Source: Heliocidaris erythrogramma (taxonomy: Eukaryota > Echinodermata > Echinoidea > Camarodonta > Echinometridae). From it: a DNA stretch of 64,000 bases. The stretch covers positions 58,675,233-58,739,232 of the forward strand of contig CM046853.1 in NCBI GenBank assembly GCA_025617745.1, in the 5' to 3' direction. The notes under the pieces are model-generated. The model did no database searches. It saw nothing but the letters and a program-made list of their open reading frames with translations, and had not been told where the DNA came from. A program made the position numbers and the translations under genes. How positions within the stretch are numbered: the first letter of the stretch is position 1; each line of letters begins with the position of its first letter. Positions 1 to 64,000 of this stretch are shown one piece after another.

Positions 1-700
1 TACAATGTGAAATACTCAATGGGAGATTGAGGTTGTAATTTGAATATATCCACTTATGAAACGAGTAAAAATGATGAAAATAATAGAACATGAGAGTATT
101 TATTATACGCGATATCAAGTGGGAAAACACAGGAGGCCAACCAAAATGACACAGGAGGCCAACCAAAATGACATCCCTTTATACCCGATTGCAAAGCATG
201 TTAAAACTTCACGTTGCATTGTAAAACAGTCAATGTGAGATTGAGGTTGTAATTTGAATGCTTCAACATATAAAACGAGTAAAAATGAACAAAATACTTA
301 GTAATAGATCATAAAAGCATTTATTATAAGAGCTGTAATAGGAAAACAAAGGAGGCTAACCAAAATGACACAGGAGGCCAACCAAAATGACATCCCTTTA
401 TACACAACTGCAAAGCATGTTAACACTTCACGATACAATGTGAAATACTCAATGGGAGAATGAGGCTGTAATTTGAATATATCCACTTATGAAACGAGTA
501 AAAATGATGAAAATAATAGAACATGAGAGTATTTATTATACACGAGATATCAAGTGGGAAAACACAGGAGGCCAACCAAAATGACATCCCTTTATACCCG
601 ATTGCAAAGCATGTTAAAACTTCACGATACAATGTGAAATAGTCAATGGGAGATTGAGGTTGTAATTTGAATATATCCACTCATGGAACGAGTAAAAAAA
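1..700. repeat. Tandem array, about 195-215 bp unit with a 22-bp subrepeat
   Basis: About three and a half copies of one unit start near 4, 217, 431 and 626, each opening with a variant of TGTGAAATACTCAATGG. Inside the unit a 22-bp subrepeat (ACAGGAGGCCAACCAAAATG plus AC) occurs twice in the first two units (129-172 and about 347-390) but once in the third (about 562-585). That accounts for the 20-bp difference in unit length. The array is cut by the window edge. Short open frames here are repeat-derived. Confidence 0.85.
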
Positions 701-861
701 ATGTTCAAAATAATATAAACAAAGGAAATCATTTTAAAAACGTAAGTATTCATTGTAATCAAATCACATCCGATAATTTGTTTCAGCAAACATTTTTTTT
801 TTAATGAGAAGAGAGAAAAAAATAATCGGGGAAAAAAGAGAAGATCCATGTTACCCCGCGT

Positions 862-905
862 CCCCCCCCCCCCCCCCCCCCCCCCCCCTTCAAAAAAAAA
901 AAAAT
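862..905. repeat. Poly-C then poly-A homopolymer tract
   Basis: A run of about 27 C is followed by CTT and a run of about 14 A, next to a tRNA-like segment. The A run may be the tail of the SINE on the minus strand read as T. Homopolymer lengths in this window are probably unreliable. Confidence 0.8.
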
Positions 906-988
906 ATGTCCGGAGATTCGAACCCACGGTCTTCCAATTATTGATGCACTTCGCCTTAACCTTTGTAGCTACGCTCACTACACAACGA
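905..988 (-). repeat. tRNA-like SINE head (degenerate)
   Basis: On the minus strand the segment reads like a tRNA: GTAGCTACAAAGGTTAAGGCG as a loose A box and GTGGGTTCGAATCTCC as a near-perfect B box (T-arm), followed by a homopolymer tail. The acceptor stem does not close, so this is read as a tRNA-derived SINE or tRNA pseudogene rather than a functional tRNA. Confidence 0.55.
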
Positions 989-1230
989 ATTTTGCGGAAA
1001 TAAAGCTTATATCCGAAAAGTTTAAGCGCAAGCTTATCTGCGCATGCGTATATACATATTCATAGTTTGTATTCTCATGAATATTAATGAGATTCCGCCA
1101 TTGTCATTTTGGTTGGCCTCTTTAAGTGTCTACCGCCTCGCTAGCGCTGGGGCCTCGCTACAGCACATGCGTACTTGAACTTGGAGATAATACTTGGAGG
1201 ACAAATCCCTGAGTTATTTTCATCTAGCAG

Positions 1231-1520
1231 ATGTAGTATCTCCCGTTGAATTACAATATGATGTTGAAAGTGATCAATATGCGCTGTCCCAGAAAGACTA
1301 TGATGCTCTTCTCTTGTTAAATTCTACATGTGTTTCTTCACCCCCACCATCTTCAACTGTCAGTAAAAATTCTTCCAGAAGGCTCCAAACAGCAGCAGAC
1401 GATGGGAGAAGGGTTGATGTAATCGTCAGTAGATCTGGGAGATCAAGGAAACAGGTCTCCTACTTATTTGAGTATATAAACGATAATCAAAGAAATCATA
1501 GTCTTTCTGTGACAAAAGAA
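1231..1520 (+). CDS. Possible exon of an unrecognised gene
   Basis: An open frame runs from about 1194 to 1526. It stops just after a strong splice donor (AAAT|GTGAGTAA, intron from 1521). A possible acceptor (ATTTTCATCTAGCAG) lies just before 1231. The frame has no in-frame ATG at its start, so it would be an internal exon. The product is rich in Ser, Asp and Leu, with a basic stretch GRSRKQVSYLFEY near its end. Codon use looks protein-like and differs from the repeats around it. No family is recognised and no partner exon is visible downstream, so the gene may start left of the window or the exon may be relict. Confidence 0.35.
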
Positions 1521-2014
1521 ATGTGAGTAAATCATGTTTATCTGTTTAACCTGTAGAAGTCTTGTTTTGTTGCTTGCCTGTTTAATTGGGGTTATTTATT
1601 TCAAACGCCATTAAGGGTATTGTACTTGGTACCTTGATAATTTATACGCCACTTAGGGTATTTTTGGATGGAGTGATGAGCGTGTTGACGCCATTTAGGG
1701 TATGTTTTTTCTGATGTGACGCCGTATAGAGGTGCAAATTAGACCTCGCGCGAAGTGCACGTGTGGACGAGCGTGCGTATAGGACATAATGTGGTGAGTG
1801 ACCCCTGGGGGGGGGGGGGGGGAGGGGGAAGGGGAGGGGGAGAGGGTTCCACTTCCCGAAGATTCGCTCTTTCGACGGTTCATAATTATTCCGAAACACA
1901 AATTTTCCAAATCGGGGGTTCGAATTGGATGCATTTAATTACCATGGTTCGTTACTCCGATTCACTGGCTTCTTAATTCAGAAGGATCGTATAATTTCGA
2001 AAATATGAAATAAC

Positions 2015-2300
2015 TAGTATAGGTTCATAATTCCGAAAATGAAATATGGTTCATTCTATTTCATTTTCAGAATTATGAACATTATTCGGGATCATGAACC
2101 CTTTTTCACATTGGAATTAAAATCATGATCACCCTTTTTCATTTTCGGAATTATGAACCATTTTTGGAATTGTGAACCTTCGAAATTACGAGCCTTCGGA
2201 GTATACGTAAGGGCCGTAGGAATAACCAAAAACGTATATAGGCACCTCCTTGAAAAAAACGAACCTTTGGAATTATGAGCCTTCAGAAAAACTTCCGGGA
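2015..2300. repeat. Array of GGAATTATGAACC motifs in both orientations
   Basis: The motif GGTTCATAATTCCGAAAATG occurs near 2022 and its inverse near 2060 and 2140. Shorter variants occur near 2092, 2165, 2195 and 2265, and an outlier near 1878. The pattern suggests a decayed satellite or the subterminal repeats of a mobile element. Confidence 0.6.
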
Positions 2301-2755
2301 TATGTTGACAGCGCCAGCGAGGGATCTGCATTTAAAAAAAAAATCAAAATTTTCCCGAAAAGTTAAAGTTTCATATAAGAGAAACTTTTTCAGACTATAA
2401 ACATTCTATACCTTTAAATCTTTTTAGGGAAATCTTCAAAGTTAAAAAGGAGAGACTTGATCTAGCTCGTCGGTACAGTCGATTCAAGGGCCGGTCTGTT
2501 TTACATGCATGGACATTTACACCTGCTTTATTGAACGACTCAATCCTTTATATCATGACAGCATTCATTTAAATGGACTTCGAACTCGTGGTCACTTATG
2601 AAAATAATGCACTGCAACGGAAACCTCCCAATTGCGGGTGTCCGACTTTTTATTTCACCTATAGAACCCATTGTACATATAGGCCTACCTGCGATGTATT
2701 TAAACAGGTAAATAAAATACCTGAATTAACAGTACAGTTACGGACTATGGGCCTA

Positions 2756-2888
2756 CTCTCTTAATTTCTAAGGCTTAAACCAGTGACAAAACAAGTCATA
2801 AGGGCTTGCTTTGTCACTGATTTAAAACTCTCTTGGACTTAAATATAAATCCTTTGGACTTAAAAATAAGTCTTAGAAATTAAGAGAG
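2756..2888. mobile_element. Hairpin MITE candidate, 133 bp
   Basis: The ends are inverted copies matching at 20 of 21 bases (CTCTCTTAATTTCTAAGGCTT against its inverse). A second inverted pair lies inside (AGTGACAAAACAAGT and CTTGCTTTGTCACT). No coding capacity. No clear target-site duplication was found. Confidence 0.55.
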
Positions 2889-3391
2889 ATGTGATATACA
2901 AATTGAACTTGTAACAACGTTTGAATGTGTCATTCTAGTCTGCATGGGCAATCATTTTTTAGCAGCGTCTAGAAACAATAATTATATAGTTCTTTTTGAT
3001 TAGTCAGAAAAGGCTTCTTGATTTTTTTCATGTGGATCGCTGATCAAATTTCAAAGAGGTCCATTCACATTACAATTAAATTACACAAATAAGTAAGATT
3101 TTCGAATTATCAGTTATTGAACTGCCAGATTTCATGAACTATAGCCTAGACTTTATATTTCCAAAAGACACCCCAGTCCGGTCCGGTAATATCAAAATGT
3201 GAGGGAGGGAGAGAGAGAGAGGGGGGGGGGGGTGGTAAGAACAAATCTCTTGAAGGATTAAAAAAAAATCACAATGTTACAAGGGCGTTCTTAGTCGCAA
3301 TTCATGTACACTTGCCGTTATATAAGAATTGCGATTGATTTGAATCAATCGAAAATTTACAGTCTCCTATTTCCTATGTATACAGAATTGC

Positions 3392-3644
3392 CAGTGGCGG
3401 ATCCAGGATTTTGTTAAAGGGGGAGGGGCACAAATCTCAGAAAATTTTCTGACAAGCAAACAAAAAAGGAAGGGTTATCAGATTCTTTTTGTCCAATTGT
3501 CCTCCAAAATTCCCTGAATAGCAAGAAAAAATCAGTTAAAAAAGTGGGGTAACATTTAAAAAAAAAAGGGGGGGCACAATGTAAATACCTCTTTAAAAGG
3601 GGGACACGGGCAAGAAATGACCCCCTCCCCCCAATCCGCCACTG
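3392..3644. mobile_element. Dispersed element with GGCGGATCC ends, copy 1
   Basis: It starts AGTGGCGGATCCAGGA and ends with the near-inverse AATCCGCCACTG. Between them lie G-rich and A-rich runs and the phrase TTCTGACAAGCAAA. The same end sequence and internal phrase recur near 27.8, 29.1 and 34.9 kb, so this is a dispersed non-autonomous repeat family. Confidence 0.65.
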
Positions 3645-3787
3645 CACAGTACTGTTGCGGATCACCGGCTTGGTGACAAGTTCATGTGTGTTTATGGGTA
3701 CCGTGTTTATGTTGCGCTCTAAATTAAATGAATGTCCCCCTCTTACGTTAAGTACCATACAGGACGTACGGTGCGTAAAGAAATAAC

Positions 3788-3823
3788 CACAGAACTCCAA
3801 AAGACGTCTTTTGGAGTTCTGTG
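3788..3823. mobile_element. 36-bp perfect palindrome with 8-bp target-site duplication
   Basis: The left half is CACAGAACTCCAAAAGAC and the right half is its exact inverse. It is flanked by identical 8-mers GAAATAAC at 3780-3787 and 3824-3831. A second copy with a different 8-mer lies at 36499-36531. An 8-bp duplication is typical of hAT-like transposition. The insert has room only for two terminal repeats. Confidence 0.75.
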
Positions 3824-3979
3824 GAAATAACTCGCCTTCCTTTCATCATCATCGCTGAAGGAATTTTGTTGTACATGTCACATCGACGTACTAAAACAGG
3901 TCATGAAAATATGACCAATTGTTTATCAAATTCTCTTGACGTGCCTTACTTACAGGATGAGAAGGCCGGGTACTTAAAT

Positions 3980-4456
3980 TGTCATACAGTGTACTAGCAG
4001 ACCCTTCCCCCTCCCCCTTCATTTTGGGCTGGCTTGTGTTTCTGTGCATATGTGGCTTGTGTTTCTTGTGTTGTTTTGTGATTTTATCCCGTCCTCTGTC
4101 CTGTCCTTTCTTTTTGTCATGTCGAACTGTGCCACATTGTCTTTTGTGTCTTTTCCATCTTCACCTCTTTCACTTACTTGTATCCTGGATTATACCAGTA
4201 AGTGATCTTGTTTTCCCCGTAATACCTTTTGTAAATACATCTCACTGTCAGATGCACTTATTGCATCTATTTTTTTTCCGTGTTAATTGGAAATAGTTAC
4301 TAACATGCCATGAGGGGCCTTAATTTTACAAGCATTGCTTTCACCAAGGTCTCCTCGTCTTTCTTTTCAACTATTTACAGTATAAAAATTTTGCATTGTT
4401 CATTTGTCGTACCTACACTATATAAACTTGAAACTTGAAACTTGAACTTGAAACGA
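3980..4456 (+). mobile_element. Possible 3' tail of a non-LTR retrotransposon
   Basis: A T- and C-rich segment ends in a run of AAACTTG units (about 4425-4454), the kind of short tandem tail that some LINEs leave at the 3' end. No reverse transcriptase frame is present. The call rests only on the tail. Confidence 0.35.
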
Positions 4457-7400
4457 AGGCATAGCAAGAGATTAGAGAAGATTATATCATCTTCTGTCAA
4501 CCAACTCATTCTGCTTCAGATTATCACATTCAATGAAAAAATACAATCTACTCCCATGCCCATCACAGTAACCACGTTCTATGTCCGAACTATTTCATTC
4601 ATTTTTATTTTTAAATTACTCTTTTATTCTTAAATTTTTTTCTCTTTTTGCAGACATTTTCTGTAGCATGCAATATGGTGCTTCAGCAATTTTATATCTC
4701 AAAGGAAATAAATTAATAAAATAAAAACAGACCTCTTAATCCTCTGTCACTACTTACATCATGAACATTGGTGTTAAAGAAAACAAACGCACAGACTGCA
4801 TTTTGTCCACATTCACATACAGGTACTCATACACCACACATATTTACTAAAAATAATAAGTACAACACACCGCTTTTACTAGTCAAGTACACATTTCCCA
4901 TCCATAATTTATTTTCTATTCAATAAGAAAACAAACCGCTAGATGTATAAGTGTGAATGCATGTCAGCAATGCCGTATATCTTACAGTAAAAGATAGTGT
5001 ACATGTTCCTGACTAGCAAATCACAGAATATTTAGTGGTAGACTTTGGATAGGTGAAAATATATTCTCAGTGTAACACATGGTATGACAGCACTGCTGGT
5101 AACCATTTAAAAAGATGTGTACACACATCATGTGCTTGTAATGCGCATTACAGTACAACCATGTGAATGTACGATAAGAACTCTCTTAAAACATTAAAAT
5201 AAGATTACATCTTTATACATGTACAAGTACAACAGCATGAAAATTTTTCTTCAACCAGTGCCGGAAACAACTGACCCAACATTTTCTTTAATAGTATTCC
5301 AAACCCTCAAAAAAATGTTTCAATTTTTTTTTTCTATGTGTTTCTCTCCTAACTCCAAAAGACTGCTAAGATGAACACACACAAACATCCTTTTGCAATC
5401 AAACAATTATTTACACAACGCTTATTTACAATACGACATGGTTAAATTTGCTGTATTCATCAGGTTGTTCATATCGCACTTTCCTACCAGTTCTGTCTCC
5501 CTCACCCTAGCATCTCAATGATTCCATACATTGGAAAAAAACCTCTATCAACTAGCCGATTTGTTTCCCCCTGCCGTGTTAATGTTTCATACCACAATAG
5601 CATGCCAGGCTATGTACAAATAACTGGTAGGCACGCATCATTTCTTTTTTTCTGTAATGTCATATTTACATGCACGAAGCTCAACACATGGTTTACATGA
5701 TGGAGATCTACAGGGTCTAACCTGCCTCAACCTGATCAATACCTATATGTACATGCACTTTATACAAAAGTATTCATTTACATGGCTTTAATGTACAATG
5801 TAACTGTGTACAGCTGAATTCCTGGTCCTTAAATTGTAGTACATTTTTTAAGTCTCTTCTCAATGAAATATTTCACTAGGACATCTTCCTTCTCTAATTA
5901 GCTTCATATAACATTATCAGAACATCCTCAAGAACACACATGTAATATGTCATGCTACAGATCATCTTCTTCCTTATAGAATTTAGTGTAAGTATAATTG
6001 ATAATAAACTAACACTTTACAGTTTATATAGCAAAATAAAAATCTCTACCAAAAGGGCAATTTCACATGGGGAAGGTCACAGGAAAGATCTGCACAATCA
6101 TTTCAATTCACAAGATTGTGTTGGGTTTTTTAAAGTTGAAACTTTATTATATATATATTTTTTAGTTTCACCATGTTTATGTCTTCTAAGAGCAAATATA
6201 GTATTTCCACATTATCAACTGACCCTATAACAGTTTATCTTTCAGTTCAAAACTAATGCTAATCCATACCACGTATAGCAAAAAAACTAGTGAATTCTGT
6301 TGCCATCCATGTGAAATTGCTCAATATCTAAAAGTCATTTATGATGCTACAAAACATAAAATAACATAACAATGTGCATTACTGGAATATAGAGTGAATA
6401 TGAATATGAAGCATATTTTCCTCTTTTTTTTTTTTACTTAGGTTTTAGAATACAAAATAATTTACCATAAATATTTTTGAAGCATTTGAGCTTAGCAAGA
6501 TTTTATAAGTGGTTTGTTTTGGGTTTTTTTGGTTAATCAGTCGACATAAAATTTAAATCATACAGGGAAATACAACATTGCACTTATCAGTGCATTTGAA
6601 AAGAAATGACAAGGGAATCACTTTGCTCGGATCAAATTTCATACAAAGGTATATAATGTCAACACATAATTGTACTAGTATGCTTTATCAAACAAGCATT
6701 TCCAAATCCAAATATTCATTCATTACAACCTTGTAGTCCTCTGTCAAGTTATTAAACAATCATTTTCTGAACATTTGCACTACTGTGCCTTTAAAAACGT
6801 ATTAGTGTAAAATAATACATATTTCTTTTCAAACTCACTATCACCAAAGTAATGAATTACAAACACACATGTCAACAAATACAAACAGAATACAGTGGAA
6901 ATAAATGATGTTCCAAGCATTTTTAAAAGTACATGTATCCTCAAAAGTCAATCTTGGTGATGACAAGGAAAAGGCTACAGATTTCTGGGCTCACAGCAAT
7001 CAAGTAATTCTTTCCAACCAGATACCCAATTTTCAACATATCTCGATCAAGAGTGGCAAACACAGATGTCTCGCTGAAGGACAACAGTGGCATGCAAATG
7101 CTCCCACCTACAACATACAGCTCTAGTCAAGTTTTCAAAGTCAATGTACATGACTACAGCTCCTCATGTCCAAAGTGGTCTCAACCATTCCATGTACATC
7201 TACATGTACATGTACATTCCATTCCAACATTGTACTGACTTGGGTTATTGAGGTATATTTACTGATAAATGAAACCTTAAATTGAAAGATAATTGGCTAC
7301 AGAGTAGATGATTCATTGCAAAATTTACTTTCTCTATGAACTTACAGTAGGTATTTTTCGGACATTTTCCTAACAGGACATAAAATGTTGCTATAACTTG

Positions 7401-8300
7401 CAAATTTTTCTTAATAATATTTTAAGCCCTTACAAATCAACAATATTGTTCACCATCAAGTAGAACTTCTTGTACAAATAATTGTAAATATAAAATAATG
7501 AACTCCTCAATCCCATTCAGCGCAAGCAGAGGTCTTTTTGTAATTCTACTAATGCCTAATGACAAAATTGCTTTCAAAATGTTCAAAATAAGTCTAATTA
7601 ACCTCTTTTCTTTCTCATTTATTGACCTTGGTGAAATGCTATTAATCTATGCGACGTACACCAAAATTAATACAAAGCACATTGATGTCATTTAATCTGA
7701 CAAATTAGACAAAATATTTTTGTCCCCCCCCCCTCCCCGCTAACCATGTGATATATAGGTGACATCCACTTATATTTTATGGAATTTTATGCATTATACT
7801 ACCTCTCAGGAGTGTGAACATACATTTATATATGTATTCATTCAGACTCCACCTCATATAGTGAGCACATGATTCCACAAAGGAATCACCCTGGACTCTT
7901 TGATGGATGCTGACATAGAGGTACTGTACTTAAGTTATCAAAATGCTATCTTGAATTGATATTGCTAAAGTGACCAAATAATGAATGCATAATTAAAGAC
8001 CATGCTAATGCAAGAAGCAGGTTTTCCAACTTGGATTAGTACAAGATTTTACCTGTTTTTGTTTTGTTCAATGTGTGCTTTCATATTGACCATTCTTTCC
8101 AAGAATATGAAATACTAGATAAGGTTCAACAAATTATCAACCCTGCTGAAACTGTGCTACAGACAGAATAGAATCGATCACCATCATTTCACAAATAGTG
8201 CAAAGTATGCTTATAAGTGCAAATAAAATACTCTAACCAACACCTGCATGTACGCCTAGCCCATTACAATACAGCATACACTTCATTGGACAACTTTCGT
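4457..8300 (-). other. Probable KANSL1 3' UTR and downstream DNA
   Basis: AT-rich, without convincing coding sequence on either strand. It lies directly downstream of the KANSL1 stop codon on the minus strand. Several AATAAA hexamers occur on the minus strand, so the cleavage site cannot be chosen by eye. The motif TACATGTACATG recurs, for example at 7195-7215. Confidence 0.4.
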
Positions 8301-9023
8301 TCACCTTTTGGCAAGCTTCAGAACTAAGCTTTCACTCATGGTTGAGCCTTCTAGCTTTCGTGATCGCTGCTGATCTTCCACAACAGTCCACTCTGGATCA
8401 TTTGGATCATCTACTTCCATTGGTTCACCTTCTGAATTCTCTCCATCTGACATGTAGAGATTCATCTCCTGGGATTCTGTCCTTGAAATCACACTCTCTG
8501 AATGTGTGGCATTGCTAGCACGTGAGCTGGGTCGGGTTGAGGGTTCCGATTCTGGATAGGGATACGTAGCTATCTCTTCCATGTCGTTGTTGTTCAGTGG
8601 AAATTGTCTCTTTACCCAAGTCAAATTGTTCAAAGGGACAGGGGCCTCGAGTTGCTTTGGTGTTTGCACTTCACTCATACTTGATGACCTGCGACGGTTT
8701 AAGGCACTGAAACGCAGTGACCGACTTCCACTCAGGTTGAAGACATTACTGCTGGTACTGCTGCTTGATAATTGGTCAGGAGTTGTAATTGGGGATGGAC
8801 TAGGTGTTGGAGATGATGTCGATGACTGCCTCCCGGTTGATAGCTGATCTAGATGAAGATCTGGTGACAGAGGATCTGTGACACTGCCAATGCTACTGTT
8901 CCTAGATCGTCTAGATCTCCGTCCAGGTTTGCCATGATCCACAAAGCTCACCATAAACTTCTGCTTCTCCAGGCATTCGCAAGGCTCATGGCGCTCAAGA
9001 AACTCATAATCTGACAGGATTTC
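8301..9023 (-). CDS. KANSL1 coding exon 7 (end of PEHE and C-terminus)
   Basis: Acceptor CCCCCCTACAG. It encodes EILSDYEFLERHEPCECLEK, the end of the PEHE region, then RRSRRSRNSS and a long Ser/Pro-rich tail. Near the end LTWVKRQFPL parallels the PWERRTFPL motif near the human C-terminus. The stop codon is at 8301-8303. Confidence 0.9.
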   Translation of the reverse strand, partial: EILSDYEFLERHEPCECLEKQKFMVSFVDHGKPGRRSRRSRNSSIGSVTDPLSPDLHLDQLSTGRQSSTSSPTPSPSPITTPDQLSSSSTSSNVFNLSGSRSLRFSALNRRRSSSMSEVQTPKQLEAPVPLNNLTWVKRQFPLNNNDMEEIATYPYPESEPSTRPSSRASNATHSESVISRTESQEMNLYMSDGENSEGEPMEVDDPNDPEWTVVEDQQRSRKLEGSTMSESLVLKLAKR

Positions 9024-12000
9024 CTGTAGGGGGGAATGAGTATACAAACTTAAATATCAACTTGGAAACGACTGTGTAACTAACAAAAAAAAAAGAAAAT
9101 CAAACAGCTCCATGTGTAACTGTGCATGTGTAACTGTACATGAAGCACTAAAATAAACATACATGTACACCACTGACCGTGCTAGGTAAATATTCATAAA
9201 ATGTGAGGAACACTAACTGGCACATACTAAGTTCCACAAAGGGCAAGCCTTGTCAATTTGAGACACGGTTAAGGAAGTAGGTAAACAGGATTTCTTCAGA
9301 CTGTGAATAGGGTTGAATTCAAGTTATTATTAGAGGTTTGGTAAGCCAAATAGTATTTGTAATGTAGGATTTAAATCAATAGTAAGACATAGAATTTTAA
9401 GCTGTGGCAGATTTTTTTGAACCTCCTACTGGGATCTAAATGGTCTTTGTTTCATTGTTTTCTTCTGTATTCAATTCCAGTACAGAGTATTTAAAATTCA
9501 AAAAGACTAACACACTGACACAGCATTGTCTATACATGACTACCGGCCCAATGGAATCTGGACTTTCATTATACAGGGCTCAACCAGTGTGGTCCCCGAA
9601 CAAAAAAAAATTAAAAATTGCAACTGGGAAGGTGTATAAATTGATGTGTGCGAAGCGCAAAGTCCTTATGGCCAGGGTCCAGAGCCCGCTTGAAGGCCCT
9701 GGAAGCTCTGTGGTTCTCATAGGCTCTTTTGTGCAATCTCAGCCATATTTTGAAGCACTTCAAAATAATTTGATGACTAATATTTCATAAATAATTTGGT
9801 TGAAAAATTATTATTTATCAAATTTTAACCTGTTGCTGAATTTCAAACCTGTAGTTTCAAAATTCAAGCTTGTCACTATTACATATTAATACCCTCGTGG
9901 ACCACCCTGGCTCAACACTAAAGTCAGTCCAGGGGCCCCGTTTTCATAAAACTTATTATAAGCTACTGAAATCCTTGCATTTTATTGGCCGAGAACAAAT
10001 TTGTTATAGATTTTTGACAGTTGTTATTGATAACAAATTTTATGAAACAGGGCCCAGTAGTCAATGGCCTCCTCCATATTCATTTTGAACTACAGGATTC
10101 CAAATGTGTCAACAGGGACCGACAGTACTTGACGTGAAACCCTTGAACTTAAATCCAGACCCAAGTAAAGAGAAAGTTTGTGTGGAGCAATGAGTGAACA
10201 CAAAATTGTGTTTCACAAGTAATACTCATACACTTAAGCAATTTCCTTTTAACTTATCACATGAAGGACCTTCTAAAACTGCAATAGTTTTATCTACAAT
10301 GAACAGGATACATGACTGCATATTAACATTACACTCCTTCTGAATCAGACTTACATATTTGCCGTTAAAGTTACTTAATTACCTTTTTCAATATTTCATG
10401 GAGCAAGAACATTTTCCAACTTAAAGGGCAATCCAACCTTGGTAACAAGATGATTTGTGTGAAAGCAGAAAAATAAAAACAGGATGGTGAAAATTTGAAA
10501 GAAAACGGACAGGGACTAAGAAAATTATGGATGTTTGAAAAATGAGATCACTACATCTATGTGAATCTCAAATTGGCAATTTGGTGAGTCGATTGTGACA
10601 TTTTTGTGGACAACTCTCGCGTTTGTCGTACACAAAAATATCATTAATTTGGGGCAGTACTCAAAATATATGGGAGAGAGCATATTGTTATAGGTCCTCA
10701 TGAAAGAATAAGATCCTACCACGTAATACATTTTTCAAAAAGTGATATTTTGTCATTTTGTGTGTTGGAGCGAATGGGGGAGTTGTCCATAGCTACATCA
10801 GTGACATTACATGTACCTATTCAGCCAACTTGAAATTCCCATATGTATAGTGATTACAACTTTCAAAAATTCATTTCTTATCGCTTGTCCGATTTCATTC
10901 AAACTTTCACCAATCTGCTTCTCTGATTTTTCCTCTTTCTTTCAAAGCAACTTGCTATTAAGGTTCGATTTCCCTTTTAGTACTCCACTCCTTCATTATC
11001 TCTTTAAACAAAGTCACAAACAAAATCATTGTTCAGATCTTGTCTTAACTCTTCTATTTTTTTACTAATTCTAAACCTCCATATATAGCACAATCGACAG
11101 GCAAGCAGGCATGCATATGACGCACTAAGCAGTTTTGTAAAGCAGACTGTAATTACTGCAATACTGCAGCTGCTGACCCAACTCTGTGTGATGGATTTGT
11201 AACTAAGACCCCTGTTACACCAAAATCCTAAGAAGACTTGGGCGCCCCAAGACTGGTCTCGGGTAGGTATTTCGGTGTAACAGGGGTAAAAGCCCGCCCC
11301 CCGAAACATGATTAACTTGAAATACATTTCCCTTGTCTTTCAATCTATTAAAAACCTACTAAATACCTTGCAGTATGTGGAAGCAATATACAATTAACAT
11401 TAATGTATATTAAGTTTTCACATCAGGTGTAATTTGAATGACCTAATATTGGCATCAACCCTCCATGCAACAGAAGGATGACTATCTGTAGAAAAGTTAG
11501 TGCTAAACTTAAAAACATGTCAATGTTACAATACTTCATCAGCAGCGAGGGTGCAATGATATTGGGATACAATACACTCCAGACATACAGGCACACAACA
11601 TGTGCCTCTGACCCAACTACAAGTACATATATTGGGTTTTCATGTGCATATATAGATCATAATTTGAGAGTTTCGAGAGATGACTGAAGGAATTAATTCT
11701 AGCAGGGATTTCCCTTCGTTGAAATACAAAGATGTAAACTTGTATCACTCTAGAATGCAGGCGTCTTACAACTATTTCCTAGTGGCATGAGTAATCAATG
11801 AAAAACTGTGACTCATACAGACTGTAGTAATATTGCTGGTTGTTGGCTATGTCCCTGCACTACCCTGTACCCTTATGCATTCCATCAGCTTGTTCAGCTA
11901 AAATAGTGTGCCATGTGCAAAGCATATTTTATGAACCAAAATGTTGAACTGTCATGAAACTTTGCTACAATTAAATTTCCCAGCAGTAAGTAGAAGACAT

Positions 12001-15000
12001 TCTTGGACACCTTTCAAATTATGCATTAATTAATATTTTTTCCCCATAGCTGATAGATAGCACAAGTTAAAATTTTGAGAAAAAAAAAAGCCTTGAAATT
12101 ACATTTTGCATGCGAGATATGGAGCTCATACCAAAACACAGTCCCATAACTTGCATTCATGGGAAGTTTTTTATTTTGGAGGCAAAGAAAATAATTTCAA
12201 ACCTTGCTCAGGGTAAAAGTGACTGCGTGTGTGTGTGTCGTCCAGTGAATTACCAGTAATATGATTCCTGTCACATGAAATACATTCTTTAGTGATAAAT
12301 ATTGCTAATATATGCAGGGAAATCAACCTTAAAGTTCACTGCAATTGGAGGCATGCAAGTACAATGTACAGATGCTTGCAAATATGCATTCTTTTTCTGG
12401 GCATGTAAGCAGTTAGGTCTCAACAGATGTGCAGGTCCATGCAGTTTAAGCAGTAAAAACAAAAATAACTGGGATATGGCTTTTTACCTCAAAGTACTCA
12501 TCCTCATCCTCATCCTCCTCTTCCAGTCTGTTTTCTTCATTCTCATGTGCATGGTGGTTGTTAGACATAAACTCCTCCATATCCAGCTCCCTCCACTTGG
12601 GTGTAACAATCTCCTTGTAGTTTAGCTTGACCACCCTAGTTGATGCAAGCATAGAGTATGGGATCACTATGTTGTCAATGTCGTAGGATTCCACCATACC
12701 CTTCTTGTTGCGCAGTATACCATGAAGGGATGCAGACGGGAGTGAGTGAGACAGATGTTGGGTGGGTGACCTGGCTTCAATCGAAGCAGAAGTAGATGGT
12801 ACAGAGGCGTGGTCTCCAACTTCGATGTTTGGCAGAGACATACTACGCTCTCTACTCTTCTCCAAGGCAGCTATTGGACAATAAATAAGATAACACGAAG
12901 AAAAATTGAATAAACAATATACCATGCAATATATTTCTAGGATTTAGCTGCAGCACAGAAATTGTGCTCTACATCCTCTACTACCCATGCACCAATGCAC
13001 AAATATTTCTTTTAAAAGGGTATCAATTGTCAGGTGTTTGTACTGTAATATTTTTTAAATTCATCTTCTCCTTTGAAGTAGAGATTTATTCCAAAACTAT
13101 AAACTAGAACATCACTGAAGGTGATTAATACACCCACCCCAAGTGTGTGCCAAATTTCCTGAGCATTGCTCCAAAAATGGCAACGCAGTTGGCCACACAT
13201 TGAAACATGTCTTGCACATCTTTACCACAGGAACAATGTGTGTGCCTAATTTCATCAGCATTGCTTGAAAAAGTTAGGAAGTTGTTCGATCCACAATATT
13301 TCCAGATTTATTGCCATAATGTCAATACCATGGCAACACAGTTTCCGACACATTAAAAAAATATGTCTAGCACATCTCCATCCCAATACAAATGTGTGTG
13401 CCAAATTTTACAAGCATTGCTCGAAAAATGAGGAAGTAGTTCGATCCACATGATTTCAACCTGATTTGTCATAATATGCCGTTGCCATGGCAACGCAGTT
13501 TCCCAAACAATAAAAAAATATATCTTGCACATCTTCATCCCAAGACCAATGTGTGTGGCGAATTTCATGAGCATTGCTCGAAAAATAAGGAAGTAGTTTG
13601 ATGCGCAAGATTTCAACCCGATTTATTGCCATAATATGCCGTTACCATAGCAACGCATTTCCGACACATTAAAAAAAATGTCTTGCACATCTTCATCCCA
13701 AGACCAATGTGTGTGGCGAATTTCATGAGCATTGCTCGAAAAATAAGGAAGTAGTTTGATGCGCAAGATTTCAACCCGATTTATTGCCATAATATGCCGT
13801 TACCATAGCAACGCATTTCCGACACATTAAAAAAAATGTCTTGCACATCTTCATCCCAAGACCAATGTGTGTGGCAAATTTCATGAGCATTGATGGGTAC
13901 TTAAAGCACCCATGCACAAAAAAATGACTTTTCATATAAAAACAAAGGGATTTACTCTGCAAATGGTTCTACCAGAAACAGTCAAGTTATTTCATGCTAA
14001 AAATATCCATAAGGGATAAAGTATTAAGCCTGAGTCGAATCGATTGGTTAGCCGGTGTTCGATCGAAGACATCGAATCCCGAATACGTTTTGGCAAATTC
14101 GGTGCATCGATTTGTAGTCCGCCAGATTTTTGACTACCGTAGCCACCATGAAAAAATCAAATAAAAAAAGAAACTCCGTAACGTACAGCATATATACTAG
14201 CAGAGAACGTGAAGGCGACTTCAAAGTTCAAACTGTTGGCTAACTTTCGCTAATTCGCTCGCGGAGGACGTCGCGCTTTACCTGTGCTTTCTCTATGGAA
14301 AAATCGTTTTGTCGTTGCAAACTGAAGTTTACGATAATTTTCTTGCACTCTCTCTGCATTGTCAATTTGACAATTGTATAATTGAACATGATAAATACGG
14401 GCATGAGTACGAGTGTTCCTACTTAATTCGCAATAACTAATATCACACTCTCATCAAATTGGCAATTACTTCTGAATGATCTCTGAAGCTGAATGAAGTA
14501 GAGTCTATATTGAGCGACGAAAAGTTTATTTCGTATTGTTTTTTTTTTTTGGCATCGAACAAACGTGTTCCATTCAGCTCTCCAAAGACAAAGTAAGATT
14601 ATTAATTCTTTGAATTTGAATCATTGGTGTGTCGACAATGAGCATCGCTTCGTGCGACACTAGTGACATTTTAGCTAGCCATACGGACTAGAAACTTAAG
14701 ATTTTGGCTCGTCCGCTGTGATTTTTACTAGCCATTGGCTAGCGGGCTATCGTTAATTTCGAGCAGCGAGAGCCCATACATATGCCCGCGATGCCAGCGG
14801 ACCGGTCACCGGTGCATGGTGCATGCACTACGTGCAACTGTGTGCAACTCTGTTTTCACCGCACATCATTTATCGATTAACCGGTATTCGATCGAATCAA
14901 AGCCGTCGAATCCCGGTTTATGAAATAATCGATATGACTCAGGCTTATAAAGTATATCCTGTTAAATGACTGAAATTGTTAACTGAATAATATGTCTACA

Positions 15001-18000
15001 CAATTATCCTAATATAAAACTTATATAATGAAATATTTGTACAGCATTACATCACCATATCTCTAGACATGCAATCTACAGGCATAATTAAAATATTAAG
15101 CACTTACGACATGGGGAAAGAGTATTGTCGACCTAAAAGCTGAAGCAATAAGCCAGTCAGTAATAATGATTGGCGCATATACAAGGTACAACTGACCTTC
15201 ATATGCTTTCATAGTGTGCGCAATATTATGACTGTATATATGTTAAACAAGTACATGTAGCACGTCTACCAAAACAGATGCACGTACAAATTGGGGTCAT
15301 TTCAGGGTCATTTGTACCATGTACTAATTACTAACGGGCTTATTGACACTGCAGAAAATATCATTGGTACATATTGAAAATATCCAACACATATGTGAGA
15401 TTAAAATTGTACAATATTCTGTACTGCTATTTCTTATAAAAAATACTGATGTCAGGATTAATCACACCAACTTTGGCCAAGTCCACAGCATTAAATGACT
15501 ACACTTAATCAATCTAGAGTATACCTTGGCCTGGTGCATAAATGTTGGTAACTCATCAAGTATTCTGTAAATTATCGCCAATCTAACAGATCTACTTGCC
15601 AAGGATATGATGTCATACAGGTATATGGAGCAAGAAAAATTGCAGACAAATATGATAAATTGCCAGTTTTGTGACCCAACATTTTGGTCAGACCAAGAAC
15701 TATACCACACTGTAATTGGTTCTTTGCTGAAGTTAAAAAATTTGGATAAAATGTGAAAAAGATGTCTTTTTCTAGCCCAAGTTTTGGCAGAAGCACAATA
15801 GCAAGAGCAAGAGCATGGGCCGAGGGAGGAGAATCTCACCATTTGCTAAATCTGATGTGCGTCGGTTCTTGATATCGGTTCGACACTGTCTTAAGTCTGA
15901 GCTTTTCATGATATTCTTGGGAGTACCAGGAACAGAACTTGGCTGGGATCGGGAACGGGACAGTAATTTGTCACTTCTGACATGGCGAAGGGCTTTCAAT
16001 TCTGTGGAAGGTGAGGGAATAACATGCACCAACAAAAAAAATAAATTCATGCACTATCATGCAAACATAACACAAAACCTCATTTGACAGGGAAAAACAT
16101 TATTCCACCACACAGAGGAGGAGTCATGAAAAATTTAAGATTCTTTTAGATTTAAAATATTATATCTGAAGAATTTAAATATTATATTTTCATATTTTGT
16201 GCTAAAGAACTACTCAGTGATATATTTTATTTATTTTTTGAGAGGTTTGCTAACGATCAATGAAATTCAATGTTCCCTTCCACAGTAGTCACACGACATC
16301 TAACTTTACAGAGCCCCAACTCACAGTCATAACTGGTGAATTATCTCTGAAACTGGACAAAGCAATGCATTTGAATATTGATCAAATTCTCACTGGAAAT
16401 ACCCCTTCATGACATGAAAAAAAAGGAATTCTGCTCTACATCTTGTGTACCACTGAACCAGATTTAAGGGGAATAAAAACTTCATCAATTCCACAAAGTT
16501 TAAAAATATTTAAATAGGGAACATCAAAATGTTCAAAATCTTTTTTTGAAGCTGAGACGACTTCATGATATGGGTTATCTCCTAATGGCAAATTCAGTCA
16601 TGGGCGACTGAAAAATGTTAAGGATATCCTTTTTCCCATTTAAAATATCCATTAGACTTTTTATCTATGAAATATTATACATATCAGCAAGTGGAATCTT
16701 GTGGGGGAAAAAATGTTCTATGACAAGAATCAAGGACTTTAATGTATGGACTTTGGGTACAATTGAATGGGTGGGACAGTTCTCTTTGGATAAATACAGG
16801 ACTACATTCGGGATCTTGAATTTCCCAATTCATAACTTTTTCACTTGTTTGATCTTTTTCTGAAACTTTCACTAATTTCTTTCTGTAACTATTTTTTTCT
16901 TGCTTCCACCCTACTAATTTCTAAGCCAGATTGATTTAGTCATTGCACTTCTCTACAAAAGTTTCACTTACTTTGCCTTGCTAATCTGTGTAAGAGTTTC
17001 CTAGACTTGGCAGCATCATCCTCCTCCTCGTTCGCCGACTCTTCTTCCTTTTCTACTTCATCCTCCGCGGGAGGAGCACTTCTCTCCTTTGCCTCTTTCT
17101 TAGAAACAGGCTCACGTTTTCTTGTCGAGTCCCCACTTGACCTCGCTGTCAACTGCTTCTGTTGATGTTTCTCTTTCTTCCTGAACTTCTTGAGTCTGCC
17201 ATCTTTGGTATGCAACTTGACCCTGGATCTGTTTGGTAGCCTGTTATGTTTTCTTTGGAGTAGAAGGAAGAAAAGAGTGGTTAATATTTATGCTCACACT
17301 TTAATATCTAAATTTGAGTAAATGTTTATTATATATTAATTTTTGAAAATTATGGACCAAATATCGTTTAACACCTAAAGTCTGAAAGTTCTTTCAATTT
17401 TCATAATTTTTTTTTTTTAGAGATGTTTTAAGAAATAGTCACATAATCTTGAATATACTGTGCCAGAACTGTAGGAGCGAATCAAATTGTGATTCCATGT
17501 ACATATTTTTTTAATCATTGGAGTACACTCAAAGATTAAATTTTTAATCTCCTAGATACAACAAATTATGGAGATGACTGCCTTACCAATTTAAAGGTTT
17601 GTTACACATCTACCACTTGTAGTATAAGTAATATATAACCAGTGTCATTATCTTTAAATATTCAGGTGATAGAATATGAACATTCAAACAGTGAGGGTTA
17701 CATGCAAGTGATTTTCTGTTCTTAAATAGCAACTTGATATGTACCACATGCATACATGTACCTCTCTGTTGAATTTCGCTCATACTTCTTTATACATGCA
17801 TCTACCCCATTCGTACGCCTATTGCATCTAAATGATGGTTGGAAGCAGTTTTACAGGTACCAGGATATATTGCAGTTGTCTATTTTCTCTTTAAATAGTT
17901 ATTTCAATCTGCAAAATATTGTAATATTTGTACCATATTGCCTAATCATGAATTCCAAGTAAGCTAGCCAAGTGCTGCTGCAGCATCACACAAAACAAAA

Positions 18001-21000
18001 CACAGAAAAATTAGAGCAATCAATGACAGTCACATGTAGTAGTTCCATCAAAATTTTGAGGTGTTACATAATAGTATTATAGTTATAACATGCAGCTACA
18101 TGAAATGTATAACTTTATTCCTAATAACTTACTTCTTTCCTAGTGATCTGGCTGAATGTTTCCTTTGCCAGGCTCCACTTTTCAGAAGAGATTCAAAGTG
18201 TAATGTCAATGGAATTTCTGAAAGAGATAAACAAAAAATAGTTAACACTTTTAAGCAAAATATGGACAATAATAAGAACAAATTTTTTTAAAAAGCACAT
18301 AAAAATACTGACCTAATAAATTGCAAGGGGGTAATTATTTTTAAAAGTTTTTCTACCCTTGTCTTATCCTGTCAAGGCTGTAAATACATAAAGAGATGCT
18401 GATGCAACTTTTATTCACATTACGCAATAGCACTTCTTTGTATTATGCAATAATTCTTACATGTCATCTCGAGAGAAAGTGTAATGTTTCTTCACAACAC
18501 TTATATATCATTACTCAAGAATCCTGCCACTACCATTTTTCTGTATTGATTATAACTCAAGAAAGATGAATAATATAGCGCATAGAAACAGGATTATTTA
18601 TTTTGACTCCCGACTCTTGATCTGCCCAGCATTCCATAGCCAACTGAATTATAATTGCAAAAACCAGTGTCCTACACAAATAACATTCTCAAAATTAAAA
18701 AAAAACAGGTGTGCGAACATTCAGAACATTTCCAGCACTATTATGAACACCTGGACAATTTTGAGAAAGTGTTACCTAGTTTCCCTCTAGTAGCTTTTTA
18801 AAAATAAAAGCCCTTTACCTTTCCCCTTACTCACCTTCGGGGAAAGACAACACTGAATGGAATGCATATTCAAGGCTGGCCACCCTCTCATCTGATGGGA
18901 TCTGGTCTGCATCATACTGTTCCACGTTGTTGAATCTTCCTCCACACATTACACAAGGAGTATGAGGAGGAAAGCAGCCACACTGAACCGTTGACAGCTT
19001 CTGGGCCTTTCTGCATACTTGGTAGAGACCAGTAGACCGGATGAGTTTCCGCTTCCGAAACTGTCTGACAGGTCTGGTTCTTGCACAGTACTGTTCTTCT
19101 ACAGGAATTGGAGAGCCTGTAACTTGGTCTAGTCCTACAATCCCAGGGTAGCTGGGCGAACTGTTCATCCCACATCGAGATGAAGGTGTTGCGACTGTTG
19201 TTGCATTGTCTGTTAGACCATTCATTGGTCTGGCTGGTGATGTTTTGTCTTGACATGTTGATGATGACGACACAGGTGAAATACAATTCTGAAGACTCTG
19301 CTTTAGTTTTGCACTTTGCTTGTCAACATTGCTGAGTAAGCTGGACAGGTTCGAAGGGGACATTGAGTGAGATCCTTCTAACATCACAATCTTTGTTTCA
19401 AGCGGTGACAACTTTCTACCTGTCCTGTGAGCCAAAGCCTGAGCTCTGAGATACTCCTCTGGTGATGGAGGTTCTCCTAATGTCACAGCTCCCTTTGTAG
19501 CCCGAATCTGGCGGAAAATATCACTTTGTTGCCTGATGCGATATTCTAAGTCTGACACCTGAGCCTGAAGCCATGTCCACCTGGTTGCAATAGCCGAACG
19601 ATCCATTGCCCATTTCCATGATGCACGTCTGTGACTGTGATAAACAAAAGAAAAGAAGAAAAGAAAATTGCAGAGATTTTGCAAGTTGATATACTCCCAG
19701 TAAACAATACAGTGACTTGCGAGGAGACTAGTAGGCGTACCCGTTGTGTGTGCCTGTAATCCAGCTAATAGTGGAAGTTATAAACTGATTCAGCGGACCC
19801 AGGTTCGAGACCAAATCACGTCTTTCGGATGGTAACATTAAAAGTCATTCCCCAGACGTAAATAAACATATCTGATTGACACACATCTATAAAAACCCAA
19901 TTACACACACACACGCACTCGCATAGAATAAGGGCCAGCATGTAACCAAATTTGGAGTTTGGTTATGTGCAAGGGGGTTTTATGCTTTCTTTAATTTTTT
20001 CCAAGCTCCTGAACCGTTTACCATTACAAAGCCAGGTAAAATGTTTTGAAGTTTGTTTTATACATTCTATGCTTTCTAGCTGTACACAACTTATTTTTAC
20101 AGGTGATTGGTAAACTTTAACATTAACCATTTCTTCTATTCCTCCTTGGTGACAACAAAAACATACTCACAGAGGCATTTTATGAAAGGACCGGGAGGCT
20201 TGGCTTTGTGGTAAGCTGTCATCTCCTTCATCACAACTCTCCCCACCTGAGCTGCTATCAGTGACATCTGAATCTATGGTACTTTCAACATGACCAAGGC
20301 CAGCTCGAAGTCGTCCCGTGACGGATTTAACCTCTCGGTATGCCTGTTTCCCTTCTCGCAAGTGTTGGGAAATATGTGTACTGGGCTTAGTCCTTTTTCC
20401 AGCTGGTAACCATGATGGTCTTACAGTATGTCTTTGCCGGTCTGACGAAGAATTAGTATGGAGAGGACAAGTGTGGCTATGACTTGAACTACTTCTAGGA
20501 AGTACACCAGGTCTGCTTCCTGTCTGGAGCCGATTCCTGCGGCACTCTTCACAAGTAACAGTGCTACTTGCTGCAGAGTTAGCAGCTTCTTTACTAGACT
20601 GTTTTGACTCTACAAACGAACCAATTTGATGATATATGCGTGATCCTACATGACAAGTCTGTAATCTTCTCAACTTCTCCATCAAATACTTAGCTCGATG
20701 TTCTTGTTTTGACTGTTTATGCACCAAATTGGTGACTTCTTTCTTCTCTTCGTCAGTGGTTTGGCTATTTTCAATCACAATCTTGAACAATTTTTTCTGA
20801 TTTAATACCTGCTTTATTCGTACCTGTCTACTACATTTTCTTTCTTCTTTTTGCTTATCTGGAACAGGGTCTAATATTTCCCTTTCGTTATCTGCGACCT
20901 TGTGACACGTTCCACTATGTTCATCAGGAATGATTGCAGGCAGTTCAACAATACTTTCATGTGCATCACTTTCATCATCTGATTTGGCATCAAGAGGGTC

Positions 21001-21807
21001 ATCAACTTGTTCAACTTCAAGACTGGTATCTGTCGTGAGTGCAGTGGATAATGACAAACTTAATGAGCTGTCCATGTCGTTTGACAAAGAGCTGCTCGAA
21101 GTATCACTCGTATCAAGCTCACCATGCTCACTTATATCACCATTGTCTCGGATATTGACATTATCAATGTGAGCAGCAACAGAATGCTTTGTGCCAGTTG
21201 GACTGGAGCTGCCAGTTGCAGATATTGTTAAAGGCGGCATTTTAGATGCTGATGATGTACAAGGGTGAATATCATTCAATACCTCTTTCTGTGCCAAGGA
21301 CGCAGCAGAGTCATTCATTGTTTTCTGTATGCTTTGTTTTGATGAATGTCTCTCACCATTCGTAACTAGGTCCAGATCCAGGCCTGAGCCAATGGTGGAA
21401 ATTAATGAATTCAACTTATTTTTGATTTGGCCTTGACGATGGTTTGAAGAAAGCAGCCCCTGATAACTTTGCTCCTCTGTGATTCTTGTCACTGTCTCTC
21501 TTTCCTTGTGATTATTATTCTCCAGGAAATGGGTATGAATGGTGAAGCAAGTTGGTGATGCCGATGGCGAGTCCTCGTGATTTCTCAATCGTGTAGGCCT
21601 AGTAGGGCTAGGCGAATAACACTTTCCAATAATATCAGGAACAGCTGGAGAATGACCATTCGCCAGCGAGGGTAAGTCTGGGCTTGTTGGCTGATGTGGA
21701 TTTGCTTGTAGGCCACCACTGCTACCTGGGTTGGCAGGCGAAGCTGGCAACTTGAAGGAGCCTGTATGCGCCGCGGCATCAGTCAGTGCCGGAGCCATTG
21801 CAGCCAT
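8301..21807 (-). CDS. KAT8 regulatory NSL complex subunit 1 (KANSL1), complete gene of 7 coding exons
   Basis: KANSL1 is the nuclear scaffold of the NSL complex, which acetylates histone H4 through KAT8/MOF at active promoters. The seven exons join with compatible phases (total 4071 nt, about 1356 residues; human KANSL1 is about 1100). Landmarks in order: the conserved start MAAMAPALTD; DSDVTDSSSGGES near the end of exon 1; the WKW...RWTWLQAQVSDLEYRIRQQ block near residues 552-585; the WDR5-binding ARTRPV at about 730-735; a Cys-rich PCVMCG segment; acidic and basic low-complexity regions; and the PEHE domain from about 1051 (YDIDNIVIP) to about 1145, the MOF contact. An in-frame ATG ten codons upstream (21837) exists, but the family start is at 21807. 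The boundaries of exons 2 and 4 have nearby in-phase alternatives. The closest alternative name is KANSL1L, a vertebrate paralogue. Confidence 0.93.
9932..10055. mobile_element. MITE with GGGGCCC(C)GTTTCATAAA ends
   Basis: It starts GGGGCCCCGTTTTCATAAAA and ends TTTTATGAAACAGGGCCC, an imperfect inverted match. 124 bp with no coding capacity. Confidence 0.65.
10421..10979. mobile_element. TIR element with TTAAAGGGCAATCCAACCTT ends
   Basis: The left end TTAAAGGGCAATCCAACCTT matches the inverse of the right end (TAAAAGGGAAATCGAACCTT) over about 20 bases. 559 bp with no supported frame. Confidence 0.55.
11208..11287. mobile_element. 80-bp hairpin MITE
   Basis: The ends ACCCCTGTTACACC and GGTGTAACAGGGGT are perfect inverted repeats of 14 bases. 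The centre contains a second palindrome CTTGGGCGCCCCAAG. No obvious target duplication. Confidence 0.65.
12488..12870 (-). CDS. KANSL1 coding exon 6 (PEHE domain, first part)
   Basis: Acceptor TTGTCCAATAG and donor TTTGAG|GTAAAAA (phase 0). It encodes a Ser-rich lead, then YDIDNIVIPYSMLASTRVVK and LNYKEIVTPKWRELDMEEF. That is the signature start of the PEHE domain shared by KANSL1 and MSL1, through which MOF is bound. An acidic run (EEEDEDEDEYFE) follows. Confidence 0.93.
13130..13890. repeat. 158-bp tandem satellite
   Basis: The phrase AATGTGTGTGGCGAATTTCA with GAGCATTGCTCGAAAAAT recurs near 13144, 13236, 13391, 13548, 13706 and 13864. The later units are exactly 158 bp apart and nearly identical (for example 13544 against 13702). 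The first units are more divergent. A single diverged inverted copy lies at about 47070-47325. Confidence 0.88.
14027..14945. mobile_element. 919-bp TIR element flanked by TA
   Basis: Its ends are inverted copies starting AGCCTGAGTCG. The inner phrases TCGATTGGTTAGCCGG and TTCGATCGAA are repeated in inverse at the right end. TA lies directly outside both ends (14025-14026 and 14946-14947), so TA is the likely target duplication. No transposase frame, so it is non-autonomous. Confidence 0.7.
15840..16001 (-). CDS. KANSL1 coding exon 5
   Basis: Acceptor CACCTTCCACAG and donor AAATG|GTGAGATTC. In phase it encodes LKALRHVRSDKLLSRSRSQP and then PGTPKNIMKSSDLRQCRTDI, a basic Ser-rich linker. Both boundary phases (one base in, one base out) fit exons 4 and 6. 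Confidence 0.82.
16002..16971 (-). other. KANSL1 intron 4
   Basis: 970 bp, AT-rich. Open frames at 16615-16872 on both strands are not supported as exons. Confidence 0.8.
16972..17252 (-). CDS. KANSL1 coding exon 4 (charged low-complexity region)
   Basis: Acceptor TACTCCAAAG. An in-phase alternative 12 bases downstream gives an exon from 17240. The donor is CAAA|GTAAGTG. The exon encodes a Lys/Arg-rich stretch (KDGRLKKFRKKEKHQQKQL), then a Glu-rich one (EVEKEEESANEEEDDA), then RKLLHRLARQ. This is a likely disordered linker before the PEHE region, in line with the basic His/Lys-rich stretch at this place in vertebrate KANSL1. Confidence 0.82.
17253..18132 (-). other. KANSL1 intron 3
   Basis: 880 bp, AT-rich, with short poly-T runs. 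No repeat or exon recognised. Confidence 0.8.
18133..18217 (-). CDS. KANSL1 coding exon 3 (85 bp, below ORF-finder size)
   Basis: Acceptor CTCTTTCAG and donor AAGAA|GTAAGTTATT. In phase it encodes IPLTLHFESLLKSG followed by AWQRKHSARSLGK, which continues FHSVLSFPE from exon 2. It matches the vertebrate pattern of LAFPDDVPTSLHFQSMLKS. Confidence 0.9.
18218..18834 (-). other. KANSL1 intron 2
   Basis: 617 bp, AT-rich. Nothing recognised besides its splice sites. Confidence 0.85.
18835..19634 (-). CDS. KANSL1 coding exon 2 (core block and WDR5 motif)
   Basis: Begins after TTTATCACAG. A second in-phase acceptor six bases downstream (exon from 19628) is possible. It encodes WKWAMDRSAIATRWTWLQ and DLEYRIRQQSD, the most conserved block of KANSL1, then a Ser-rich linker. 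Next comes CARTRPVRQFRKRKLIRS, whose ARTRPV is the arginine motif that docks in WDR5. Then follow PCVMCG and LEYAFHSVLSFPE. The donor is CCGAAG|GTGAGTAAGG, leaving one base. Confidence 0.92.
19635..20170 (-). other. KANSL1 intron 1
   Basis: 536 bp with GT-AG ends. It holds a tRNA-SINE-like dispersed repeat (19748-19918) and nothing else recognised. Confidence 0.85.
19748..19918 (+). repeat. Dispersed SINE-like repeat with CA tail, copy 1
   Basis: It runs GCCTGTAATCCAGCTAATAG, GCGGACCCAGGTTCGAGACC (B-box-like), CGTCTTTCGGATGGTAAC, CAGACGTAAATAA and AAAACCCAATTACACACA. An inverted copy with the same order lies at 46591-46760. Both end in a (CA)n tail, as expected for a retroposed SINE. Confidence 0.75.
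20171..21807 (-). CDS. KANSL1 coding exon 1
   Basis: Encodes residues 1-545: the family N-terminus MAAMAPALTDAAA, a long Ser/Thr-rich disordered region, and near its end DSDVTDSSSGGES, a phrase conserved in vertebrate KANSL1. The donor is CCTCT|GTGAGTATGT, leaving two bases of a codon. Stretches such as LKKVTNLVHKQ-like Lys/Glu segments near residues 340-390 resemble the predicted helical region upstream of the conserved core. Confidence 0.9.
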
Positions 21808-22800
21808 ACATAGCCTCAGCGGGAACTGTGACCACATGCGATGGGAAGCGAAGCGCTACGCGGACAGGGTACCGTGGGAACGGCACCACTGTACGACGTT
21901 ACCCTCGCCATTGATCAGAGGACATGGCTGAAATAGCTTTCAAAAATCAACCTGTCAGACACAATCATAAGTTTTATTTTCCTTTAATATCAGACGAATA
22001 TAAAGTTATTCACAATACAACTGCAAAAATGGTCAACAGCATACAGAATATGATAGAGATTGATATAGTTCAACTTAGCCCGCTCACGTAAACATCGGTC
22101 CCAAGAAGGCTAGGCGGAGATTCTCGCGTCGACCGTAATGGAAACAATAACACTTTTCATCACATATCCCGAGCGATTTACCACACGTGACACCGGACCA
22201 ACATGATGATGTTTCCCGCGCTAAAAACATTGAAAAGTTCAATTCCATCATCATAATTTTTTACATATGGAGGTTTCCCATCTTTAAACGGGACATATGT
22301 TGATAATCATTAGACAGTCAAAAGATGATATTCACTCAGAAACAACGTTGCACTGACGAATGTCCAAACAGAACGTTTCGAAAGGAATAATAACATGGAC
22401 GGTAATGAGAATCAGCACCACGTGACCCCAGGTTCCACGTTCGTGGCGAACAATCAAGCGATCTGTGCATTCGGGTTACACCCTATAATTTTCCGAATTG
22501 ATCAACATGTTTTCTGGCTCTTCACAAAATATCATATCATGTAGTATGTTCCGTAGGGATAATCAATGAGTCCGCATAGTACACGCATCACATTATGCAT
22601 CTATTGACTTCCATGTCTAAACTTACGACGCCGAAAAAAAAATCGTGTAATATGGCGACGTGCTCAGGCATTGATCTCCATTCCCACAACAAAAAAATGC
22701 AGGCGACTTCATTAACATCTGCCTATACGTCAATTGGGCTACCCCCTATAGGAAGAATTGCGTGATTGGCTGATCGCAGCTTTTGGATTTTACGGATAAT
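21808..22800 (-). promoter_or_regulatory. KANSL1 5' UTR and upstream promoter region
   Basis: The region just upstream of KANSL1 is richer in CpG than its surroundings. It holds a CACGTG E-box at 22419-22424, an E2F-like TTTCCCGCGC at 22212-22221 and a YY1-like AATATGGCGAC at 22649-22659. No TATA box is obvious. The start site is not determined. These are motif matches only. Confidence 0.4.
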
Positions 22801-23620
22801 ACCCTGAAGTACTCCTCTTTAAAAGTAATTTATTCACCTTTTAAAATATGGTAGATTAAAAGAAATAACCGGAAATTATCATGCAAAAATATCCAAATAT
22901 ATGATGTTTCAAAAAATAACAATTGTATTGGTGAAATATGTACTTTAGTGCAAATAACTTCACATAAACAGGATGAATGGAAAGGGAGGAAAATCAAGTA
23001 CTGAAAGAGCATGAAGTTCGCGCTCTATCAATACGAAGTCAAACTTTTGCAGAATATAGTACATTTGACTATATTTTTATATTGAAAAAACATTTTTATA
23101 TTTGAAAATACATTTGACATTCATCTGAAAGTATTTTTAACAGTATTGCCTAAATCAATATAACGAAAAATGTAGACATCGGTCACTGGCGATGTTACAT
23201 GTCAATGTTAGGCTCTCTAGAATTCGAGGATGTCTCGCCCAAATTAATCAGGGATGCCAAACTAAATAAATGTCTTCCAAGTTCTAAGCTCTTTTGAAGT
23301 ATATAACATGTTTCACTGATTCCAGGCAAAGCAACCTATATATTGATTGAGTTGATGTTAATAACCCCAATTTGAAAATGATATATATAGGCACTTTTGT
23401 TGGGTCCGAGTTTGCCTCCGAGTGATATATAATCACTAGTCGAAGTTCGGCGTATTATATAACCTCGGAGTGAGATCAGGGGAAGAGGTACATGCATGGC
23501 GCCTTTAATTTCCAAGGCGTTTTCCTGCAATCTGCAGAGAATATTAGAAGTATGTTTGCATACTCTTTTTAAGTAGTCAGTCACAATTGCTCTCAGTACG
23601 TGCACAGAGTTTACAAAAGG
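22801..23620. other. Intergenic, nothing recognised
   Basis: AT-rich sequence without supported genes or repeats. Small open frames (22830-23012, 23336-23623) look random. Confidence 0.6.
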
Positions 23621-23659
23621 CATCCGTCGGAAATCGCATGCTGGCTCTTGTCGCCATTT

Positions 23660-23969
23660 CTAAATAAATAATGCACTCTTTTATTTCGTCCATTATTATC
23701 ATTATTGTTATTATGAGTGAAGACTGTTATTATTATTATTACTATTATTATTATTATTATCATCACCGCACTTTTTACTGCGGGTGCTGTTGTCATATAA
23801 TGAATTATAATGTTATTATAATGTTATATAATTATGATGAATATAATGTTGAATTATATAATGTTATAATTATAATGTTGAATTATTATAGGGTATAAAG
23901 CAGGGTAATATGGACATCAATATTTTATTTCGTTCATTATTATCATTATTGTTATTATATGAGTAAGCC

Positions 23970-24014
<45 letters not shown>

Positions 24015-24075
24015 CACCGCACTTTTTACTTCGGGTGCTGTTGTCATTATAATGTTGAATTATTATAGGCCTAAT
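23660..24075. repeat. Direct duplication of a TTA-microsatellite block
   Basis: The block TTATTTCGTCCATTATTATC to ACTGCGGGTGCTGTTGTCAT occurs at about 23680-23800 and again at about 23920-24050 (there TTATTTCGTTC and ACTTCGGGTGCTGTTGTCAT). The (TTA)n core has a different length in each copy. Confidence 0.8.
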
Positions 24076-24177
24076 CATATTTTCCTTTTCTTTCTTTTTT
24101 CTTCCTTGTCATAACTTTAGGGGGCCTTATTGGAGCCACCCCTTCAATAGAATAAGCAGGCCCTATTCATATTTTCA

Positions 24178-24500
24178 TCCGTCATTATCATTAATATTAA
24201 CGTTATTATCGTCGTTATTATTATTTTATATATTATTAATCTTAATCAGGACCCTTTTATTATTATCATTAACACTTTATTATTATATAATTATCAGTAT
24301 TATTTATTTTTATTATTATCATTATTATGTCATTATTATTATTAGCATTATTTTTATTATTTTTATTATTTCCATTATTATCAATATTATTGTTTATTAT
24401 TGTTATTATTATTATCATGATCATCATCCTCATTATACTCATTATCATTAATAGGATTATAATTATTGTTATTGTTGTTGTTAGTGTTGTTGTTATCATC
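24178..24500. repeat. Imperfect (TTA/ATC)n microsatellite
   Basis: Long run of TTATTATTATC-type triplets. It generates spurious Leu/Ile- or Asn/Met-rich frames on both strands. Confidence 0.85.
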
Positions 24501-25234
24501 ATTAAGATAGGTTCCATTCTGGAGCAGTGAGGCTGCAGCCCTGGCATGCAAAACAACAAACACTGTCATTGTTAATGTATAGGAGTATAATATTATTTTG
24601 ATGATCACATTTGGACAAAGCCCATGTATAAAGCAAGAAATGATTTTATACTGTAATGATCTTTGTCAATTACTTTTTTATTATTGCCAGAAGGAAATAA
24701 ATTTGATTTTAAAATCAGTTCAATTCAGATATATCTTTTTTTTTTCTTCGAATTTATAAAGTTTATATCGAGTTTTATAAACGCCATTTATATGCACTAT
24801 ATCCGATATTGGGGGTACGAAATGACAAGATCCAGTGGGGAAAGACAATAATTATGATGGAACACATTTACTAACATTTAGAAAACAAATTTCCCATTTT
24901 AAACCCTTTACAAATATTATTCTTATGGATTTTGTAATGGATAGGGGTGAATTTAAAAAAAATAAGAACGATCTTATTTTCCTCTTTATCTTTCTCTTTA
25001 TAGTGGTGTTTTGTTGGTTTGTTTTGGGCTTTTATTTTTCTTCTATAGCTGACATACTTCCTTTCATATTTACTGTTCAGTCTTTGAAAAAAATATCTGC
25101 AATCACATTGATCTGTAACACAGTGCTTTATAGATTTCGGAATAACATTTTGAATGGGGAAGAGGCATAAATATAGGGTTGTCGGATATAGCGTGAAGCC
25201 ATGCATGCAGTGTACGCAAATTCCACATGAAAAA

Positions 25235-25266
<32 letters not shown>

Positions 25267-26180
25267 AATGGCACTTATGACCTTAAAGAAAGTCCTGTGT
25301 GCCAGTCACATAACAGGTATAAGTCACATAACAGATAAAAGTCAAAGTTGGTCATCGGGTGTGAGTCCAAAGACGTTTTTCCTCTAATTTCCAAAGGATT
25401 ATTATATAATGTTTTTTTAAAGCAAATTATTACTCTCTTCTACATTATGCCTGTATGCATATTAAAAGGTGTACAATATTAAAGTAATTTTCCTTATGTC
25501 ATTTGTTTGCTAATACATTTTAACATTTTAAAGCCCAGTCATCAAATGTAATTTCATTTTTATTTTTTTGTAATTAATTAATTTTTTTTTTAAACTTTCA
25601 GTATGAAAAGCAATTGATACAACTAAATGCCTCCTCTCTAAAGTACCTCCACATGAAAAAAAACCATCAACATAGCCTTATATACGAAGCGTCATAGGCG
25701 TAGCCGGGGTGGGAGAAAGGGGCTACAAAAAACAATCCCCCCCCCAAAAAAAAAAAAAAAAAAAACGTGCATGAAATACCGTGAAAAAAATAATAACTGC
25801 ATGGCTCTCTCAATCATTATGAAGGATTTATTTCAAAGGCAATTAAAATCAAAATTGCTTTTAAAACCTTATACTTTTTAATGAAAAAAAAAGTTTTCAA
25901 AAAATCTCCACTCCGTCGCAATGAGACCCTCGGAAAACTGTTTAGTAAACGTTTTTTTGAAGCTCACCGTCAAGAAACTAAAGGTAAACAGAGCAACAAT
26001 AGTGGAGCACGTGTAAAGCATGCAAACAGAACGAATTTGAACGCCTCTCCCAGTTATGCACTGAAAAAAAATCTGCGTTATCAATATAATTAACCTGTTC
26101 AAACACTTTCAATTAAAACGCAATCGGAGGACAAAAAAAAATACCGTCTACCGTCTCTCGCTCACAAATACATGTATCTA
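24501..26180. other. Intergenic, low complexity in part
   Basis: It holds a (GTT)n run at about 25227-25263, a C/A homopolymer at about 25737-25763 and AT-rich DNA. No supported gene. GGCGTAGCCGGGG near 25698 resembles the end of the 39.6-kb element. Confidence 0.55.
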
Positions 26181-26185
26181 TGACC

Positions 26186-26672
26186 AGGGGCGTCGATCCA
26201 TTTTGGGATGGGGGGGGGGGGGGTCGGGCAAGACAGCCTAAATAGTAGCCTAAAGCCTCTCACTACCAGGCAGCTTCTCCAGGTTATGCTCTCTCCAAAA
26301 AAAGAGTGAATTTTCACTATATTTTCACTCCCCGGGAGTGACGTCAGTGATCACTTGTTTAGGAGTGAATATCGAGTGACTATCGAGTGCTCTCTAAGAG
26401 GAAAACTGAGTGGAGTTTCACTCTATTATCACTCCCCAGGAAGTGACGTCAGTGACCACTCGATTTTTTTTCTTTATTTTAGAGAGAGAGTACATGAAGC
26501 AGGGAAAAAAGTATTTTATAGTCAGAAGTGTGTAATACCTTTTTCATTTCATTATTTGGAAGGTTGCTTTCATTTCCCGAGTTTTGCATCATTTTTCCTT
26601 ATTTTATTTTACACATCCAGATGTATTGGGAACGGAGCAACTGCCCCCTGTCACCCCGTAATCGACGCCACT
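26186..26672. mobile_element. Element with GGCGTCGAT ends and paired CRE-like repeats
   Basis: It starts GGGGCGTCGATCC and ends AATCGACGCCACTG, an inverted pair. Inside, a unit with TTTCACTCTATTATCACTCC and GTGACGTCAGTGA occurs twice (about 26313 and 26428). No coding capacity. Confidence 0.5.
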
Positions 26673-26844
26673 GTATTGGCAGTATATGCTTTAGTCCTGC
26701 GTGTAAAACATAATTCTCTTGTAGGCCTATCTTTGAAGAAAAAAATATATATATAACTATTATAATGCGTTTTTCACCGTGGCTTTGTTTTTTATTGTTG
26801 GCATCGCTCGCACGTTAAATACCGGAAAGTTGAGTGTGTGCATG

Positions 26845-26945
26845 TGAAAGAGAGAGAGAGAGAGAGAAGAGAGAAAGAGAAAAGACAGAGGGATAGAAGG
26901 GAGATCGGAGAGCAAGAGAGCAAGAGAGAGAAAGGGAAAGATGGA
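26845..26945. repeat. GA-rich microsatellite
   Basis: An interrupted (GA)n run. The minus-strand Ser/Leu-rich frame across it is a product of the repeat. Confidence 0.85.
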
Positions 26946-27407
26946 AAGAATATCACGCGAACAAAGGAAGAGAGGATGAGAAAAAAATAAACAAAAACCA
27001 ATACTAGGAGTATAAATCGAGTTGACAATCTACATCAGAACATTCTTGTTTAGAGGTAGGACCTATATTAATAGGCCTTCGATTAGTAGTACGATAGGAA
27101 ATGAACGAAAATACGAGAATGATTAACAAAAGGTCTATATTGATTAACAGTGCTGCTGGAGAGCAAACAATCGTGTGAACAAAATTAGTGATTGCGTCAC
27201 GAGAAAAACTGGCGGAGCGTATCTACATTAAAGGGCGTCATGACAGTGCAAAATTATATCTCAGGTAATTCAACGTGTATAGAATGAGTTGCCTAACCAT
27301 TATATGCAATGGCATAAAAGGAAGGAAAACAAAACAACTGCTTTAGACTGCTATAGACATGATTTTCTCCTCTCAATGATTTTTGTGCATGAATACATAA
27401 TACTATT

Positions 27408-27428
27408 CTTTCTTTCTCTCTCTCTCTC

Positions 27429-27471
<43 letters not shown>

Positions 27472-27472
27472 A
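27408..27472. repeat. (CT)n microsatellite
   Basis: About 30 CT dinucleotides with one interruption, ending at CGAGGTGTG. Confidence 0.9.
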
Positions 27473-27784
27473 GGTGTGTCTATCATACCATACTAGGCAA
27501 ATATTATTTCCAAGAGGACTATACCGCCAACACCATTCAGGCCAACGAAACAAGGAATGAAGGAGGTAATACTTCCTTGAAAGAAAATAATAACTTCCCA
27601 AACTGCACGTTGCATCAGCATACATTGTTAATAATAATAATAATAATAATAGCAATAACATAAGTTCTAAGTATAGAGAATGAGAAACATCCTTATCGAG
27701 CCTGATTTGGTATTAATATGTCACCGGCAATCGATCATTAATACTAGAAACAACAATATTAAATTGTCGCCAAACCTTCAAAAT

Positions 27785-27985
27785 TCGCTCAGTAGGGGGT
27801 TATGGGGGTCCAGTTCCCCTCCATAATTCCCTGACAAGCAAAAAAAAAAAAAAAGCTTCATTCTGAAAGGGGGGGGGCACAATCGAGAAAATGGCGGATC
27901 GTTTATGGTCAAAATGCATACTTCTCTTCCAAAAGGGGGGGGGGGTACGGGCCGGAAGTGCCCCCCCCCGGATCCGCCAATGGTT
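27785..27985. mobile_element. Dispersed element with GGATCCGCC end, copy 2
   Basis: It ends CCCGGATCCGCCAATGG and contains CCATAATTCCCTGACAAGCA, TTCATTCTGAAAGGGG and poly-G runs. The same phrases recur in the element truncated by the gap at 29.1-29.3 kb. Confidence 0.55.
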
Positions 27986-28065
27986 TAAATGGTATAGTAG
28001 TAGCAGCAGCAGCAGCAGCTGCATGAGTGGCAGTAAAAGAGTAGTATAGTAGTGCAGGAATAGTA

Positions 28066-28195
28066 GGCTCCTCCCCTGGCCCTTTCGGTCCCCGCCTTTT
28101 GGTACCCATATAATACACTAAGGATTTGGGGCTCTTTTTTGGTTCAAATAGGCTCCTCCCCTGTCCCTTTCGGTCCCCGCCTTTTGGTACCCATG
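28066..28195. repeat. Direct duplication, about 45 bp
   Basis: AGGCTCCTCCCCTGGCCCTT and CGGTCCCCGCCTTTTGGTAC occur at about 28066-28110 and again at about 28150-28193, separated by about 40 bp. Confidence 0.8.
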
Positions 28196-28589
28196 GGTGG
28201 GGAATGGTTCTTAGAGTGGTGGGAGGCACTTCTTAAGGGCTGACGTGCCGTCCATATTTCATAAATTCATTTTTAAACATTGAATTTCCGCAGGGAGTAG
28301 GCCTAATAATTCTGCCAACCCATGTAGCGGGTTTGTAGCTTCATGCAGTCCAACCCATACCCTTTACCTGTGAAGGGGAGGTATGCCAAATTAGAACAGC
28401 GTGGCCATATCCGCATGCATGGATGGCTTCAATGTACAGTACAGTATTATACACACGTGTTAGATCGTTCGCACGTGTACAGGTCATACAGGTACATTAC
28501 GCATAGAGTTACATCATTTGAAGTTTCATGGTCACACACACAGTTTAGTGTGTATGTAACTCTATATGGTTTCACGACGTTCGCTACCG

Positions 28590-28640
28590 GTACGGTATAG
28601 TCTGCAAGCACAGACCCTAATTTGACACTTTATCAGAAAA
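28590..28640. repeat. Short dispersed repeat (copy also near 46.8 kb)
   Basis: AGTCTGCAAGCACAGACCCT followed by AATTTGACACTTTATCAGAA matches, in inverse, the segment at about 46808-46853 (one base change plus a two-base insertion). It probably belongs to a longer dispersed family. Confidence 0.65.
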
Positions 28641-28744
28641 TCTGATAAGAAGAAAATTCCTTCGAAAATATTTCCACTATGATATGAATACGTATAATGA
28701 TATTTATCCCTTCTCCCCTCGCGCTGGGGGTGATGGGATGCAAT

Positions 28745-28775
28745 GGAATGGGGGGGGGGGGGGGGGGGGGGGTAG
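28745..28775. repeat. Poly-G run
   Basis: About 23 consecutive G. The length is probably unreliable. Confidence 0.85.
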
Positions 28776-29104
28776 AAGGGGAAAGTCAATCCGTCGGTCC
28801 TCCCAAGACCCATCATAGGGGGCCATAATCCCCCTGAAAATAAAATTACAAATTCATCTTGTTCTCATTTTTGCATCCTTTACAGGGGACGTACCGCTAA
28901 TTATGGATGTTATGTTTTCATGGCCTTAATTTCTCTGAGTATTAAACCACAGAAACATGCAAGATCAAATCGCTCCCTCTAGGTCTATGCATGGATATTC
29001 TACTCGAACATTATTATATCCATATCATTAAATTTCATCAAGATGAAAATTTTCTTCAAAACTCATGCAATTAGCTTTGGATAAATAAGACATACTCACA
29101 TGAT

Positions 29105-29321
29105 CAGGGGCGGATCCAGAATTTAGTATAAGGCGGGGAACACAAGTGCAGGTTTGTCAACTTTTGGAAACGGCAGATCTGGGGGGGGGGGGGGGGGTGG
29201 GTGGCGAGAATTTGTTTTTTCGTCAGACCTACAAAATTCGCTCAGGAGGGGGTGGTATGGGGGTCCCTCCATAATTCTCTGACAAGCAAAAAAAAAAGAA
29301 GGTTTCATTCTAAAAGGGGGC
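29105..29321. mobile_element. Dispersed GGCGGATCC element, copy 3, cut by assembly gap
   Basis: It starts CAGGGGCGGATCCAGAATTT and carries the CTCTGACAAGCAAA phrase before running into the N gap. The assembly probably broke within this repeat and its poly-G runs. Confidence 0.65.
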
Positions 29322-29821
29322 NNNNNNNNNNNNNNNNNNNNNNNNNNNNNNNNNNNNNNNNNNNNNNNNNNNNNNNNNNNNNNNNNNNNNNNNNNNNNNN
29401 NNNNNNNNNNNNNNNNNNNNNNNNNNNNNNNNNNNNNNNNNNNNNNNNNNNNNNNNNNNNNNNNNNNNNNNNNNNNNNNNNNNNNNNNNNNNNNNNNNNN
29501 NNNNNNNNNNNNNNNNNNNNNNNNNNNNNNNNNNNNNNNNNNNNNNNNNNNNNNNNNNNNNNNNNNNNNNNNNNNNNNNNNNNNNNNNNNNNNNNNNNNN
29601 NNNNNNNNNNNNNNNNNNNNNNNNNNNNNNNNNNNNNNNNNNNNNNNNNNNNNNNNNNNNNNNNNNNNNNNNNNNNNNNNNNNNNNNNNNNNNNNNNNNN
29701 NNNNNNNNNNNNNNNNNNNNNNNNNNNNNNNNNNNNNNNNNNNNNNNNNNNNNNNNNNNNNNNNNNNNNNNNNNNNNNNNNNNNNNNNNNNNNNNNNNNN
29801 NNNNNNNNNNNNNNNNNNNNN
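29322..29821. other. Assembly gap, 500 N
   Basis: Exactly 500 N, a conventional placeholder, so the true length is unknown. Translated frames through it are meaningless. Confidence 0.99.
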
Positions 29822-29977
29822 TTTTGCGACAGCCACCTACAATTTTTGATGGGGGTTGAGTAAAAATCTCTCTGTCTGTTTTCTCTGTCTCCTCAGCCTT
29901 TTCCATATTATATCTGTAATTCCATATTATATCTGTAATACATCGGTTAATAACAAATGAAAAAAACGACAAATGAC

Positions 29978-30055
29978 AAAGCTGGGAATCGAACCTGGGT
30001 CCTCGATATTGCCAGTCCTTGACTTAACGATGTACCTGTGAGAACGAGTTGACAT
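29978..30055 (-). repeat. tRNA-like segment
   Basis: On the minus strand CCCAGGTTCGATTCCCAGC gives a good B box, preceded by GTACATCGTTAAGTCAAGGAC in the A-box and anticodon region. The stems do not fold as a complete tRNA by eye. A tRNA-derived SINE or pseudogene is more likely. Confidence 0.45.
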
Positions 30056-30075
30056 CTAAGGTGTTCAAAACATAT

Positions 30076-30097
30076 AAATACCCTAACCCTAACCCTA
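30076..30097. repeat. Short interstitial telomere-like repeat
   Basis: CCCTAACCCTAACCCT: nearly three units of the metazoan telomere repeat TTAGGG on the minus strand. Too short to imply a former chromosome end. Confidence 0.7.
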
Positions 30098-32020
30098 TTC
30101 TTACGACGGCGCAGAGTACGAAAATGGAGCGTGTGCGCGTGCCGTAAGAATAGCCACTGCCTAATTTAAAATGTATGTTAAACTTCCAATTTTACGTTAT
30201 ACTCACATGACATCGATTGCTTGGATGGATTTGCTGAAGTAATATATCCCCAGCAAGCCATCATCAGGCAATGTCCACAGGGTATGAAAATTTCAACTTT
30301 TGACTACCAAAACCTATCCATCGCGGTACCGCTTCGCGACAGCGCTGTGTACAGTTACGCACGGGTGTGACCTTTCAAAAGGTGCAGCGCGATTACATTC
30401 TGCCATTCGACTGTGGGCAGATGACACAATAAATCATCATTTGTGTTAAGTTGTAAGTTGGTTAACTAGACTTAACTTTATCATGTTAATAATGAATGCA
30501 ATCACAATAGTTCTATTTAGTTTAATTTTTAGATGAAAAATACATGTAATTTCAACGAAAAGCATATGAATTATGATGTAGGGCCTAACACTCATAGGTA
30601 CATTCCTATACTTCGTGTGTATAATGTAGGCAGTCATACACCTCATCTTTTTAAAACACCACTGCACAAAAGTCACCAATATTCACTCAAAATCGGCATT
30701 TAATTTTCAAAAACCGACCCCAAAATATCCAAGAAATACAATAAATTCAACTCACCAATGTTGGAAAAGATATTTACAAAAATGAAATCCGCAATTTACT
30801 GTTGATTCTCGCGAAACGAGCTATCGGAGTCATTGTGTACATTTCCTGGTCGCCGCGGGCGCTGACATCTCCCCAAAGAGTTTTGTCCTCAAAAATTCGG
30901 TCCCTATGGCGTACACGGAAAAGTTCCGATTTTCTGTGTGCGCGATCGTAAAGATCGATGTGCCCTTGCGATCCCGAGTTTCTTCGTGGACAAAAATTAT
31001 ATTGGCCGATTTTAGTCTAAGACATCGGCAGTTTGTAAACAACACGCGATCGCGAAACAAATCGGCGGGGATTTCTCCGGTTTTGGACAAGATTTTGACT
31101 TTGGATTTTGCTGTAAATATCAAAAGTTCTTCCTAACGGCCATTTGAGGTAGGAGTGAGATTTTTAAGGGCTGAATTTGAAAGCAAGTATTTAAAATATT
31201 TATCTTATTTTCCCCCCATACCTTTAGTACATGCGACAGAAAATACCAACTATTTTACAGAAATGTACCCGGGAGTGGGGCCTAACTAGTTAGGCCTAGT
31301 CACACTTTTGTAGTCGCGGTTCGCAACACTAAGTTAGACTCTAGTCTAGAGAATGGGCAACTCATACACTGATACAGCCATGTACAGCGCTGTCGCGAAG
31401 CAACAGCGCTGTGTATATAAAATAATGAATAGCCAGACTATCTATACCTAGGCCTACGCCATGACGCGTGGGGTGTTAAGTTTCATCTTTTGACAGTGGG
31501 GTCGCAGCTCAGCCCAGTGGCCCAGTTCTGTGTACGGAGTTCACGACCTACACCACCCGAAGCTCACGGGTGCAAGGTTCCGGTATTTCTGCGGCCCCTC
31601 GCTCAAGCTCAATATCATCATCATAAACACATATAAATTCATGTCATTTCAATAGATTTGCTCACGTAAATGTTGAGATATCCCCCTACAAAATTTATTC
31701 ATATAATATAGAATATCGAAATGTCAACATCTTACCATTTATAAAATGTAATCCTTATAATAAAGTAAGATTTTTTGGGCGAAATTGGATGTCAAATGCT
31801 GCTCCGATCCTGATTACTGGCGTCATAGCAACGCTGTACAGTTTCGGTCGTAGAGGGCTATCTATTCCCGGTACGGTACGCGGTTTGCGATATTGGAATT
31901 CACAAAGGATTTTTATTTACTAAAATAAGCCCATGCGCGCGCTCAAAAAAAGTATAATGTGATTGGATCGGATCGGATTCCGTGCGCACGTATACGCTAA
32001 AAAATCCTTTGAGAATTCGG
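30098..32020. other. Intergenic, partly CpG-rich
   Basis: No supported gene. 30830-31140 is CpG-rich with overlapping open frames on both strands but no recognised domain. GCTTCGCGACAGCGCTGTGT at 30336 appears in inverse as ACAGCGCTGTCGCGAAGC at 31385, with a third variant at about 42665. Confidence 0.5.
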
Positions 32021-32027
32021 GCCATCA

Positions 32028-32249
32028 GGGGCCGTATTCTGAAAACTATGTTAACATTTATGTTAGTAAAACGATGTTAATTGTCATAACAAATCAAAAT
32101 CAGGACAAGTCATTGGTTAATGATTGCGCAAAGATGGCTGTGCCCGCGAAAAGTTAACAGAGACATCTTAGCAAAGCACCAATGATTTGTGTTTATTGCC
32201 CGTAATTTCAATTCGTTATGACTTAACATAGTTTTCAGAATACCGCCCC
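32028..32249. mobile_element. 222-bp MITE with GGGGC(C/G)GTATTCTGAAAACTATGTTAA ends
   Basis: The left end GGGGCCGTATTCTGAAAACT (continuing ATGTTAA) matches the inverse of the right end (GGGGCGGTATTCTGAAAACT) at all but one of about 27 positions. No coding capacity and no clear target duplication. Confidence 0.8.
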
Positions 32250-32290
32250 AGTGGTTTGAGAGCGCTCGCGTTCGATCGTGTGAGAAAAGC

Positions 32291-32430
32291 TACTAGTATA
32301 ATTCAAACTTGTCTCGACTCTCATACTAGTATAATTCAAACTTGTCTCGACTCGCATACTAGTATAATGCAAACTTGTCTCAACAATGTCATACTATAGT
32401 ATAATTCAAACTTGTCTCGACAATGTCATA
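32291..32430. repeat. 33-bp tandem repeat, 4 copies
   Basis: Units start at about 32291, 32324, 32357 and 32392 with TACTAGTATAATTCAAACTT followed by GTCTCGAC. Confidence 0.9.
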
Positions 32431-33000
32431 CAACCTTCTAAAAATGAAAGTGAAAGCAGTGCCCTTTTTTGCAACTAAAGTGAGCATTCCAAATTAAAGG
32501 AAAAGCCCACACTGATATCAAATTGTTTTTAAAAGAAGCAGAAAAATAAAAAAAAACAGTTCAGTGAAAGTTTGAGCAAAATCGAATCTGAAATTTAAAA
32601 AAAAAATGTTATGAATTTTTGGAGTTGTCAATGAAACACAAATTGGCAAAACTGCCTTGATAAAAAAGGGGCACAAACTAATAGTTGTGTACTTAAGGTA
32701 TGGCTCTTGGGTTTCCGAAGGGGCATGGGCGATGAATAAGCCCCCCCCCCCCCCACAAAAAAAAAAAAAAAAAAAAAAAAGAAAAGAATCTGCCAGTGTG
32801 TAAATATATCAATGACGTGTGTGTTTTTGTGCATTGTATTTTCCCCCCAAATATATTATATTTTAAAAGTGACTTGTCTAAACCATGCGATGCTTACCCC
32901 GTGTTCCTTGAACAGAATGAACAGTTTCCCCTTCTCAAAAGGATAACTTCCCCAGCACTTTTTTGACGAGCGCTTGTCATACGGGTGTCTCATTTGCAGC
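32431..33000. other. Intergenic, AT-rich with homopolymers
   Basis: It contains a C-run and A-run pair (about 32740-32780). Nothing coding. GGGTTTCCGAAGGGGCATG near 32710 resembles the internal sequence of the GGCGGATCC family. Confidence 0.5.
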
Positions 33001-33167
33001 ACACCTCCAGTGAGGTAATGAATATGCATATCATGACGTCATGCTACAGTAGGTTGATAGGTATTGAATATGTATAACATGACGTCAACCTCCCGAAAGA
33101 CCCGCCAGACCCGCCAGAAAATTTTCGGCTGTGCATCACTGAAATCAACTTCATGCATGTGGAGCGC

Positions 33168-33591
33168 ATCTATATATAGAGGGAGTGGAGCACACCTGCA
33201 GTGCGGGTGAAGAAAAGACTCTTCGTATTTTCAACGATGTATAACATTATAAAAATAACCATCAAAATCAATTTCATGTGGAGCGCATGTAGAGGGAGTG
33301 GAACACACCTGAAGTGCGGGTGAAGAAAAGACTCTTCTTATTTTCAACGCTTCATATGAAACCGGGCTCGCACTGAGGGCGGGGGGGGGGGGGGGTCCAG
33401 ATCCATGCTACAAATAACCAGGGTCCATCAAGAGAATGATATCAATATCAGCTGATTTGAGATTGATATCAATACAAATGTGTATTCTAAAGAGATAGGA
33501 GTTGCGATTGATATCAATATCAAATGAGTTGATATTAATATCATCTCTTTATAGACCCTGGTTATTTGCAGCATGGATCTGGATTCCCCCG

Positions 33592-33649
<58 letters not shown>

Positions 33650-34115
33650 CCCTCAGTGCGAGCCCGGTTTCATATGAAGCGTTGAAAATAAGAAGAGTCT
33701 TTTCTTCACCCGCACTTCAGGTGCGTTCCACTCCCTCTAGATGCGCTCCACATGAAATTGATTTTGATGGTTATTTTTATAATGTTACATCGTTGAAAAT
33801 ACGAAGGGCCTTTTCTTCATCCTCTAGATGCCGTCCACATGAAGTTGATTATTAGAATGGTTATTTTGATAATGTTACATCGTTGAAAATAAGAAGAGTC
33901 TTTTCTTCACCCGCATGCACTGCAGGTGTGCTCCACTCCCTCTAGATGCGCTCCACATGCGCATGAAGTTGATTTTGATGGTTATTTTAATAATGTTTCA
34001 TATTTGAATCGTTGAAAATAGGAAGGCTTTTCTTCACCCGCACTGCAGGTGTGCTCCACTCCCTCTAGATGTGCTTCACATGAAGTTGATTATTATAATA
34101 GTTCGTACTTGAAGA
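33168..34115. mobile_element. Long foldback element with tandem subrepeats in the arms
   Basis: A left arm (about 33170-33440) and a right arm (about 33545-34110) are inverted copies around a short AT-rich spacer of GATATCAATATC motifs. Each arm carries tandem units of about 113 bp: two on the left (AGGGAGTGGAGCACACCTGC at 33180 and 33293) and about four on the right. Innermost are CCAGGGTCCATCAAGAG / CTTTATAGACCCTGG, then a poly-G tract (left) and a 58-base poly-C tract (right). Foldback elements with tandem repeats in long arms are known in sea urchins (TU family), but whether this is TU was not tested. Confidence 0.8.
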
Positions 34116-34868
34116 GTTATTTCCTTCACACGCAATAATTAGACTATATTGTATGTTTACCCGGGATGCTTACATGGATAATTGTCACATTAGCATTTCA
34201 ATTTTCACCAAGGTCAGCTCTATTGTGTTGGCCCACGATACGATGTACGTTTGCTGATTCCTTATTACTGACCGGAAACTCTATATTGTTAAATTATGAA
34301 AGGGAAAAGTATCTACAATGGGGACATATAGTAATCCAAAATGTAGCATGGGTCTAGCTGGTGAGGGGGCACCGGAAATATGAGGTAAATGAAATTTGAT
34401 AGAACAACGTCGAACTTGGAGTAAGTTTGCTTGCATGGGAGGGGGTTATATCTTATGCTGCCATTCTACCCTCCCTCTCTTTCGGGCTCCCCCCTCTCCA
34501 TTTGATGCCGGGAGGGGCCGCGTGCCCCCTGTGCCACTTGCTCTGCCACTGTTTACAAATTGTGTTTTTAAAGATGTCTTCTTCAAATTTATAAGTCTCT
34601 TCTTGTATATACAAATATGAATTATTATTATCATTGTTACCATTGTTACCAGGCCTATTATTATGAATAAAAGATAGCGCTAATTTGTATAAAGGAAGAT
34701 ATATCAACAATGGCCGGGAAATACCGGAAGACAAAAAACGACCGACACTATATCTCTTGTCTCTTGTGCAAAAATCCCTTTGTGCTTGGAAAAATAAATA
34801 AACAACGACTAGAAATATATTTTACCTCTCCTCAACTCCGCTCACCCTTTTCATATTGTATACCCTTC
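34116..34868. other. Intergenic, nothing recognised
   Basis: No supported gene or repeat. Confidence 0.5.
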
Positions 34869-34981
34869 AGGGGCGGATCCAGGCTCTTGTATAAATGAGG
34901 GGGCACAGAGCCAGAAATTTTATTGTGTACTTCAGGGATGCCAGTTGGGTTTCAAAAGTGGGGCCCCGGATCCGCCCCTGC
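34869..34981. mobile_element. Dispersed GGCGGATCC element, copy 4 (short)
   Basis: It starts CAGGGGCGGATCCAGGCTCT and ends CCCCGGATCCGCCCCTG, a clear inverted-end pair only 113 bp apart. It is the most compact member of the family seen here. Confidence 0.7.
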
Positions 34982-35087
34982 CCTGTTTAATGGTACAGGG
35001 CCGACCAGGGCCGTTCAGCCTTAATATATGCTAGATGATCTTGATAATATTATAATCAAGAAGATTATTGTAGCGCCGGGGAGGTCT

Positions 35088-36951
35088 AGTAAATAACAGA
35101 CAAGAAAAAAGGTTAAGATGTTGTAGCTGTGATGTGGCTTACACAAGTCACTTTTATTATATCGAAACTTATAGAAACATATACTAAATACAGAACATGA
35201 TACAGAAAAATAATCTTTCCTCAGTTAGCTTGACTAACCTAGCATCCTCAATGAGTTATTCACACTTATGATCCTATAGAACTCACCGACTAACATATTA
35301 AAACACAAACTAATCTATACATTAACCATAATACAACTAATCATATCCAGTATTATCATAAGGCGTAATAAAACTGTAGAAAATAAAAGAGAAAAGATAG
35401 AGAGAGAGAGAGAAAAAAAAAGCACAGAGAGAGAGAGAGAGAGAGAGAAAGTAGGAAAGGAAAATCATAGTTCTAGCAAAATACCTATATCACATTTCAT
35501 TCTTGTAAAACTCATAAACCATTAGTCTTGTATCATAAATTCAACAGTCTTGTATCATAAATTCAGCTTATCATTTCTATATTATTCCCATATCACAATA
35601 CAAAAGGATAATAATCGCATATACCCTTAGGCATCGGTAAATAATGTCTGCAAACTAGACTAATCAATATCATGTATTAAGTCAATAACAATAATAATTC
35701 ACTTTGAGAGTCAAATAGAAAGTACTCAAAATATCAAAGAGAGCAATATCATAAACTGTCCTTTACCGTAAACGATAAAACTTTCTTCTCAATAGACCTG
35801 TTTACTAAGTGATTCAAATTTATGGATGTTCTTTCCTGGGGACCTATAGTAACAAAGTATTAACCCGTTATTAATGAATGAACTACAATATTTGGAATCA
35901 AGTTTGCATACATTACTTGTTGCTATGTCTGACAAGCCTCTGGCAAGCTTTCAGGTTGTCAAGAACAACATTCGTTTCAAAAGTATGCATAAAATTTGAA
36001 TCACTTAGTAAGCAGGTCTATTGCATCATCAGACAGTCATAAAAATATATCCTGTCCTAAGACTCATTCTTTTAAGGAATATATAAGCTATAAATATGTG
36101 AATGTTGGCTTTATCATCCATACATTTCCAAATAATATCCTTACTATTTTTATTCTGAAGATGAGGATCATTCATGCATTCTAGATCCTTGAATTATATA
36201 ATATCCACTTTCAATTCCTCACTCTAGTGTTAGCATATCCCCTTAGGAGTACAGTACCTCGCTTTATACATGTATCAAGTTTATCCATGAAGCTACAAAC
36301 CAATGGCTTATCTAAACTTTGCCAGTACTGTTACATAACACACAGGCTAAAATACCTCTGAAGGGCAGTTACGGTCTTACGCAACCACTCATGACCCAAT
36401 GTCTATCTGTGCAGAGACCCTCCCTACTGACAAACACACATGGTCCCGTGTATTGTACCCGTATACACACTCGTATGTTTGGGAAGCCTGGGGTATCTCA
36501 CAGAACTCCAAAAGACTTTTGGAGTTCTGTGGGGTATCTCCGCTACCATACTTTCTCATCGCATTCACAAAGAGAAAATAGTCTATCATCATACTTAACA
36601 TAATAACAATGGTTACTTTGGAGAAGGAAATAACTTTCCTCCCATACATACACATACATTAAAGAATTACATGAGATGGGACAATTATAAAGAAAATGCT
36701 CTTAAATGAAAGAAAAATGTATATAATTATTAACTTTCCACTCACTTTCCAAACTCTCAAGAGGTAAACTGAAATTATACTTTAAAAATACTGTCATATT
36801 CTATGCAACATCGGCTTGATGTGATTATTAACATATAATATGAGTTGCAACAATGGTCTTTCAGAATAATTGCAAAACATATAAATACAAGAAAGTATGA
36901 AAATGTCTCTTTTCTAGTAAATAACAGATAGCTGTGATGTGGCTTACAAGT
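35088..36951. repeat. Short direct repeats bounding an AT-rich 1.8-kb segment
   Basis: TCTAGTAAATAACAGA and TAGCTGTGATGTGGCTTACA occur at 35088-35147, separated by about 20 bp. They occur fused at about 36914-36950. The segment between is AT-rich, with a GA microsatellite (35398-35449), and has no coding sequence. It could be a retroelement remnant or a duplication. Confidence 0.45.
36499..36531. mobile_element. 33-bp palindrome with 8-bp target-site duplication, second copy
   Basis: CACAGAACTCCAAAAG, one central A, then its exact inverse. It is flanked by identical 8-mers GGGTATCT at 36491-36498 and 36532-36539. It shares its arm with 3788-3823 but lies in unrelated flanking sequence, so the two are independent insertions. 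Confidence 0.78.
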
Positions 36952-38227
36952 GAGGAGCAGGCCACATGGTCACAGCATCCACTCTCTGGGGCTTGGGCTA
37001 ATCCATTTCCTAGAGAGGGGTGAATATTTAACTAATCACAGAAGTTATTTACTTGTACATAAAAAATAAGAGGGGGGTATTCTGTGGGGTTTCACATTAT
37101 ATTGAGTATTGTAAAACCATTCACTGATATAATGTAATCTATCTCTGAGCACAGGTGTTTTTCTAGTCCAGATTCTGGCCGTTTCTTTTTTTTAAATGTG
37201 AGACTTTATACAAAACCTATAATATCGCACGCAATCCAGCTACTATGTAGTATACACACAGACCACTTTACCCGAAAACAAACAGGGGCCCATTTCACGA
37301 CGCCAGCTCCATGACAGTCATATCTTTGTCGGCGCCTCACCGGAGATGTCCGCTTGCCGACAAACTGTTTCACAAAGCAATGACAGACAAGCTATCGATA
37401 CCGCAAGTTCAAGAATATAGTCTTTCTCATGATCCTCTAGACTTATTCCAGAAAATTTAAATTACGTTTTGGGGCTTAAATGGTTGGTTATGATTGAAAC
37501 ATGCATGAATTTCCCATTAAAATGTTTTACAAAATTAGTAGACCAATTATACCGCATCTTTTCCGCTTTTAGTCTTTCTAGAAAAATTGAATAAAAGAAA
37601 ATCGCAGTATTCATGTTTTTGCTACCGGTAAATTGAACGTTGGTTGAAGGACACCATAATGTGATAGTTTAGCGATAAGAACTCATTTTAATAAATTGAC
37701 ATTAAGTTTTTACAAGAATATTACTCCAAATAGCTTCTTATTGGAATAATCATGCAAATTATTAAAGTAATTAATAGAATATTTGTTATGATTATTTCGA
37801 TAAGCATATTTATACTAAAGTTGTAACTATTGTAATTTCTATTACGTTCATGAAACGTAAGATAGGTATGGAAGTAAAAGACTATTAATATGCTATATAT
37901 GGAGAACGATGTGTGGCAACTTTCAAACTGAACATAATTATTTATCTCGCTATATTTATAAAATTGTGATTTCATTCGTTTCGTACCCCCGAGGGAGGTG
38001 CATCCATCAATATCATTCCCGCAATTTGGTTTAATCTTTTCAAAATATATTTTCCCCCTGAAATGTAGATTGATAGATAGAGAGAGAGAGATAGAGGGGT
38101 AGGACTAATATATGACAGTGACGAACCATGTCCGTGATTTTATCATTCGCTTCAAATTAATATTTGCTGGTAATATAATGTACAATGCATTCTCTCCTCT
38201 CTCCGTCCACCCCTCCTGTTTTTCACT

Positions 38228-38283
38228 TTCACTCTCTCTCTCTCTCTCTCTCTCCCTCCCTCTCTCTGTCCCTTTCTCCCTTC
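38228..38283. repeat. (TC)n microsatellite
   Basis: Interrupted CT repeat. Confidence 0.85.
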
Positions 38284-38307
38284 TCCTTTTGCTCTCCGGG
38301 CCGGAAG

Positions 38308-38389
38308 GGGTTCACTAACACCTTTTTAAGTGAGAAAAATTATCGGATTGTGATTAGTCAAAAAACAAAGTTTGGTTGTTAGTGAACCC
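38308..38389. mobile_element. 82-bp MITE with GGGGTTCACTAACA ends
   Basis: GGGGTTCACTAACA at the left and TGTTAGTGAACCCC at the right are perfect inverted repeats of 14 bases, with an AT-rich centre. Confidence 0.7.
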
Positions 38390-38527
38390 CGTCTGGCTCA
38401 TCTGCCCCATTCTCATTCTCTCAATTACTATTTAGTATAAGTCTGACACTCATAATCACTTGCAAGCAGGTACGAGTTTACATAATGCCTCAACTTAAGT
38501 CTGATATGTCATCTTTTCGTATTTTAT

Positions 38528-38722
38528 TCATTTCTGTTCTTTCTTCAATTCCCAAGTCTCTTTCTCGGCCAATAATCTTTCTTCTTCGATGAAGCGCTTT
38601 CCTTTCTCTTCAGCCAACCTCTCCTTTTCAATCGCCTTGCGTTCCTTCTCAATCGACACACGCTCTCTCTTCATTAGAAGACGCTCCTCTTCTTTCGACA
38701 GCCTTTTTCTTTCAACGGCCAA
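38528..38722 (-). pseudogene. Fragment of a coiled-coil protein, perhaps transposon-derived
   Basis: The frame encodes about 64 residues that are almost wholly charged, with KEEERLL, IEKERKAIEKERLAEEK and IEEERLLAEKE repeats, a clear coiled coil. Such EKER-rich tails occur in Myb/SANT-like proteins carried by Harbinger transposons, which would fit the surrounding element. No DNA-binding domain or transposase lies next to it, so it is called a fragment. It could also be an exon of an unknown gene. Confidence 0.35.
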
Positions 38723-38814
38723 ACGTTCTTTTCTTCGGCAAGTCGTTCTTTACTGTCTTATACCTGAAATAAATAAGTGAAACATATAAATGTGATAAAG
38801 AGACGGTGAAGAGA

Positions 38815-39060
38815 GGAGAGAGAGAGGGGAGACTCGAGAACCTGAACTTAGAGGTGAGGGAGGGAGGAGAGAGAGGGGGGGGGGGAGGGGGGGGGGAGTA
38901 AGCTGAAAGAGAGCTAGAATAAGAGGATGCCGTTGGGTGGACAGAGATGTATGAAAGACTGAGAAAAGCTAAGAGCTGTCAAATGGAATGGAGAAGATAA
39001 ACAGAGAGGGGAATATATATAGGGGAAGAGAAGCAGAAAGAGACAGACTGCAGTGAATGT
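38815..39060. repeat. GA/G-rich low-complexity stretch
   Basis: GAGAGG- and GGGGGAGGGG-type sequence, purine-rich on the plus strand. Confidence 0.75.
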
Positions 39061-39603
39061 TTAAATGATACTAATCATGCCCCACCCTCGTAACTGATCA
39101 AAATATATTTAAAAGTGATTTTTGGAAAAAGGTTTAGATCGAACCTTAACTAGTGTACATACGAGTAAACGATGAGCTAAGAATTAATATTATTACTTGA
39201 AACTACACATTTTGCATCTCATAGAATCGCCACTAATGAACTGTGGAGGCGCTTTCCAACGAATAAAAAGATAAGACAACTCCAGAGCAGCGACAACTCT
39301 CTTGTCGGCGAGCTTGTCGCTCATCTTGGCAAAGACGGTGTTGTGAAACACCTCGCGGACAAGTAGAGGGATAGCGCATGAGTTGTCGCCGTGCTGGAGT
39401 TATGACGCTTTCGTGAAACGGCCCCCAGGACTGAAAAATGTGTGCGAGTCTTACCATCAACTTCTAGGGTAGGTATAGTGCGTATGGTATCACGGAGCGC
39501 TCACTGAAACAGCAGTGGACAAGTTTTTTCCAAACAAAATGAAATTAGCCAAATAATCCCTATTTTAAAAAGGATAACCCTATCAAATTACAGGCCAGTC
39601 AGG

Positions 39604-40252
39604 CGCGTAGCCAGGGGGGGGGGGGGGCGATGGGGGCGGTCGCCCCCCCCCCCCAAAAAAAAAAAAAAGCGAGAGCGAAAAGGCGGGGGGAAGTGAGAAA
39701 AAAAGCTTAAAAAGTTGCTACGAGCCGTTATCTTTCTATCCAAATTTGCTAAAACGGCAGTTTTATTTTTCTCTCAAATTTGCAAGAATATCAAAAATTT
39801 CGCGCTTTGCGCGGGAAGGGGGAACCCCTCCCTGCGCGCCCACCGCTGTTAAATACAGTGCTCTATATTGCGTCCAAATAATTGAAAAGCAGTCAGGGAA
39901 TCGAACTAACTTTTCGCCTGAAAAAGGTGCAACACGATCCGTCATCTTTCTCTCGAATTTGCTCAAATGTCAAAGCTTTCGCGCTCCCTGCACCCCCCCC
40001 CCCCCCCCCGTTGTTACATATAGTGCAGTATTGCACCAAAATAATTGAAAAGCAGTCAGAGCGTCGAACTAACTTTCCCGCTAAAAAAAGGTGCTACGAG
40101 CCGTTATCTTTCTCTCGAATTTGATCAAATGTCAAAGCTTTCGCGCTTCGCGCGGGAACGGGGAATATCCCCCTCCCTGCACCCACCCCCTGCATGGGGA
40201 GCACGCTTCGCGTGCTCAACCGCACCATCTAAAATGAAGTCCTGGCTACGCG
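39604..40252. mobile_element. Element with CGCGTAGCCAGG ends and internal tandem units
   Basis: It starts CGCGTAGCCAGG and ends CCTGGCTACGCG. Inside, a unit of about 165-210 bp (ACGAGCCGTTATCTTTCT, CAAATGTCAAAGCTTTCGCG, AATAATTGAAAAGCAGTC) occurs about three times, near 39720, 39930 and 40095. Poly-G and poly-C runs follow the left end. Confidence 0.7.
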
Positions 40253-40695
40253 GCTGAGGCCAATATATCTTTTTTAACCACATTTTACTTGGAAAAATAG
40301 TTTTTACTCGTATAATGGCTCAAAAAATAATGATAGTTTATATATGCATCTCAGTTCCGGTTTAGAAAACGCCATGGTATACAACACATGTCCTGTGTAT
40401 AATTAATAAGATTACAAGTTCTATAATAACGGTACCCATACAATAGGAATGTTAATATATTTCTTTAAGGCATTCGACACTATTAGATCATGACATTGGT
40501 ATAATTAACAAACTCAAATGGTCTTTTCCGCCAAATATTCTTTTATCACCACACTCCACACCAGTTTTACCATAATTATCTAAGTTATGGAATATATAGT
40601 CTGCATGGGAAACAGTGCAGCATGCCTGTTGCTTGTTAGAGTTTCTTTTTATATTACAGAAAAAGCTATGCGAATTAGTCTGTTTCACTCTGAAT

Positions 40696-40710
40696 ATCTA
40701 TCTATATCTA

Positions 40711-40745
<35 letters not shown>

Positions 40746-40772
40746 ATCTATCTATCTATCTATCTATCTATC
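40696..40772. repeat. (TATC)n microsatellite
   Basis: About 18 TATC/TATATC units. Confidence 0.92.
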
Positions 40773-41190
40773 TTCTTCTATATTACTAAAAAAATGGATT
40801 CTGTCTGTCTGTCCGGCTATGCGTTTCGCCATCTGTTGACGCATTGAGTTGAAAGTTGGTATAGGGATAGGTGTTGGGTCCACGAGGTTTGTGGCGCACT
40901 TTTCGTGTTGATCCGAGAGGTCAAAGGTCATCTAGGGGTCAAATAGGGTCAAATCTTAACCGAAAGTGCTATGGGGACCAAAGTTGGCATGTGGGGTGAA
41001 GTTAGGTTAGCGAAAATTTTGGCGCCGATTACAAGGTCATCCGAGGTCATTTCAAGGTCAAATGGTAGGGAATGTCCTATGGGGACCAAGGATGAGATTT
41101 GTTTATTTGCAAAGTCTGAGAACCGCGTACGTCCGAGAACCGCGTATGTCCGAGAACCGCGATCCCCCGGGTACTGAGCTAGTACTGAAA
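40773..41190 (+). mobile_element. Possible Helitron-type or pearl-type non-autonomous element
   Basis: The microsatellite is followed by ATATTACTAAAAAAATGG and TTCTGTCTGTCTGTCCGG. After that come several AGGTCAAAGGTCATC-like repeats (about 40915-41070) and three copies of GTCCGAGAACCGCG (about 41110-41160). Microsatellite-bearing non-autonomous elements of this style are known in invertebrates. No termini were proven. Confidence 0.35.
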
Positions 41191-41519
41191 ATATTTACAG
41201 ACTCATTCTTGCTGTACTTATATGTTTCAGTATCATAACCATGAATTTCCCACTGTCTTCAATAATATATTTACAGTAACTGAAATCCATCACATGTTAT
41301 CCCACTAGACTAATCAATCTGTGTCACGTGCCAAGAACCCGCACTGCATTAATCCAGAATACGTTTACATTTACTGCTCCTAAATTTTCTCTCTTCCATC
41401 TCCCTGCTTTAAAACAAGACAGTTAAAGTTTGAGTATACACTCAAAAGTAAATCGAAAAATAATTGCGAATTGCTTTTTTGGACATTAATCCCTCACTTA
41501 TGATTTTTGTTTACCTGTG

Positions 41520-42140
41520 TAGTAAAATCTATATTAAATAAACCTTCTCATTCCTGCCCCTTTCCCATCCTCCCTTCCTAAACCCACTGTCACATTGTCC
41601 TTCCTGTTCCGTCTTTGTAAAGTTTACTGTTACCAGCGTTTCTATAGCATTTTTATTTTTATAAGTATCTTTCAGTGCTTTCTCTTTGATAGAAAGAGTG
41701 TTTTGTTTATGTCCCATGCTTTCCATGGCCATGTAGGGCCAATCTTTGAGTCCTTTCTCTCCGCCTTTTATTACCCCCTTCTCTACTCTTTCCCCTTTTC
41801 ATTCTTCTCTCCCTTTTCTTTATGCATGATTGCCCAGTCTATATAGTGTTTTTTATAGGCTATTTATAATTTACCTTTTGCCAGCCGAGGGGCCAGCGCT
41901 TCTACAAAAGCTCTGCTTCTTTGCTGGTCTCTGTTTTTATTCTCATTTTCATATAATTAATCTAATGTAGTCTTCACTGTTGTTATTTTTTTCTCACGAC
42001 TCGAACGTTAATGCTTCTTTATTTTGCTTGTAATAATCGAAAATGTGTCTGCACTTATTTTTGTTGTAAATTGTTTTGTATCATTTTTAATTGCACAATT
42101 TGAGAAATGAAAATTAAATGAAAGAAAATCTAAATCTGAA
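41520..42140 (+). mobile_element. Possible LINE 3' UTR with tandem tail
   Basis: T- and C-rich non-coding sequence with an internal GCCAGCGCTTCTACAAAAGC stem-like segment. It ends in AATGAAAGAAAATCTAAATC and related short repeats, as in some LINE 3' ends. No ORF. Low certainty. Confidence 0.3.
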
Positions 42141-42275
42141 AATCTAAACCTGAAGATTTCGAAATAAGGACCACCCCCACCCACAGACACGCACACACAC
42201 ACCCAATACCCTGGGACGGTATCCTCATCATAGACCACATGTCCATCCTTAGGCCCTCAGCACAAGGCCACGCCC

Positions 42276-42476
42276 ATGTCTCTTAATTTTAGCTATGACC
42301 ACGCCTCCCTGCGCTGCCTTTGTTTACCAACAAAACAGCAGCGCAGTATGGCGCGAACGCGACGCTTGCACTGTATACGGTACGCACGACCGCGCCGCGC
42401 CGGCAGCTCTTGCATCTTGCATTGTTTAATGCGATCGCTCGAGCTCGGAAGTACAAGTCTGATGATCTACACACAT
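42276..42476 (+). CDS. Candidate 5' exon of the ASB gene (or of an unknown gene)
   Basis: A GC- and CpG-rich open segment with ATGs at 42276 and 42348 runs to a strong donor ACACAT|GTAAGTACAT in phase 0. The next supported plus-strand exon, at 51082, also starts in phase 0, so joining them would extend the ASB protein in frame. The encoded sequence (MARTRRLHCIRYARPRRAG) is Arg-rich and resembles no family, so it may be 5' UTR instead. The splice would span 8.6 kb. Transcript data are lacking. Confidence 0.25.
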
Positions 42477-43082
42477 GTAAGTACATTATTTTTGTATAGA
42501 TATATGAATGTATCAGTGAGATAATGGAGGAACACATAACTCAGGAGTCATTGCGCAATTTAAAGGAGAATTTGTGACCAGCATGCGGAGATAGTCGTGC
42601 CTCATGCTCATAATCATATCATGATGATGGGCCCCATCATGCCCCCATCATGCCCATGGCTAACTATACACAGCGCTGTCGTGAAGCCGTGCTTCGCACG
42701 GTGTCTGGTCGGGCTAGCCCATGGCTAGCTCCGTGGCTTATCAAAGTGCCACTACCAGTGCTCATACAGCTAGCCGCCGCGACCGTGGCCATGGCATGCA
42801 TGCCATGCGGTAGACCAAAAGCTTCAGTCTCTCTGTATCGTCGGTTGTTCCGCTGAGACTACGTCTGGCTCCACTAGACCTCCATGTCTATGGGGAAATG
42901 GGAGTATGAGAGCAGTAGAAAAAAAGTAGACAAAAAACTTCTCATGGCCAGTCTGCTGGTAAGAAGACGCCTTGTATGCAAGCAAAATTTCAGAAAACTT
43001 TACTATTAGATATTCAGACTGCTTCTATTCCCATCTCCCTACTCCTTATATTCATTCATAAATTTGAATGTATGATCAGTTG

Positions 43083-43716
43083 CCCTAATTTCGCCCTTGC
43101 TCTAATTTTGCCCCCCAAGCGCAACAAAGGTACCCAGCGCGTTTAATGCATTTAAACGCGTGGGACTACGCGTGTAAGAAACTGTATAACGCTTAGGCCG
43201 AAGGCAACAGAGAAAAATGAGGGCAAAAAATGTAAGTATTGGCTTAATATTTCGTATTTTAATCAAAATAATGTAGAAAATCATTAAAATGGAAGTTTCA
43301 TACCGTCAGTGAATGTCTAGAGTCATAGAATGTCGAAAATTATGTATGTTTCCACGACGTATTCCCACTGTCCGAGCGTTTCATGGAAATCGCCATTTTG
43401 TGTGTAATGTTGTGCTGCCAGCTACGTCGCTCTCGTAATGGCAAATGTTGACGATGTTGGCGAATGTTGACGCCATCTATAGTCACTGTGATGGAGTGGG
43501 GGGGGCGAAATTAAGTACATCCTTATCCAGCGCGCGTCGGTGAACACGTCTCCATTGTGACGTCATTTCTGAAGGAACGCGAAGGAATTGACGCGCAATT
43601 TTCATCGCATTTTTAACTCAAGTATTTTTAACATATGTTCAGCGTTTTTTAGAACAATCTATGAAGTATTACTCCCGTAATCGTTCAAAATGTCGTTAGG
43701 GGGGCGAAATTAGGAC
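43083..43716. mobile_element. Possible element with CCTAATTTCGCCC ends
   Basis: CCCTAATTTCGCCCTTG at the left and GGGGCGAAATTAGGAC at the right are inverted. A further GGGGGGCGAAATTAAGT lies inside at about 43498. CpG-rich interior, no recognised protein. Confidence 0.4.
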
Positions 43717-44124
43717 CACGCATGCTACATGTATTATAGTTTATACTGATAACTGAGAATTTACCTAATAACACCTACATAAATAGAAAAGCGGAAAGAG
43801 TGAGTGGTGCTGAATTAACAGTATAAACATTTTGAGGTGCCATCCTCAATACAGGTAATTCCTAGCCTTATTTGGTGATAAGAATGAGGTTAGATCCTCT
43901 AGTCTTATGGCCCTGATATTTACTTTGTTGATGAGGGTTGATGAGGGTTTGGTGAACAATGGTATACATATGCACATAGTATCTGTGCTTCTGTTGTACA
44001 CAAGCTGAAAGCCAATGTTCAAACAAACCTGGTTTTTTGTAAATACAGTGAGACTTCATCACCAATAAGGATAACAATAACTATAAGCCCATTGCCTACA
44101 GGAACTGGGGTGTCTCTGTATTAA

Positions 44125-44503
44125 CCCTTTTGAGACAACTGACCATTTTGTTGTTTGGCTCAGCTTTTGATTCAGAGCTAGTAGAAAGAGCAACAAATTC
44201 TGCACACTCTGAGTCCATTTTTGTAGCATGTCCATATTACATTTGACACCAGGACTTTTTAAAAAGAGAATAAGCTTTAAAATCCTTTAATTGGCAACAC
44301 ATTGAGGTCATAAATCATTATGTTATTGACGCAATATTTTAAACTTTTCGACACAGTTCCTCAACATGTATATCGTTTTCAAAGACATTAGTAAAATACA
44401 TTTCATTAGAACCATGTAGCACTAAAAGAAAAATATTAATGTTGCCAACTTGAAGATTATATGTGATCAGTTTAGCCCTTAAATAATTCCTGTCATGAAA
44501 GGG
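44125..44503. mobile_element. Non-autonomous piggyBac-like element, 379 bp
   Basis: The ends CCCTTTTGAGACA and TGTCATGAAAGGG are imperfect inverted repeats, each bounded by TTAA (44121-44124 and 44504-44507). A TTAA target with CCC..GGG ends is the piggyBac pattern. No transposase frame. Confidence 0.65.
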
Positions 44504-45165
44504 TTAAGCTTATGGGAATGAGGGATTCAGTAGTCAGTGAATACTTAAAAAGGAAAATTAACCCCAGAACATAAATGTACTTATGTTCAAACGTGTAATA
44601 AATTCTTAATCATTGGCCTGTATCACTTTAGAAATAAAATATCAGAAAAGGGTTTAAATCAAGACATGCCAGCATATGGTATCATCTGCTAACACTTTAC
44701 ATGGGCGATGCTGTTTTCTTGATGATATGGAGTTGTACATGAACCATTGGAAACCATTCCTGTCGGGAAGATATTTCTAATCCTAGAGCTAAAATGCTTC
44801 TCTTCACTACAAAAAATCCACATATGTGATAGAAAATACATAACAGGTGTATATATTTATTCTAAAATTTGAAATTAGAAATTTATAGATTTCTTTTTAA
44901 ATTCTCTCATTTTGCTAAACAATTTCTTGGGCTTGCTTGACAGAGCAGAACATAATTTATACAATGCGCATTCTGACTATTGAAGTCCATTATCTCAAAG
45001 CATATTAATGCATAGTTAGTCACTGTTGATGCTCAGGAAAGTTATTATCCATGAATTTGAATTAATTTGCTAAGTCGCGTACATCATAGTATCAAGAAGA
45101 TTTTTAGTAAAATAAAAATTTTCAAAGAGATATATAACACATTTTTGTTTTTAGAATATATTTAT

Positions 45166-45429
45166 ATATGGCACGAAAAAGAGACATGATAACGAAGCTT
45201 TTCGACCTGCACACATCAGGTTATCACGCAGGTATATAACAAATTACTTGAAATCAACTATATTATACTCAATGAACCCGGACGCAACCCAGACGCCGGG
45301 TCCGGGTCTGGGTTCATCGAGTATAATATACCGGTAGTTGATTTCAAGTAATTTGTTATATACCTGCGTGATAACCTGATGAGTGCAGGTCGAAAAGCTT
45401 CGTTATCATGTCTCTTTTTCGTGCCATAT
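45166..45429. mobile_element. 264-bp near-perfect hairpin element
   Basis: Arms of about 120 bp (45166-45290 and 45307-45429) are almost exact inverted copies, starting ATATGGCACGAAAAAGAGAC and including TTCGACCTGCACACATCAGG and CAAGTAATTTGTTATATACC. The loop is a GC-rich AACCCAGACGCCGGGTCCGG. High arm identity suggests recent insertion or gene conversion between arms. Confidence 0.85.
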
Positions 45430-46440
45430 TGAAATTTTGTAGTACCAAGAAATTATTTGTATATTTATATATCTGTTAAATATTTTAAATCTCAAATGGG
45501 ATTTTGTATCAGGAAGAAAGACAATTTGCATTCAGATTATAAATATCTTTATATACACATCAAGAAAATGGCAGCTCCCAGGTATCGCTAGCAGATGATA
45601 AAATTTGCTGAGAAAATCTTGATTTATACCCATCTCGTATATTTTAATGCAAAACTACTTAGGGCAACAAGAAGGAATAGATTGCATTGTCAAATAGAAG
45701 CACATTTTGAGGTTAATTCCCCATTAAGCATTATACTCACATATATATAAACACAACAGAGTAGAGTGTTACTTTCAATTGAAAATCTCGTTATTGGTGA
45801 GGTCTATCATCCCTTTATAGGCCCGTAATCAGTTCTATACTTAAGAAAGAAATATGAGTAGTTTACTTAGTTTTCGGCTGAGATAAAATACTTAAGCAAT
45901 TTTAGTATTCAATTGAATCATTTGGCTAAGTATTTTACCCTAAGTCTAAGACAGCTCCCTAGCAGAAAATATTTTCTTAGAGCTTTGTCCTAGGTATTTT
46001 GTTGTTTACTTTTTACCCACCCCCTTTATAAAAAAGTTCTATTTGTTCATCAACAACCATGAAAATGATAATTTGTGACATTTTTTTTTTACCGCCCAAA
46101 GCAAGGTAAATCAAATTTTAGTGTTCAGAGTTTGTTGTTTATTGAATACAGCTTTAGACATTCTTAGCATTTTTATTAAGCTTTCAGTAATCTGTTTCTC
46201 TCATTTTTCTGAAAAGGGAATAGAACCAACTCAATCTCATGATTGACTTCCCCTTGACCTAGTAAGATACATGCATGTGCTATTGCTTTCTGAGTTGAAT
46301 AGTGATACAAAGTACTTCTTTCATTGGACTAAGTCAGTGCTAACTCACATGCATTTATCTTATTTCCTGATGGAATTATGTAACAATCTGCCAAAGAAAA
46401 TAAGGCATGAGATAGTCTTGTTATGATAAAGGCTTATTTG
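45430..46440. other. Intergenic, nothing recognised
   Basis: AT-rich, without supported genes or repeats. Confidence 0.5.
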
Positions 46441-46460
46441 ACTCTTTTTCCTGGTTGGGG

Positions 46461-46490
46461 GAAAGGGGGGGGGGGGGGGGGGGGGTGTCA
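46461..46490. repeat. Poly-G run
   Basis: About 21 consecutive G. Confidence 0.85.
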
Positions 46491-46590
46491 CCTTTGGAGT
46501 CAGACTAGTTTGCAGGCACAAACTATGGTCAGTGGTAAAAGAGTGTCAGCACTGTAATACTACCATAGACCCATTACTATAGCTACTATA

Positions 46591-46853
46591 TGTGTGTGTG
46601 TATGTAATTGGGTTTTTACAGACGCGTATCAATCAAATTATTTACGTCTGAGGACCGACCTTTAACATCACCATCTGAAAGACATGACTCAGTCTCGAAC
46701 TTGGGTCCGCTGAGTCAGTTTATAACCTCCATTGTTAGCTGGATTACAGGCGCATGCCAATATAGCTGCCAGCTGGGCTAGGCTTCTCTCAAGACAATGA
46801 TTTTCTGATATAAAGTGTCAAATTAGAGTCTGTGCTTGCAGACTAGAGTCAGA
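46591..46853 (-). repeat. Dispersed SINE-like repeat, copy 2, with adjoining repeat
   Basis: The inverse of 46591-46760 matches 19748-19918 phrase by phrase (GCCTGTAATCCAGCTAACAA, GCGGACCCAAGTTCGAGACT, AAAACCCAATTACATACACA). The CA tail is read here as TG. The adjoining 46806-46853 matches the repeat at 28590-28640. Confidence 0.78.
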
Positions 46854-46995
46854 CCACATTCAGAATGCTTGTCAAAATGCATGTACATAACCCCTTTGTA
46901 GTTGCGAATTGACTTTCATCATTTTATGTTATTTTATAGCTATTTATAATAGGTAAATACTGTTTCTATACCCCCACCAAAGGAAGTTTGAAGGG

Positions 46996-47330
46996 GGGGG
47001 GGGGGGGGGGAAGGAATCGGTGTACGGTCTGTCGGTCAGTTGGTCCGTCCGTCCGTCCGTCCGTTGCAAATCCTTCGCATCGAACTACTTCTTCATTTTC
47101 GAGCAATGCTTGTGAAATTTGCTACACACATTGGTCTTGTGGTGAAGATGTGCAAGACATATTTTTGGAATGTGTCAGAAACTGCGCTGCCATGGTAACA
47201 ACTTATTATGGCAATAAATCTGGAAAATATTGCGGATCAAACCACTTCCTCATTTTTTGAGCAATGCTCAGGCTATTTGGCACACACATTGGGGCGGGGG
47301 TATTAATCACCTTCAGTGATATTTTTTTTC
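46996..47330 (-). repeat. Diverged inverted copy of the 158-bp satellite, next to poly-G
   Basis: After a poly-G run and four CCGT units, the inverse strand carries GCACATCTTCACCACAAGAC, AATTTCACAAGCATTGCTCG and ATCACTGAAGGTGATTAATA, as in the array at 13.1-13.9 kb. It also ends at the same phrase as the left edge of that array (ATCACTGAAGGTGATTAATAC near 13111), which suggests a shared element boundary. Confidence 0.7.
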
Positions 47331-47490
47331 TTGTTAAAGATTGAAATCAAATGAAGGAATAGATTTCGGCCAAAACCTGACCCAGGAACATCCATCCGTT
47401 TTCCTGGCATCTTAAGATGAGGTCATATTTTTATAGCTTCATGATGTTCCTGTTGACTTGAAGGAAAACTGTAACTGAGTGGTAGGCCCG

Positions 47491-48009
47491 GGGGGGGGGC
47501 CACTCAGATATATGGGTGTACACATGCGCGTCCAAGAAAACGCGTAAAAAGCGGTATTTTTTTCAGGTGGAGTGCGTAACGCACGTCCAAAAACGCTGAT
47601 TTTCAACAAAAAGGGGTGCTTTTGACTAATCTGGCCGAACGCGTTTAGGGGGTATATTTTTAACTTTGGCACCAATATGTAAATGGGACATTTTCTGATA
47701 TTTTCATGGATTTTCACGGGGAATTACAGCCCGATTTCAGTTCAGGGAGTGGCGCGCGGCAGTGCATGCAGATGGATACAAAAAAGAGGAGAATCGGGAG
47801 CGGAGAGTTCTACCGACGCAGCCATAGTGCACTGAAATGGTTCCCCCTCTGAAATGTGTTGTTGCTTATAGGGGGTTGGATGATGAAAAACCGCGCAAAA
47901 TATCCTCGTTTAGGGGTCTTTTTTCATCCAAGTATAAAACCTGTTTCGGGGGTATTTTGAAAACCCACGGACACGCATGTCTACACACATTATATCTGAG
48001 TGGCCCCCC
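47491..48009. mobile_element. 519-bp MITE with GGGGGGCCACTCAGATATA ends
   Basis: The left end GGGGGGGCCACTCAGATATA and the inverse of the right end agree over about 19 bases and then continue similarly (GTGTACACATGCGCGTCC against GTGTAGACATGCGTGTCC). No transposase frame. Confidence 0.75.
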
Positions 48010-48551
48010 TGGGGTGTTAGGGTTATTCATCTGGTAAGTGGTGAGTGACTAAAACCATCTTGTCTACAATACCCTCGGGGGGGGGATGTCTCACTGAGGC
48101 CTGTACAGCATATTCGTCCATGACTTTCTGACAAGTGCCCTAAATGAGGATTTAAGTAGAGAGGTTTTGATCGGGTTTTTGATACCCTATTCAGGGAAAA
48201 TGTGGGGTTAAATTTCAAAAGATGGGGATGAATGCTCTGGCTATGGGGATACAAAAGCAAGTGTAAAAAGCCTATAAGTCTTTGATGCATGCTTAAATTA
48301 ATTATGCATGACGATAGCCTTTGAATAAGTATTGTTGATCAGATCGCAGATTCTTCTGATAATAGACGATTCTAAAACCATCTGCAAAGGTTATCTTCAT
48401 GCACAATGACTTTATGCATATACATGTAGTTGCTTGACCATAGATTATTCTTATGATTTTGCAAACCCATCTGCATGATAATCTTTCAAAGGTTATCGTC
48501 ATGCACACTGACTTTACGCATATGGATTGTTGACCTACATGTACCATTTAC

Positions 48552-49108
48552 AATGCAGGGCCGGCCCGGCCCTAATTGCGGTACTCGTCTCCTCAATATT
48601 GTGCGTTTACAGTGCGGGTCTCGGGCCGGCCTAAATTATAACCTTTCAATATTTTGTCGTAGTGGCGCTCTGCATGTTAACAAACGTTTATTTTGGTGGG
48701 CGCGCGGGGGTAAATGTAACGGTTTAGGTGTGAAATCGGCAAATATTATTTTACCGAAGTTGATCGACGAAATATTTCGAACGAAACAGCACAAGAGATG
48801 AACGATGATAATTGAATTAAAAAGACTAGTATCTCGACTTTTATTTACACGGACAAACTTTGGAAATCTCAGCAGAAAAGACAACAAAGCAGGCGGGATC
48901 ATGACGTAATGATCGCTGCACTTCCGGGATCGCATTTGGTACCGCATTTGGGCCCGTGTGCGTTTACAGTGAAAGAAGGCCGGACCGAGACTACCTCCAG
49001 AGCAGTCGAAATGCACGGCCGCTTTCAGTACCGCATTTGGCCTTTTGAGCGTTTACAGTGAAGTTTAGGCCGGCCTCGGCCCGGGCTTTCTCTCACTGTA
49101 AACGGGGT
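48552..49108. mobile_element. Element with GCGTTTACAGTG subterminal repeats
   Basis: GCGTTTACAGTG occurs at about 48602, 48960 and 49050, and in inverse as CACTGTAAACG at about 49093. The GC-rich ends GGGCCGGCCCGGCCC and GGCCGGCCTCGGCCCGGGC are complementary in kind. CpG-rich interior without a recognised protein. Confidence 0.6.
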
Positions 49109-49245
49109 CACAGATTATTCTGGTAATAGATGATTAAAAAACCCATCTGTCTGATCTTTGTCAACTACATATTCCAAGTGAGTTGATTTAGGCCCACTGT
49201 TGGTAAAATTGAAAAATAACTTCGCAGTTTGCAAGGCTGGTACAC

Positions 49246-49358
49246 ATGGGCGCAAATCCAAACAGGAATTCTATTCAAGTGGGGGGGGGACACCCCATTG
49301 TTGCATCCAGGTGTGTCCCCCCCACTTGAATAGAATTCCTGTTTGGATTTGCGCCCAT
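49246..49358. mobile_element. 113-bp hairpin element with 10-bp target-site duplication
   Basis: The arms ATGGGCGCAAATCCAAACAG.. and ..CTGTTTGGATTTGCGCCCAT are perfectly inverted over about 45 bases around a short loop. The 10-mer GCTGGTACAC flanks both sides (49236-49245 and 49359-49368). A duplication of 9-11 bp fits Mutator-like transposition. Confidence 0.8.
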
Positions 49359-49370
49359 GCTGGTACACAT

Positions 49371-51081
49371 ATTGACGTTGAGAAAATAGATTTAAAGCAC
49401 TCACCAAAATAGAATTGCATGTATGTTAATGCCTTGAAATTTGAAAGGGTGTGAACTTAAAGACCTCAGCCTGACCCAAAACAACCATATATTGACGTAA
49501 AGCTTAGTAAACAAAGAATATAATTACCCTGGGTATTCATAAGTTTTCGTCTTCGTTTATCCATAAAAAATAAAAAAGATATTTTTTTTTGGTCCGCCCC
49601 CTCCCTATTGCGTAACAAGAGAGGAAACTGCAGGGGGTCGCTAGACGTGTGACGACATGTCATGTATACAGCTCCGAGTGCGTCTACACGATATGTCGTC
49701 ATCAAATTTTCACCCCCCCGCAAAGTAGCGTTCCTCAGAGACGGGGCCCTCGTCAGAAAAACCACCAGGGCTCAACATTCGGGACGCTGTTACTCATTCC
49801 ACAGGAAACGGAATCTCATGAAGTTGGTTTCAATTTGTTCAGAAAATATATAGCTCCCCGTGGATGAATAAAGTGTATATTTCAAAATTCGGTCAGGCTG
49901 AGGTCTTTAAATCAAATTGGACTCTGAGATGCAAGGGAAGAACAGGAAATTCTCTACAGCTGTAACAATATTTAAATGGGTCTAGATGCAGAATAAATGG
50001 TTGAAATAAATACCATGCACTGAACATTGACATTCAACTGTCCAGCAGTGTTGCAGACAGTGAGCACAATGAAAGGAAGCTATTTTTAATAGTACTTTTA
50101 AATGGAGGATTTAAGGAGAGACAGACAAAGAAAGCGTGGTGGGGGGGGGGGGGGGAGTACAATGCACACAAATTGTTTTTTGTTTGGTTTGATCCCCAGA
50201 AGAGAAATTTATTATTTAAAAATAACTCAATACATATTACACAGTGTACATAAATGAACAAATTCATGAAATATATATGATTATACAGGTCTTCAAATTG
50301 ATTCGAATTTTGTAAGCTTAATTTTCTTCAGCAGCATTTCTTAATCCTCTGGAGTTTAAGTTGTTTTTTCTTTGTAAGATATATCAAATTTTCCATGATA
50401 TCTCTTTTAAATTCAAGAAACATAACTGAATTAAACTGTTTAGATTTCAAATTACTTAAAACATAGATCCTATAAATTATATATTGAGCAAACAATAAGA
50501 TAATGTTCAGAATCATATTTTCATTATCAATGTCATATCCAGAAACTAATAATTTTTTCATAAATATCAATGTACAAATCATAAACAGTATTGATTAAAT
50601 ATTTTATTTTAAGCCAGAATACATTAACTTCAGGACAATATAATAGAACATGGAAAGTAATTTCATCTCTTTTCCAGTATTTGCACGCATTTGCACGTAA
50701 TACCAGATGTAATTTTCCAAATATATAGATTGTCTTTAAATGGTAAGATCTTATGAAATTGTTTTATTTTGTTATTTATCAATTGTTCTTCTTCTTCTTC
50801 TCCTTCTCCTTCTCCTCCTTCCCCTCCTCCTTCTCCTCCTCCTTGTCCTCCTCTCCTTCTCCTTCTCCATTATTTATTGGGCAAAGACAAAATCAAGAAA
50901 TCAGTTCATACTGTATTTTGCAATTAAGATTAAATGCACAATTAAGTGTGAGGGTAGGTTGATGATCACTTCCTAATTTCATTATATTTTCTAAAGAGAT
51001 GCTCCACCTTTACACTTTAATCATTGTGCAGTACTGCTTTTTTTGTATTTTGATTGCGACTTCTTTCTTTTGTCTTTCTAG
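49371..51081. other. Intergenic or 5' region of the ASB gene
   Basis: No supported exon. It holds a pyrimidine-rich (TTC/TCC)n run at 50783-50868 and a poly-G run at about 50139-50154. Confidence 0.5.
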
Positions 51082-51111
51082 TATCTACAGAGTGCCTTGA
51101 ACAACGCAATT

Positions 51112-51160
51112 ATGGCTATGTACACAGTGTCATATGGTGGCTTAGATGAGAGATTAAGTG
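51112..51160 (+). CDS. ASB coding exon 1
   Basis: The exon opens at 51082 after TTTGTCTTTCTAG and ends TTAAGTG|GTGAGTTT. From the first ATG it encodes MAMYTVSYGGLDERLS plus one base. Because it starts with an acceptor, an upstream exon must exist. 51082-51111 is either 5' UTR or coding (frame open). Confidence 0.75.
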
Positions 51161-54100
51161 GTGAGTTTCTACCTTTTTACAGCATGGCATGCATGCTAAA
51201 GCGATTCAAGGTTAATACCAGACTTACATGTACTCAATTAACCCTTATGAGAAAATATTGGATACGGACGTACATTTTATGTAGCCTATACAGCAGCACT
51301 TGTCCTGTACTGTTTCATCGTAGATGTATTGACCAACTTCCACAGCACAGTTCATGCATGTCACTGCCATATGTTGCATGATTTCCCTAGCAGTAATGAA
51401 TTTTTTTATGGTCAAACAGGAATGGTATTAAAATAACACATGTTGTAAAGTAATTTGTGGTTTAAAGTTTAAAGTGAGATCTATTCTTATTTTATTTATT
51501 ACAGACAGTGTTATGGCCATGGGACAGTTGGGGCAGTCAAGACTACCTCTTTGCTTGTATAATGTACATGTATAAAATTTTTAAAAAAAGAAAGGGGCAG
51601 GGATAAGGAAAAGGGTGAAAAATTGGCTTACAATGACCCCCCCTTCTAAATCGTTATGAATTATGAATTCTCTTCAAAAGAATGTAGGCCTACATGTGAC
51701 CCTAAAAGGGGTTTTTTCAAGACCAAGTATATCATTGAAATGGTGACCCATTGTTTGTTTTTTAATGCATGAGGGTCCTCTGTGACCTCCATGTCCTTCC
51801 TGTGTGTTGATTAATCATTTACATACTTAGGCTGCATTTGATGATTGTTTCAGAGTGAGATGGTTTTATTCTTTGATGGAGCAGGAAATAACAAGAATTA
51901 TCCTCAAACAAGGCAAAAATACACAGGGGCCATGCGCAATTTAGCTCTGGAAAAGAGTTCTGGAAAGATTGAACTGTGGTAAAACAAATATTAGTACCAT
52001 AATTAACAATTGGTGCAAGGAAATCTCATACTTAATTATAGATAATATATCCAAAAAGAGCTCCTGGGATGAAACATAATTTTTACACTGTCATAAAATC
52101 GGTGGCTTTAGAACAACTTTACAGTCATCCAAAGAAATACATGTATATATCTTTCATCCATTTAAAGGCATGTGTCAAATATATACATGTAGGCCCGTCT
52201 AAGTCTCGCCAAAATCTAAGTTAAACTTTCCTTTACATGTACATAAACAATATAACATATGAAAGATTCATACCCTTGATCGGTCACTCCTCGGCGACAA
52301 TCAATGGTCATCTCCCCCAGCTATACTGACACTGGACTTAGACGCAATTCGTCCATACCGACAAGACCTTGGATTAAAACAGCATTAAATAATCACTCAT
52401 TCAAGTCTACAAAAATTACTAACATGAATCACTGCTATTCAAATTTAAAACTTTAGATATTACTGATACAAATCCCGCCAAAAATATCTAACAACTGGCA
52501 AGCTCATATCTTACTCTACGCTATTAAATTTCCATATATAAAATACCATTTCACAACACATGAAATATAATAACCTCACAGTTCTATACTTGTATCATTC
52601 ATTAACAAGAAATCAATAAATGTTCCTTGTATTCAGTAAATGTTGTACGCATAAATTAGAATCTGAATCTATACACAATACAATAATTACCTGTCGGGTA
52701 ACAATCCTTTTCAATCCCTATCAACTTCATGTAATACTTAAATCACTGCATGAAACCTCACATATACTGCTCACTACATCTTCAGGCTACATGTATTAAA
52801 GTATTTCTAAAACAAACTTTAAACTCACTGAACTTCTGAATGACGAACTAGAAAAAATCAACTTACATGTCCATGTCCCTGTCCATGTCCCTGTCTTGCC
52901 CGGACTGTTTCCTCAAAACTAACATCCTAGCTCTTTGGAGTCATCAAGTTGCAGTGACGAGATCCACTTAAAATTATACCAAACTCCTCTAAAACCAAAA
53001 CCAAACTGATATCAAGTATCAACAACAAAAGGGTAAATTTAAAAACAAAACATTGTTTCCCTTGTCATGCCTATATGTATACCAAATAACCCTCTTTGAG
53101 TGAAATCCACCAGAACTTCTTCTGATCATGTCACTAAACTCTAAACTTGGACACACCCTATAGTCACAATTGTGCTACACTGGCTTTCAAATACATGAAT
53201 TAACACAAAGGGGTAACAAAGGAACAACATTCCCCTGTCTCAAACTTACCTACTACAATGAATGAATCTTCCAAGGAAATAACAATCTGGTTCATCTCCA
53301 AGCCCCAATGATTCACTGATAAAAGAATTCAAGAATTGCACTTCACCCTATTTAATACAATCAATTCTCTTTTCTTTAAATTTTATTCCAGAAATTCTGC
53401 ATTACTACACTGTAAATGTTTTTTCTTCACCAACTATAGACTGAACTGTACAACTGTAGACTACAATATACTACAAACTACTCTTATTATTACTGCTGCT
53501 ACTGCTACTACTACTGCTACAACTAGTACTACTACTACTATTATTGCTACTTTAATAGAAACTACTACTACTACTGCTGCTTCTGCTACTGCTACTACTA
53601 CTGCTACTACTACTGCTACTGCTACTACTACTGCTACTGCTACTGGTAATGCTGCTACTACTTCTACTGCTACTGCTGCTACAACTACTGCTACTATTAT
53701 ACCTCCTCTTGCTGCTGTTCTTTAGTACTCTTACAATTTGTATCTTATTCTGTTCAGACCGTCAAATGGCCAAGGAGAGATCCCCCATGCACTGTGCGGC
53801 TAGCCAAGGTCAGCTGATGGTGCTCCATAGTCTGATCAGGGAGGGGGCCAGCGTGAACAAGAAGACCAGCATGGGCTACACCCCTCTTCATGATGCCTGC
53901 TGGACCAACCATCCTTACTGTGCATCCTATCTCATAAAGGCTGGGGCAGAGGTAAAACCTTTGTTACACCGTAGCAATATCATTTTTAGCAAACCACAAC
54001 ACTTTAAGGCGATTCTGTGCAATGTGTCCTGTACGACATATGTCTTCTATCCATGTATTTCATCCCGAAATGAATTATCTCTTGCTATGACCATTGGATA

Positions 54101-57100
54101 ATGATTCTTTCTGGTATCATTCTAATTAGTCATTGTCATATCATGAGATTTTTCATTTATGGATGAAATATGTATGGATAAATCTCATATGCTGTATGGG
54201 ACATAGTGCACGGAAACACCCTTTAATGCACGAATTGCTCCACAGTCGATTTCCTATTCTTAACAATTTCCTTAACTTCAACCATGGACCAAATACTATA
54301 TAGTGGACCTCATTATAAAGAACACTGTTAAATCAAACTCTTGTTATAACAAGATAATTTTGCAGGTCCCACTTCTTTGTATTCTATTGTTCTTTAGCCC
54401 TGATATAACAAGGTTTTGATATAAAGAGGTAACTGTACCTAACCCTAACCCTAACTCTTAGCCTAACTCTAATCCTAATCTAAAACCCATGAATGAATCA
54501 TACCCCCTCCAATTTGGAGAGCGAGACCAGAGAGACCAATCCTAATCTAAAACCCATTGCAATCCATACCCTACACCTACCTACACCTACATTTTTGATG
54601 AAGTAAAGCCTAGAGTCAGTGTTTCTGGAGCAAATGTTGGGTCACTCATTTTGTTTTGTCACTATCAGAAATTGAAGCAGTTAACCACAATGCTGTGGTA
54701 TGTATGAAGAAATTTGCCTTTACATGTTTCCAATATTTCTTGATTCTTCATAAACTTTTAATTGCATACATGGTGCAAAATGACAATTTTGAAAATGTTT
54801 ACAACTCTTGTTTGCCTTTCGAAATCAAGACAAAATGACAAATGAAATAAATGACGGCACAATGTATTCATTTAATCTAGCATGCTATTTAAAGATTGCC
54901 GCAGAATGGCTTGCCCTTAGTATATCAGTCAGAGCGATGAATACCAGTACCTTTTGGCCTACCACTATCAAAAGCAGTACCAAAGCATGTACCAGTACCA
55001 ATTACTAGTAGCGCAGCTTGACAGGAACAACATTGAAGGGTAAATATTAAACCCTCTTGAATTGAGAAAGACCCCCACATTTTACATGTGTTATATAAGG
55101 AGTCCTTTTTTTTTTTACAATGTCTTTAATATGATCTCCTTACTTGAGATAGAGTGGAGCCCTGTTCAAAGCCTGCCAGTGGACCGGTGCTAATTTAAGT
55201 ACCAATATCAATGAGTTCTGTTATACTGGTAAACACATAACTCACAACCTGAGATAGGAGGACAGAATAAATGTGAAATAGAAATACTAATCTTGTTACA
55301 ATACTGAAAATTATCACAAAACAATGAATTATTTGATAATCACTAATCGATATAATTCTAACAAATTTTGTCTTTATAGATAGATTTAAAGTTTGATTGG
55401 CATCAAGTTTTGTTCCTGGATTAAAAAAAGCAAATTCACTTCCCATGCTAGATTATCAGAGCATTTCATCACTCTTAATACCAAGGGAAAAGTAAATTTT
55501 CTGTACAGACCAGCTTGAGTAGTGGAACAACTAATTTACAAATTTTTATCAGCATGTTATATCAAACAACTACTATCTACATTCCAGGTCGATGCTATGA
55601 GCTCAGATGGCAAGACACCTCTAGCATTAGCAAGCAGCGTAGGAAGCAAGGACTGTGTCAAATTACTATTGGACTGGAAGGCAAAGGTCAATGTTGAAGA
55701 CAAGTCGTGTCCATCTCCCTTGCATGCAGCTGCTGTGGCAGGTACAACGTAATAGACCTACAGAAGTTGTTCTATTGAATATGACCCACCGAAGTTACTA
55801 CTGATATAACTCCTGAATTACCAAATGTATTTAAAACACTGAAAGTATGCAGTAAGCTTTACTGGATAACTTGGTTAGCATGAGGCTAATCTAGCACAAG
55901 GTCCATGCAGTTTTAGTACTACTATCAAAGTGGTGGAGGCATTCTGTTACTCCTATTTTGTCTCATTTTGAAAAGAATACTTCTTGATTATGATTTTGTT
56001 AGTTGTTGTACTGATCATGCATGAATTGATGAAACACATAAACAGTGGCTATTGAGGTTATTTACCGTTTCAGAGTCATTGGCTGAAATATGTCCCATCT
56101 TTATGTCGATCTCTACCAATAGAGGGTTACTAGTATTACAGAGTTCATGAATTAATTATTGTATGCAGTTCTAATGAAGCATGTGTTACCATATACATGT
56201 ACATGTCTGTCTCTCTGCTCTAGAAATAAGAATAAGAATGGAAAATTGTGAAGTTTTAGTCACATGGATCATAGGAATAATTAAAAATATAAGGCCAGAC
56301 ATATTTTCTTTTTTCATCACAGTAGTCCCTACTGTCAAGTAATGAAACCATATGTTTTATCCTGTGTATGTATTTATGAAGTCTCCAGAAGAAAAAAAAT
56401 ATGTCGACAAGTTGTTAAATATGAAGATGAATAAAGAAGAGAGGATAATACATAAGTTTGTTTTTGTTGATTCACTTTCCATAGGGCATCACGAGTGTGT
56501 GGATCTGCTCATCGTTGAAGGAGGAAACGTGAATGGGAAAAACCCATACTACGGGACCCCTCTCCATGCTGCATGTGGGAGGTCAAGTGAAGAATGTGCT
56601 GCCTCATTAATATCCTCAGGTCAGTTCACTTGGCATATTTAAGGGGGAAGGGCTCATTCGGCTCCCCCTCCCCCTTTATTAAAATCAATCTGGCATTTTC
56701 AGTGTACACACAAAGAATTTTTTTTACTTGTCAGAGGTTTTTCAGAGTTGTGACCCCCTCCCCCTCCCCCCACTTTTTTTTTGTGCACAATCCTGGATCT
56801 ACGTCGGCGTTGGTTGGCTGATCCAAAATGAGTTAACTTCATGAAATGAAGAATGATTAATTGCAAATCCTACTGGCAGATGTACATTTACTTGACAGTG
56901 ATTGTGCTTTGTGCTTTCCTTCGAGACATTCTTTTTTTCAAATCCAAAGCAAGGAACTGCTTACTCTTTTTGAGGCCAAAATTACCTCCGAATCAATTTT
57001 TTGAGGGAAATATTTCTTGTGGTACATGGTATATCGTTGAAGGCTGTTGAAGGCTCTTGAATCTCGTACCAGAGGTGCTAGCTTTGACCCTTGCTCGGTG

Positions 57101-59790
57101 CTTGCATCTTTGTATAAAGTGTTTTATCCAAATTTATTCCTCTCGGCCAAAGTGTATTACAGGTACCTTAAATGGGTACCTGGCGATTCTGGGGTAATGA
57201 TATTTGCAGGGCCCTCAGGAAGAGAAGTAGGCCCAATTATTATTGATGAATTAGACCATACACTATACTACTACTAATAATAATATGTCTTATTTACCTC
57301 GGGTAGCCTCATCAGTAGTAATACTGTTCTCCCTGAGGGCCCTGCAATCATATTATTACCCCGGCTTCAGCCCGGCTAACACAATAAGGCGCTCACACGT
57401 TCATTTACTTTTACATGGGTGGAGAGTGGCAAATGTAATTTAATGTCTTACCAAAGGACAGGAGTGCTGTGACAGGGATTCAAACCCCTTTCCTTATGCT
57501 TCATAGTCCGGGCACTTATCAACTAGACCACAACATGTGACAGTGCCATGTCACAGCACTACTATACCCCTTCTTTGTTTTTTATTTGGTTATCTTGATG
57601 TCTTAAACTTTTTGGATGGATATTTTGTGTATTAAATAGCTTCATTGACTCACTTGCAGGTGCTGATGTGAATGCACTCAGGAAGAGGGACCTTCAGACA
57701 CCCCTCCACGTTGCTGCAACGGTGAACTGCGATCAGCTGGTGAACCTACTGGTGTGCAACGGTGCAGACATCCATGCCAGGGACAAGCAGACCAAGAAAC
57801 CTATCGATCTAGCGGACAAAGACTCCGTCACACATACACTGCTCCAGACATTTATGAGTAGGTCCATTGATCAATAGACCAGTTGGGATTTAGGGCATGT
57901 ACGTGGGGCATGTACGTGGGACAAATAACCCCAAATATCGACAGATCTTTCAAACATGGAGAGTCTCCACTGTGTGCATTTTAGAATATCCACTCCCAAA
58001 GTGAAGGTGGTGCTAGCTGTCTTTCCCTCTTTGAAAAGAACACATGGAATGCACTGTTGTTAGAAAGTGAATAACTGTCATATCCAATATTTGTCTCTTT
58101 CGGTTTTACAATTTGGTACAGGTGACCTTTTTCTGCTCATTATAACTATATGTTGCGATGGCTCATTGGTAGAGCAGTGGTCTCGTAACTGGGAGGACCC
58201 GTTGGTCCCCTGGTTGATTACTTACAAGCATACATATGCTTTCCTTATAGCAGTGAGGTAAAATATACAGTCAAACCTGTCTTAGCGGCCACCTGTCTAT
58301 AGCGGCCACCTGCTAATAGCGGCCACCAAAAAATCCCCCGCAGGAAATTACTGTGTTGTAGACCCTGCATATAGCGGTCACCTGCCTAACGCGGCCAGCG
58401 GCCACCCATTATGTATCCCTCGGACAATATCTGATCGCGTATAGTGGCCACTATTATTGAGTCGAGCCATAGCTTCATGCACAAAAAAGTAGTTTTTGCC
58501 ATAGGCGCGATGTGTTTACCGAGTCCTAGCTCAGTCACACTCTCGCACAAACGTCGTGAATAGATTCTACAATGGCCATGAAGATCTAATAGTTTCACCA
58601 CATTGCTGACTAATTAGAGATTAAAAGTCTCTTTAGTAAGAATTAAGCACTAGTATTGTTCGTTTACGTAATCTTCGCACCATCCAGCTGCAATCCCCTG
58701 CACTTTAGTTGTATTGTTCTTATAGCGGGCGGCATTGCATTGATATTGATCGCCATTGCGCAATAGCGCAGGCTCGTACACTTCAATATAATTTTTATTT
58801 TTAAAAGATTTATAAAAAAAAGAATTTAAAGTGTTAAAACTTTTGAAAAAAATAATAAAGGAGTGATTTTTTTTAGAAAGTGAAAATAATAAAATACTAC
58901 CCAAGTATTATTTTTTTTAAAGATCAATAATAACGATTTCATGTACGAGAGATTGTCCTGCTGAAAAACGGCGTGAAAACTCGACTCGGATCGTCCACCG
59001 CGTACCGGCGATCCAGGCCATTGTCGACGTTCGCACTTTCGACGAATGCAAGCGAGCACCTTCTATCGCCTGTTCTCAAAAACAGTTAAAACTTCTTTTA
59101 AACCATTCAAAAGGCAAATATTTATTGAATAAAAATTGATTGCACGATTTTATTCAAAAGATAAACTTATTATTGTAATTTTTTGACAGGAAGCAAAAGC
59201 ATGATTAGACATCGTTTTTAGACTATCAAAATCAAGAAAAGCAGTCTACCGCGGGTGGTACGTACATGTACGTGGTAATTTGAGGGAAAATTCATTTTAC
59301 ACAGATTGCTCGTATATCTATTGTTTTTCTCATTTATTGACAACAAAGCATATTATTTTAGCATTTATATATCATATGACATGTTATACGTCAAATCTGT
59401 TGATCTATAGCTTGTTTTCCTAAGTGATATATATGGATGCATGTACACTAACTTTGTTGCGTGTAACAGTGTATGTGCAAAAAAATAAAAATGGCCGCCG
59501 ACCTGTCTATAGCGGCCACCTGTCTATAGCGGCCACTTTTTCCGTTTCCCTTCGGTGGCCGCTATAGACGGGTTTGACTGTACCAGCAAAGATATCCATG
59601 CATTCAAATAAAATTTCTTTCATTTCCTTTCTTTTCCTCAGCAAACCCAGAAAGTCTGATAAGTCTATGCCGGAATCAGATTCGCTCCTCTCTTGGCACG
59701 TCAGCTCCGCAGAATCACGTCAAGGAGTTGGACCTACCTCAGTCTCTCAGAGAATACATTACTTACACCGACAGGCCAACTTCTTCCTAG
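51112..59790 (+). CDS. Ankyrin-repeat and SOCS-box protein (ASB5/9/11/13 class), complete gene of 6 coding exons
   Basis: The product would be the substrate-binding subunit of a Cullin-5/elongin-BC ubiquitin ligase in the cytoplasm. The exons join with compatible phases (879 nt, 292 residues; human ASB13 is about 278). Order: a short N-terminus; about six ankyrin repeats at roughly 24-240 (SPMHCAA, YTPLHDAC, KTPLALA, SPLHAAA, GTPLHAAC, QTPLHVAA); then a SOCS box at about 246-284. In the box, ESLISLCRNQIRSSLG is the elongin BC box and LDLPQSLREYI the Cul5 box. Repeat spacing aligns without gaps to vertebrate ASB13, and ASB5, ASB9 and ASB11 are near alternatives. The start was set at the first ATG in the exon opening at 51082. 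The exon is open upstream, so more N-terminal residues are possible. Substrate unknown. Confidence 0.92.
51161..53757 (+). other. ASB intron 1
   Basis: About 2.6 kb. It holds a (ACT/GCT)n block just before exon 2. No other element was recognised. Confidence 0.8.
53478..53707. repeat. (ACT/GCT)n trinucleotide block
   Basis: About 230 bp of ACTACTGCTACT-type triplets ending 50 bp before exon 2. It yields a spurious Thr/Ala-rich frame and a Leu-rich lead that merges with exon 2 in one frame. Confidence 0.92.
53758..53951 (+). CDS. ASB coding exon 2 (ankyrin repeats 1-2)
   Basis: Acceptor TTATTCTGTTCAG and donor GCAGAG|GTAAAA (phase 0). It encodes DRQMAKERSPMHCAASQGQ and YTPLHDACWTNHPYCASYLI, two ankyrin repeats. 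Confidence 0.93.
53952..55587 (+). other. ASB intron 2
   Basis: About 1.6 kb, with a degenerate telomere-like CTAACCCTAACCCTAACTCT stretch at 54438-54480. Confidence 0.8.
55588..55741 (+). CDS. ASB coding exon 3 (ankyrin repeat 3)
   Basis: Acceptor CTACATTCCAG and donor GTGGCAG|GTACAACG. It encodes VDAMSSDGKTPLALASSVGS, DCVKLLLDWKAKVNV and SPLHAAAVAG, completing one repeat and starting the next. Confidence 0.93.
55742..56484 (+). other. ASB intron 3
   Basis: 743 bp, AT-rich, nothing recognised. Confidence 0.8.
56485..56619 (+). CDS. ASB coding exon 4 (ankyrin repeats 4-5)
   Basis: Acceptor CACTTTCCATAG and donor CCTCAG|GTCAGTTC. It encodes HHECVDLLIVEGGNVNG and YGTPLHAACGRSSEECAASL. Confidence 0.92.
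56620..57659 (+). other. ASB intron 4, with a tRNA-SINE
   Basis: 1040 bp. The second half is a tRNA-derived repeat (about 57150-57545). Confidence 0.8.
57150..57545 (-). repeat. tRNA-derived SINE
   Basis: On the minus strand GTGGTCTAGTTGATAAGTGC (A box) and GGGGTTTGAATCCCTGTCAC (B box) give a tRNA-like head at 57465-57540. The body extends toward lower coordinates to an inverted pair (GGGTAATGATATTTGCAGGG at about 57192 and CCCTGCAATCATATTATTAC at about 57341). Confidence 0.65.
57660..57857 (+). CDS. ASB coding exon 5 (ankyrin repeats 5-6)
   Basis: Acceptor ACTCACTTGCAG and donor TTTATGA|GTAGGTCC. It encodes ADVNALRKRDLQTPLHVAAT and QLVNLLVCNGADIHARDKQ, then a linker to the SOCS box. Confidence 0.92.
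58153..58212 (+). repeat. tRNA-like segment
   Basis: GCGATGGCTCATTGGTAGAG is a good A-box half of a tRNA, followed by TCTCGTAACTGGGAGGACCC. The B box is damaged (CGTTGGTCCCCTGG). A SINE head or tRNA pseudogene. Confidence 0.6.
58268..59580. mobile_element. pogo/Tigger-like (Tc1-mariner superfamily) non-autonomous element
   Basis: It starts CAGTCAAACCTGTCTTAGCG and ends with the inverse GCTATAGACGGGTTTGACTG. TA flanks both ends (58266-58267, 59581-59582). A unit TGTCTATAGCGGCCACC repeats near both ends (twice at about 58291-58320, twice at about 59500-59537). CAGT..ACTG ends with a TA target are typical of pogo/Tigger. No transposase frame. Confidence 0.75.
59642..59790 (+). CDS. ASB coding exon 6 (SOCS box and stop)
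   Basis: Acceptor CTTTTCCTCAG. It encodes NPESLISLCRNQIRSSLG and LDLPQSLREYITYTDRPTSS, then TAG. The elongin-contact pattern (Ser/Thr-Leu-x3-Cys-x3-Ile) and the LPxxLxxYI Cul5 pattern are both intact. Confidence 0.93.
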
Positions 59791-62700
59791 ATACTATCAG
59801 AAGGCCTGGAGTTACAGAATCCTGTGACGTTCTCTATCAACCTGCCTATTTTATCTGTATGTTTGACATTTTTAGAGACATGCAAGTCATTTTTAAGGAA
59901 AACTTCTTGCTACCAGAGTTACACGATTCAGAAGGCCATTTTGAAGGTAGTGTATACCATCTGTTTAATGATGCAAATGTGATGAAATGTAATATGGAAC
60001 AGCAATATAGCACTAAGATATTCCCTGTACAAAATCTTAATGAAAATGAGAACATAACCTCTTTACTGATGACCAATATTCAGGGAAGTCATATCTGTAG
60101 TATTTTTTTTTCTTCATATTTGCCAAAGTTTGGGTTATATATTGTTTAATTCTGATAATGCATCTCAATTCACAACTCAACATTTTACAATGTTTTTTTT
60201 TATAATTAATGTAATGATGATCGGTATTCTGCAAGGGATCTAGAAACCATACCTTCTGTAAAGTCAAAAGAGAACCATTTTGTACAAGCCACCTTATCAT
60301 TCTGAAGACTTGAGAAAGAAAGAGATAGAAATAGAGACAGACAGACAGACAGACAGACAGAGAAACAACAGAGAGAAAGAGAGAGGGGGGGTGGGGTGGG
60401 GAAGAGGGATGGGATAATGATTTTGAAAACAAAAGGTCAGACTCAAAAGATTAAAAGCTAGAGTGATATAGTAGATTGTGAATAGGTGAACAAATATCAC
60501 ATATACTTTCAATATGTTTTGTAGTCATGTAAAACATAACTTTCTATAACTTTTGGATATCTTACTGGTTCTGTGGAAAATCCATGTACCATATTACTTT
60601 CAAGATGCATGTCTGTGGTGCCATCATGTTATTCATAAATTTGGACCCTCTTTTTTTGTGTATGTATCTGTCAAGGAAGCCAAGTAGGTTTATTTATTAT
60701 AAACATTGCACTGTTAAACCTGTTATTGAAATTAATATCATGACCATATTTGGTCATTGGTAAATAGATACTGTTACATAAAACGTTGCCTCGACATGTA
60801 CATATCCTTAATAAACATTTGAAATTCTTATTTTGTCAATGTAAAAAGAAAATAATGTGTGTGAAGGAATTTCAATACTAGGGTGTATTTAGAGGTTTGG
60901 CAAGTAGGTGTTTTGGAAAGTATGTTAAACCGTTTAGAAACAACAGCATCCGAACTGTCATACTTGAGTTAATACACCTTGAATTAATAGACACGTAAAT
61001 GGAATACATTTGTGACATACAATTCTTCTGTGAAGAAGTTCTTGCTTTCTGTGGCTATCTGATTACAAATGATTGTACTCAAGACTTTGACTTTGACTTT
61101 TATTTATTTATATTGATATTAAAAGTTTTTTTTTTTTTTTTTTTTTTTTGGGAGGGTAAACAAAAGAAATAATCGTGATGCCGCCATTTACATTTTCTTG
61201 TATTATAAGTATGCCGGATAAGCTTGTACTTGTACATGCCTTATCATGATAAATCATTACGTTTGAATTTTAAACTACAGGAGGGTACATGTATATATAG
61301 TGCAATGAGTAACCTACAAATAATCATACCAGTAAGTCGAAATAGTGTGATATAAGCTGTGTGGAGTGTTTATTTTGAAAGGATTGTAAGTGAAGGCATT
61401 ATGTGAATATTAAAACTATCCTGTCTCGCTCTCATTGTGAGATAAAGATGGGTAAGTCAGGCCGGGTTAATTTTTTGTGGGATGTTGTGACATCTCTAAT
61501 AGCGCCACAATCAATCCCATGGGATATTATTAAAGGTCATTGTATATATACTTTACTTTTCGTTCAGTTATCATCATTTTTAATGGTATAATACCTTGAT
61601 GGGGCAATATATGTTATCATTCATCTCATGTTTTAATAATACTTCTATCTTATCCATTACAGCTGAATGTATTTGTTATATAGAATTGTATGTATAGCAA
61701 CAATATAAAGATGTAACGCACAAAATGTACTAGGCACAAAGGTATAAAGCACAAATAAAAAGCATACAAAACACAATCATGTGTGCTGCTATGTAGCCCA
61801 CATAAAATGCTGCATGTAAATATCAGAAAGAATGCACTACAGGTTGATTATTGTCATTGGCAATAAACCACGTTTCCTCAAGTTGAGTCAGAGGGCAATG
61901 ATGGAGTCATTAGAGTTGCGTACTGTGATAAAACAGCTTGAAAAATGACTTTAATATTACATGAAACAGAGCCATGTTGATGCCTTTTTTAAAGTGGGTT
62001 TTGCTTCCCACTATTTTTATATGTATCCCTTCACAAAGGAATATGGATTGATGCCTTTGATATTACACGCACAAATAGTTTATTCTTGCACAAAAGTTTG
62101 TTATACTACAGTGTACATAAAATGTTAGAAGTAGGAAACCAAATTTTAGCCATTTCTTGGAGACTATTTTCATTACAAGTTTCTTGTTCTTGAAATGTCT
62201 TGAGTTCGATAAATTAACATCGATATTCTTTCTTTCAAGTAATATGGATATTTCTTGTGGTGTTGTTTTACATGTATGGTTTACAATACTTCAAGTGCTA
62301 TTCTCTGTGAGGTGGCTGAAAAAATTGTTTATCTTGTACAATGAATTGTCTGCTTAGAACTTTAATTGTGTTAACTCTGTACAGTTTAACATTTTTCTGG
62401 CTTTCAGCAAAGTACATTGATGCGAGGTTTAGCCTTTTGCTACATGTACGTTGTTAAGTGTGCAACTCCATCTACATGTACATCACATCGGTTATTAGTG
62501 CTTTATATAACCATGAGATATAAAGAAAGTTACTTGTACCTTATAAATTGCTTACATTCTAAAACTTTGCTCTCACAAAACATAAATATTTGAATGTAAT
62601 TTAGCATGAAATACTTTTGTAACCATGTTTTGCCTTTACTCTTACTCTTCCATTTCTTTACTATTGATGACAATTCCCGGTAATATGTAATCGTCATGTT

Positions 62701-63470
62701 TCAGTCTAGGAATTACTTGTATCTATTAGTATTTGCCTTTAATACTACTCTTCCTTGTTTTGAATATTGATAACAATTAATGTGATTGTTATGTTGTATT
62801 GGAATAATTTGTATCTATATAGTATAACAGGGTCTGTGAACAGGGTATTTTACATGTTGGTGTCTGTACATGATTTTGTATGCAGTACTTGTGGTCGTAA
62901 TGGGTTAACCCGTTGATTACTGAATTCTTTAAATCTCGTAGGCTTAATACCGGAGCCACCTGGTTCCCGTGGTCTATGGATTAAACTCCATAGTTCAGTT
63001 GTGAAAAACTGAGATGAATTCATCTGGTAGTCCCTATAAACCATGGAAATCTTGGTCGTAGATAGTATAGCAACAGTTCAACTTTTGAACTGTAAAATTT
63101 TGGCTGAATATGTTTTGCCATATTCATTTAATCTTCAAGAGAAACCATTTGTCTCAGTAAGCTTTTAGTTTTCATATGCTTATTCATGTACATGGACATG
63201 TATTTGGATATATCAGGCATTTCGATATTTCAGGCATTTTTTACTCGTCACTGTTTGTTCTGAGTTCATATCAAGATTTGTCTTATCTGACCGTCAAGTT
63301 AATCCAATGTTTACCTCCAGAATGTATGCAAGTACATTTTCCTGTGATTTCTTTGATTGTGATGTCCACAGGAGTGGCTTATGCAGAACAAATCTTAAAA
63401 TAAAGAACTGAAATTGCCACTATTTGGAACTCAATAAAGTATACTCTTTATTTTATGATTAATGATTTTT
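59791..63470 (+). other. ASB 3' UTR and downstream DNA
   Basis: AT-rich, non-coding. AATAAA signals occur at 60810-60815 and at 63399-63404 and 63433-63438, so the 3' UTR could be about 1 kb or about 3.6 kb. It holds (CAGA)n at 60337-60361 and poly-T at about 61126-61149. Confidence 0.45.
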
Positions 63471-64000
63471 GTGTTCCACAAGTTCTGTCAAGTGTCTTTG
63501 ATAAGATATCCCGCTGGCACATGTCAGTAGTAGCATACTTGATATCTATTTCGTTAATTGGAAGCAAGATAGAGAGGCTTTAGAGATACTAAGAGGGGGA
63601 GAATGAGAAAGAGATTACGGGAAAGGAGAGATGTTGTCGGCTAGATAGGTGATCGAAAGAGACAGAACGGGAAGCTACAAAGATAGTGTTGAAGAGTTAG
63701 AGAGAAAGCAAAAAAGAAAAATAAAGATTAGAAAAGGAAGAAGAAAATGCCAGAAATACCCAAGGGGTATATAAAAGCAATCAAGTTATTTTCTGCTGAG
63801 ATGCAGAAGGGTGTTAACTCCTATAATATAACAGAGTTAATGCCCTTCTGGCTTTCAACAGATGATGTAGAAATAAGACGGGTGTTTGCTGACAATACCA
63901 GTGTTAACATCTTGATCATGAAATTTAAAAAAATGCAACCATACATTACTAACTTCCTCACCACAAAGTATATTTCTAAATATATAAGCCAAAGACAAAG
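63471..64000. other. Right edge, purine-rich plus a hairpin
   Basis: A GAGAGA/AGAAAG-rich stretch runs 63560-63750. It is followed by a hairpin at about 63803-63852 (CAGAAGGGTGTTAACTC / GAGTTAATGCCCTTCTG, one mismatch). No gene seen. Confidence 0.55.

What the first reader, a model, noticed from the sequence alone, without database searches (positions are those of the whole stretch)
3780..36539. A 33-36 bp palindrome inserted twice with exact 8-bp target-site duplications: a transposon reduced to two end repeats?
Seen directly: at 3788-3823 and 36499-36531 the same arm (CACAGAACTCCAAAAG) is followed by its exact inverse with 1-4 central bases. Each copy is bounded by a different perfect 8-mer direct repeat (GAAATAAC; GGGTATCT). 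Two independent inserts with separate duplications are hard to explain by chance or by shared ancestry of the flanks. Known: 8-bp duplications are made by hAT-type transposases. Inference: this is one of the smallest mobilised units possible, consisting only of head-to-head terminal repeats.
Basis: partly seen in the sequence, partly recalled or inferred. Interest (0 to 1): 0.8.

Follow-up and report, generated by a model that had tools for sequence, protein, structure and literature searches.

The report
Scars left by departed P-type transposons
The two short palindromes are most likely repair scars left where a jumping gene related to the fruit-fly P element cut itself out, and scars of this kind recur across this animal genome, recording how the jumping gene cuts DNA and how the cell mends the break.

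Summary
In detail: 36-bp and 33-bp palindromes stand at 3788-3823 and 36499-36531 between perfect 8-bp repeats. The arms are the outer part of a 28-bp terminal repeat of a large transposon whose 8-kb copies encode a P-element/THAP9 transposase, not a hAT one. The palindromes look like excision scars rather than mobile units. Of the first 100 exact arms in the genome, 42 do not continue into an element, and all 42 stop at nucleotide 16-20 of the repeat. Laboratory P-element excision scars in Drosophila have the same anatomy with 17-nt tails (PMC2895639 Table 1). Among 114 distinct scar sites fetched, junctions range from 23 to 42 bp and 91 keep a perfect 8-bp duplication. A few paralogous sites share duplication and flanks but carry different scars; others are empty with one 8-mer. 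T-arm elements predicted T/T scars, which were found. At least 327 sites match the scar patterns, duplicated copies included. New part: inferred 20-nt tails end in self-complementary ACGT, which would explain the dominant 36-bp product.

The parts
3780..3787 (.). left 8-bp target-site duplication GAAATAAC of scar 1
   Evidence: sequence
3788..3823 (.). scar 1: 36-bp palindrome = 20 nt of each end of a P-type transposon sharing ACGT (20+20-4), or 18+18
3824..3831 (.). right 8-bp target-site duplication GAAATAAC of scar 1
   Evidence: sequence
36491..36498 (.). left 8-bp target-site duplication GGGTATCT of scar 2
   Evidence: sequence
36499..36531 (.). scar 2: 33-bp junction (18 nt + 16 nt sharing one base, or 16 + 18); the same junction with the same arms stands at C17:26339219, with T/A arms at C1:52206235 and C1:54249381, with T/T arms at C1:28939184
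36532..36539 (.). right 8-bp target-site duplication GGGTATCT of scar 2
   Evidence: sequence
58989..58996 (.). empty paralogous target site: GATCGTCC once here, but twice around a 36-bp scar at C14:38949734 (L086), flanks 96.5% alike over 201 bp

Best explanation
The palindromes are excision scars of a P-superfamily cut-and-paste transposon. SHOWN: the genome holds large copies with a 28-bp terminal repeat CACAGAACTCCAAAAGACGTAGAAGGCT and 8-bp target duplications; 8-kb copies encode a THAP domain and an 869-codon P-element/THAP9 transposase ORF; two of these copies differ by 1 mismatch and 2 gap openings over 8029 nt, so movement was recent. SHOWN: hundreds of short sites keep 16-20 nt of one or both terminal repeats, joined in many different ways, and most of those fetched keep the 8-bp duplication. 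INFERRED: the transposase cuts one strand at the transposon boundary and the other about 20 nt inside the repeat, as the Drosophila enzyme does 17 nt inside, so the donor break keeps long 3' tails copied from the terminal repeat. The cell joins the two identical, inverted tails by end joining at microhomologies. INFERRED: because the tails end in ACGT, which is self-complementary, the favoured product is the perfect 36-bp palindrome (20+20-4); the 33-, 29-, 28- and 26-bp products come from nibbled tails using 1-2 bp microhomology.
For: Family: PF12017, PF21787, PF21788, PF21789, PF22824 and THAP PF05485; solved Drosophila P transposase 6p5a, E 4.8e-17. Elements: 28-bp repeat; of 18 single-element pairs examined, 15 have identical 8-bp flanks, 1 has one mismatch and 2 (L026, L028) do not match. 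Sharp cut: of the 42 non-element arms among the first 100 exact arms, TIR kept is 16 (1), 17 (2), 18 (6), 19 (5), 20 (28); over the 137 non-element arms in the loci fetched by then, many of them fetched because they matched short-junction patterns, it is 16-20 in 136 and 21 in one, probably a point mutation. Spectrum: 114 distinct sites, 91 perfect TSD, 7 with one mismatch, 16 with two or more; 66 of 117 site-junctions are 36 bp, the rest 23-42 bp. Same TSD and flanks, different scars: L062 29 bp vs L089 36 bp, 96.2% alike over 421 bp; L038 36 bp vs L102 29 bp; and, with a decayed duplication in L098, L098 33 bp vs L103 37 bp. Tail about 20 nt: joins GACGT|GTTCTGTG (L108; L170/L171) and GACGT|TTCTGTG (L155) keep 20 nt without overlap. 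Laboratory precedent: P{wa} repair junctions with the same anatomy (PMC2895639 Table 1, section read) and 17-nt staggered cleavage (PMC7776569, passages).
Against: No locus was found where the same flanks hold a full element in one copy and a scar in another; the genome search with the window's own flanks did not complete (first try, last). Of 114 distinct sites, 16 lack a recognisable duplication. One short insert breaks the 20-nt rule: beside the scar in L085 lies a decayed 58-bp insert between AGTTCGAC repeats that keeps about 43 nt of one element end. The 36/29-bp pairs could be one scar that later lost 7 bp, and repeat-borne hot spots exist where independent insertions landed 1-2 bp apart, so same-site pairs are not watertight. 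Tail length 18, 19 or 20 cannot be told apart from the 36-bp product alone. In Drosophila Table 1 a join that loses most of the tail (14 isolates) is as common as the commonest palindrome (14), unlike here. No excision was observed directly. Some sites are copies made by other repeats, so 327 is not a number of excisions.
Confidence: 0.92

Rival explanations
1. A minimal mobile element: the 36-bp palindrome itself is recognised by the transposase and moves as a unit.
For: Many copies of the identical 36-mer at mostly unrelated sites with separate 8-bp duplications (24 of the 27 intact-armed sites are 36 bp; 23 of 27 with perfect TSD, only L091/L092 alike in flanks).
Against: Junctions vary and recur in A/A, T/A and T/T arm backgrounds; T/T scars were predicted from T/T elements and found; same-TSD pairs carry different junctions; deleted copies of the Drosophila element need at least 138 bp at one end and 216 bp at the other to move (statement in PMC1562414, passage).
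Confidence: 0.03
2. Internal-deletion derivatives by aborted gap repair: after excision both ends are recopied from the sister chromatid and joined too early.
For: Such products are described for Drosophila P excision (PMC2895639, passages); many 3-5 kb deleted copies exist here; one 58-bp insert beside L085 keeps about 43 nt of an end.
Against: Aborted copying would stop at any distance inside the element; all 42 non-element arms of the first 100 exact arms stop at 16-20 nt. It may explain the 3-5 kb copies and the L085 insert but not the scars.
Confidence: 0.03
3. The superfamily is hAT (8-bp duplications) and the palindromes are hAT products.
For: 8-bp duplications; a GT....AC-like target preference, which hobo shares with P (PMC3276498 Table 4, passage).
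Against: The transposase is P/THAP9 with no hAT family in the Pfam list. hAT excision works through hairpins on the flanks (recalled) and would not keep 18-20 nt of both ends.
Confidence: 0.01

Closest known systems
Drosophila melanogaster P-element excision footprints (P{wa} repair junctions; PMC2895639 Table 1)
   Same: 8-bp target duplication + part of each terminal repeat head to head + microhomology or short insertions; common palindromic products overlap at self-complementary dinucleotides (AT, TA); nothing beyond the transposase cut is kept
   Different: tail 17 nt in a 31-bp repeat there; about 20 nt (inferred) in a 28-bp repeat here, ending in a 4-nt self-complementary ACGT; there also many joins that lose most of one or both tails; there induced in spn-A mutants in the laboratory, here a natural genome-wide record
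Zebrafish Pdre2 / THAP9 P-like elements (PMC10983969)
   Same: P/THAP9 transposase, 8-bp target duplication, internally deleted copies
   Different: 13-bp terminal repeat plus separate 12-bp subterminal repeats (section read); here one 28-bp terminal repeat; larger flanking deletions were reported there after excision by zfTHAP9 in S2 cells
Anopheles P elements and P-derived MITEs (PMC1562414)
   Same: 8-bp target duplications, non-autonomous relatives of autonomous P elements (passages)
   Different: those MITEs keep P ends of less than 100 bp and are proposed to be mobile; ours keep 16-20 nt per end and are read as immobile scars

Membership tests
P superfamily (parent element) | P-element/THAP9 transposase with HTH, split RNase H and GTP-binding insertion domains | tested here: met
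   five Pfam families above their cut-offs; 6p5a
P superfamily (parent element) | THAP zinc-finger DNA-binding domain in the element | tested here: met
   PF05485 E 1.2e-14 in a separate open stretch of L028; splicing to the ORF not shown
P superfamily (parent element) | 8-bp target-site duplication and terminal inverted repeats | tested here: met
P superfamily (parent element) | long staggered cut inside the terminal repeat (17 nt in Drosophila) | tested here: inconclusive
   read indirectly from scars: 42 of 42 non-element arms of the sample stop at 16-20 nt; no cleavage assay
P superfamily (parent element) | GTP dependence of the transposase | not testable with these tools
   only the GTP-binding domain match
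P-element excision footprint | target duplication kept, part of each terminal repeat up to the cut, variable microhomology junction | tested here: met
P-element excision footprint | a precursor insertion at the same site | tested here: inconclusive
   same TSD with different scars in paralogues; no element/scar pair found
hAT superfamily | hAT transposase domains | tested here: not met
   the Pfam list of the 869-aa ORF holds no hAT family at E up to 0.001
MITE / minimal mobile unit | unit amplified as such, with fixed internal sequence | tested here: not met
   variable junctions in several arm backgrounds
MITE / minimal mobile unit | mobilised by a transposase | not testable with these tools
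   no mobility assay

The most novel reading that the evidence does not exclude
This P-type transposon has evolved self-cohesive excision ends: the transposase leaves 20-nt 3' tails that end in the palindrome ACGT, so the two donor ends can anneal to each other like the ends left by a restriction enzyme, and the host break is sealed mainly into one stereotyped 36-bp scar. Helping the host to mend its own damage would lower the cost of excision to the transposon, and the genome keeps an archive of hundreds of such repairs from which cut position and repair pathway can be read without an experiment.
Probability: 0.4. Interest if true: 0.7.

Novelty: new member of a known kind. Interest (0 to 1): 0.52.

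Why it matters
P elements are a long-used laboratory model of DNA-break repair, and their excision scars are known to me mainly from induced Drosophila breaks (recalled, and PMC2895639). Here a natural genome carries at least 327 sites that match the scar patterns (145 + 509 rows, at most two rows per site, duplicated copies included). They allow the stagger of an untested THAP9-type transposase, the end-joining habits of a non-model animal and the ratio of departures to surviving copies to be read from sequence. They are also a warning for annotation: such palindromes with perfect target duplications can be mistaken for the smallest possible transposons.

Tried and rejected
hAT origin: rejected by the transposase. 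Mobile 36-bp unit: rejected on junction variety, arm types and same-TSD pairs. Aborted gap repair for the scars: disfavoured by the stop at 16-20 nt; kept as possible for the 3-5 kb deleted copies and for the 58-bp insert beside L085. Chance: rejected (0 control matches). Counting all scars as independent: rejected; 134 records collapse to 114 sites (a few records are the same place fetched twice), with one scar in seven copies of a repeat (atagccac), one in three (gtacgtac) and tandem copies on C8 and C10. Literature searches for natural genome-wide P-element scars showed none in their listings; the lists were capped at 12-20 rows, I saw titles and starts of abstracts, and subscription journals are mostly not held, so this is weak evidence of absence. 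The species was not identified. Rows left out: five rows that pair ends in nested copies (three L025, one L027, one L028; one of them has one mismatch); the L027 27-bp scar and the one-sided scars are not among the 114 because the pattern required TTCTGTG. In one search L052 counted as a scar with TSD through a copy 5 bp away; it counts as two or more mismatches. In one search arms within 3 mismatches of the 28-nt repeat count as element ends: 59, of which 53 go on into the known A or B end and 6 do not (L025, L028, L066 interrupted by another copy; L041, L042 a different interior; L085 the 58-bp insert). In one search one element arm is counted twice because L025 and L066 overlap (101 arms for 100 places).

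Full report
OBSERVATION. Both palindromes and both pairs of 8-bp repeats are present exactly as described. In the window the arm occurs four times exactly and once with three mismatches, against 0.72 expected with up to three mismatches.

THE GENOME. The window lies at C1:58675233-58739232 of a 1.06-Gb assembly in 26 contigs. With up to two mismatches the 16-nt arm has 1352 + 1419 matches against 303 + 289 for the reversed control. I took the first 100 exact arms listed there and classified each one from fetched DNA. 58 are ends of larger elements, 37 are arms of short scars with an 8-bp duplication (up to one mismatch), 1 is in a palindrome without one and 4 are short one-sided or decayed cases without one.

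THE PARENT ELEMENT. Larger copies of about 3-8 kb have a 28-bp terminal repeat CACAGAACTCCAAAAGACGTAGAAGGCT, followed by two different subterminal sequences that I call the A end (CATACCC...) and the B end (TGTGCGGG.../CGTGCGGG...). Of 18 single-element pairs examined 15 have identical 8-bp flanks and one has a single mismatch; the 8-kb copies L026 and L028 do not match and lie beside or inside other copies. Three 8-kb copies (L026, L028, L061) carry an 869-codon open frame; the L028 frame matches five Pfam families of P-element/THAP9 transposases, and a separate stretch matches THAP. The one solved sequence matched is the Drosophila P transposase. L026 and L061 differ by one mismatch and two gap openings over 8029 nt, so the family moved recently. 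THAP domains are said to be restricted to animals (PMC7776569, passage), which fits an animal genome.

THE SCARS. With intact A-arms on both sides there are 27 sites: 24 of 36 bp, 2 of 33 bp, 1 of 35 bp, and no control match; 23 of the 27 have a perfect 8-bp duplication. Allowing the second arm to be shortened gives 145 rows for A-arms and 509 rows for T-arms, both with no control match. A site can give at most two rows, hence at least 327 sites, copies by duplication included. From the sites whose DNA I fetched, 134 records collapse to 114 distinct sites by flank similarity: 91 with a perfect 8-bp duplication, 7 with one mismatch, 16 with two or more. Of 117 site-junctions 66 are 36 bp and the rest 23 to 42 bp.

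WHY SCARS. First, the terminal repeat is cut in a narrow place. The fair sample is, where arms were found by the arm alone: its 42 non-element arms keep 16 (1), 17 (2), 18 (6), 19 (5) or 20 (28) nt; the lower bound of 16 is set by the search arm. One-sided cases stop in the same place (17 to 19 nt in L039, L055, L056 and L057). Over the 137 non-element arms fetched up, many chosen by short-junction patterns, one keeps 21. One exception turned up: beside the L085 scar a decayed 58-bp insert between AGTTCGAC repeats keeps about 43 nt of one end. Second, the junctions vary, use one or two shared bases or short insertions, and the same junction types recur in A/A, T/A and T/T arm backgrounds. Third, arms follow elements: nine elements in the lists have an A-arm at the A end and a T-arm at the B end, which yields mixed scars; other elements have T-arms at both ends, which predicted T/T scars. 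I wrote the prediction down before the search that found them; 15 of 20 fetched T/T 36-mers have a perfect duplication and 4 have one mismatch, and of 20 other T-arm scars 16 have a perfect duplication and 1 has one mismatch. Fourth, paralogous sites: two pairs share flanks and an intact target duplication but carry different scars (L062/L089, L038/L102), and a third does so with a decayed duplication in one copy (L098/L103). Several scars have empty paralogues with the 8-mer once, among them L132 against L055 (65 of 65 identical), L007 against L027 and L042, and L086 against window 58897-59097.

MECHANISM. Drosophila P transposase cuts the second strand 17 bp inside its 31-bp repeat, leaving 17-nt 3' extensions (PMC7776569, passages). 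The donor break then carries 17-nt tails, and its repair products have the anatomy seen here (PMC2895639, passages, section 7 with Table 1): for example CATGATGAAATAAC(AT)GTTATTTCATCATG between two copies of the 8-bp target, 14 isolates; an equally common product there (14) loses most of the tails. Here joins that keep 20 nt without overlap (L108, L155, L170/L171, the last two with the same target) point to tails of 20 nt, ending in ACGT. Two such tails pair through ACGT, giving 20+20-4 = 36 bp, the dominant product. Tails of 19 nt (pairing CG) or 18 nt (blunt) would also give 36 bp, so the exact length remains inferred. The window's second scar, 33 bp, is the product of a shortened tail with one shared base.

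TARGETS. The duplications of perfect-TSD sites, read on both strands, prefer G first and C last (62%) and T second and A seventh (46%). Both Drosophila P (GTCCGGAC) and hobo (GTNCGNAC) show a GT....AC target (PMC3276498 Table 4, passage), so this does not tell P from hAT.

LIMITS. No excision was observed. No element/scar pair at one site was found, and the window's own flanks could not be searched because the tool stayed busy. Independent insertions 1-2 bp apart in the same repeat (L044/L117, L075/L130) show that hot spots exist, so the same-site pairs may in part be separate insertions or later deletions within one scar. The Drosophila requirement of 138 and 216 bp for mobility, cited against a mobile 36-mer, was seen as a passage of PMC1562414.

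VERDICT. A new P-superfamily family whose excision scars, including the two in the window, are abundant and well preserved. The kind is known from the laboratory; the natural archive, and the suggestion of a 20-nt self-cohesive tail, are the new parts.

Noticed in passing
L025, L028, L066: Element copies inserted into the terminal region of another copy of the same family (target GCTCATAC/GCTCACAC or GTGCGAAC next to the 28-bp repeat).
   Followed up: partly
L085 (C12:32812404-32812839): A decayed 58-bp insert between AGTTCGAC repeats keeps about 43 nt of one element end: a short derivative that is not of the scar type.
   Followed up: partly
L009:476-508: A full element copy lies at the outer end of an older scar (target GTTCTGTG), so an old scar served as a new target.
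   Followed up: no
L031, L035, L118, L123, L126, L128, L131: One 36-bp scar with target ATAGCCAC sits in seven copies of the same host repeat; the scar was apparently multiplied by that repeat, not by its own transposon.
   Followed up: partly
L044/L117, L075/L130, L007/L073/L109: Independent insertions 1 to about 8 bp apart at the same place in repeat families: insertion hot spots.
   Followed up: partly
window 8304-9056 (-), also 12449-12943 and 18830-21855 (-): Open frames on the minus strand; one has a PEHE-domain match below the curated cut-off (E 2.9e-05), the other three minus-strand frames scanned there had no match. A KANSL1/MSL1-like gene is my reading, recalled; scar 1 would lie beyond its 3' end.
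   Followed up: partly
window 53559-54098 (+): Ankyrin-repeat exon.
   Followed up: no
window 10418-10977: Stretches 77-92% similar to the interior of the 8-kb element, probably a shared repeat.
   Followed up: no
window 58275-58327 and 59501-59536: The same 17-bp unit ACCTGTCTATAGCGGCC in two tandem arrays.
   Followed up: no
C1:58652143-58652178 (L142): A T/T 36-bp scar with perfect duplication GTGTACCG about 23 kb before the window.
   Followed up: yes
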